Assembly (NCBI GenBank): GCA_029964075.1
Contig: CM057144.1
Span: 5,417,281 to 5,481,280, forward strand
DNA from: Patiria pectinifera
Lineage: Eukaryota > Echinodermata > Asteroidea > Valvatida > Asterinidae
Direction: 5' to 3'
Length of the DNA stretch: 64,000 bases
The notes below the pieces were generated by a model. That model saw only the letters and a list, made by a program, of their open reading frames with translations, did not search any database and was not told the DNA's origin. Below, in pieces: positions 1 to 64,000 of this stretch. The translations under genes were made by a program, and so were the position numbers. Position 1 is the first letter of the stretch. Each line of letters begins with the position of its first letter.

Positions 1-93
1 TAGGGTTTTTCCATTGTGTTAGGAAATGTAGGAAATAGCAAATACATGTAGGCATAGTGTTAAACTTGCTTTGATTGGCAATTGTCTCATCAG

Positions 94-277
94 ATATCAA
101 GAGTCTCAAACTCTCATCATGAAACTCTTTGGACCCAAGGCCCACAAGAGCTTCCCAAGGAAATTCCGTGAACCTGCAGGCCGCAGGGGTTGTGCATCGG
201 GGGGCTTCTACCCAACCGACTCCAACGGACATTTTGCAGACAAGGGTGTAGATCTGGAGATTAAACAAGGAGAATGG
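94..277 (+). CDS. exon: N-terminal part of LECT2/M23-like domain
   Basis: The acceptor is CATCAG and the donor GGGTATGC; the frame enters in phase 2 and leaves in phase 0. The protein contains RRGCASGGFYPTDS and then GHFADKGVDLEI. This matches the start of the LECT2/peptidase M23 fold, where an HxGVD motif carries two zinc ligands. Here the His of that motif is Asp (DKGVD) while the Asp is kept. The gene continues upstream of the window. Confidence 0.7.
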
Positions 278-3200
278 GTATGCAAAGAGGACTTAATTTC
301 TGGTTTCAGGGCCTGAAATATGAATCACTCAATCGTGATAATTTCGCTGCTGTGTTCTAAAAGAACGAAATGGCTGTAAGTTTAGGAGTACTCTGAGTAG
401 CCTAGACTGTTATGCCTTATGTCCAGTGATGTAGTCGTGTCCACCTCGTCTGAGCTGAGCTGAGTCCACGAAGGCTCGAGTCCATGCCAAGTCCGAGTCC
501 ATTTTTGACCGAGTCTGGCTCAAGTCTGAATTCAAATTTTTAAGAGGTTTTTTGTTGCAGAACACGTGCGTGCATGAGTACACTGAGAATAAAATGACTG
601 TCGAATCAACCTTTTGCGATTATTTTGCAGCCTAGTAAGGTATCTGAAAGAGATTTTTTCAGGCAAGAATTAAAATTCGTAACAGACGGGGGACCGTTTT
701 TAAATCAATATTAACTTTTTATCAGGTTTAAACATGACATGAGTCCGACAGGTAGTCTGATTCAGCCACTAGTCGAGTCTAAGCCAGGCCTATTGAAAAC
801 GCCAGGAGTCGGAGCTGAGTCATGAGTAAAAAGCATGGACTCGAGACCCGACTCGAGACTGCGTCCGAACCTATAGTTCTCAATCACTGCTGATGTCCTC
901 GGTTAAGAATCTACAAACTAAACGAAACCATGCCCGGCGCTTACCAAGAGCAAAATTAGTGGCAATAATTATCTCCTCTTGTTGACCAAAAGATTGTGAA
1001 GCAAATAGTTTTCGTGTAGACGGTCGTAAATCTGCTGATGTCTTTTAAGGAGAAGTTTGATGAACCACAAGAGTAAAGAGGCTAATAGTCAAGCTGTGTT
1101 GGGTACATTGATGGAGAGCCATATATTCTAAGGCTACTAGGCCGGGCCAAATTTTATTAAGAAATTATACAAGGCCAAACCACACTATTACTAATAAACA
1201 AAACTGAGGGTAGAAAGTGGATTGAAAATGAAAAACATTTGCAACAAGGTTTGCACAAGACATAGGGAGACAGCTAGGGAGGGTGGGAAAAAATTGTTGA
1301 CGTCAGAGCTGCTAAACCGCAATTCAGAATGATATTGAATTCACCTGCCCTAACAATTTAAACCACGTTATTGGACATTCATAAATACCTATCAAACACT
1401 TAACCCATTCCTATTGGTTGAGAGCCTGTCATGTGGCCGGTTTTAAATGGTTGATAAGGTCCGGCTGGCTAGTCTCAAATTCTTTTCTAGAGTCACATAA
1501 AATTTTGATTCCAATGAAATCTGGTGCCTTTCACGTAACCGTTTTTATTGGTTGAATGTTCGAAATCCTCGCGTATGCATGAGCAATACTCAGTCAGTAT
1601 TTCATAGTCCGAAAAAGCTGCGTTCTGTGCCTCATCGTGCAATACGCGTGACGCGCGCCATATAAGGAGTTGTTTATGACGACGCGAGAGAGACATACCA
1701 TAATATAGCTAAAGGGGTGTTCCGAAAAACATGAAGTAAAATTGTTGAACAAAATTGTTGGAAATTTATAATGTTTGACTTGTTTTGATTTTTGGACTAA
1801 AAACTTTTTTTGTTAAATACCTAAAAGGTATATATGAATGGACACAAATATAAATTTGACCTTTATTCTCTTATGTGAACAGAACAAACTTATTTCATGG
1901 AATTGGCTCTGATGAATTGCTTATCTGTTCTTAAATGAAAAATGTTGAAAACACGTTGTGGGGGCCTCTTGTGTGGGGCCATTGTCCAACACTGACCATG
2001 AGTTGTAGTCAGAAGTCTTTGTCTCTTACAAAATGTACAATGTCTCCTGCGGTTCAGTAATACAAAAAGCATGGTTGATATTTTTCCCATAAAGGCATTA
2101 TAAAGAATAGAGCTAATACAATTTGTGTGTGGGTATGAGAGGACGAAAAACAGAGAATTTATATTTTTGTATTTCTGAGAGATACAGAATTGCCAGGGCT
2201 TTTGTCCTTATACTTCAGCATATCGACAGCTGTTTCTCAACTTTGAAAATAAAGAATCACCATTAAATCTGCAGTTGTAAACCCTCCATTAACATTAAAA
2301 TTAACATTAAAATGATGGACTCTTGCTTAGCTTGTTTCTTCTGCAGCTTGTTGCACCATTTTCAGGCCTCCTTTTCAAGAGTGCAGGCAAACCCAACCAG
2401 GTGACCCTGCTGGCCGGCGGTGGGGCCTTCCGCAACATCAAGATCTACATTGACAACATTAAGCCCAACGGGACACTCTCTACTACCAAGGGAGAAACTG
2501 TGAGTGTACACTAGTTTGGTGGTAATTGGATATGTTTGTTTTGTTGGGGAATGGATAAGTCGATACATAATTATTTGGCTCAGGACTGTGTTTACCATGA
2601 CTGTACATTCCACAACAATATTTAATATACAAATAACCAAACTGAATAAAGGGAACTGAGACAAAGAGAACTGGAAGAACTGACTGGATGAGAGGAATGA
2701 ATTACACTGACTATTGAATTGTAGATAGAATCGAATGAACGAGTACAATGTACGGAAAAACTTAGTCATGTCTGGTTTTTTTTCATTCTCAAAAAGATGA
2801 CTTTGAATGATAGAACCTTGAAACAATGATCAAGTAACACTTGTTTATACTGATGAACTTTCAATGTCAATTAAATGACCAGTGACTTGTGTGAGGGCAG
2901 TGAAGGTCATTTGCTCTGTATAAAACAATAGGGACTATTTACACGTCGCATATAAACACACTGTGGGTGTATGTGTTAACAAGGAAAATGAGTAATGCAT
3001 TTAGCAGAATTCATCGTTATACAGGAATTCTCATTAAAAACTTCAAAAGGAAGATTGATAATTAAAGTGTAACGAATAACTAAATATTAAGACATATTGA
3101 TAATTAAAAACTGATAATCTGAAAACGCTACAGTTTCAGGCTGAATCGGTAGTGCAGTAAGTGCCTCACATGGCCACATCAACTTTGAACAGTTTTACAT

Positions 3201-6200
3201 TTAAGTAACGACACGTACTATTAAAGATTGGAAAAAATCACTTGACAAATCAACCAAAATACGGTTAGTGCAGATGAAAGACTTTTTATTTGAAAATGTT
3301 TAATCATATAATTTGTGAGTTGTATCAAGGTACATTCATTAAGCCTGTACTCACTGAGCAGTGTTATCAAAACTAACTATTTAAAGAAAAAATGATGCTA
3401 CTTGACAATTCTGTCAAACCAAGTAAAGGATGGTTTGTACATCATGCGGATGCAAATGAGAAGCACATTTGACATCCCAACATATCCATTGTGAAATTTG
3501 ACAGAGTTGAAGTGTGTTTATTTTCTGTAAATTTACAGCAGCAATATTTGCCCTTCAGCAAATTTCGTTCGAAATTTACTTTTGCTCCAAGTATGAATCC
3601 GACTTAAAGGTATACTACGTCCTGCAAAGCAATCAAATTGGACTACAACACGAATTTTCAACAAAATGGTGTTTATTGGATTAGAACTTAAAAAAAAAAA
3701 AAAAAAGTCCATACAACCATCCTCGTGATGCCAGTCACACATGCCACTCGTAATTCCAGTCGCATATGTTTCATCAGCGCATTGCATTCTGCGTATGTGC
3801 GAGAAACAATTGGTATTAGGGGTATGGTTGTACGAAATTGAACTCTCTAAATACGTGTCACACACACTACTTTTACACACTACTCATACATTGAATCATC
3901 TGACATGGGCACAGAAGCTGAGAATATTGTCACCATTTTCATTTTCTCTATCTCTATCGACTTGTATAATTTTATTAATGGTGACCCCGGCTCAAATTAT
4001 CAATGATCAAAGTAGTATCAGACAGAAAGAAATATAAACCAACAGACACAATAATCTTTAGATTTTGAACAGGTATTATTTTAACAATTTATATATGCCA
4101 ATTTAATATTTACAATTAATATATACAAGGATCCAAATAGAACTTATGTCTCCAATCACTGTCTTCTTGGATTGAAGACTTCAGTTTAACTTTTGCACTT
4201 ATCTAATTCACACAGATTTTTCTGTAGTTCAGTTTTCTTATTCTTTTGGCTTAAGGTTAAGCTATCAATCGTACAAATTTTCTGTAAACTAATTTATCTT
4301 ATCGCTTATCATGTCTTAGATTTACACTCAATTCGATAGATCACACAGATCTTCTACCAGTCAATTCTATTAATTCTCACTTAGTTTTCTTATCACCGTA
4401 TTTAAGGGTGACTCGCAGACGTCTCACAGTTAATTTTCCCAACACTTGGGCTTTCTTGTGAACACTTAGTTCTCTTATTACTTACATATACTTGTAACAC
4501 TTAATTTTATCATATTTGTTTAAATATCACACAGGTTTCTTGTCAATTAGTTCTTTGAGGAGTTTTTGATCAATATGGATACCGTACAGTTTTTATTCTA
4601 GGGAGATGTTGTCCGCTCAACTTGACCTTTACGGTGAAAGTTGGACAACTCTGCGCTTCACTTAGACGTGCTGTAGGTAGTTGAGTATGACGGCCAAGTA
4701 GCCGATCTCTCAGACGTTCTCTCAGGCGGTCTCTCAGGCTCAGTGGCGGGTTAGATCATACCAGTATTTACGGCCATGGTTGTGGAGATTGCAGTGTAGT
4801 TGATGCCGGGCTGAGTGTTGTGATTTTGGTCACAATCGGACCGGGGACTGCTGGTCCGAAGATCTTACTTCGGCACTGTAATTTTGCCGATCGAGTTGAC
4901 AAACTGGATTTTGTGGCTGATTTCCACAAAAATCAGAATCTTGGATTTTCTATAACCTGCTGCATTCAGGTGTCTTCGGACGGTTGATACCGGTCACATT
5001 CACACACACTCAGACTAACACGGACTAATTTTGATGATGCTTTCTGATCTGACGCTACTATCGTTCTGCTCAAGGCTTTCTCTCTCTCTCATTCTCTCTC
5101 TCATTCTATGTACATTTACATACCAACCAATTAAGGGAATAATAGTACCACCAACCACAATGGTTGATGACAATGCTGGAGAATGCTAGAACATGTCCTA
5201 TTACATCACATCGCTCCATGCATCGAATGCCAACGCCTTAAATCTCAGTGGTTATACGTTGTAATGGCGCGGGAACTATAGTCGTTTCTTATTGGAGAAA
5301 AACTTTAAGACTCGACTATTTATGTGCGTAGGGTGATCTCATTACCGAGTAATGAGGTGCGCGAAAAAATAAAATAAAAGAAAAGAATTTACGTTGTGAC
5401 AAATATGAAGGAGACTTATATTTACGGCTGGAAATATGTATGCATATGCCACAAAATGTCCGTCGCGTCAGAAGTAAACACACCGTGTTGTTTGTCTTTT
5501 CTGAGGAAAAGTGACATAAGGTTAGTTGCCTCTCAACAGGACAAGTGAACAATCTAAAACATAAAAATGTCGGCGATTTCAGGAAGATGTGCCTTGACAA
5601 AGCAGCATCTGTTTGTCGTGCTTAGACTTGTGTATATTCAAATCCTTACCTTTTCCCATCCAGGTCATAGCCGGCAGGAAGATTGGAAAAGTGATCCGCT
5701 CCACCTCCTGCGCACCGCCAAACTTCATCCACTTTTCCATGAAGAAGGTCAAGCCCAACCGCCTGGCTTCTATCCTGGACAGCAGCATAAACGACGATCC
5801 CTCGCCGGCCGACGACGCGGCCAAAGAAGGCTACGTGGACCCGACCAACTATCTGGCCAAGAGGCCAATGAAGATACCCCAGTGGGAACAAAAATGTGAC
5901 GATTACAAGCTGGTCTGGCTGGTACGTGCGAGGTCATATAGGCTTTTACCATATTAAAAAAAACCTTGTACTTACACAACATTGAAAAAAGTGAAAGAGT
6001 TGCGCGTTTTGAATGTGACTCTTCACATTATTTTTTAGTGTTGTAGTCGAGTACTTTTTTCCGAGTATTAAGTACTGACGAGTACTTAGGTTGCCGAGTA
6101 CGAGTACGAGTACTTGTACCTCCGAGTACCAGAACAGGTCTCCGAGTACGAATGTTCTTAATTTCGAGTAAGAATACGAGTATGAGTACTGTACTTCTGA

Positions 6201-9200
6201 GTACTAGTGCCAGTACGAGTACTTGTATTTCCCGAATACGGTCATACGGCAAATGGTTAATTGTGCGTAATTGGCCCAGGCCCAGTCAGACCAATATACA
6301 GACCCACTCACGGCTAGCTGCTAAATGTGTTTGTCCGGACGTGCAAACCTCGATTTCACCACAAGCCAATCAGCCATTTCAAACTGAAAGTATCGATAAA
6401 ATAAGGCCGTGGTATATATAGTCAAGCTATACCATTTCCCCCCGAGTACTGCTATTCGAGTACGAGTACTTTGATGATCGAATACAATTTCGACATGTCG
6501 AGTACGAGTACTTTGCTGCCCAAGTATGAGTACCGTCAATTTGAGTACGAGTACTTTGACATTTGAGTACAAGTACGAGTACGAGTGCTCCAAAAAGTAC
6601 TCGAGTAGTACTCAAGTACGAGTACGAGTACTACAACACTGTTATTTTTTCTTTTAAACATTGGACAGTTGTGCGGCGTTGTCAGATTTTGTAACATTGA
6701 TTACATTGTACAAGAAGTACATTGTACGCCGTCACTGTTTACTGCTGGAATATGCATAGAGCTTGTTCAAACACATTAATAAACTTTAACTTAAATGACG
6801 AAGCTTAAAGCTTGAAGTCCAGAATTGTTAAACAAGTAGCAAGTATAAAGCATCGACAGAGTTGCAGCAGTTTTTAGTCAGTTTCATTTTGGAAGGATGA
6901 TTATTTGAACAAGGTGTGATCATTTGCAATTTTGCAATCGTTTGTGGTTTTCAACTTTTCTCATGACAAATGTCTGCAAAAAGTTATTTGTCTTCTACAA
7001 GGCCGCCAAAGTGAAAAACATGAAACAAAAAGATATATTCAAATATTTCTTGTAACTCGATGCAGGCAAAGACAGTTAAGGCAGGTTCTTTGCTAAATCG
7101 GGGATATAAGAAAGGAAAGGAGATTGACACCAGCCCCAATCGCAAACCACCTCCCAGTACCAACACTGAGAAGCCTAGTGACAGCAACAAACCCCCCAGA
7201 CGGCCATCCTCCCTAGATAATGCTGTATCACCGGGTAAGTCACATGGAAAGACAAGCAACCCAACCTCAATCAGACAGCAACTTTATTGCTTCTGAAACT
7301 ATAATGTTACTGTATGTGGCCCTGTCAGAATCTGGATTTTGTGACTACGGCTTCGGTTTTTGATGTTCGTCTGCTTAGAATAGCCATAACTGTAATGATA
7401 ATCTATACGTTGTCTGCACGTATTAAAATGATCCTTTTCTGGTAATCTGAGAGGAAATGGTGTTGTTAACATTTATTTCCATAAAAAGTAAAATATCAAA
7501 TAGAGTTGGGAACAAAAAGTTAGTATAAGTGATGGATAGGCAGAGCTATTATAGAAGCAAGGAATAATTCCTTGAACATGCGTTACATTATGTGATCGTC
7601 CTAAAGAGAATGCCTTATACTTTCAAATCTGGTGACACATAATTATTTGTGTCATCACTGTGACCATAGTTTGGAAGACGGGTATGTATTGATATTGAAT
7701 TTATGGCAAGGAACCCTTCAAAACAATTATTGTGTTATCCGCACCCCCCCCCCACCCATTTACAGAGAATAAGGAAATTACCAAGGAAGCACTCAACCTC
7801 CCCGAGACAAAAACTGGCTCTGGGTCGCCTTTCAAGAGTTTCACTCTGAGGAACTTGACGATTGGATCCATCCTGGCATTTGCACGTAAGCTTGGACTGG
7901 AGGAGACATCAGACGCCTTGCTAACTATTGTCAAGACCATTGTTGTAAGTCCAACCTTAATTCATCCTTTTTTGTGGAGATTGGTGACTGATAAGGCCAC
8001 CTCCTGGCCTTACCTAAACTATCCCTAACGTTTTAAGCTGCGGGATAGCAGCTCAGAAAATCAATATATATCTCCGTTTATAGTCCATTATACTGTAATT
8101 AGTTAGTAACAAAATAATGTTGACATTGTATATTGCTCCTACATATTTTGACCGATTTCAACCGATTTTTTTTTTAAAGTATCAGTAGCCCAGCCACAAT
8201 GAACAAACTGGGGTCAAACGTAATTGTGGGGTCACTGGGTCAAAAAGCTGATTTTTTACTCAAACACTACTCTTTCAATAAATTAAATGGCACAACATAA
8301 CTCATGCATGAACACCAATTCGTTGGCCCGCAGCTTCCGAGATATTTCGGTTCTAGCTTGTTATGGTAACTAGTTAGTTTCAAAAACTCAATCCAAATGC
8401 AAAGTGATAACACTACTATGATTGAAACTGTCTAGTACTTGACAACTTGGGTAAAGTTGCTTTGTTTCAAAAATAAGCACAGAGGGAAACATTGGCAGGC
8501 AAAATATTGAGAGAAATGCAATTTACAGGAAATGTGACTGAATAGTGTGACAAACGATTCAACAAACCAGTGAGTGTGTTCGAATAGCTCACTCAGATCG
8601 ACTTGGGTATTAAAAGGCAGACGGGTTACCCATCACGACAGCTGGGCTAACGGAACGCTCATGCGCGGGCCATCATGATTCTCACATTACGTCCGAGAGC
8701 CATAGCCGAACCCATTGACAAAATCCCCTTTTCGGACTGTGTGTTATTCTTTACTCCGTCGCAAAAGTGACAACGTTGGTCTGGAATTAGCGGCCTTTAA
8801 ATTCGCAATGAGCTTATTAAAAATTATGTTTAGACTTTAAATAAAGTTGATTTGGGGGTCAATTTGATCTTTTCCGCTGTTGCCGCCACATGTGTTTGTT
8901 TTTTGAACTAAACAATGCATGCGTGTGGCGTATTTCCATAACTGACTCCGCTCCACGAGCAAGGTCTGTGGTGACTGACCCTGGTGAGCCCCGAAAATGA
9001 ATAATCGAACAGAATAGAGCTAATCGGACGGCACAGGGCTAACCGGAGTCGACCAGCGTGAGCTAATAATTATGCAGACATGTTTGTAAGGCAATGTCCA
9101 ATGAACCAGTGTTTGTGCTCTTTCTAATTGTGGTTACAGGTGATGGGCTTTACCTGACTCTTTGCATACAGATTTCATTTCATCAACAACATCGAATTTA

Positions 9201-12200
9201 GGTAATGCGTTGTAATATTTGACCTCCTTCACTATCGGTGTCAATTGAGTTAACAGATCCACTCATTGTATGCAAAGAGATGTGTGAATTTTCACTCGTC
9301 ATAATTATGATGGAATCAGCTTTTGCTTACAGCAGAATTATTTGGGGAAAAAAACAAATTTGAAAAAGTGATTCTCATGTCAATTTGATTTGCATTTCCT
9401 CAACACTAGAAACTGGTGAGTGATAAACCGTGTGTCCTACCTGAGTCTTTGACGACTGATTCCTTGAGGATTGAACTCCAACAGCGTGGTCTCAGCTCAC
9501 AGGGAGATAGGAAGACGTTGATGCAGCGATACAAACAACCCGAGGATCGTAAGTGTTTAGTCTGAACAGGGCAGTTCTTGTCCTGTGTCTCTAGTTGTCT
9601 ATGATGAGCGTTGTATTATTGTCAATGACTCATGATAATTAAGGATTGAAATCCAGCGGCGTGGTTTCAGCTCACAGGGAGATAAAAAGACCTTGATACA
9701 GCGATACAAACAACCTGAGAATCGTAAGTGTTTATTGTCTAAGCAACACGCTCTTTGCGTTTGTGATATTATAAAGTTTTCTGTGATGAGTATTGTATCA
9801 TACTCAGTGACTCATCATAACAACTTAGGGAGGAGTACCGATTCGTTGTTCCCTCAAAAATTTATCCAAGCGCATATATATTTAGCCTAATTTAGCCAAA
9901 GCTGTACTGTATTTTTAAAAAGGGTGTTGTAGTTGTAAGATTGTACTTGCACGCATTGCTTTTCACCAAACTCGCAATTGAAAGTAACCCCCCCCCACCA
10001 CCCAAAAAAAGTCAACACTCATTGGAGGGGTCGTAATTTTAATCTGATCGTTTGTGATAACGTCATTTATACAGACCTTCGCGGAATGTTGTTAGCTACA
10101 TAATTTTGATACCCCGTTTTGATAAGACTGTAAATCGTCCAAGATTGACAACGGTTTATGAATTATGATGCAATTTGAAAAGTTGCCAATTTGAAGAGTA
10201 AGTGAGTGGAAATTGCTGCGTGACAGTGTTATACACTACCTGAACTAAACGGCAGGGAATATTGATTGCATAGTACTTGTATGCATGGGAGCACGCAAAA
10301 TTGAATTACCCGCGCTCTGTTCAGACACTGTGCAGTCAGTAGGGGCCAATTATGGGAATGCGTGTTTGCGCTTAGCTATTTCTCCTTGCCTAATTTTTAA
10401 ATTTGCAAGTTTTCAAACTGTGTCAATTTTCATAAATCATTGTCAATCTTGGACGATTTACAGTCTTTGGTAGCAAATGGGGTATCAAAATGTAGGTACA
10501 TTCCCAAAGGTCTGTATAAATGACGTTATCATCAGACGATCAGATTCGTTATTATGACCATTCCAATGAATGTCGATTTTCTTTCATTTTTTACGGTGTA
10601 TATAAAAAGAAAAAGGTTCATACGTATATCTTAGAACAGTGCCCTCTGGTGTCCAATGGTGTCCAGCCAATTAAGCCCCTCCACTTTCCAAACTTCTAAG
10701 CTGCTGCATGGTCCCCTCCCCCCGATGATGACTGAGCACAAAGCAAGGACCCATCCTTTCTCTGTAGTCTGAGTGGGTTGGTCCTTAAGGATGTCTGTGA
10801 GTTCTGATGTTTGTAATGAGTCTTTACATCGACACCGTTGCATCATAGTCAGACTTCTGATAATGGAAGATTGAACTGAAAGCATGTTTACTATTCCTGC
10901 CTGAATTTCTTTGCTTCTGTTCGGCAATTCTTTCCATGAAATTTGGCCCATGATTGAAAATGTTGCTGAAAATACATTCACTCAGTATATATGACTGAAT
11001 ATTATTTCAACAGCTTGAAAACTCTGATGTACTCATACGTCATTATGATGTCATGCTTTGTTTACGGAGGTGCACTATCATGTGGGAGCCAGGTGGGGAC
11101 GAGAGCCACCAAGCTCCCATAGGAAAGCGCACATGTAAACAAAGCATGACGTCATTGTTTCTAAGGTCTATTCAAAAGTAAGTTGACATTGTTGAGCAAA
11201 GGAATGAACAACCGATAATATCATTCAGAAAATGTGTACAACTTTTATTATTTTGTAGGCTGTCCCCTACTTCAAATCTCTCTGCCCAAGAATGTGTATT
11301 GTAAGATAGATGAGAGCTGCCTGGGCGTGGAGTGCTGTATGAACGTCAAACTCTTCATGGTATCTCTGGCCGTCAAAGCGTTCATGCGCTTCGACCCTTG
11401 TGAGTTCCAGTTTGTACTCGGCGTCAACTCTTGGAACTACACCATTGAGATCCTGGATGCTGAATTTGGTAAGTCAGTCGTCTCAGTTTACTTAATAGGG
11501 CCTGACCAAAGGGGAAAGCCCGTTGAATGTAAGTTACACATTTTTGTTTTTACACTGCATGTTGATTTGCTTTTGTAATGACTGCTTAATATAAGTTGTC
11601 GACATTGATATCAATGTTCCTTCCCAGGCACAGAATTGGAAGTGCCGGTGCCCTTTGACATTCCATTCGTTGATGACATGGAAATGCATCTCAGGTAGAT
11701 ATTGTACAATTTTGAATGCTTCGTTAAAGCCTAATTGAATTTGCCTCGTTTGCCCCCCAGATGATTGTATACTCGTAATTTACAACTTCCACTTGACTAC
11801 TGTTTAGTGTCATAACAAGAATATTTTTAATGAAGAGGTTTATAAAATAGCAGTTGACCTATGCAGAAGATCTGTATTTCCAAGCGTTAACCTGATTAGC
11901 ATTTATATCTAGATTCTGACCTTCAAATTATATGCAACTTTATTTCAGTGCCCTGTACATGTACTGCACACAAATACTATTTACATTCATGTTTATCTTC
12001 TTCATGTTTATTTTCATGTTCTACATGTTTTCTAATTTTGAGCTGCATAACCATCACTTCCACATGATGGTACATTTTTCCCATTAGGTATGGCATTGAG
12101 AAGAGCAAGGCTCAACTACTTGTCAGTATGGCTGTCGGTTTCTGCCCGACAACGGGAGATGCTGAGTGCTTGGCATTCATCGATGTACTGAAGGATACTG

Positions 12201-15200
12201 CCATCCTCTTACCTACATGCCATCCCGATAGGACCTTCTCATGGCCAAACAGTAAGCCTAGCTCTGCAATCTGAATAATGAATGTTGAAGTCATATGTCA
12301 TCTCAGCGACAAATCTCTGTTCGTCACATAGTTTCATTGATTTTACAGGTGTGCTATATTTAGATTTATGTAGCCTCCACGATTTGCGTTTTGATGAACT
12401 GACAAGTGTACATTTAGATACGCGCACATGCTGTGTGCAAACATAATAATGCTACATTTTTGTGACGAAGTAGAAATTCCGTTTTTGACGAAGTGACAAA
12501 TATCTTTAGTAATTAAATGTCTCCTAATTAAACATGATTTTATGAAAGCAGAGACAATATTTTGGCCCTTTAACTGGGCCATTGCATCAGTTATATATTT
12601 TTAAATTCTTGGTGTAGAAATGTACGCGAAACCTGCGATTTGAAAAATCGACCAACTTCGCGATTTTCTCAAAAACTCAGTTTTGCCGGGCTGTGTGCAC
12701 AGTTCGTCAAAATGGTGACGAGTCATGACAGTTTCATGGGACCACTAAACTCTAAGATGAAATAACAAACTTTGTCCCACAACCCTTCATAATTTATTGG
12801 TCTTATATTTCAGTTGACCTTGAAGAGTATTTCTCCCGTGCTGTCCTGAAGAAAATAATCCAATCAACTCCAGAAGAGATACTGAAGGCAGACACAGAAG
12901 CTGCATTGGGCTATGTTGTGGATGAGCTTGGCATATCAAAAGTAGGTTGACACCACATTACCCCGATCACAAGCAATGATGCGAAATTATGAAAACTGTC
13001 AGGCAAAGTGATAATCAGTGTTAATCACGTCATTTGCAGCAGCAGCCGATTTTACGAAACAGTGCGGTACTTACGCCATGTGTAGGATTTGCGCAATTTG
13101 TTGCGTAAATCCTACACATGATCCTATGATCACTTTCATAAAATTTGGCCTGGCTACACAGTGTCGTTAATATTTGAAATCATCACTGATAATTAAATAT
13201 CAATAAGCTCAATGTCAGCATTGCATATCACTTTTAGGAACTCTTAAACGCTAAGGAGCCCTGTCCAACCCCAGCCAGTTTGAGTAAAACCCAGCTGATT
13301 GCCACATTGGAGGAGAGACAGCTGAATATCACAGGAACTAGAATGGAAATGGAAGACAGGCTATCTCACGATGATAGAAGTAAGTGGAAAAGTCTCAAAG
13401 GTTTATGGCAAATTAATTGACACGTCCCCCCGTCCCCATGCACCTCGTGGTTTTGCCAGCACTTGCCAGCATAACATATCACACCAGAGTTTAAGCCCCT
13501 TAAGTATTGAATTGGAGATAGGGAATCCTCGTGCATTATTTAGTTTAATTTTGAACACAAACACCGTTTTAAAGTTCTATCCACGGATCACAACAAGTAA
13601 GTTTTCTTTCAGCAAAACGAAATCAATTCTCTGAGGGATGCATGTGAATTGTTTTCGTTTTGCTGAACGAACACTTACCTTTTTTGTGATCCTTGAAACA
13701 GAACAGAATAAAAGTTTATAAAGTTTTATCTCCCTGGTTTTTTACTGGTCGCCCCCCCCCCCACCACCACCACAAAAGCTTGAGGCTACATATAGTTAAA
13801 TATATATTCATATTATGGATGAGAAAAAACCTCTTTCCCGGCTCAAGACTGTTATGGGCTTATATAATGGCAAGATGATTGATGGCCTTGCGATAAAAGC
13901 AGCTATACTTCACAAACCTTGTGGTTAGAGCTGGACAAAACAAATCATATGAGAGTTGGCCTGGGACTAATCTTTGCCTCATAAATTCAGGGTCAAAAGT
14001 TCAACCAGGATTAAAGGGGTGTCCACGATGCTTTTTAGCTATATCTCAATAGGGAACTTGATGGAGTAATTAAACACTATTTGAAAATATACTACAATGG
14101 CAGTACTGTCGTACACCACATAGTTAAGGATTACAGGCAGGGCACTTTGGGGTGGTTAATGTCATTGCATTTCCAAATTGCATGGTCAGCACGTTGTGGC
14201 TTTATAATTGCCTGATGGGTGCCATTTGTCAGTGGGACTGAAAACGCATAAACCTTTTTCATTTCATTGTTGCAGCTTGTCGGTTCTTCACACTGCCGGC
14301 ATTCCCCCCGGAGCTGGCCAAGGTGGCCTACTGCTCCCTGAGTGAGAACTGCCTCCGTATGGACTGCTGTCTGGAACTCAACATAGAGGACCAGAAATTC
14401 CGCCGCTCGTTCAATACCTTTTTGGAAGTAGATGCCTGTGATTTCACCTTGTACGTTGCCTTTCAGCACTTGCAGTACAAGAAGTTGCTGCTGAGCTACG
14501 AATGGGGTGAGTCTTTTGTTTTTATTCCATTTACAATTTCCACCATTAGCTCAACTACAAAACCAAGGTATGAGGCCCATTTGGGGTTTCATGCTACGTG
14601 CAATGTGTTTTTTTTTCTCAAAGTGTTCCAGATGTGGCAGCATACGTTCAGAAATTTAGAGGAAACACACTAAGCATCTGAAAATAAGCTCACGCGATTC
14701 AATGGCACTTGTGGCTAATAGCCCAATTTCCATTTTTATGCTTTCAGAGTGAATTCAATACACTGGATCAAGGGATGAACTGTTGAACCAATCCCAAACG
14801 TGTATTCAGCCAGAGAGGACGTGTATATTGTGAAATGATAACATATTTTGCATGTAGACACCCTGATTTTCATCGATTAGTAAATGCTTCGCAAGAACAC
14901 AATTTAGATATCTTCTTTTCTCCATTGTTGGTCAACCTCCTCCCAATCCTGACAGAAAATCCAAACCTGACTGCTTGAATGGGTTGCACTCTTCTGGCAC
15001 AAGCGAATGATGCGTTACAAGTTTTTGATATGATTACTACCCTTTCTGCATATTACCCAGGCCGACTAGAGCAGCAGACCATTGGTCCTATCACCCTGAG
15101 CTACTCCATCAACAAACTGGACGCTGAGAAGGTGTTTGAGGTAGACTTTGGGGCGTCTATCTGTGAGAGTGCCGATGATTGCATCTTTGATGTGGACATC

Positions 15201-18200
15201 ATCCAGGACTACAAGGTTCCCATTCCATTCTGCAATTCCAACTTCTCAGTCTCCTTACCTGGTACGATTTTGTTACATATCTGTTGGCCAACTTTTTGTT
15301 TATTGAGAAGTTATTCAAAAAATGGCTGAGACAGTTTATGAATACCTTTTGGTCGAGAGCCCGTCATGTGGCAGGTCTTATGTGGCTGTTTGAAACACTA
15401 TTATCCCAATTTGAAATGCTAAAACTTAACAATTAAACTTGAAGGTTTGTTTGGGTGGGGTGGAGTGGGGCTGGGGTGGGGTGTCGGGCCTGAACTAAAA
15501 TGCACCTCACACTAAATTTATCAGTTCGCGTTGGAGGGCGCGATAACACGCACTGGCTGTTTTTATACACAGGCACGGTTGATGGGTTAAATCATCAAGA
15601 TTGCCTCGACGTCTAAACACGCTTATCCTTCGTGCGTTAACACACAGAGTCAATAAGGTCTGTGGAGGCAGACCTTGTGTTGATCTTGAATTGGCCGTTA
15701 TGCATGACCTATTGTTCGACAATATACACTCCAGTGCGCACCTCGGAGTATTTAAACATATGAGAAATATCGTACAAATACTGTTGAAATGACAAAATGA
15801 CTCTCTTTGAATCAGTACTAGTGACGTTTGGATGTATCAGAAGTTGGTTGGAAAATTTTGCCTTTTGTGAAAGTCAAAATTTTCGGCAAAAATAATCCGG
15901 GTGCGAAGTGCTTAATCAAACATAGCTTTACTTGTGTAGTATGTGATATTGCAACATTTGACGACTGGCACTATGTCAGTGATTTGTGGTTTGCAAATTT
16001 GTTTAATAGTGTCATCGAGCCTGTAGCTCCTCCGTCCATACACATCTCACTGTAACAATTGTTTGTTTAGGTGGAGACACTCTGAGAGATTTTGTGACTC
16101 AAGTCGGCAAGGGTGCTGGACAGCAAGCAATCAACATCTTACTGGAGTACATCGGGCTCAGGGATAAGATTAATGACGTAGCATGCGACACGACAGCGCT
16201 GATAGGACCAGATGAAGAAGGTAAGGTCTGGATTGAAACATCTGAATGGTTTGGTAGGTGGATTAAATAATGTATATTGTTATATCTTTTTTTCTGTGCA
16301 GCAAAGTCGTATCTCGCACAGTTACGCTCCGTGCAACAAGGTCGTATCGTGCGTATCGCGACGTCCATTTACTTTGTGTGTACATCCGGGTTATTTTAAG
16401 CAAGATTAAGCCTTTTGACAATGCAAACTCGCTTTTCAAGCATATGACGTCACACGCCATTTAAGGAGATACAATCATGTTGCATGGACACGACGATATT
16501 GTTTCTTGGATGCTGTAATTGCATTGGTCTATAATGGTCACGTGTCTAGTCTAAAACTGACTGTTTACTGCAAAGCACTGCAACCAATGCAACACATTAT
16601 CACTTATGCTCGCTAAGCCCTCTGACTAGTAATATCAAAGGCACAATGTAGTGACTTAGTTTGTTGCAGAATATCACAATGATTTACATTTGTGATGTGG
16701 GATGGCATTTTAACAACCAAGGGGGCCCATGGCAACCGATGCAAGGCCGTTAATACATACAACCTTGCCCCACCAGGGGTACTGTGTGTCCCTCCTAATA
16801 TTGGTCTCAAAGCCGACTTTATTGTTATCTGGGTTTGATTCTGCCATTTGATATCAAATGATGAATCTGCAGATCTGAATACTATACAATCTTAATATGC
16901 GCCGAAAGTTTTGCCTAAAAAAACGCAACGTCTGTTTTGGCTTCGTTTGGTAAAGTCAATAGCACAATGAAACGGTGTAAGCATTGGAAAGCAAAACTCG
17001 TCCAGTTTAAAAGTTCTACTGGATTCGTGCACAGCCAGGCAAGGGTCAGTTACTCCGTCCACAAGTTTGCAAGCTGCGGCATCATGGTCTCGTCAATCTA
17101 GGATCGACAGTTTTGTGTGTTGAAAATACGTTTAATTTTGCCAAGAGGGTGGGGGTGCGCTCCCATAAAAAAAAATCGGTGCCCCCCAGTCGGCCCCCTT
17201 CCCAGAAATTCGGCAACCGGAGAAAATCATAGTCCTATAAGTTACCATGATTAGCAGATTGATCATAAAGTGCCTTTTTCCACAATATTTGTGTATTGTT
17301 CCTGTTTTTCGTGACTGGCTGTTTATTTTAAAATCCCGTGAAAAGCTGAAAGTCATAGCTTTTGCCTGACATCGATATTGGTTTTGAACAGCGTCCCCAT
17401 GGGAAGAAAGGTGTCGAAACCCCCTCCCCCTAACCCACCCACAGTATTTGATTTTTTTGGAGGTCGGGCGTCCATTGAAAAAAAACCTGTCTACCTAGCG
17501 TGGATGAAATTGGGCTCCTGCTATTGTAACATCCATCCCCCACTCGCCCCCTAGGATGAGAATACTGACTAGCCGCTGCTTGTGGTTGCCTTTGACTTGA
17601 CTTGGGAGGACTTTAAATAGATTCAACTACAACATTGGTTCTTGGAAATGAGTTTTATGTCTACTAAATATGCTTCACTTCAGCAAACCAGCCTGAGTAG
17701 GTTTTTTGTAGCCTGATTACTGGCTGAGCTGCACTGGCTTGTCCAAGCTTTTTGGTTGCTGGTTGATAATTAGTCATTATAAGCTAATTTGTTGTTGAGA
17801 ACTCCCCACTAGATTGTTTGCTCAGTGTATTTGCATGTAAGATGAAGGATTGCTAATTACTTAATTTCACTTCATTCAATTAATTTTATTAACTTTGAAA
17901 TACGTGTACAACATAATGCCCAGTTCTTACCCTGACTTGGGTATTACAATAGTTTCTTCATTCAAATGTTTGAATTTTCACCCAGTATGCATTGATGTCA
18001 GCCTACCATCACTGCCCAGTGGAGTGACGTGTGAGTTTGCACACCGGTGCCTCGGTGTGCGATGCTGCACCGAACTGGATCTAGAAATCACTGTCTTGTC
18101 AGTCAACATGTGGTTTATCCTAGACCCCTGTGAGTTCACACTGTCCTTTGGATTTGGAACGTGGTCCTTGAAGTTCACCATATTTGACTACCACTGGGGT

Positions 18201-21200
18201 GAGCACCTTACAGTTAGCTGATCAATTCGTCACAAAGTGCATGTGGATTTTGAAGAAAAAAGGCATTTTCGAGACAATCGCAAGAGAAGTTTCTCCTATT
18301 TTAAATTTACTAATTGGTAACAACTTTATTCAGTAATTAAAGGAAACCTCCAAATGATTCTTAGAAAAGTAAACTTGTATGTGAACCTAGTAACTATAAT
18401 TAACTTTGTTAATTAGCCAAAACTAATTAGTAAAGATGTCGATACCCTTTCGTGAAAACGAAAATTCATTGCCGCTCAAAAGAAGCGGTACTGCTATTAT
18501 CACCGGCGGTTTAACCCTAAAGGGGCCGGGTTATTTTGACCATCTCTCAGCCGGGGGGGGGGGCGGATTCCGCCCCCCCTAAGATCTCGGCCATCGAGTG
18601 ACGAAAAAATTCGGCACATGCATAGAGCAACTCTTCCTAAACATACCCAAGAAATTTCATGACTATAGGTCAAAGGGTTTTGGAATTATGGCTAATTAAT
18701 TATTCATATGTACGAATGGCAATTCTGCTCTGTGTACACGACGTATATGCGAAAATTCAGTGTCACGGCGCGTAGCGCCGGAAAATTTTTCGCTACGCGG
18801 CAACCCGTGGTCCGATTTTTATGTTTTTGGTATCAAAAGATGCGCAAAGCTCGAGGCTAAAAAGTCATAACAGCTCGGGTCGCGAAAAAATTTTTTTTAG
18901 AGGCTATCACGGAAAATGTTGAGGGGGGGGGGGCGGATTCCACCCCCCGGCCCCTTTAGGGTTAATAATGAGATCCTCCCTTGCATGCGTGCAGCTGAGA
19001 ATGTAAAAAATGATGTCTGTCCATTCATGAAAATGAAACTCTCAGGTGACTTTTTTACGCCTTTTCGTGCAATACGTTTTGTACGTGTTCAAGGAACAGG
19101 CATGGTCACGTCTTTTTGTTAACATACCAAATGCAACTCTCCAGAAACCTGCCCCTGGCATCATTAATGCAATTTGCATATTAATGATGTTTTGCCTACG
19201 GAAGCATGTCAGAATGGTCAAGTACGATACTTACGTCCCTTTTTGAAAACGACGATGCATTGTCTTACCGTGGGGAATTTTATCCTTACAGATAACGTCA
19301 CATTATTGTAGACGAGTCCTCCTCATCCTCATCCGAGTCCGAGTCCGAGTCCTTGAGCAAAGGACTCGAGTCCGAGTCCGAGTCCTTGTCAATTTTTGAT
19401 GTCCGAGTCCGAGTCCGAGTCCGAGTCCTTGAAAAAAGGACTCGAGTCCGAGTCCGAGTCCTTATGTATCAAATTCAAGTCGCGGTTCACCAATACTATA
19501 TTAACGTTTTCAAAATGTCACTATCAAATGTCAGGTGATAGAGAAGGGGTAATGGTTTTGGCTGTATGCACTATGCAATGCATTCATTATTTTTGCGAGC
19601 GGCAGAACTGCGGAATTCGGTTCCACAGCAAAACCAAATCAAGGTGAAAGACATAAAATAATTGAAATAAAACACCTAAAAAAGACCCGATTTTGCCGGA
19701 CTCGAGCCGGACTCGAGGCCGAGTCCTCGAGTCCTTGGGGTCCGAGTCCGAGTCCGAGTCCGAGTCCTTGAGCAAAGGACTCGAGTCCAAGTCCGAGTCC
19801 TTGAAAAAAGGACTCGAGTCCGGACTCGAGTCCGAGTCCCGAGTCCGAGTCCTACAACACTGATAATGTGTTTCTTCAACTGTTGACCAAATTTAAAAGT
19901 GTTGTCACATTTAAGAGATTTAAGTAAGTTGAAATAGATAACAAAGCTTCTTTTTTTATTGAACCTAGGTACTCGGGAAGAGTTGAAGATTGGCAAAGCC
20001 TTGACCCTGATCTACACCATTGACAAGCTGACTCAGGACGAGGTGTTTGTATTGGACCTAGCACTGTCCCTGTGCCTGCCAGACTCAGACTGTGACTCGC
20101 CCTCTATTGACATCCTCAAGAAGACCAGAGTGCCGATACCACTCTGCAACGAGAATGCTACATTCTCACTCCCTGGTAAATTTATTGCTACAGGTTTCTT
20201 GTATTTCAGCAGTATACCTTGTTGAAAACTGACCTTATTTAGAATTGTTTGTGTGGTCCTTTCTTGTGTATTTTTGAATCAGTATAGTGCAGGTTTGTAT
20301 AGGGTTAGGGTCAATACCTAATAAAAGTTCATCATGACCTCTGAACTTTTTGGTTCATGTGAACTTTTTTGATCCTCATATCGTCATCGTTATTTGACGA
20401 CGTGAGGAATCTCTATTTATCACTGAGTCTCACTGATTGTACACGTGTGCCATATTTGGATTTTCGTAGCCTCTATAGTTTGCATTTTGACAAGTGACGA
20501 ATCTGCATTATCATACATTTTACATCAGCGAGCGCTGTGTACAAACATATGCTACATCATGTGTGATGAAGTAGAATGTTTGTGTTGACGAAGTGAGAAA
20601 TAGTGTCTCCTACATTAAACATGATTGAATGAAAGCATGATATTTTTTTTGGGGGGGGGGCAATTTTACTACTGGGCTATTGCATCAGTTATATATTTTT
20701 GAATTTTGGGGAGAAATACAATACAAAAGCGCGATTTGCTGACAAACTTCAAACGTTAATTTCTCAAAACTTGGTTTTGCAGCTGTTAGTGCTGATTTGT
20801 CACTTCGTCAAAACGGTGACGACATGAACCGTAATATAAAACCAAAATCACCTTTATCAACCTACAGTGCTTATCTTGATTACCATTTTAATTTGTTGGT
20901 TGCATAATTGAGTACGTTCCGGCGAGAAGTCGACTAGTGGTTGATTTGTGATGTAACTTTCGCCTGCGCACTAATAACAACGTGCTTACGTCTCTAGTCA
21001 AAGCTGCTCAAAACAACATCACAAAAACTTCGGGGTCCGGGATCCCTATTGTGCATATAATGATACAACTGTGCCCTGTGGTCCGGTTCCAAATAGTCAA
21101 CTAGAGTAGTCCGACCATCCTGCGTTCGAGTGAAGCTGTAAAGTTAAACTCTGATTAACCCTAGACTCGGCCTGAACTTGCTCCTTAAATACTGCATCTA

Positions 21201-24200
21201 TCTGCATCATTGGATAATCTTAGAATAGTTTATTTATTAGAAACTTGAAGGGCTGCCCTACTTCCCGTCTTCTTCTTTTTAGAAACGGATTGAAAATTAT
21301 GTTAAAGTTGTTATAACCAGATTATTATACTTAATAAATGTTCAAAGCATTTAGGGCTTACAAGTAAATAGCTATGGTTAACCAATTCGATACAAACTCT
21401 TGTCATTAGATTTTTACATATCCTACCAGGGGAGACAATTTTAAAAAGGAATTTTATTCCACAGGGGATGGAACTATCAAAGGTTTCCTAGAGATGGTGG
21501 GTCCGAATGCTGCTGAATCTGCCGTGGATGCAATTCTGGAGCATTTAGGACTGTCTGTAAGTCCTGTACTGAATGTACTGAATTACATAGGGTGTGTTCG
21601 AGTTGCTCACATTACATGGATCGATCTTATAGCTCCACGGATCGACTAAACGTAGACGAGTTAGCCACGACAGCCAGGCTGATCAAATGCTCAAACGATC
21701 ACGATCCTCACTGCATCCATATCCGTGGTCATACCCATCAACAAAACGCCCGTTTCGGAATGAGATTTACTTGAAGATTCACTGCTTTTCCGTTAATCGC
21801 AAAAAGTAACAACGTTGGGCTGGAATTAAGGCCTCGAAGGTCACAATGAGATCAATAAATAATTAATTTTGCACTTCAAGTAAAGTTGGTTTTATGGTCC
21901 ACCTGACCTTTTCCACTGACTGGCCGCAGTATTTGTTTATTTGTTAGCATGAGCAACACATACGTTTGATGTATTTCCACCAACTCTGCTTTATGAGCAG
22001 GGTCTGTGGTTGCTGACCTGGGTTAGCCCCGAGAATGACGTCGGGGTTAGTCAAAAGGCATGGGGCTAACCCGAGTCCACCAGGATGAGCTAATCGAACG
22101 CAGCCAATTGACATATTACGTCGAAACAATTTGTATAAAAACAATTGAGCATTAATCAGAAGTGGTACAAATAAGCTTTTCTGTCTATCGCTGCAAATCA
22201 TTTCAAAAGCATGTTAATGACTGAGGAACTTGTAGAACTGATTAAAAGGCTGAAAAAAATATCATTTTCTGAATAAGACTAAGATTAAAACAACTCTCAT
22301 TTCTTTACAGGAATACATCAGCCATGAACCATGTGTCCGTCCACAAGTGACTCAGAATGGTTGGAACAGAAGTAAGTCAGTTAGGCTATCAGCTTCGGTC
22401 CAAAAAAATTGGGCCACCGGTATGAAATGAACGAAAAGATCAAAGTTCATAGCGATTTTGGGCAAGTTATACACATAAAGAATTGGAAAATGTGTGATAA
22501 CTTTGTAATGTGAGCAGTGGCAGTTTTTTGGGGTGTTATCACTTTTATTTTATTTTTTTCAAAATGGCCGTCAATATGCTTGATCCGGATTAATTGTATG
22601 TGAAAACAAGCATGTTTTGGCTGCCATTTGAAAAAAAGCGAGTGATATCACCTAAAAATCTGCCACCGCTGCAATGCTATCACATTTTTCCAACTACAGG
22701 GGTACATATACCTTGCCAAGTATCACAATGAGCATTTTTCCCCTCATTAGGTACCTACCAAACCCCCAAGCTGATGGCCAAGCTACAGTAGCGTATCCTG
22801 CTTTGGATGTCAGGGGGGCAACCGCACATCCGCACTGAAATGTAGACACGTTTTTTCTCCGGACACTTGGCCTCTGTAAAATCAAATAATAGGGGTGGGG
22901 GCTGGTACCCACCTTCCAAATGGGGGCGCTCTTCAAAACTGACCATTTCTTTGCATACTGCAAGTTATATCCCCATTTTCACGGCATCTCCGTTTAGATG
23001 TCAGAACTCTCCAACCAAAATAAATGCTGAACAATGTTGTTAAAAAAGCCGCCAGGGAGGCAGAGTGCCCCTCCCCCCCCCTTCCTCTGGATACGCCACT
23101 GCCTAGGTATAGATCGCCTCACAATAGTTTTTTTGTTTATCCTTATCTTTTTCCCCCAATCATCTGAGTCCACTTTCCCTAATAGTGAAACTAATTCCCT
23201 GCAATAGGTTCAGTGATATGGAACTGTTCTTTTTTCTTTTAACTACCGTTAATTTCTTGTTTTATAACTACTCATCATTGCTCCAGATATGCATGTTTGC
23301 ATTTCAATTTCTTAGCACCCCTTTTCAAGCGTCCATGCATATTTATGCTATGGGAACAACCACCAAAAAGTGCGGCTCATTATACATTTTTTGTTCACCG
23401 TTGAAAAGAGAACAACATTCTAATTGTATTAAATTGTATTAAAGAAAACATCATTTTCTTTCAAACTGATATATTATATTTAAAAGAAAGAGGGTCTGTA
23501 CTTTTTATTTAACAAATCATAATTTTATCAAAATTTACCACCATTTTGTGTGTGAAGTGTCGGTTTCCAGTAGGCCAACATCTTTTCAATTCGCCATGAA
23601 TAAAATTCGCCTAACCGTATTACATTCTTTACAAAATCAGTTGTTAGGGGATGTTCTTGTCTAATGAAAAATGTAAAAATCATTGTAATTGGATGTTGGG
23701 AAGGACCAAACTTTTATGTAAAGGAAGGTGATCACCAATCTTAATTCAGATAGCTAAAGCATGTTTTGTTTCCAGGTGACGCTCTCTCACACGTACACAC
23801 GCTTACATAGGCATAGAAATGGGGTACTTGCTTTGTTCTCGTGTACTAAAATTTTGCAACGTCGCACACACACTTATGTAAAAATGCTCTTATTCTAACC
23901 ATAGTTAATTTCCTGGGCTGACATTTGGACTAAATGTCCCTTTTCAAAAACTCTTCCATTTGCGACGGATCTACCCACCTTGGAAATTCCTAGTTTTTGA
24001 GTAAAATCCATATATCTATTTCGTGAAAAACTTGTTGGGTACCAAAACGGTACCCCGCAAGTCGATGGGCATTCCTTGTGGGGTACCTCCCATTGTTCCG
24101 GTACCCCACAAGGCAGTGGTTGTACACGCACCAATCTTTGTAAACATCGGCAATAGTGGACCTCCTATTGTCCCTAATCTTCATTCCTTTGTACTCTTTG

Positions 24201-27200
24201 GCAACAGCTTTCAGATTGTTTTTTTTTTTCAATCGTGGACTATCGGTCAATCGTGGACGTTTTGTTTGTGCCCTAACCCTTCTGTTCTAGGTCCATGATT
24301 GCCGGCGCTTACATACCCATGCGTGCATCTACATCTACGTGGGTACTCAGCAAAGTCCACTTCTGGATGTTAACGCTGAGGTGAAGTTTAAGGTGCATGT
24401 GAAGCAGGGGGAAGTTTGTGCAGAAGAAAAATTTAAGTGCGAGTAAAAAAAAGCTCCAATCTTGGAGCTACTTGGCAGAGATGTGTGCCCTGAAGACGTC
24501 CACTGATGGAATTGTGATGACGTCTACAGGAAGGGCATTCCAGAGCCGGACTGCTGTAGGCATGAAGGAGAACTTATAGATGTCCTTGGAGGAGTGGGTT
24601 GTGAGTAGCTGGTATCTTTCCGGATGGTAGTTTCGAAGTCTGGTATCTGTCATGGGGGTCAGGTACTGATATCTATTAATTGCGATGAGATTATTGGATA
24701 TTTTGTATAGCATGATCTTGATGGCTGCTTCCCTTCTCGATTGGAGTGAAGCCCACTGCAGGTTTTGTAGCATTGCGCTCACACTCTCAGTACGCTGGTA
24801 GATGTTCAGCACAAATCTAGCTGCTCTCTTCTGGATGGCTTCGACCTGGTTGATAGTGGTTTGATGATGGGGATTCCAAACAGTGGAGCAGTATTCTAGA
24901 TGTGGCCTGACCAGAGAGGTGTATGCTTGTTGTTTTAGCCGTGGGTGGCAATGCTTCAGGTTCCTTTTAATAAGCCCCAGCATCCGGTTAGCTTTTAAGG
25001 TGATGTTTGATATGTGCGTCTTCCAGGAGAGCTTGGATGTGAACGTCAGTGTGTCGTCGCCCAGGTGGTAGTCAAAGTCGATGTTGTTTATGCGGTGGGA
25101 GACTTGCATCACATGGCATTTGTCTGAATTGAACTTCATCTGCCACTTGGCTGTCCAAGAGTGCAGCGTATCAAGATCGTTCTGAAGAGCTCTGCAGTCA
25201 TCCACGGTGTTTATGGGCCGGTACATAAAACAATCATCAGCAAACAGGCGTAAAGACGAGGTGATGGAGTCTGATATGTCGTTGATGAATGTTAGGAATA
25301 GCAGTGGTCCTAGTACTGTGCCTTGGGGAACACCAGACAGAACATCTGACCACTCCGAGGCTTCGCCATCCACCACTACTCGTTGGGATCTTTTGGTGAG
25401 GAAGTTGCTGAACCACTTCAAAAGAGAGCCACGTACCCCATAGTGATGTAGTTTAAGGAGGAGTCTTTGGTGGGGTACTCGATCAAAGGCCTTGGAGAAG
25501 TCGAGGAGTATGGAATCTGTTTGCTTTCTGTCATCCAGGGCTTTGGCAAAATCATGGGCTACAATGATGAGCTGTGATTCACAAGAGCGGCCATGGCGGA
25601 AGCCATGTTGACTTTCGATTAAGATCTCATGAGTGTCGTAATGGCCCATCACCTGGCTAAAGATGATATGCTCAAGGATTTTACATGATATTGATGTGAG
25701 CGATACTGGTCGGTAGTTGGCAGCTACACTGCGATCTCCTTTCTTATATATCGGCGCTATGTTTGCAATCCTCCAGTCATGGGGAATTTCACCAGTATCC
25801 AGTGACTGCTGAAAGATGGATGCCAAAATAGGGGATATTTCCTCTGCCATTTCTTTCAAGATGCGGGCTGGAATTGAGTCAGGACCCGTTGCCTTGGAGA
25901 TGTTGATGTTCTTTAGCAGTTTGCAGACACCATCCACTGAGATTTCTATGTTCTGGACTTCAGGGAATGGAGACTCGCCCATCGATGGCAGATCAGACAG
26001 ATTTTCAGAAGTGAAGACAGATTTGAATTGCGTATTCAAGATCCTGGCTTTGCCTTTGTTGTCGGAGACTGTCCTGTCATTGTGTGTCAGGGGTGAGATA
26101 CCAGAACTATCTTGCCGCTTGGCTTTGATGAAGCGCCAGAAGTTTTTCTTGTGCTTGTCATCATGATCATTTAGCATGCGGTTGGTGTAAGACCAGTAGG
26201 AGGCTCGGATCTTTTTCTGCACAGTCTTACGGAATGACTTGAAATGGTCCCAGTCATTTCGAGAGTTAGAAGTTTTTGCCTTCTTGTACATTCGGGCCTT
26301 CTTTCTGATCATACGCTTAATGGAAGGTGTAATCCAAGGCCGACTAGCACGAGATCTTGAAATCTTGCTGGGGATGTTTCTCTCCATTGTCTGCAGGATG
26401 AAGTTTTTCAACAAGAGCCAGTTCTCATTGGTGGATCGCTGAGATACGTCATTGAAGAACTCTTCATGAAAGGTTTTAAAATCAGATCTTACACCTTCCA
26501 TGTCACCTTTGTTGTAAATAAAGATTCTTCTGGGTTGCTTCTTGTTGACTGCAGGCCGTAAGTCGATATCACCCAAAACAGCTTCATGGTCACTGATGCC
26601 TTCCACTACCTGTGTGGTTTTGACAGAGTTAGGATGTGTTGTCAGAATTAGATCCAAGATGTTGCTTGCACGGTCTCTTGTTCTTGTGGGCTCTGAGACC
26701 TTTTGCTCCATGTTGTATTCATTGCAAATATTTAGGAGGAGATGACATTTGGTGGATTCATTTGCATAGGGCTTAACTATGTTGTTAGACCAGTCTATGT
26801 CCCCTAAGTTGAAATCTCCTTGAATCAGGATAATAGCAGACTTGAATTTGGATTGGATCTCTGCAATTGAAGCATCAAGCTGCTTTAAGTTATCAGCGTT
26901 GGAACCAGGGGGCCGATAGAAGGATCCTATTACAAGTGGTTTCAGGCCTTGGATAGTTATGTGGATCCATATAAGCTCAGCGCTCGTGACATTTAGCAAG
27001 GTTATTTCCGTGAAAATAAGATGGTCTTTCACCATTACAAAAACACCACCGCCATGCTTATTTCTGTCCTTTCGAACAGTAGTGAAGCCGGCAGGAGTGA
27101 TCTCAGGGCTTAAGACGGATTCATCAAGTTTTGACTCGGTGCCTATGATGATGTCGGGCTGGTGGGTTTCAGCCAAAACCTGCAGGTCTAGAACTTTATT

Positions 27201-30200
27201 CTTGATGCCATCACAATTGACAAGTAAGGTTTTCAGTTTGCTCTTTCCTTTACGTGTCTGACTCTGACTCGCCTTACTTCTCTGTCTCTTGTTTCCATTC
27301 AGATTTTTAGGAGAAGAAGTAGCCAAAGGTGAATTAGGTTCTTCTGAAGTAATGGAACAAGACAACAAGGAGCCATCTTCGCTGTTTTGTGGATTCGACA
27401 GACCAATAAAGGAGTTGGAAGTTGAAATGCAACATGAACTGGCAAACAGTGATGATGGTGATAGATTCGGCATACCACATGAACAGCATATCCATGTAAT
27501 ACTGGAATTACAGATTGGATAGTAAATGTCATCAGGCATATTCATGCAACTGGCGTGGAACCATTCTTTGCATTCATCACATTCAATTGCCCTCTGGCCC
27601 CACTTGGCAGCTTTACCACAAAGCACACATGGGTAGACAATCTTACGTGGACCTGGGTTGCTTTCAACATCAGAACCAAGCATGAGTAGTATGGACAAAT
27701 AGCGTAGCTCATGTCTAGAATACACAGTGAATCTTGTGGGGTGATGTTTAATCGACATAAAGCAGCATGACAAATGGGGATGTTTCATCTCATCAAGCTG
27801 GGACACAAGTTGGTTGTGCTCATTATAGTCATAATGAAGGAGTCAAACCAGTTCCTTGCAGTAGTAGCAGTATTGGTTGGTGGTCTAGATGCAAAGGGCA
27901 CTTGATTCTTGAAATTAGAATGTTGTGACTGTGTTCTGCAAAAGCCATACAATCCTGTAGTGTTTAGGATGATAAGCAGGTGTATAGCAACAGCTACAGT
28001 CAAATTCAGGGAAAAATGTTGCCCAGGATTGTAGTAATTCATCATGAAAATATTAATGGTTGATGATCAAATAAGGATTGGTCTCACCAAGTTGATGGAT
28101 GGAGGCTGGAATCAACAAAAGTCGAAAAATTTCCCGCGAGTTGGCGGCCATCTTTGATTACATTCACATCACGTGACTAGCAGTTGGATTCAGAAACCAA
28201 GATGTCACACAAAAAGGTGGAAAATAAATCCTCAAAATGCCTCAAAAATACATCTCCATGTAGCATTTAAAGTTGCCTGGTGTCATCTAGGAGATGTAGA
28301 CAGCTGTCCAGAGGAAGATTGGAGGCATAAAGTGAATATGTTGCACACAAAAATAAGGAAAATAGGGAGAACTGCACAGACACGTCCGTCCAGCTTCACA
28401 TGCACACAGTCAAGTATGTGGGTTTCAAGGGGTACTTGCATTGTTCTCCCTTTATCGGTCTTGTTTAGAATTTCTCTTCAGTGGTCTTGTTTTACAAAGG
28501 CTGACTTGTGGGCTACCATTGTTCCCTATATGTTAGTACCCCATAAGGTAGCTCTCATTAAAACATTCGAAGCTGTTACATCTTTGCTGCATACAACCAT
28601 GCTATGCGTAAACCACCATGGAAATAGCAGCGGTTTTGCCCTTAAACCAAATTGATATATTTTATTTGATTTTGCAGTTAGACCCTTTTAAAATCTTTTA
28701 TTTTTCTGAACACGTTGTTTCACATTGACAGCATATTTCATTTCCCTCGCTAGTTTGCTCCAGAGATGTCAAGCTTCCCCACCTGCCCCCAAACCTGATC
28801 TGCACCCTTCCAGAGAAGTGTCTAGGGTTCGATTGCTGTTTGGAGCTTCCCATCCCGGGGATCCGTCCCATCATTACTCAGGTCTCCTTCATCTTTGATC
28901 CTTGTAACTATCAGCTGTCAGTCAGTCTTGGCAGCTGGAGTCTGGATCTGCAAATCTTGTCCTATCAGTGGGGCCAGCTGGAAGAAATCACCATTGGAGA
29001 TGCTATAACTTTGAGGTATTTTTTACACACCTTAAAACCTTGCTTTCATATGAAGCCCGGGAAGGGACAGGGTGAAATTTTTTTTTGGAGTTTGCTAATT
29101 CGTTCGCACGAATTACTAATTCGTTCGCACGAATTGCTAATTCGTTCCCACGAATTCCTATTTCGTTCCCACGAATTCCTATTTCGTTCCCACGAATTCC
29201 TATTTCGTTCCCACGAATTCCTAATTCGTTCGCACGAATTGCTATTTCGTTCGCACGAATTCCTAATTCGTTCGCACGAATTACTAATTCGTGGGAACGA
29301 ATTAGCAATTCGTGGGAACGAATTAGCAATTCGTGGGAACGAATTAGTAATTCGTGGGAACGAATTAGGCCTAGTAATTCGTGCGAACGAATTACTAATT
29401 CGTTCCCACGAATTAGTAATTCGTGCGAACGAATTACTAATTCGTGCGAACGAATTACTAATTCGTGCGAACGAATTACTGGAGTTTGTTAATTCGTTCC
29501 CACGAATTAGTAATTCGTTCGCACGAATTAGTAATTCGTTCGCACGAATTGCTAATTCGTGCGAACGAATTAGTAATTCGTGGGAACGAATTAGTAATTC
29601 GTGCGAACGAATTAGCAAACTCCAAAAAAAAATTCCACCCTGTCCCTTCCCGGGCTTCATACTTTCATCATCAATTTTTGTAGTCGTGTAAAGTTTGTAA
29701 TCAGCATTTAAGCATCACAGTTTATGTGAATATCCGAATGTTTAATCATCATATTATCTTTTGTGTTACCAGCACATAATATTAAAAGTGTCAGATGTTT
29801 CACTAAGAGTAGTTAATTATGAAAACAAGGAACAAAGTCAAATAGTATTCCCGCTGTGTTCATAAAGGGACGAAACATTTTTTTAGCAGTCAAAGTTTAT
29901 CACACAAGAGTTGATCACACAAGAGTTGGGCAATTGTTGATTTCGCCAAATCTTCATAATCTGTCCTTTGCTTATTCATAGTTGTTTGATTACAAATAAT
30001 CTGAGTTGGACAATCATTATTCAATGAAACTTTTTATCTGACTTTATGGGACCATCAAGTCATGTAGACCTGTATTTAGACCTGTTTTTATTACTTTATA
30101 CACACAGTGTTTGTTAGCATTCCTTAATTTTCTTTTTTGTACTAGGCAAAAACATTTTGTCACTTTTTGTGAGATCACAAAACAGAAAAGAGTCATATTT

Positions 30201-33200
30201 TTAACATCATACATTCAAAAATTTTGACTCCCGTCACAAATTTTGGTGACTACGTTGACTCGAGTCCCAACAAGTTATTCACTCAACTCGACTCGACTCG
30301 AGTCCCTCATCAAGACTCGACTCGACTTGAGTCAAAGGCTAATGACACTCAAGTCCTAAAACTGTGCGAAAATATATTTGTGATGACTTACGGTACAAAG
30401 TTATTAATGCTTGCTTTTGTACTTCGCGTACTTCGTACTCGTACTTCGTTTATCGCGTACAGATGTACGCCCCATCACAGACTCTTTAGTCCCACCTCCT
30501 GGTTATATAATGTAGCGCACAAACTACTTACTTATACATGTAATGAAGTAGAATTTATTCACTATTGTGCAATAATATGTCAAGAACTCTTCTTTTCTGT
30601 CATTTCAGTCTGACCATTGACAAGTTAGATGCCCAGGAATCCTTCCAGATCTCTCTGGACATCGCCATCTGCATCGACAGTGACTGTGCGACCACACCAG
30701 TCCTTCAGGATTCCTTGGTTCCTATTCCATTCTGTAAGCTCAATGCTTCCTTTGAGCTGCCTGGGGATGGCAGCTTCGCAGGTCTTGCCCGGGAGCTCGA
30801 CGGGAATGTCGGGGAGTTGGCCATCCAGGCTGGTCTCCGAAAACTCGGAATCCAGGTAAAGGTTAAAGAAATTCCACTTCATTATACATTTGTTTTTATT
30901 AAGGTCAATTCATACTTTATGCAAATTGTCATACTGTAAATTTGGGGTCCACTTGTTTTCCTGTCCCTGTTATATCTGACATATATGCTTTCCCAACTCT
31001 GATGCTCTCCTTGATGTAGTCGTCCTTCAAGAGTGATTATGAATAGCAAAATACCTACCTAAATATTAAGAAATTGTTTAAAGTCAATCTTTATGATACT
31101 TGAATGGAAAAACAACAAAGTGGCAAGTTAACAGAGCAAGACAAATGTCACACTTTGGAACCTAGAATGACCTACATGCGTTAACAAAACAAATTGTAGA
31201 ATAAGCCACAATCAGTTTCAGCTGCTGGGAAGAAGCTTTCAATAAATTGTCAGTGTTGCAAGGAAGTTCACTGGCACTTCTGTTCATGAAGTTAATGTCC
31301 GCTTTGCAGACACTGTTGGTAGTCTCTGAAATATGACAAAATTTGGCAGCATGGAGAAAATTACTTGCTTGAATTAAGCAGCTATGCAGTTCCGGCAACT
31401 TTTTTTTTAATCCTTCTGCATTTTGTGGTCAGATTTTCTGAATAACTATGATACATGCTTAAAGTGACGCTTGTTTTTAATTCTCTATATTTTGACTGTT
31501 TTTCAGCAATATGTTAGTAACCAGCAGTGCGATATGGAGGTACTTGCGCCAAGTGAAAACAGTAAGTTCAATCATTGCTGTAAAGATAGACATAACAGCC
31601 GTCTCAAAGAAGCGTTGAGTTTGGGCACGCCTTCTATGGGCTTCGTGCGCCAACGAAAGAGGGTGCCCTTTCAACTAGCAACGACGTCTCATGGGTGGGA
31701 CATTTAGCTGGTCGACGCGCACAGTTCCTTGTGTGTGACGCACGTACACCAGGTGATTTGTACTATGAACACGAAGTGGTACGGCCGCGCGTCGCGGCAA
31801 AATTGCAGTCAGGCAAGATGGCGTCGGGTAATCACCCCCAACTGTACATTCTTTGCCGGTGATGGGGTACTTGTGAACGGCGCGGATAGTTGAAGATTAT
31901 CCTGTCAGCATTCGGCATGTAATAATATCGACACTAGAATTTGAAACAATCACAATGGAATTGTGGAGGAGGAAATGTTATCAGTTTTGAAGAAAAAAAT
32001 GTAAAAATTCTACATGCTTTCATGGATTTTGATGAAACTTGGATGCAGTAGCCCTTGGGTTGGAAGACACAATTCTTCATTGGGTTACTAAGGTCAAAGG
32101 TCATATAGGGTTCAATAACGGTCATTATCCAAATACTCAAATGTTTCCTTGTCTACAGAATTTGATGGATTTTAACGTCACTTGGATGGAGTGATCCCTG
32201 GGTGGGGGTTTATCACAACCCTTCGGGAATTAAAGGTCAAAGGTCATTTAGGGTCATTAGAGGTAGTCTTAAAATAATTTCACAAATTTGACTTTGAAAA
32301 CGAAGCGTACACAAACATTTATCTGCAGATCACTTATATACCTTTGTGACAACCGAAACTTTGATTGTTTTCGTCATTTTTCACCATATCCATGCTAATG
32401 AATGTGAAAAGTGTTTTGGTAAAAAGGATCTGTTTGAAAAGTTGGGACGTAAATCTTCCTGCAGTTGCCTTGTTTCAGGCTTTTTGAAATTGTAAATAGC
32501 TTTGCACCGTAAATGTTTGTATACTTTTCCTCCTCAAATTTTCGGCAAAATGTGAGACTTATAGCCCTGAGAATTATAAATTGTATTTGACGATTACATG
32601 TCTAATTTATACCATACCGGAAATGTTAATCTGCAGTCAATTCTTCCTCTGTCCACAACAGAATGTCCATTTCTGAGAGTGCCGACTCCAAACAACTTCC
32701 TGACCTGCACAGTGGATGACCGCTGCCTGGGCCTGACATGTTGTGCCTCCCTTGACCTTGTCTTCACTCGGCTGTCCACCACCGCTTACGCCATCCTAGA
32801 CCCCTGTGAATTCCAGCTGTCTGTCGGACTGGGGTCCTGGACCAAGAATCTGACGCTCTTTGAATACGACTGGGGAGTTGACAAAGTGCTAGATATCAGT
32901 GATTCTGTCTACATAGCGTACGTATGCACACTAGGATTCCTATGTTGGATGGAAGAAATTCCACTCAGTTGATTTTCACTAAGTTAATGGAGAGTTCATA
33001 ATCACCAATACAATAAGTCAGTAATGATCAACATTTTTGTGGAGATTTACTTTATTTTATAATTAAGCGGTGGTGTAGCTTAGTTTCTTAAAATACCCTG
33101 TTTAAAATTGGAACGACACAGTTTGTTCACTGAAAAACTGCTTTGAGACAAAAAGGGGGTCTTAGACTGGTCAGGGACCGTGTATACGAAATCATTTGTA

Positions 33201-36200
33201 CTCTCGGGCAAAAATGGCCAGTTCTATCTGTCAGTGATTGAGATGGATCATGGAACAGTTACATGAACACTTTGAATCACATTTGCTCATATATTTGTGC
33301 ACAGATACAATGTTGACAAGCTGAGTGAGCAGAAGGAGTTCCTTATTGACCTGTCAGTAACCCTATGCATAGACGGCACCTGTCGACCAATCCACCTGCT
33401 GCAGGCAGCTCATGTACCCATACCGATCTGCAATCCCAATGCCACCTTCACCCTACCTGGCAATGGCACCATCGGTGACTACCTGGATTACTTGGGAGAT
33501 GAAGTCACGGATGCAGCTATAGACCTGGTACTGGACTATCTCAACCTCAAGGTAGATGAGCAAGCCGTAATTTGGTCACTCAATCCATTCATTCAATCAA
33601 TCACACAAACAGTGTACATGTATTCAAATAATGAAAGGTTTGCGGAAACACCATGTGCGAACAATTTCTCAACTAAGAGAATGGTTCTGAAAAGAACCAG
33701 AGGTATTCACTCGACGTTCAGAGCATACTGACCGGAACGTCGTGTTAATACCTCTGGTTCTTTTCAGGACCATTCTCTTAGTTGAGAAATTATTTGCACA
33801 TGGTGTTTCTGCAAACCTTTCATTATTTAGTATCTCCACCATGCAAAGCCTAAAATCTTACTATTCAGCTATAGTTAACCTCCGACATTGGCGTACCTAA
33901 GTGGGGAAGTTGGAGGTAGAGCTCCCCAAGTTTATCTCCCCCTTCGAAAAGAAAAAGAGGAAAAAGGGAAAAGAAAACTAGAAGCCCTAATTCAATATCA
34001 AAGTTCAAGTTCACATAAGAAACTGCCATAAACATGGCTCGGAAGCGCCTGTGGACATGTTATCACCAGGGACCAAGAAAAATGGTATGTGTACTGGATA
34101 TGTATGCGGCTCAGAAAAACTTGCTTGTGAAATCAACATTGATGCGTAGTTATTTCTGGCATACTATAGGCAATGCGCATTTCAAATCAAAATGCTATCT
34201 TATATATGTGCATGCGGTTTTCGTGAAATAATAACATGAAATGGTGATGCATCTAGCTGGTTTTACGTATACCGTACGTGTACTATTTCATACGTGTACC
34301 ATTATAATGGTCCCTATACAGGGTGCCTTCTGTATCATATGAGATTAAGCCCCTCATAGTGGTGCAGCATAGCCCCAATATGGCAAAGGATCGTGCAATA
34401 TGTGATAAAAACATAAAACTTCGCATGTTGGTTCTTCATGCCGTGAAAAGAAAATCTTCAGATATGGAGGCATTTCATATTGAACTCTGGTGACCTTTAA
34501 GAGGTCAATGAACTTTACATACTCATAACTTTTGTTCTTCAAAACTTCACTTTCCTATGACATAAGTCAACGAAATGGGTCTTCATGCAAGAAAAATAAT
34601 GACCAGATGTGTGAAGAATTCATATCTGACCTCTAGTGACCTTTGAGAGGTCAATGACTTTTGGATAGTTGTACGATTTATTCTTTAAATCCCATCTTTC
34701 TTTCACGATTCATGCCGAAATAAACGGTGTTTATGCTATGAAGAGAATTTTTATATATAGGCCTTTCATTTTCAACCTGTGGTGACCTTACAAGAGGTCA
34801 CGACTTTTGTAAACCATAGCCTAGCTGTGGATATTTTTAAGTTTTACAAAATTGTAAATGCCACTTTTTCATGACCCAAGTCAAACACTTAAGTCTTTGC
34901 GCCATGTTGGGACATCATATTTGACGTAGTGATTCCCTTGAAGAGGTCAATGAACTCTGTGCTGCTATTTATCTTATTTATTCATCAACAGGCCATTTTC
35001 GTGACCCACGACTCAATGTTGCCAAGTAACGATATTGCACCTTTTAATTTACAGTCATGTTATAAATTAAGACCCCACAAACGATTTTGAGGTGACCTCT
35101 GACCTCGAGGCTCCTTGTTTGATTGGCAAACGCAATATGATGAAATTGGAATAGAAATCTGTGGTTTTGTTTTATAATGGAAAATGAATACATGTCAAGC
35201 AAAATTCACTCTTGTGTACCTATTACACCGCGCTGTGTCCAGATGGACTGTGATAACCACAATTTTAACCTTTTTACCAAGCCCAATGGTCACTGTTAGA
35301 GAGTGGTGCTTGTCCGATGCGCCTCTTATATTCTGTTGCGATTGCGTCTGCCCTCACAAAAAGAAACATTTAGATCAGTGGTCATGACTTCATGATATGC
35401 TAGAATAATTGATTAAATGCACACATTTTGCACTAATTAGACTTCGGTCATGAAAAAGTGGCATTTGGAAGATTAAACATAATAAATACCGGCAATCAGA
35501 GGATACAAAGTTCATTGGCCTCGCACATGTCATCAGAGGTCAAATATGAAATGCCTGCATATCTGAAAATTCATATCATGTCAAGAATACCCAACATTAA
35601 TATATGGGTAATAAAAGAGTGGTGTTTTGAATAGTTAATTTTCTTATAATCTATAAATACTATACGCAAAGTTCATTGACCCCTGGAAGGCCATCAGAAA
35701 ATTCTTTTCATAGCATGAGCCACTAAACATTATGACTTTGGTCTTGAAAAAGATGGGGTTCAAAGGGTAAATTGCATAAATAACCATAATCAGAGTTAGT
35801 GCATTTAATACAAAGGTCATTGACCTCTGGAAGGTCATTAGAGATCAATTGTGAAATTTTCGGGCATTTGATCAATATTAACATTGTACGAAGACTATAC
35901 ATAGACTTCTAGGTCGTAGGAAAGCGATGTTTTCAAGAACAATATTTATGTATAAATAGAGTATTCAAAGGAAGTGACCCCTCAAAGGTGACAAGGGGTC
36001 AGATAAGATCTTAAAAAAAAGTCATGTTATGAAGTGCTCACATGCCAAGCTTCACGCTTTTATCATAAAATGCGCAATTCTCTCCCTATGCCGCACAACC
36101 CATCTTGAGCTATTCACGGATGAGACCTACGACAGTTCAAATCCTGGAGTTGCCATTGCAGTCTGCTTTGTTCAGCATGCAGATGGAGTTATAGCAAACA

Positions 36201-39200
36201 TTCTACACTGCAACACAAAGCCATTGATGGAGGCAGCTATGGATTAGTGTCAGTGCTTTTACTTATGTTGTATTTGTTTTTATTCTTAGAACTATCTGTC
36301 CAGGAATCCCTGCAGTCTGCCTCCAGCATCGCCGGCTGGTAACGACGGTAAGTCACATTCAAATGTTTACACAGCAAAATTTAGGGTTTTTTTCGGTTTG
36401 TTCATAACATGATATTCCGCATAATCTAATATTGTTTATCGGAATGATCCAGTTAAGACCAATCGATCAAATGATCAAGTTTGTTCACAAAAGGTAATAG
36501 CAAACTGTTATTCCATTTCAGGTTGTTCCGTGCAGTTTCCACCCACCCCTCCCCAGTTGTCTTGCCGTATCGGCAGCCGTTGCACAAGTCTCCACTGCTG
36601 TCTGAATCTAGACTTGAAGGTGACTCAAATCAGCTCCAAGGCCTGGTTTATCATCGACCCCTGTGACTATACGCTGTCTGTCGGTCTAGAGTTGTGGTTC
36701 TTCAACGTCTCGCTGTTTTCCTACGAGTGGGGAGCAATTGAAAGTTTCATGGTTGGAGATGCGCTGGATGTGAAGTGAGTTCGATAGTAAATTACAGTCT
36801 ATCGAATAAAAGCCAAGGATCATTTAGAATTACTTGGAAAAGTACCTACCGATTTAATGAAAGAAACCTTGCTCAAAGTGAAGTCAGGACTGGTATCAAA
36901 TAGCCTAGGAAATTATTCCTCCTGAAATGGCATTGTTTTGAAAAAATGGGAAAGAATGTAGTATGCTAACGCCACTGTACTTCTTACATTGTGTACAAAT
37001 TATATGGAGAATTGAGTGCATTTTCAAGGTATTTTTTTAACAAAATTGTAAATGTTCCTCATCAGTTCCAGATTCATGTCGGTTCAACATTTTTGAAATG
37101 ATTGACCTTCATTGAGATAATATATGCTAATAAAGTGGCGTCAGGATACAACATTCTTTCCGAAAACTAGCTTTGAAAAAAAGTTTAAAAGTTGAATGCC
37201 TATGGAGATGAGCAACAGAATCCAATACTAGACCCAAAAATATGTGCAAAATGTTTTCTCTGTTTTACTGAGCTAAAAGTTCAACAGGCTAGTTTGTATG
37301 AATTTCCCAACTTAAGATTATGAGCACTTTTATTTTTCAAACGAAAGAAAATGCGCCAAAGCGAAATGGTCTTATGTACCTTTATACTCATGAAGCAGTT
37401 TCTTTCTTTTAAGAATACAGATAAATTACTTTAAAACGTTTATCCAAACGATATTTCCGAAACAGTGTAGTAACTTTGTGAAAACGAAAATCACTTGCGC
37501 CAGTGTCCGATGTGCGCAAACTTGGGTGTTTCTTCGTGAAACTAAAATTTGTCATGTAGCGGTTTTATATGTCATTGCTGCAGCTCAACTCCCTTGTATT
37601 GTCAATTGCGGTAAAAAATTAGTTGTATGCACTCCCACCCCATACATTCACCAAGCAGTGCCCACATGCACGCTGGCTCCCACAAGAGGTGAGTCCCCAT
37701 CATTGATCTCCATATACACGGACTGGATAGGACATCGCGCCGTGTTTGTGCACGAATGCGCGGCCGAACAATGGCGGCGCGTTTACTGTTAGACGGGTAA
37801 ACGCGCATTGTGCTTTCACTTTGTTTACTTTGGAAAATGGATTGAGTGAAATTTTTCTTACAGAAGGGAGTTCAAGCGTTCCTCCAAAACAATCTTTAAA
37901 AAAAAAATAACTGAACGATGAAGAGTTACCCTCAATCCCTCCAAACAGCTTTTCCACACTTTCTTGGTATACACTTTCTTATTATGCATTTTCGAAATTC
38001 AAGAAACCCCCCCCCCTTTCCTTTTCCTTTTTTTTTTAATCCCTCCTCCCAAAAATGATTGTAAGTAAAGTACCATTTCATTTTTGGCACATTGGTCATT
38101 AGAGCACACTGAATTACTCTATCAACGAAATGAATAATTGTATTAATAATATGCTAAAATGACAACATATTTTTTTAACTGAACGCTAACACGAGAAATT
38201 GTATGGAGATTCATTCAAATGATTGATATATTTATTAAAAAACCTGAACATACACCAATTACAATCTAAAAGGTAAACAAACCTTAATTTTACAAAGTAA
38301 TCAGTAAAAACTTCTTCCCGTCCCTAGATTGATCAGGGAATGACATCGTTCACCTCTTATGATATTGTGTGAAAGGAGATGAATCACAAACCAAAATAGT
38401 ACTATACTAATTTTGTCAAAGAATAATTCAAGCTACTCACGGTCTTGTTTATAATTAAATGTTTAGCTATACTTCTGAAAATAAATATAATTACTTGTAA
38501 GTGTAATGGGAATCGTTTTTTGTGAGCGAATATGACGGTGTATATGGCTATAGCTAGTAATCTTATATAACGGCGTACACAACATAATTTCAAACCATAA
38601 AAGTAGTCATTGCTTTCTTCACCATACAAACTGTCAATAATGTGACAGTCATCTTGGGAGCTCATAAAAATACTTGCGTTGAACTCCACAACTTCTTTCC
38701 AAAACCAAAATCAATCAATGTTAACAGTTCGATCCACATCGTAAAAATTGATTAAGTCAAACGCTCAGATGCCTATCACATCGCATGTTCCATTCAGTGG
38801 ATGATACAGTCGATTCCATTCCTCCGTGAAGTTCTCCATTTTCGTCCGGCTCGGTCCTGCAGCTGGTGGTTTTGGCTTTGTTGAAGTTCTTTGTTTGATA
38901 TGAAGGTCAATCGGCCAGTTGTGCAGTAAGTTAGCATAAACCATCTCCTCGGTTTCTCTTTATAAATAAAAAAATAATAGAAACATTTCGGTAGGCGTTA
39001 AGCCAAGGTAGCTCTACTGAGTGGAGCGCACTCAGTAGAGCTAAAGCCAAGGCAGACATAATTCAATCAGATTTTGCATATAAAAGTTATAAAGGTTATT
39101 CGAATAAACTATTTTAAACAAGTCAACTTTTGTTCATTGCCATTGCCGGGTCAGTCATGCACGTTTAGGCCTATGTCTTAAAAAAACATGGACGGCGACC

Positions 39201-42200
39201 AGCATGACAGGTCTAGATCGCATGGAATTTGAACAGAATATCTCGCTAGCTACCACACACATAGGCCTCCATCCCCTCAAACTCAGAGCGACAACAATAA
39301 CGATATTATAATTTGCCATGTTCATATTCCTCCATGCCATGTTGTATAGGCCTCGTTAAAAACAACTTACTTGCGAATAATTGTCCTTTTCTTCAACGCT
39401 CCTTACTTCCCGACTCCAGCAATCTAATGCTGCGCACACCTTGACTATACTCCTCATCGATTTTGATCAATTTAGATCTCTGTTTCTTGTATTCTTTCAA
39501 AAATGACAAAGAAACCGAAGAAAACCCAACTTCATTTTTTAATCCTTCGTTCGAAAGTGTACACAAGTCGAATGCGAAATTGCGTTCTTTACCCTTTTCA
39601 AAAAACGCGCGCGCGGACGCACGTTCGTACGCGATGTCCTATCCAGTCTGTGTATATGGAGATCAATGGTCCCCATCTACAGTTCCTTTTCAGAGTCTGT
39701 AGTCAAATGTTCAACAAAGCAGCATTCATAAAGATAGCTAACTTACGGAAAAGTAATTGTGGATGAGTTAAAACGTTTCCTTTGATTTGTCCAGGTTTTC
39801 CATCGACAAACTTGACACCACCAAGGAATACAAAGTGGATCTGACCTTCTTTCTCCTCATCGATGGCATTACCACAGACTTCCCCATCATGGCAGACCAG
39901 AGAATCCCCATACCTCTGTGTAATGCTAACTTCTCCCTGGCCTTGCCTGGGGATGGCTCGGTCAAAGGTTTCCTGAAGGAGCTGGGAGACAATGTGGGAC
40001 AGGCGGCCATCCAGCTGGTCCTGAAAAAGTTAAATCTTGAGGTAGAAGATCTGTTTGATAGCGTTATCATGTCAACCATTAGTACTTTCCCTAAGCTGTT
40101 ATGAACTGAAAATGTTAGGAGTATTCAAGTTATTGAATCTTGTAAAAAGAAGAAAAAACATCTACAAATTGCAAAGTCATTCTGAAACCTTCCTGGGGCC
40201 AATCCCACTATCTTCCATGCCTTCATACTTCGCCTGCAACATTTCTCTTACTTAAATTGCCATGAACCTTACAACTTGACATAATTACTTCCCGAAATAA
40301 TGAGGCATGGGTATGCTGAACATTTTTGCTTTTGTAGGATATTATAACTGGGGAGACTTGCGAGTTACCACTGGCAGTGGCAACTAGTAATCGTAAGTAC
40401 ATTATTTTCTTTTATCTGTTCTTTCAGAGTGTAGTAAGTTTATGAACAATTCTGATGATATAGTTTGAGTGACTATACAACCTCCAGCATTTGGGAGTGA
40501 AAAAGTGATGTTTGAATTGCGCCCAAAATCAGCGTCCGGGACATGATCTCAATCAGCCGATTGCAGCAACACAATGTCAAGCGCTGAACTGTCGAAGCAA
40601 CCGCCAACGGTTGTGTCAACGCTTGCGCGCACTCTACTAACGCTTGAACCACTAACGGGAATTTTCAAAAATTCGTCTTTACAAACATCTTCTTTTATTG
40701 TTTTCTTCAAAATGACAGCATGCCAGAGAGGATAAGTTCAAAGGGAGTTTCATGTCATTTCTCTCTTTAAATAGTATGCTTTGTAACAATAATTTCGGCA
40801 GTTACTTTTTGGATAGCAGCAAATGATATACACTGTACTCTGCTTTTTAGGGGCCCACGTAATATAACTTTTCAATGTAATCCTTTGAATTAACTTTCTT
40901 TCCAATTGTGTTTTTAAAAAAATATTTGTGTTGTCATTTTCAAGGGTGTTTTGATGCCTCTTTGGTTTTGCTATGTTTCATTATAAACTTCATATCAAGT
41001 CCTTTTAAGGTCTAAACCATGTCCCGATGGAGGTTTAAGGCGAAACAAGCACAATGACACTCCTCTTTTTATCTTAAATATATGTTGAGCTTATCATTGC
41101 CGTTTTTGTTTTTTTCAAAAAGACTGCCCTACGATCTCCTTACCCTTCCTGGAGAATGTTGTCCAATGCTCAATCGATGATCGCTGCCTCGGCATCCAAT
41201 GCTGCATCCATCTGGACTTTGTCATCACTGAACTCATGCTGAACACAAAGATTCAAGTCGATCTTTGCAACTTCCAGCTGTATGTGGCCTTTGAGAACTG
41301 GGAACTGAACATCACCCTCTTCAGCTACACATGGGGGAAGGTGGAGACAACGGAACTCGGGAATGCAATGCATTTAAGGTGTGTCTCCCTTCAAAAAGTC
41401 TTGCATACAGAGTTGCTTTAATTGGCAATCATCATTCCTATCATTTTTACTTAAAACGTAGAATTTAAAAATGATTCTAAACAATTTTTTTCCGGACATG
41501 CAGTATGTTATATGTCATTTCATCCAAGAAATGAAATCATTTTGGCTATTAATTATTGGGTATCAGTTTTTCATACTCAGACATAGACATATTGATTGAA
41601 GTGGTAAGACTTCTGCTCTAGTCTACATGCGGGAGGTTAGGAGTTCGAGTTCCACCCGAGTAAGCTTGTGGATTTGTCTCACAGGCCCTCAGACGATACT
41701 GAGTTTAATTGTTTATAAAATACATCGGTGAAGGGCAAAACTCCAATATAATTTAAATCTCCCCAGCACATATCCCATCCTATAAATAGTTTAGTTGCAC
41801 ATCATCAGTCTCGAACCAGCCAGCAGACCCCGCCAAGCTCGGTGGTCGAGTGGTAAGACGTCTGCACGAGTAAGCAGCCAGTCATTAGTTCGAGTCCCAT
41901 CCGACTGAGATTGTGATTTTATTTCTCACAGGCCAGGCCCTCAGACAACACTGAGTATACAGCGTTTATAAAATGCGTCGTCGAAGGGCAAAACCTAATA
42001 TAAAAGTTTGGAATTTTGGGTTTTTTTATTGACAGTTATTCCATTGACAAGCTTACAGCACAGAAAGTCTTCTCTGTAACACTGAATCTGATGTTGTGCA
42101 TTGACGACACCTACACCATGACTCCAGTACTAGACCATGTCTGGGTTCCTATACCCCTGTGCAACATTAATGCCACATCATTCACCCTGCCTGGTGATGG

Positions 42201-45200
42201 CACAGTTGAGGGATTCATACGAGAGCTCGACGGTCGCATCGGAAACTCTGCCATTGATCTGGTGCTGGAGAAGTTTGGCCTGAGTGTGAGTGAATTCAAA
42301 GTTTCATAATTGATCTATTTATTTCCTTAGAAATAATTTTGTCCTGTTGGAAACAGGGAACATTTATGGTTAGTGCTCCAGATAGGTAATCACTGTGGTC
42401 TTGTGACGTCATACACAACTGTGTACGTGAGTACGTGGCACTGATATGTAACGATTTACATGTCAGTGTGAAACGCATAGAAAATTGTAAATTTTTGTCA
42501 AATTTGACATATTGAAAGAGGATGAATTGCTAAGCATACATATGTGTCATTTGTCCATTTGTCAAAGCAGGATTAGCTACAGACGTAAGGCTTTCATTGG
42601 AGGTTGCCATTTTTGATTAAGCCCCTGTCACACCTTTGCGTATCCTTATTCCTCATGAGTTCCTTATCAAAAAATTTCAATACGCAGCCGTACGCTCAAT
42701 TAACGTCGAAATGTTTTGATCACTTTGACTTATGTGCGACGCAGATCTAGCGTACAAGTAACGAATTCAGCGCATCCATTGCGTATGAGATGCGTATGAG
42801 TTCCGTATGCAGTGCACAACATTATTTTTCGGGCTGCGAATAGGTCAGTATGCAGTGCGCATGCCAAGCGTTTTCCGGACGCACCCGACTTATGCCGACC
42901 GCATGCTTGACGCACTTCTGAGCGTATTCCCGCCGCATTTCCTCCGCTCGCCGTCCAGCGTGCGTTGCATCTGCGCTGCAAGTACGCTATGTATACGTCC
43001 AATACAGGCGGCTCATATGCTGACGGGGTGCGTCACGAACACATAGCGTACTCGTAACGCACTCGACCGATGCGGGACCGATGCGCTGCGTATTTATAAC
43101 TTATGACCTGCGTAACAGCGTACGCAGCGTAGTTTTGTGCATGCCCAAAACTATCCTGCGTACTGGGCCGTACCATGCGTATATCTGCGTACATAAAACC
43201 TACACAAAACAATAGAGATGCATATGAGGTGCGTATTGTGCGTACGACTGCGTATGAAAAAAATGTCTATGCGCAACTCATAAGGAATTAGGATACGCAG
43301 AAGTGTGACAGGGCCCTAAAGCCCCTGTCACACTTTTGCGTATCCCAATTCCTTATGAGTTCCTTATCAACATTTTTCAATACGCAGCCGTACGCTCAAA
43401 ACGTCGAATTTTTTTGAGTACTTTGACTTATGTGCGACGCACATCTAGCGTACAAGTAAAGCTGCCTTTCCATAAGTGCGTTTTTCGGTCCGTTTTGTGT
43501 CCGTTTTGTGCCCGTTGCGTATACGATGTGTATACGTTAAGTTTTTACCGAAATGATGAATCGAAACACAGAAAAAACATAAGCTCCTTTCCATATACAC
43601 TCATGCGTTGTCCGTGGTATATTGACGTCACACACAATCGCCACAGAGCGATTTTATTTACCAAAAATTTAGCGGATGTTATATAATATGTTCCATAACC
43701 ATTGATCAGTCAGAATTCGCTCGCTGTAGATAGCGCGCGCGAAATGAATGTCATCGAAAAATGTCAAAAATGCCAGCACTGATTTTAATGCTTGTACCAC
43801 AAAAAACGCACATTGTACGGACAAAAAAAACATGCGGAGACAAAGACAAACGCGAAACGGCGCAACGCGCGCAATACGTTTTAAAACGGAAAAACGCGCA
43901 AAACGCAAGGCCGCTTAACGAATTCAGCGCATCCAATGCGTATGAGATGCGTATGAGTTAAGTATGCAGTGCACAACATTATTTTTCGGGCTGCGAATAG
44001 GCCAGTATGCAGTGCGCATTCTGAGCGTATAACGGACGCACCTGACTTATGCCGACCGCATTCCTGACGCACTTCCGACACAATACGTCGGCATTCGCTA
44101 TGAGTTCGTTCAGCGTGCGTTGTATCTGCCCTGCAAGCACGCTATGTATACGTCCAATATAGGCGGCTCATATGCTGACGGGGTGCGTGCCGGGAGGTCA
44201 GCGTATTACCGCGTATGAACCGCTAAATCCCCCACGAACACATAGCGTACTCGTACCGCGCACGACCGATGCGGGACCGATGCGCTGCGTATTTATAACT
44301 TATGACCTGCGTAACAGCGTACGCAGCGTAGTTTTCTGCATGTCCAAAACTATCCGGCGTACTGGGCCGTACCATGCGTATGCCTGCGTACATAAAACTA
44401 ACACAAAACGATAGAGATGCATATGAGGTGCGTATTGTGCGTACGACTGCGTATGAAAAAAATGTCAATGCGCAACTCATAAGGAATTAGGATACGCAGA
44501 AGTGTGACAGGGCCCTTACAGCTGCTTTTATTGTTAACGGTTCCCTAGCAAAAGTGTATTCGTACGCGTACGTAATGCGAACCAAAGGTATGGTAGATAA
44601 CGGTTTTTACGGATAGCTAAACGTATCTGCATACATGTATCTGTTCAGATGCGAAACTCGGCATTGTTAAAAGAGAAGAAGTACATGTACACTCATTTCA
44701 GGCTTGCATTCTGGAGTTGTGTCTGCTAAAATAGTCAAAAAAATTGATTAAAGTTGATGTTTAAAACTGTTGGGACTAAGAGTGACTATACACACAAGAC
44801 TTTGAATGATACTTTGTTGTGTCAGTCATTTGGAAAAACTCGATAAAGGCAATCTGATTTCAGAAATATGCATTGCATCAAATCTGAACTTTATTTCACC
44901 AGTGAAAAGCAAAACTCCACTTTTATATAGGGTGCCCTCAATTGGTTTTTTTAATTCAATCTGAACCGTTTCTATTATTTTACCTTGTGTTTTGCTCGAA
45001 AATACAAACTTATTTCTGTTTTTTCTTGCAAGATGGTTCAGCCATCTCCAGACGTTTTTGTATTTGTAAAAATTGCAAAATAAGCAAGGGCATAATGTTT
45101 AGGAGTGAGAATATATATGCCAGACTTTGACTAATTTTGCTAGTGCTAACTGCAACTTTAAACGCTCTTTAAATTTCCCCTGGATCGGATGAGGCTTTGG

Positions 45201-48200
45201 AAAAATATTGAATTTCGGAATTTACCTTTATCAGCACTGCAATCAACACGTGTACTGAACATTTACTTCAATATGAAAGACATTTGCCATGAAATTTTTC
45301 AATTACATGGAACGTCGTTTATTTCATTTTTTTTTCAACAGGAATATCTCCACACCAGTCCATGTGAAATGGGAACACCAGGGACACTGAGGAGTAGTAA
45401 GTTAATAGTTTACTGGAAAGAGTTTATTTCCAAGATGCAATAAATGCCATTTTGCTACCTTTTTGAATTTTAACCTCTCCTTGCCAACCAAATTCAGCTT
45501 CGACAGGTTTTGTGTACTTAAACACAACTTAATAAATTAATCAAGCGAAAAGTGAAGATTAGAAACAGCTGTTAAGCCCGGTTCGTACTTCTTGCGAATG
45601 CGAATGCGGAGCAAATTTGACGTCATGAAACATTCGCTGCGAAATTCGCCCGAGTTAATATAAGTTCCACTTTTACGAATTCGCAGCCGGAATACTTGCC
45701 AGGAGGTCACAAAGTTGCGTTCGCTTTCGCTTTTGCGCCGAGTATGAACCGGGCTTTATACTGTTTTTGTTTTGCCTCAACGACTGTTTCGGGAGACATT
45801 TACAGATGTTTACCAATCTGTAAGTCCGTATATATGACCGTTGTCGATTGACCATAGTCCATAAAATATGTCTTTTTGTTAAAAATTATTTTAAAGTTTT
45901 TCAAATTACTCTCATTGCCAAAGTATTCGCCAGAATTCCAAGAAGCTTGGACACAAGGTTCACTAAATACCAAAGATAATGTGGAATATAGTTCAGGTCA
46001 ACGGTCACATGAGGTCTATTATGATGCAATTCGCAGATATTTAGGTTAAGTTTGTTCTTACAAAAAGTGTATAAATGTTGATGAAACTTGGAGGCAGTGA
46101 ACCTTGGGTGGAAAGACACAATTCTTTATCAGATTAAAGAATGTCCAGAGGTCAAAGGTCACGTAGAGGTCATTGGAGGTCACTGTTAGAATATGCTTCA
46201 AATGTTTCTTTGTCTACAGAATTTGGTGGATTTTATGTAACTTGGATGAAGTGTTCCTTAGGTGGGGGCTCATCACATTCTTCCAACATTGGCTGTCAAA
46301 TGTCATCTAGGGGTAATTTTAGGTTGTTGTTAAAAAGTGTGTAAAATTTGACTTTTTTTCAAAACACAAAATATAATTCTCAGGATCGACCGCTGGAAAG
46401 GGCGACACATGCGGTCCGCGGACCACTTGTTCCTTAGAGTTTCGTAATCGTGGACAATTTTCACCTTGTTTTTAAACACTTTATTTATTTATGTAATATA
46501 GAAAATGCGTGGGTTCCTAGTTATTACAAAAAAGCCAGCATCTTTGTTCTTAAATATGTTCGTTTGCGCAAAGACTAGGAAAATTACAATGCTTTAGTTA
46601 TTTTTCTTGGGTGAGGTACTATTGTTGGTTTTCTCGTAATCAGGTTGTCGGGCAATATATTTCCTGTCAAAGTCATTTTTAGTATCATTGCTATTCTCAT
46701 GGTGAAGTTCTCTTCAGTTTTAAAACACCCCTGTTTTCTGTGCTCTCTGAGCTAAATTTGTTCACCGTTTGTCCACCTCTCATGATGATGGCAAGCTGTT
46801 CATGTCATTTAATTCATCACCTTCCCTTACAAAGACACTGACTTCTGTCCTTGTCAATAATTGTGTTCCATGTCATTGTACTGTCACCAATTTGAATATC
46901 TCTGAATTGTGGCTGTCACTGTCAATAATTGTCATTGATTCTGTTCTTTCTTAAGTTGTCCTGTCATCAGTGTCATTTAGCTTCCTGACTTCCTCTCACG
47001 CACTGTCACCAAGACAAATCTCTGCATTGCTACTCTCACTGTCAATATCTGTCATACATTCTTCTTCTCTAATATTATCCTCTAGATTATGTCATAGGTG
47101 TCACTCAGCTACCTGACTACCTCTGTTGCACTGTCACCAAGACAATTCTCTGCATTGCCTCTGTCACTGTCAATATCTTTCATTGATTCTTTTCTCTCTC
47201 AAGTTGTCCTGTCATTGGTGTCACTCAGCTTTCCGACCTCCTCTCTTACACTGTCACCTAGACAAATCTCTGCATTTCCACTGTCACTGTCGATTTCTAT
47301 CGTAGATTCTTTCTCTCTGATATTGTCCTGTCATTGTTGTCACCTAGTTTTCTGACTTCCTCGGTTGCACTGTCACAAAGACAAACCTCTGCATTCCAAC
47401 TGTCACAGTCATTAGCAGTCATTGATTCTGTTTTGTCCCAAGTTGTCCTGTCATCAGTGTCACTCAGCTTTTTCACTTCTTCTGTTGCACTGTCACCAAT
47501 AAAAATATATGCATTGCCACGGTCACTGTCAATATCTGTCATATATTCTTCCTCTCTAATGTTGTCCTGTCATTTGTGTCACTCAGCTTCCTAACTACCT
47601 CTGTTGCACTGTCACAAAGACAAATCTCTGTCTTGCCACTGATACTGTCAAAATCTGTCATTGATTCTTTCTCTTTAACGTCCTGTCATTAAATCTCTGC
47701 ATCACTGTCAATACTTGTCATGATTCATTTTTTCTCTAAGGTTAACCTTGCAGTTGGTACAAAGTTTCCTGTCTTCCCCTCTTGCACTGTCACCAATTCC
47801 AATATCTGTATCGTCACAATTTTCATTGATTCTTTTCATTCGAAGGTTGTCCATCCTGTTGTCACCAAGCAGCCTGGATTCCTCTCTTGCAGTATCACCA
47901 ATATCAACCTCTGTATTCGTTCTATTGTCATTTATTCTTTTCTTTCTAATGTCATCCTGCAGTTGGTGGCACCCAGGAGCCCGACTTCCTCTATCGCACT
48001 GTCACCAGTTCAAAGCCCTGCATTGTCATTTTTAAAATGTCTCATTGATTCTCTTCCTCCGTAGCCTGTCCAGCCGTTGACGTCAACCAGCTCCCCGACT
48101 TCCTCTCTTGCACTGTCAGCGGCGACTCCTGCTTGGGCATCAGATGCTGTCTGGAGATGAACTTGAAGATAACGACTCGCAGGGTCAATGCCTGGGTCAT

Positions 48201-51200
48201 CCTAGACCCCTGCAACTACACCCTGTCTGTGGGCTTTGAGAAGTGGGAACGTAGTGTCACCTTGTTCCATTACCCACTGGGCGATGTCATGGAGGAAGTT
48301 GTGAACAGCGTCCTGAGAGTCAGGTATGAACAGTTACCATGACCCATAATTGGTATTGCTTGTGTAATCAATCCCATAATCGAGTGTCCATTTTGGGAAA
48401 CATACTGTTGACAGTTTTATGTTCCACACTCAGTGACAATCCTTACAAAGCAGAACTTCATCTTTAGGTTATGAAACAATAATGTGTACGACATCGTAAA
48501 CGTACACAAGATGTACTGTGCTGTGCTTAGCAATTGAGCACAGTGCGCGCAGTGCAAGTGAAACTGGCTCAACAATCTAGTCACTGCCAATGTCACTGGC
48601 CAGATCCTAAGTGAACATAAAAAGAAGTAACTAACCCATCTTGTCCGCCAAACTTGACCGCCCTATGAAAATCACTGGGCAACCGTTCCATAAGATTCCA
48701 GTAATATAATGTTCTGACTCGGTTATCAACTACATTTGTATCTTGAAGATGGCGCGTAGCTAAGATCACCGAAGACAAGCAGTTTGAGGTAGACCTGTCC
48801 CTAGTCCTCTGCATGGATGGAGAATGTAACACAGTTACCATATTGGAGGGCAGCCATTTCCCAATACCACTGTGCAACAAGGAGACGTCTTTCACCCTGC
48901 CAGGTATGTCTTAAACTTTCTTGTTTTTGCATCACAACAAACAGATTTTCCTCTGTTTTTTTTTTTGACCTGGGGTCGATCACCCTAGTTTCTCCTAATT
49001 TGGTAGTTGCAGTGCATGAATTACTGCCACATCAGGCAAATAGATCTCTTATAGAAAACATGAATTGGAACTGTTTCATTTTTGTTAATTTTTGATGTTC
49101 TGTGTATGTAGTCGCAGCAATTGCAACTTGCTCGGAGAAAATGATCGAACATTTTTTGGGGTATCAAGAGTGGCATGAAAATCCTGGAATGATCTTGTTT
49201 TTATTTGATTTGTGTGGGTTTCTGTTCACTGTACAGGTGACGGCACTGTATCAGGTTTTTTGGATTACCTCGGTGGTAATATCGGTCAGTTTGCCATAGA
49301 TGCAGCCCTACGTCATCTTAATCTGGGCAGCTTCCTAACAGGACAGGCATGCACCTATCACAGACAAGGTGAGTTTAAAACAGTTTGTTATGTGATTCAG
49401 ATCGTAAATACAAATGGAAAATAGGAATTTAACCACTAAACAACGTGATTAGTTTTTGGCCGAAAACATCATTTTTGAAAAAGACACAATATAGCGGCCT
49501 AATTTTTAATTAAGTCAAACACCACAACACCCTACGACAAATTTCTTGCTATGCTGCTGATGTTTCTTACATTCATTTTCTGTTACGGAAATAAGGTTAA
49601 TATAGTATAAATATCCTAAGTCTCTGCTTAAACCGATAATTTGTTACTGTTGTGAATTACTATACCATCTTCACCAACATATTTTGGGGTCTATCTCTCC
49701 AGATGTCTGTGCAAGTTCCACAACTATCCTAGGCAACTGCACCGTGATTGGTGAGACCTGCACAGAGCTGCGATGCTGCCTGGACCTGGACCTGAAGATA
49801 GCTGATGTCTCGGCCACGGCGTGGTTCAAGTTTGACCCCTGCGACTTCACCTTCTCGTTGGGTCTGGAGAAGTGGTCCTTCCATGGGTCCGTCTTCAGCT
49901 ATCAGTGGGGTAAGAGCTTCATATTGCTGGCGGGGAGATAGAGTCTGTGTTAAATGGTTAGGTAGCTGGACAGCCTTCGAATAGAGCGTGTAAGTTGACC
50001 TCAAATACCTGCGAGATTTTACGAGAATACAGCACATCCGGACACCATGTATAGGATGAACATCGTGTGTAGCATCCTATTTTTCTACATCTAGTTTGCG
50101 TCCTGATTGGGCCCATCCAATCCAGGACGATAAATGCACATTTGTAAAATAAAGAAAGCATTATGATTTACAACATATTGAAAATGTTTTGAAATGATGA
50201 CTGTTATCAAATTAAGTTTGTTGACCTCAACTTCCGTTCAATCGATCACGCAGATAACAATTGGGTAAATTCAAACACGGGAGTCTGTGACTTTACCTTT
50301 TTTAGTGTTTGGTACCAGGACTTTCACATGAAAAGTAAGCTTGGACTGGCGAGACTTACAAGCTCTTTTTCCAGCTGAAAAAGAGAAATCAACATGGTTG
50401 ACAGTGGTTGGGACGGGTATTGATACAGTCCTGCGTACAAAATAAGACTAAAAAGATAAATTGAAAAGAGGAAGAAGCTTTGAAATCAGACAGGGTTACA
50501 CTTGGAAGGGATGATGTACTTGCACATGAGTATTTAACAAATGTATAATTTGATTCAAAGTTTTCTTTTGATTGGAAGAATGACACTTTCCAGTTGTCAG
50601 TAGATGGTCAAGTCAGGTCAGTTTTGTTCAATATAACAGGGTAAACATAATTTTTAATTCATTGAACAAACAGAGAGCAAATTATTGCATAAAATTACAA
50701 TTTCTACTCTTACAATAATTTTGTTTTACCTGTTGTAGGAGAGGAAATGACGGAGTCCATATCTTCTGGAATGAACTTGAGGTACTCATATCAGTATTAT
50801 TGAATATTGAGTGCACCTAATGTATATTCTTTGACACTTCGTCTTATTAAGTTACCAAAATATTATTAACAGATATTTCTTTCAAAAAAACTACTGGATT
50901 GATAACTGGAAAGCGTAGTAAATAAGTTAATCAATTCATTATTTGAATAGGTACAATTAGACAGAATGACTTTTGAAATGTGGTATCAAAGTTGTTACAT
51001 TTCAATATGAGATGCAGTATGTAGATGCACAAATTGCCACTATGCTATCCTTTCTCATTGTTTATAACACTTGACATACTGTAGTTGATGGCAGACTGTT
51101 TCACGTGTACATTTGACAGATATTCTATTGATAAATGGAACGACACCAAAGAGTTTGAGATCAGCATGACCCTGGAATACTGCGTCGATGGACTGTGTAC

Positions 51201-54200
51201 TGACATCAACATGGAGCATAACGTCCCCATTCCTATCTGCAACCCAGACTTCAGCAACTACACCCTCTCCGGTGAGTTGAATCCACCCAACCCCCTTAAC
51301 CTTACACATGAAAAGTGAAGCTCAAGATTAATCCAACTAAGCTCCAACAAAATCACAGATCCTCCGACTAATATGCAGAGCTTACAAAATATGTCAGTGA
51401 AGGGCAAAGGTAAAACCAAATATTTGAAATTACATCTGCCTGATGCAAAATTCCATCATGTAATATTTTGTCTGCGCTCTGTATTTCCAACACGAACTCG
51501 ATACAACCCAGCCAAGCCAATACAATTCAATTCAATTCAATTCAATTTGACTTTATTATCCCTGACAGGAAATTACAATTAAACACATCAATGAACACTT
51601 ACAAAATTACAAATAATAAATAATATTACACACAAATCACAATACATGTACTTCACTATTAAAGAAGAGAGATATAGAATGTTATTAAAATTCAGTACAG
51701 ATAGTGCGCATAACCTAAAAAAAAGGCCTGTTTACAATTCCATGTGATTCCAACTTAAAATTCTGTGTTATAAACTATTCGAACAGATGTTCGTGTAATT
51801 ATAGGGACCCTTCATATTCACTATTTCAGTCTCATCAATTGTGTTAAAAGTTACTGCACAAAACCTACAAAGGCCCCCTTAAAATTCCACGTGGGTACAA
51901 TTTAAATCCTGTGGTAATCTCTGTAAATCTTAATTAATGAAAGGTTTGCGGAAACACCAAGTGCGAATAATTTCTCAACTAAGAGAATGGTTCTGAAAAG
52001 AACCAGAGGTATAAACTAGACGTTCCGGTCAGTATGCTCTGACCGTCTTCAGGAGAGTCTCTCTCCCTCCTGAAGACGGTCAGAGCATACTGACCGGAAC
52101 GTCGATCTGTAAGCCTCAAATCTGTAAATCTTGTATAAAAATAATAATCATCATCGCTCCAACTGCACGTTAAAAATCTGAACAGCTGAAGGGACAAATG
52201 TACTGGCATACCGCTTAGTTCTAATCCTCCGCTCTAGTGAATTTTTCATACAAAGGCTGAGTTTCATCTGACATAATCATTTCAATCTTGTTCAGCATCA
52301 GAGACTTATACATGTTGTCAACCATTGATTGATCAGTACCAATTATTTTGTTCGCTTGCTTAACTACCCTATCCAGTTTAGACCGATCCAGTGCTCGCAT
52401 GTTTCCAAATACACATATAAGACAGAATGCAATAATACTTTGCAAGGCAGACTTGTAAAACATTTGTAAAATGGTATTGTCCACATGGAATGAATTCAGG
52501 TTCCTAAGCCGCTGCTTATTCACAAAAGCTCCATTGTGAGATAAAACATCAACAAAAAAATGTGGCCACTTTCGTGCAAAACGGGCAGTTAAGCACAGAA
52601 AATAACCTTGGTTTGAATGCGCACAAACTCTTAGTGTACTCACTTGGGCACAGAGTTGAAATGGGATTCAAGTCTGGCGCGGGGTTTTGGGGGTTTTTGG
52701 GTGTGGAAACCCTCTCCTGCTCTCACCCTCCTCCTCCAATAATAAAGATTGTTACAATTACAGTAAAAATAATAAAATATGACATTCGGACTGTCCGCAA
52801 CAATCGGACATAAACAAATCTGACGGCCCGACACCCACCCCCGCAAAAATTCCTGGATCCGCCCCTGCAAGTGTTTCTCTCACATCTCTCTTTTGTCAAC
52901 TTTTGGGGCACTTGATAAAAAAGTCCATACAATAACCTTCAAATTTCCACAGCCGCCTTACCCAAACTTACGATCCCATTTAATACTTCAATTCAGCTGA
53001 TGGTTTCGTAGAAACTCTATCGGGACAGGTCATCCAGGGAGCAACGCTGGCCCTCCTATCACGGCTTGGAATCGACCCAGAATTCTTTAGTGATCTACCG
53101 TGTGTCAACCCCAGTGGACCCCAGTCTTATGACAGTAAGTTCAGATTGTAATTTGTTTTGGTATGCGTTGCCACACAGGCTTAATGAATTAGGACTTATA
53201 ATTTCCGCATATTTTATTCCAGATTGTCCCAGCATGCAGCTGGCTAGTAACTTGACCTCCCTGGCTCACTGTGGCATCCTCAACACTTGTTTTGGCATGC
53301 ATTGCTGCCTGGATGTGAACCTTGGACCGCTGAATCACTCATTCAGTGCCTCTATGGAGATAGATCCATGCCTGGGCCAGCTGACGCTACAGTTTGGCAA
53401 CTGGCAGTACAGTAAATCCCTCTCACACCTGGACTTCGATACCAGTCAAGATATCACCATTGGCAACATTGCGACACTTGGGTAAAAACAACGTCTTGTT
53501 TATTATTGCTCATCAAGTGTGAATTGGCATGTAAATAAATATCCTAAATTCTAAGAAAATGTATTCATTATGGGATAGGTCTGCAGTTTAATACTTGACT
53601 ATATCAGCGTTTAAATTAAATGAACTGATAAACACACAAAACATTTTTATTATTGTGACTTATATTTGGACTATTCTTTCAGCGTTATTTGTTGATTGCT
53701 TAACATTGCTAAATTTCTGCTAATATTGATGTGTGTACACCAGCACTTCTTGCTTGTTTTTTTTTATAATGCAGATACACACTTGCTCTAATGGATGGTC
53801 AGATATCAGTCAGTCTGTCCATAGAAGCCTGCATCGATGGTCATTGCACCGGACAATTAATGATCTTAGATGGTGCGGTATCTCCTCTTCCTATGTGCTA
53901 CCCCAACGGAACCATTTCCTGGAAAAATTTGCCAGGTGTGACTGCTAAATCTAAATTTACGTTGAAAGGAAACCTTTCCCTTCTATCCAAGCTTCTGTGT
54001 CTGCTTGTTTGTTTCTGTTCACGCCCTTGTCATTCTGTCTGTGAGAAGGATACCCTGCTGGGAGTGGAATGTAGGATCAGTTCATACTTAGTGCGAATGT
54101 GTACGCGAAGTGAGTTTGGAGTCACGAAACACTCGCTGCAAAATTTACTGGAATGGAAACTATGTTAAAACTGCATAAATTCGCTTTCACGTATAAACTG

Positions 54201-57200
54201 GCCTTAGTTTTCATGAAAGGAAAACCTATGCAGATGTCATATGTTTAATCTCTTCTCGTTCTTGTCAGCGACTTGACAAGATGCTACTTTGTTTTGATCA
54301 CTGCTAGGTATAACCTCCATTTCTCAGTTGGGAAGCCTGGATGCTGGATTCGAGGCTGTAGCTCAGGCTCTTGGCTTACCATCTCGTCTAGTCTCGGCCT
54401 CACCTTGCCCACCTGTGATACAACCTGGCCAGTCTGGAGGTAGGGACAGTCTGCTGTGGGTGTGACAGCTGATGAAGTTACGATGGCACATTTTGTCCAG
54501 AATTGTTCTCATAACTTGTGCTTAAGTGATATATAATTTGTGGACGCTTAAAGAGCACCATATGTTCTGATTATAAAACTTTGCAAAGAAAATATTTCTG
54601 ATGATATTGTTAGTTACTAGGTATCTTCACTTTACGTGTAAGAATTTACTTTTATTTTTCTGGGGTTTGAGTGTGGAATTCATTGCCATTATAAGATAGA
54701 AACACAATATTAGGAATTGACTTTTACTCGATATAAACTTTAGGTAGCTTGTCATTTTGCAGATATTTTGGCTAGTAATATGTAATACTTAATGACCACA
54801 TTGACCATGCCATTTAATATGAAATAAACAATCATATTCATAAACCCTATGTTGCTGTGGGACCCTCGGTGACTGTTAAACCCTATATTTATTTTTTCGT
54901 AAAGTTTTTCACTTTCCCCCATTGTCATCTATATGTATACTTCTCTGAAGATGTCAAAAAAAGTTCAAAAATCATTTCGTTTTACACATTTACTTCAGTT
55001 AGAGCACGGTTCAAGATACATTTGTGTAAATTTATTAAGCCTACTGCGAGCATAAACATTACAGAATGAAATCTGCTATTTTAATAACTCTTCTCATTTG
55101 CTAGTATCGTCACTTTTTCTTGTTTTTTTTTCCGTAGCGTGTCCACATCTCCCCTCTCTGCCCACACTTCCATCGGGAGGTGTATGTCACTATGCGGATA
55201 CCTGCCTAGGGGTGGAGTGTTGTCTAGCAGTAGACCTCGGCATCATAAGTCGCACCCTGAGGGCCTGGCTGATTGTAGACCCCTGTGATTTCAAACTGAG
55301 CGTTGGATTTGAGAACTGGAGTTACAATGTAACTCTTTTGAGGTATGACTGACTCTTGAGGACCCTTCAATGAAAACGGAGAAAGAGTTAATACCGATTT
55401 CGGTACACAGTTGCTGCGGGCTCTAAGATGCTCCCCAGTGATGGAGGATGCACTGTGCAAGCTTTTGTCCAGAGTGGCTAATAAGAGAATAAATGTGTGC
55501 TTGGCCGATTTCAAACACTATGTTAGAGACAAGTTGGAGTCTGGATAACCCGAACTGAAGGTAAGGGTAATTATCAGCATCCAGACTCCAACTGGCCTTA
55601 AACATAGTGATTGAGACCGGCCCAGTACATATATATTCCCATTCATCAATATCTTTTCGGTAAAAAAAAATCAAAACTTTACGGTCCAAAATTCAAAATA
55701 TGTCACAAATTTTAAATTTCCAATGATTTTGCTCAACAATTTTACTTCATGCTTTAGCTATATTATGACTCTAGCTATATTATGGTATATCCCTCTCGCG
55801 AGGAAGTCAAAAAAGAGCTCCTTATGTGGAGATTGGCGTGCGTGTACTGCGCGATGTGGTGCAGAACGCAATTGTACCAGTGCATTGTGATTTTAGGACT
55901 AAAAAATACTGACTCTCTGGTAGTGTTGCACATGCCTACAAGATGATTGTGAATGTTCAACCAATAAAACGGTAAAAGACACAAAATGTCATAGGAGTCC
56001 AAATTTCATAAAACTGGCCACGTGCCGGGCTCTCAACCAATAGGAATGGGTAAACTGTCTTAGGTATTTATGAATATTGCTTTAAATCAAAAGTTGAGGG
56101 TCAAGCTATGTTATTTTTGACTTTTGACAAGAGAGAAGTTCTCAATTAAAGATAAGTAAAAACAAAATGAGTTTGATGATGACTGCCTATTATAATGTAA
56201 GTGATATGACAAGCGCATAATGATGAAAGGCCAACATGGCACCGTTGAAGTACTAAATAAAGACAACTCGTAGAAAGTTACAGTTATTGTGAATTGGCCT
56301 TTATTGCAGTTACAAGTGGGGCAAAGTGACAAGGGAAAGACTGAGTGATGTGGTCTTACTCACCTTCACCGTCGACAAGACCGCAGACAACCGTAACTTC
56401 CTCCTCTCCCTCTCCCTGCAACTCTGCATCGCTGGAGTCTGCGCTCCTGACATTGTCATCCTTCAGGACTTCACAGCACCGATACCATTCTGTCATCCCA
56501 ACGGTTCTTTGGAGTGGGTTAAAGACTCGGGTAAGTTGTGTGTATATAACCAAGACTCAAACAGGATTTGAAACACAACATTTAGCAGTTCCAAAAAGGC
56601 AGACACTTTGAGCAGGTCTTTAAAAAAGTTGTTTCTTGATACTTAAAGTAATTAATTATAAGCGGTTATTTGAAGAAAACAAATAAAATCAGTAAGCATC
56701 ACAAATCAGGACATGATTTGTTAAAGGGAATATACATCATTTGCTTTTGCTGTAATTTTCAGAAATGGATGGAATTGGGGGGTTGGAAATATATAGCAAA
56801 TATAGTTACACTGACGTTTTTGAGGTTTTGGGTTCGAAAATGCTATAAAAACCAAGAAAAACAATCATTTTCCTGTAGTCTGGTTCCCTGACTCCATTTA
56901 AGAAGAAACAGAGCATAAATATATTGGGGAATTGTAAAGTCAGGGAACCAGTCTAGCTGGCTTGTCCCCGTTCATAGGTGTGTAATCGATTGCAAACAAG
57001 TGCGATGGTCAACTGGGGCCAGTATTTGGAAAAAAAACCAGTTTTTTCCAACGCTGATCGGCCGATCAGCGTTGGAAATTGATACAAAAATACCACTTTT
57101 CTTGAAAATGACAGTATACCAGGTGCCATGATTTTACAGGATGCTTTAACACTGTCATTCACTAACAGTCCAGCAAGGTATTTCAAAATGATTTGGTAGT

Positions 57201-60200
57201 TTTATTTTTTGATGTTTGCAAATGTTGTATTTTCCCTTTAAGGGCTTACTAAATAACAAAAATTATCAATACTCACATTCTACATAAAAAATCAAGGTGG
57301 TTGTGCAAAGAAGCTATTAAAATATTAAAAACAGAGCATTCAAGCCACTCTTAGTATAGTTGGAAAGACCTTCTATCGTTGATTTCTTCAAAATGACAGC
57401 ATGCCAGAAAGAATAAATTTAACACGGAGTTTAGTTCCCTTACTATCTTTCAATCAAGTATGTTTTTCAACAATAATAACGTCAGTTACTTTTCGGATAG
57501 CTGGAAATAATGCACTGTATCTTTAAATACAAAAGATATGATCAACCCAATGAATTTACTTATTTTACAGTTTGTCCCAAAAAAGGGGGCCCGGATAAAG
57601 TTACGGCCATATCTAAAAAAAAAAATATATATATGTTCACGTCAAACTAAATTTTGTATTTGTTTTTCGATAATGTTGGCTTCCATGTCGAAGAAGCACC
57701 AAGCCAAACAAGCTACAAGGAAAGAGCTGCAGGGTATTTTTGTTGTTCAATGCTGTTGATGTTGTTTATTGTCTGTGAAGAAATAAACTGAGTTGATTTA
57801 ACACTTTTCAAGCTATGACTAGAAACGTAAGGGCTCTTAAAATAACAATTGACACATTGTCACGTCAACATCGACATTACATTTCATTGTATAGATCCTG
57901 TGCTTTTTTGGAACTTTCGTTGTGCGGAATTGCAAAAAAAAAAAAATTATTTTTTTTAATGAAATATGTTCAAGGGGCAATATCTAATTTTTGTCAGCAT
58001 ACGATTTTATTTATGAACATTACAAAATAAATGTGTTATGAAATATAGACATAGACTTTTCTTGTTTGCATTTGACATGTTTTTGTGCGTGACAGATTCG
58101 TGGTCTCCCTCTCTGCACTAATTTACCAGCACAAAAACAAGCTAATGCCGTAACGAATGTAAATTTCGATTTTATGAAGCTCTTACGTTCCTAGTCATGG
58201 CTTTAAAAGTCTTCACTTATTTCAGTTACTATTTCCACAGGCGATAACAACATCAACAGCATAAAAAACACACAATTTAGTCTCACACAAAAAATTGATC
58301 GATATGGCCGCTGATTTGTCCGGGCCCGCTTTTTCTGGAAAACACTGTAATGAAAAAAGCTTGATTTCATTAAATATTTAAATTAATCAAAACAAATAAC
58401 AGATAATGTACACTAGTTTTAGCTGAACGCTTGTTCCAGCACTCTACATTCAAACAAAAGGGTTTTGTCTGAGTTGTCTGTCGCCTTGTGCTTGCTCCTC
58501 AGTTGATGACAATGGTGACGATGCTAGTGGCCTGGTGGTGAACCGTCTCGGTGTCAGCACTGATGTGCTCCTGCCTCAAGCCTGCAGCGGTCCACCAGAG
58601 CAGATCACACCATCAAGCACAGGCATGGAAGAATACATTCATTAAACAATCCACTTACTTTATTTTAAGCTACTCCAATAGCTAGTTTGTTCTCTAAACC
58701 CTATAATCGGGATGGCTGCCCGCAGCATCTGCAGTTATTCATAAAATGGAATCTGCTTCGGGGTAATGCAAATTTATTATAAGGTTTTGCCCTTTATCGA
58801 CGTATAAACATTGTATCCTCAGTATGTATACCGGCCCGTTCCCGAGTGAAAGCTAGAAAGAAAAAAGACCTGAGTGATTTTTCTCCTTTTTTAACTCAGG
58901 GGGTAACACACTGAATATACAGTGTTAGTTTCATGAATAGTTTAATTGCGGTACCCGCTGCTACGTCTGATTCAAACCAGCCAACCGATCCCGGCAGCTC
59001 GGTTGTCGAGTGGTAAGACGACTGCACTAGAAAGCAGACGGTCGTGGGATCGAGTAGTAGTACCTGTAGTTCATGCGTTAAAATGCTATTGTGAAGGCAT
59101 GGTGAAAACGAAGTGTCCTGCAGTTTTAAGTGCAACTGATGTTTTAGGGAAGTCATGATTATGAGTGAATCACATGTCAATCACGAAACATGATGTTAAT
59201 TATTTTCCAAAGGCACTACGCCAATGTAAAGATGTTACCTTGGCAATTATGTTCATCCCCTGTTGCTTGTTACTTAATGGTGTGTGATTAGACTTGTGCA
59301 TGGCTTATTCTTGACTCAGCTACTACTCTGTTTGAGACCAGGTCTTAGACGAAGGGAATATAGGGTTGGGTTAGGTATACCTCATGTTATCAGTAAAATT
59401 TGTAAAGCTAAGAGTTACGGTTTTTTCCCGTCAGGCTGCAGTTCCCTCTCTCTTCCATCCTCCATCGCCCAGTACTGCTCCCTGGACCAGTCCTGTCTCG
59501 GGGTGGGTTGCTGCTTGAACCTTGACCTGTGCGTAGTTCAGAGGTCATTCTCAGTCTGGATGACGCTGGACCCCTGCGCTCGCACCTTCTCATTTTGCTT
59601 TGAGAAATGGAGTCACATGGAGATGCTCAGCATACAACTATTGCAGTGTAAGAAGCGCTGGAATTAAGAATTGACCGTGTCATCAAATCTGTGTTATCTA
59701 CTACAGTCTTTTCAAGAATGAAACTAATGTTAGCTAAGTGTATGAATCTCATTGGACAAATTTCAAGCCATAGTAATTTTATTTGTTTTTAATCTCCAAA
59801 ACGAATACAATTTTAATTAAAACATTCAGTTAGACAACCAAAACAAAGAGAGTTCATTCGACGAATTCAGTGGTATGAGTGAGTATTTTGTGCATGTTCA
59901 CATTTCCGAAACACATTTGCAAGATAATATACATCTAGGATTACAGACCAATTCAGAAATGTTTAATGTTAAGAACAACATACTGTTTTCATTTGTTAAT
60001 ATTTATAAAATCCTTTTTTTTTGCCACAGCTCATTCCTTTGAGAAAAAGCTAGGAGATTTGAAAATCAGGTAAGGTAAATCATGTCAAGCAGTCTGTATA
60101 TGTAGGCTCCTTTATCCATATCCCGAGTTAACCCTTTGCCTATGGTTAGCCAAAAGTGTCTGTTTCAAATGGTGCATCAGCGAGCAAAACCGATATATTA

Positions 60201-62721: not shown

Positions 62722-62724
62722 GTG

Positions 62725-63720
62725 AGTCAGTCTTTTTTTCAATCACAAGTCATTCACAACTCAAATTACTAGTCAGTCACAAATCAAATTATTAGTCACT
62801 AAACAAGTCAAATAACTAGTCAGTCAAAGTAAAATCAATAGTCACAAGTCCAATGACAAATATTCAAATCAATAGTCAGCCACAAGTCAAATCACTAGTA
62901 AGTCATAAGTTTTATCAGTAGCTAGTCACAAGTCAGATTACGAGTCAGTCACAAGTAAAATCACTAGTAATTCACAAGTTAAATCAATTGTTAGTCACAA
63001 GTGAAATCACTTGTCAGTCACAAAAAAGTACTCGTATGAGGATAACGTCATGACAAAGCTGCAGCCGGAGAAAGTGGTCAAAAGTCAGTCTTTTTTTTTT
63101 CAATCACAAGTGATTCAAAACTAAAATCACTAGTCAGTCACAAGTCAAATCACTAGTAATTCAAATCAATAGTCAGTCACAAGTAAAATCACTAGTCAGT
63201 CACAAGTCAAACCACTAGTCAGTCACAAGTCAAATCACTAGTCAGTCAAATCACTTTTCAGTCACAAGTCAAATCAGTAATCAGTCACAAGTCAAATCAC
63301 TAGGCAGTCACAAGTGAAACCAACAGTCAGTCATAAGTCAAATCACTAAAAGGTCACAAGCCAGATCACTATTAAGTCGTAAGATTAATCACTAACTAGT
63401 CACAAGTCAGATTATTAGTCAGTCACAAGGCAAATCACTATTCAGTCACACGTCTAATCACTATTCAGTCTCAAATCTAATTACTAATCAGTCACAAGTC
63501 AGATCACTAGTAAGTCATCAGATTATTCACTATCTAATCACAAGTTAGATTACAAGTCAGTCACAAGTCAATCACTAGTCAGTCACAAGTCAGGTCACTA
63601 GTCAGTCACAAGTCATGTCACAAGTCAAGTCACAAGTCAGTCTCAAGTCTAATCACAAGCCAATCACGAAGTCTGTCACGAGCCCAATCACAAATAAGGT
63701 CAACAGTAACAATGGCATAA
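62725..63720 (+). repeat. AGTCACAAGTCAAATCACT minisatellite with a copied exon tail
   Basis: Irregular units of about 20-25 bp, built from AGTCAGTCACAAGTCAAATC and variants, fill the region. At 63036-63076 there is a copy of the end of the previous exon (GAGGATAACGTCATGACAAA and GCAGCCGGAGAAAGTGGTCA). Its donor is lost (CAAAAGTCAGTC), so it is not a usable exon. Confidence 0.8.
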
Positions 63721-64000
63721 CAATATGAGTAAGGAATATTGTCACCGTTGATTAAAAGTGATAAATTGTTTTATGAATTAAGACTGGAGGACTTAATTGT
63801 GAGTGACTTGTGGTGACTTATTGGGGCTAGTGAATTGACACAACTTTGCCATTTAAGCCATATATGGCAGAAGAGCACTTGTAAAACTGAGTACAAGATG
63901 GGGGAGCAATGGAGTAGCAATATCATTTTTATTAGGAGGGTAAACATTTCTTGAAAAGGGCACTTGCACATCCGTGCTGAAGCGTTTGTTTTCTGTGCCG
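63721..64000 (+). other. unassigned end of window
   Basis: No exon was recognised; presumably intron of the same gene. Confidence 0.4.

Follow-up and report, generated by a model that had tools for sequence, protein, structure and literature searches.

A twelve-fold array of a ten-cysteine module in a giant gene of the sea star Patiria pectinifera, and its ten paralogs

Giant extracellular proteins carry tandem disulfide-rich domains, and arrays of EGF, Ig, VWC or SRCR domains are well-known examples. The locus considered here shares with them modules of phase 1-1, conserved cysteines, a long array and purifying selection, and differs from them in that its module stays below the cut-off of every Pfam model. 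The window, that is, the whole stretch of 64,000 nucleotides that was analysed (contig C16, positions 5417281-5481280 of a 613.5-Mb assembly), holds on the best-supported account the middle part of a giant gene for a secreted multidomain protein. At a probability of roughly 60%, this is a giant secreted scaffold or adhesive protein that is built on an unnamed disulfide-rich domain.

The repeated unit and its exons

A splice-aware assembly of 40 exons resolved twelve modules of about 185 residues each, all on the + strand, between 11259 and 61611. The model runs for 2241 codons without a stop and with consistent exon phases throughout; its acceptors are all AG (40/40), and its donors are GT in 39 cases and GC in one, at 58622 in module 11, where GC was also read by eye at the matching site of the paralog g5. 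All twelve modules start in phase 1, and their parts are A (with six cysteines), A', B (three cysteines), C and the linker D (one cysteine). In some modules A' is a separate mini-exon, and the fused exons vary among modules (AA', A'B, BC or CD). Pairwise identity among the modules of this gene is 21-44%, with a mean of 31% over 66 pairs.

Module 1 comprises an A exon (11259..11468), an A' mini-exon (11634..11694), a B exon (12088..12251), a C exon (12814..12941) and a D exon with a SAP-like stretch (13238..13379). Module 2 has an A exon (14276..14506), an A'B exon (15061..15261) and a CD exon (16071..16220), and module 3 has A (17986..18198), A'B (19969..20175), C (21465..21556) and D (22311..22371) exons. 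The arrangement AA', BC and D is found in modules 4 (28754..29015, 30609..30855 and 31507..31561), 5 (32662..32917, 33305..33551 and 36290..36347), 6 (36522..36774, 39795..40041 and 40338..40392) and 7 (41123..41378, 42036..42285 and 45342..45396). Modules 8 (48065..48323, 48749..48903 and 49237..49368) and 10 (53223..53481, 53775..53935 and 54308..54439) are divided into AA', B and CD exons. Module 9 has A (49703..49909), A' mini-exon (50739..50781), B (51120..51271) and CD (52997..53134), module 11 has A (55138..55342), A'B (56310..56530) and CD (58503..58622, with the GC donor), and module 12, the last, has A (59435..59647), an A' mini-exon (60030..60069) and B (61426..61611), where it ends without C and D parts.

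Every exon that carries an A or a B part, together with the CD exon of module 2 and the C exon of module 3, was found with the profile HMMs and stands in the gene model, with the genome search as further evidence for the AA' and BC exons of module 7 and the cysteine columns for the BC exon of module 6. A phase search contributed to the CD exon of module 2, the D exons of modules 3 to 7 (all in the model) and the A' mini-exons of modules 1, 9 and 12 (the last also in the model). Since phase and splice scores guided the choice of A' and D exon ends, the agreement of these ends is in part a product of that choice, and the independent check is conservation in paralogs: the D exons of modules 3, 4, 5 and 7 and the A' mini-exon of module 12 are conserved, and the A' mini-exons of modules 1 and 9 are conserved in the paralog g1. 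The C and D exons of module 1 come from the model, the former being conserved and the latter conserved in g1; the CD exons of modules 8 and 9 come from the model, and those of modules 10 and 11 from the model and conservation.

The A profile gave 12 strong matches on the + strand (11261-59628, each at E 6.3e-21 or lower, with further matches beginning at E 0.2) and the B profile likewise 12 (12095-61534, the weakest at E 0.0048), while the best match in a reversed-window control had E 0.2 with A and about E 5 with B. All 12 A matches and nine of the 12 B matches were themselves seeds (the non-seeds being at 12095, 48753 and 61448), and leave-one-out profiles were used to remove this circularity. 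They recovered every A piece (12/12, E 1.3e-15 to 1.4e-27), every B piece (12/12, E 3.6e-5 to 1.8e-23) and every whole module (12/12); modules 12, 10 and 1 were the most divergent by score, and the rows of modules 12 and 6 were retained in all counts. With these recoveries and with exactly 40 exons, the preliminary description of one repeated unit of about 185 residues, in twelve copies over about 40 exons, holds good. Its array start coincides exactly with the first A exon, at 11259, but the end it proposed, 62721, is that of a non-module exon (62555..62721), the last module having stopped at 61611.

That the exons form one gene and not several, as had also been proposed, is borne out by phases that join across all 40 exons and by an identical exon order in two paralogs. 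At E 1, tblastn found 40/40 exons in g1 and 39/40 in g5, where only the A' mini-exon of module 9 (43 bp) was absent; a stricter E 0.01 left the order unchanged, with every g1 exon still found and two g5 exons lost. By blastn most exons, in an uncounted estimate, matched the paralogs at about 70-95% identity, and many further matches were repeats.

The introns hold features of their own. Between modules 3 and 4, on the minus strand (24468-27842), lies a LINE-type frame of 1124 aa with matches to a PHD finger, an endonuclease and a reverse transcriptase. A palindromic minisatellite (29095-29614, a 21-bp unit in about 24 copies) directly follows the module 4 A exon, inside a frame that is open for 320 aa. 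The intron preceding module 8 contains a 119/239-bp tandem array (46913-47674), found at the same place in g1, and a 23-bp tandem repeat (62741-63691), also in g1, comes directly after exon 62555-62721. Searches of the window for tRNA genes and Rfam families returned none.

Cysteines, sequons and the flanks of the array

Ten cysteine columns recur across 36 modules, 12 each from the window gene, g1 and g5; seven are filled in 36/36, C7 in 33, C8 in 32 and C10 in 33. The earlier count of ten cysteines per full copy is right for nine modules of the window gene but not for module 6 (8), module 7 (9) or module 12 (11). Because module 6 is without both C7 and C8 in all three genes (in the window, in its BC exon), these two are suggested to be a pair. 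Module 7 of the window gene has lost C8 and kept C7, which either speaks weakly against strict C7-C8 pairing or is a recent loss. Of two sequon columns, the one that directly follows the PIPLC motif is occupied in 25/36 modules and the other in 12/36. The window array as a whole holds 22 N-glycosylation sequons, where 1000 shuffled versions averaged 12.1 and reached 22 at most.

Near the end of the module 12 B exon is a basic site, RRKRR, and RRKRRS is present in 3/3 paralogs inspected. After it, in all three genes, the reading frame leads to a stop (SVDDL-stop or SVGDL-stop) that overlaps the chosen splice donor, and the array might thus be the end of the protein. Splicing onto the next exon of the same gene, 62555-62721 (+ strand), is preferred because that exon is conserved, with 87% amino acid identity to g5 and 81% to g1.

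The gene extends beyond the window, with conserved exons for at least 6 kb upstream (to window coordinate -5980) and for 29 kb downstream (to 92921), and two more upstream conserved exons emerged from the comparison of g5 with g1. The upstream exons, several of which look helical by eye, span -5980 to 9548, and those on the + strand of the window are 2366..2499 and 5664..5921 (both with approximate ends, the latter also found in 11 genome copies), 7766..7944 and 9410..9548, of which the last runs from phase 0 to 1 and resembles the D exon of module 1. Conservation places all four, and Pfam adds to the last. In Pfam the upstream exons gave SAP-like pieces only, just below the cut-off. The SAP model (PF02037, cut-off 23.9 bits) scored 23.7 bits (E 3.6e-5) against exon 9410 and 21.7 bits (E 1.5e-4) against the D exon at 13238, so the likeness to SAP domains stops short of that cut-off, and the location differs too, since a nucleic-acid domain would not be expected in what would be an extracellular linker. 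A partial second copy of the exon at 9410 lies 175 bp downstream (9464-9559 versus 9639-9734, 89% identical), and by eye its donor is preserved but its acceptor is not. By eye, we take the motif order of the exons at about 90-5921 to resemble the LECT2 / peptidase M23 fold, but searches of Pfam and NCBIfam at E 1 did not return M23 for them, and among PDB sequences nothing matched below E 1.

Downstream, conserved exons of the window gene match PAN_1 (PF00024, E 3.9e-6) at 27.1 bits, above the cut-off of 21.4, and those of g5 match fn3 (PF00041, E 1e-5) at 26.1 bits, above the cut-off of 25. The link between these exons and the array rests on where they lie and on their conservation rather than on a complete spliced model; the two domains are neighbours of the array within the gene and are distinct from the ten-cysteine module.

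Family searches and the eleven genes

No Pfam-A model reached its curated cut-off with the 12 window modules, the consensus or module 5 of two paralogs. Over the 12 modules the best E value was 0.013 once the SAP-like end of module 1, at 0.0014, was set aside; a first Pfam search had used three modules that were put together by eye ahead of the splice model and had no D part. In NCBIfam, a prokaryote library, two modules scored at best E 0.089 (13.1 bits versus 175) and the consensus gave nothing, and phmmer and hmmsearch against the sequences of PDB chains left the module unmatched at E 10. The module exons also found no relatives further afield: none of the module 7 A exon in viral contigs, none of the module 8 A exon in prokaryote genomes (a scan that reaches close relatives only) and none of the module 6 A exon in plasmids by tblastn. 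In the titles and abstract openings of the literature nothing on the ten-cysteine module was found, which does not prove its absence from print. Judged by sequence, then, the module is unnamed in Pfam, NCBIfam and PDB sequences, as the preliminary description had supposed, a claim that we do not extend to "unseen".

It could instead belong to a known beta-sandwich or lipid-binding family from which it has diverged too far for sequence profiles to reach, which we consider unlikely. A model of the A part (module 8; pLDDT 67, pTM 0.47) is all-beta with five strands, and one of the B and C parts (module 7; pLDDT 68, pTM 0.41) has two helices after a beta hairpin, which would suit such an origin, as would two sub-threshold Pfam matches. 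Yet Agarase_CBM, at E 0.011 in window module 5, was missing from module 5 of two paralogs and from the consensus, and DUF4423_like, best at E 0.075 in 2/12 modules and at E 0.11 in g1 module 5, scored 13.2 bits against a cut-off of 24.1 and was set aside as noise. Foldseek against the PDB with these low-confidence part models found nothing at E 0.001, the best values being E 0.69 and 2.0; models of this quality do not allow the fold to be called new.

What is new in this analysis is that one genome holds 11 paralogous giant genes of this kind, with 132 A pieces between them. The consensus A piece found 139 places at E 1, all on the contigs C16 and C19; 132 had E 1.5e-8 or better and fell by position into 11 genes, and the seven weaker ones adjoin module 10 of four genes. 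On C16 there are five genes (13, 12, 12, 11 and 12 A pieces) and on C19 six (12 each), so nine genes have 12, one has 11 and one has 13, where each count was read by hand from the match table and means "at least". The 13th piece (4394999) is a partial copy adjoining module 11 of g1, and the gene with 11, near 6.17 Mb on C16, is without module 6 in both the A search and the B+C search; this is the same module that lacks C7-C8 in three other genes. One upstream exon and one downstream exon each occur in exactly 11 copies, with strand and side in agreement with the arrays (like all such genome counts, a lower bound), and all 11 genes share the order of upstream exon, array and downstream exon, which implies that whole genes were copied and not arrays alone. 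With a module 7 exon as the query, 131 genome matches were found, 130 of them free of an inner stop.

The paralogs lie at scattered sites, those on C19 in both orientations. In g1 (C16:4390001-4400000) a tandem repeat of the 5' portion of the A exon of module 10 gave eight blastn pieces over about 1.4 kb, the last of them the full exon, and weak partial pieces of module 10 also occur beside three other genes. Two family genes on C19, at 9.64-9.74 Mb and 9.90-10.01 Mb (L005 and L006), have opposite orientation and are near-identical in the compared exon (dN 0.005, dS 0.08), which reflects either an inverted duplication that happened recently or an artefact of the assembly.

Selection and the nature of the protein

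In a tree of the 36 modules from the window gene, g1 and g5, each of the 12 positions formed a clade of three with an ultrafast bootstrap of 100, which implies that the array was already twelve-fold before these genes were duplicated. The branching order among positions was mostly unresolved, and the tree program flagged long branches for modules 1 and 10. Over the array, dN/dS was 0.20 against both g1 (dN 0.056, dS 0.28) and g5 (dN 0.11, dS 0.56), figures that include about 30 module 11 CD codons in the wrong frame, which affects the module 11 and overall rates. The 3 and 1 stops in these comparisons are taken to come from that misframing; in the right frame the compared parts of g1 and g5 have no stop. 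No single module exceeded 0.37 in either comparison. For the A exon of module 7 in eight of the 11 genes, the summed dN/dS was 0.125, and dN was greater than dS in 0/28 pairs. By these substitution rates the array is under purifying selection.

These rates bear directly on the idea that the family is a set of immune or self-recognition receptors or opsonins, with twelve binding modules per paralog diversifying for many ligands. Proteins of this type can carry PAN and fn3 domains, and eleven paralogs on two contigs, at scattered sites and in both orientations on C19, are in keeping with it. The low dN/dS of both the module 7 exon and the array, the near-constant copy number and the want of any module above 0.37 stand against it, even if averages can mask a few selected sites, and we hold it to be quite improbable; because dN/dS is low, an immune role is less favoured than a matrix, cuticle, mucus or adhesive scaffold. 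That the modules are what is left of a decayed repeat, or of one carried by a transposon, for which one could point to the LINE and the minisatellites in the introns, is scarcely credible in view of the open frame, the conserved splice phases, a dN/dS of 0.2, the 130 of 131 genome matches without an inner stop and the finding of all A places in 11 ordered genes.

The favoured reading remains the secreted scaffold or adhesive protein. Its extracellular character, already suggested in the preliminary description, agrees with signs of the secretory route, namely PAN and fn3 downstream, the sequon column and the RRKRR site; the case for secretion is drawn from these domains, sequons and basic site because no signal peptide or membrane anchor was identified, nor was a final stop. 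The core of such a protein would be twelve copies of a disulfide-stabilised domain, with A and B parts rich in beta structure, a C part of helices and a short D linker with one cysteine. The protein would enter the secretory route, where each module would fold with up to five disulfides and would be glycosylated, and cleavage may take place at RRKRR, in the final exon of the array. The array would then serve as an extended spacer or a multivalent binding rod in extracellular matrix, cuticle, mucus or an adhesive layer. A more daring proposal, tentative and on the whole unlikely, is that the module represents an extracellular domain family that is new and, in this genome, peculiar to the one set of eleven giant genes, and that selection itself maintains the copy number, at twelve in nine genes; the array would then be a molecular ruler or a rod of fixed valency that is freed from its PAN/fn3 tail at RRKRR.

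If the domain is really unnamed, it would be one more family in the extracellular toolkit of animals. The eleven paralogs with their near-constant array length make selection on the array length of modular extracellular proteins directly testable.
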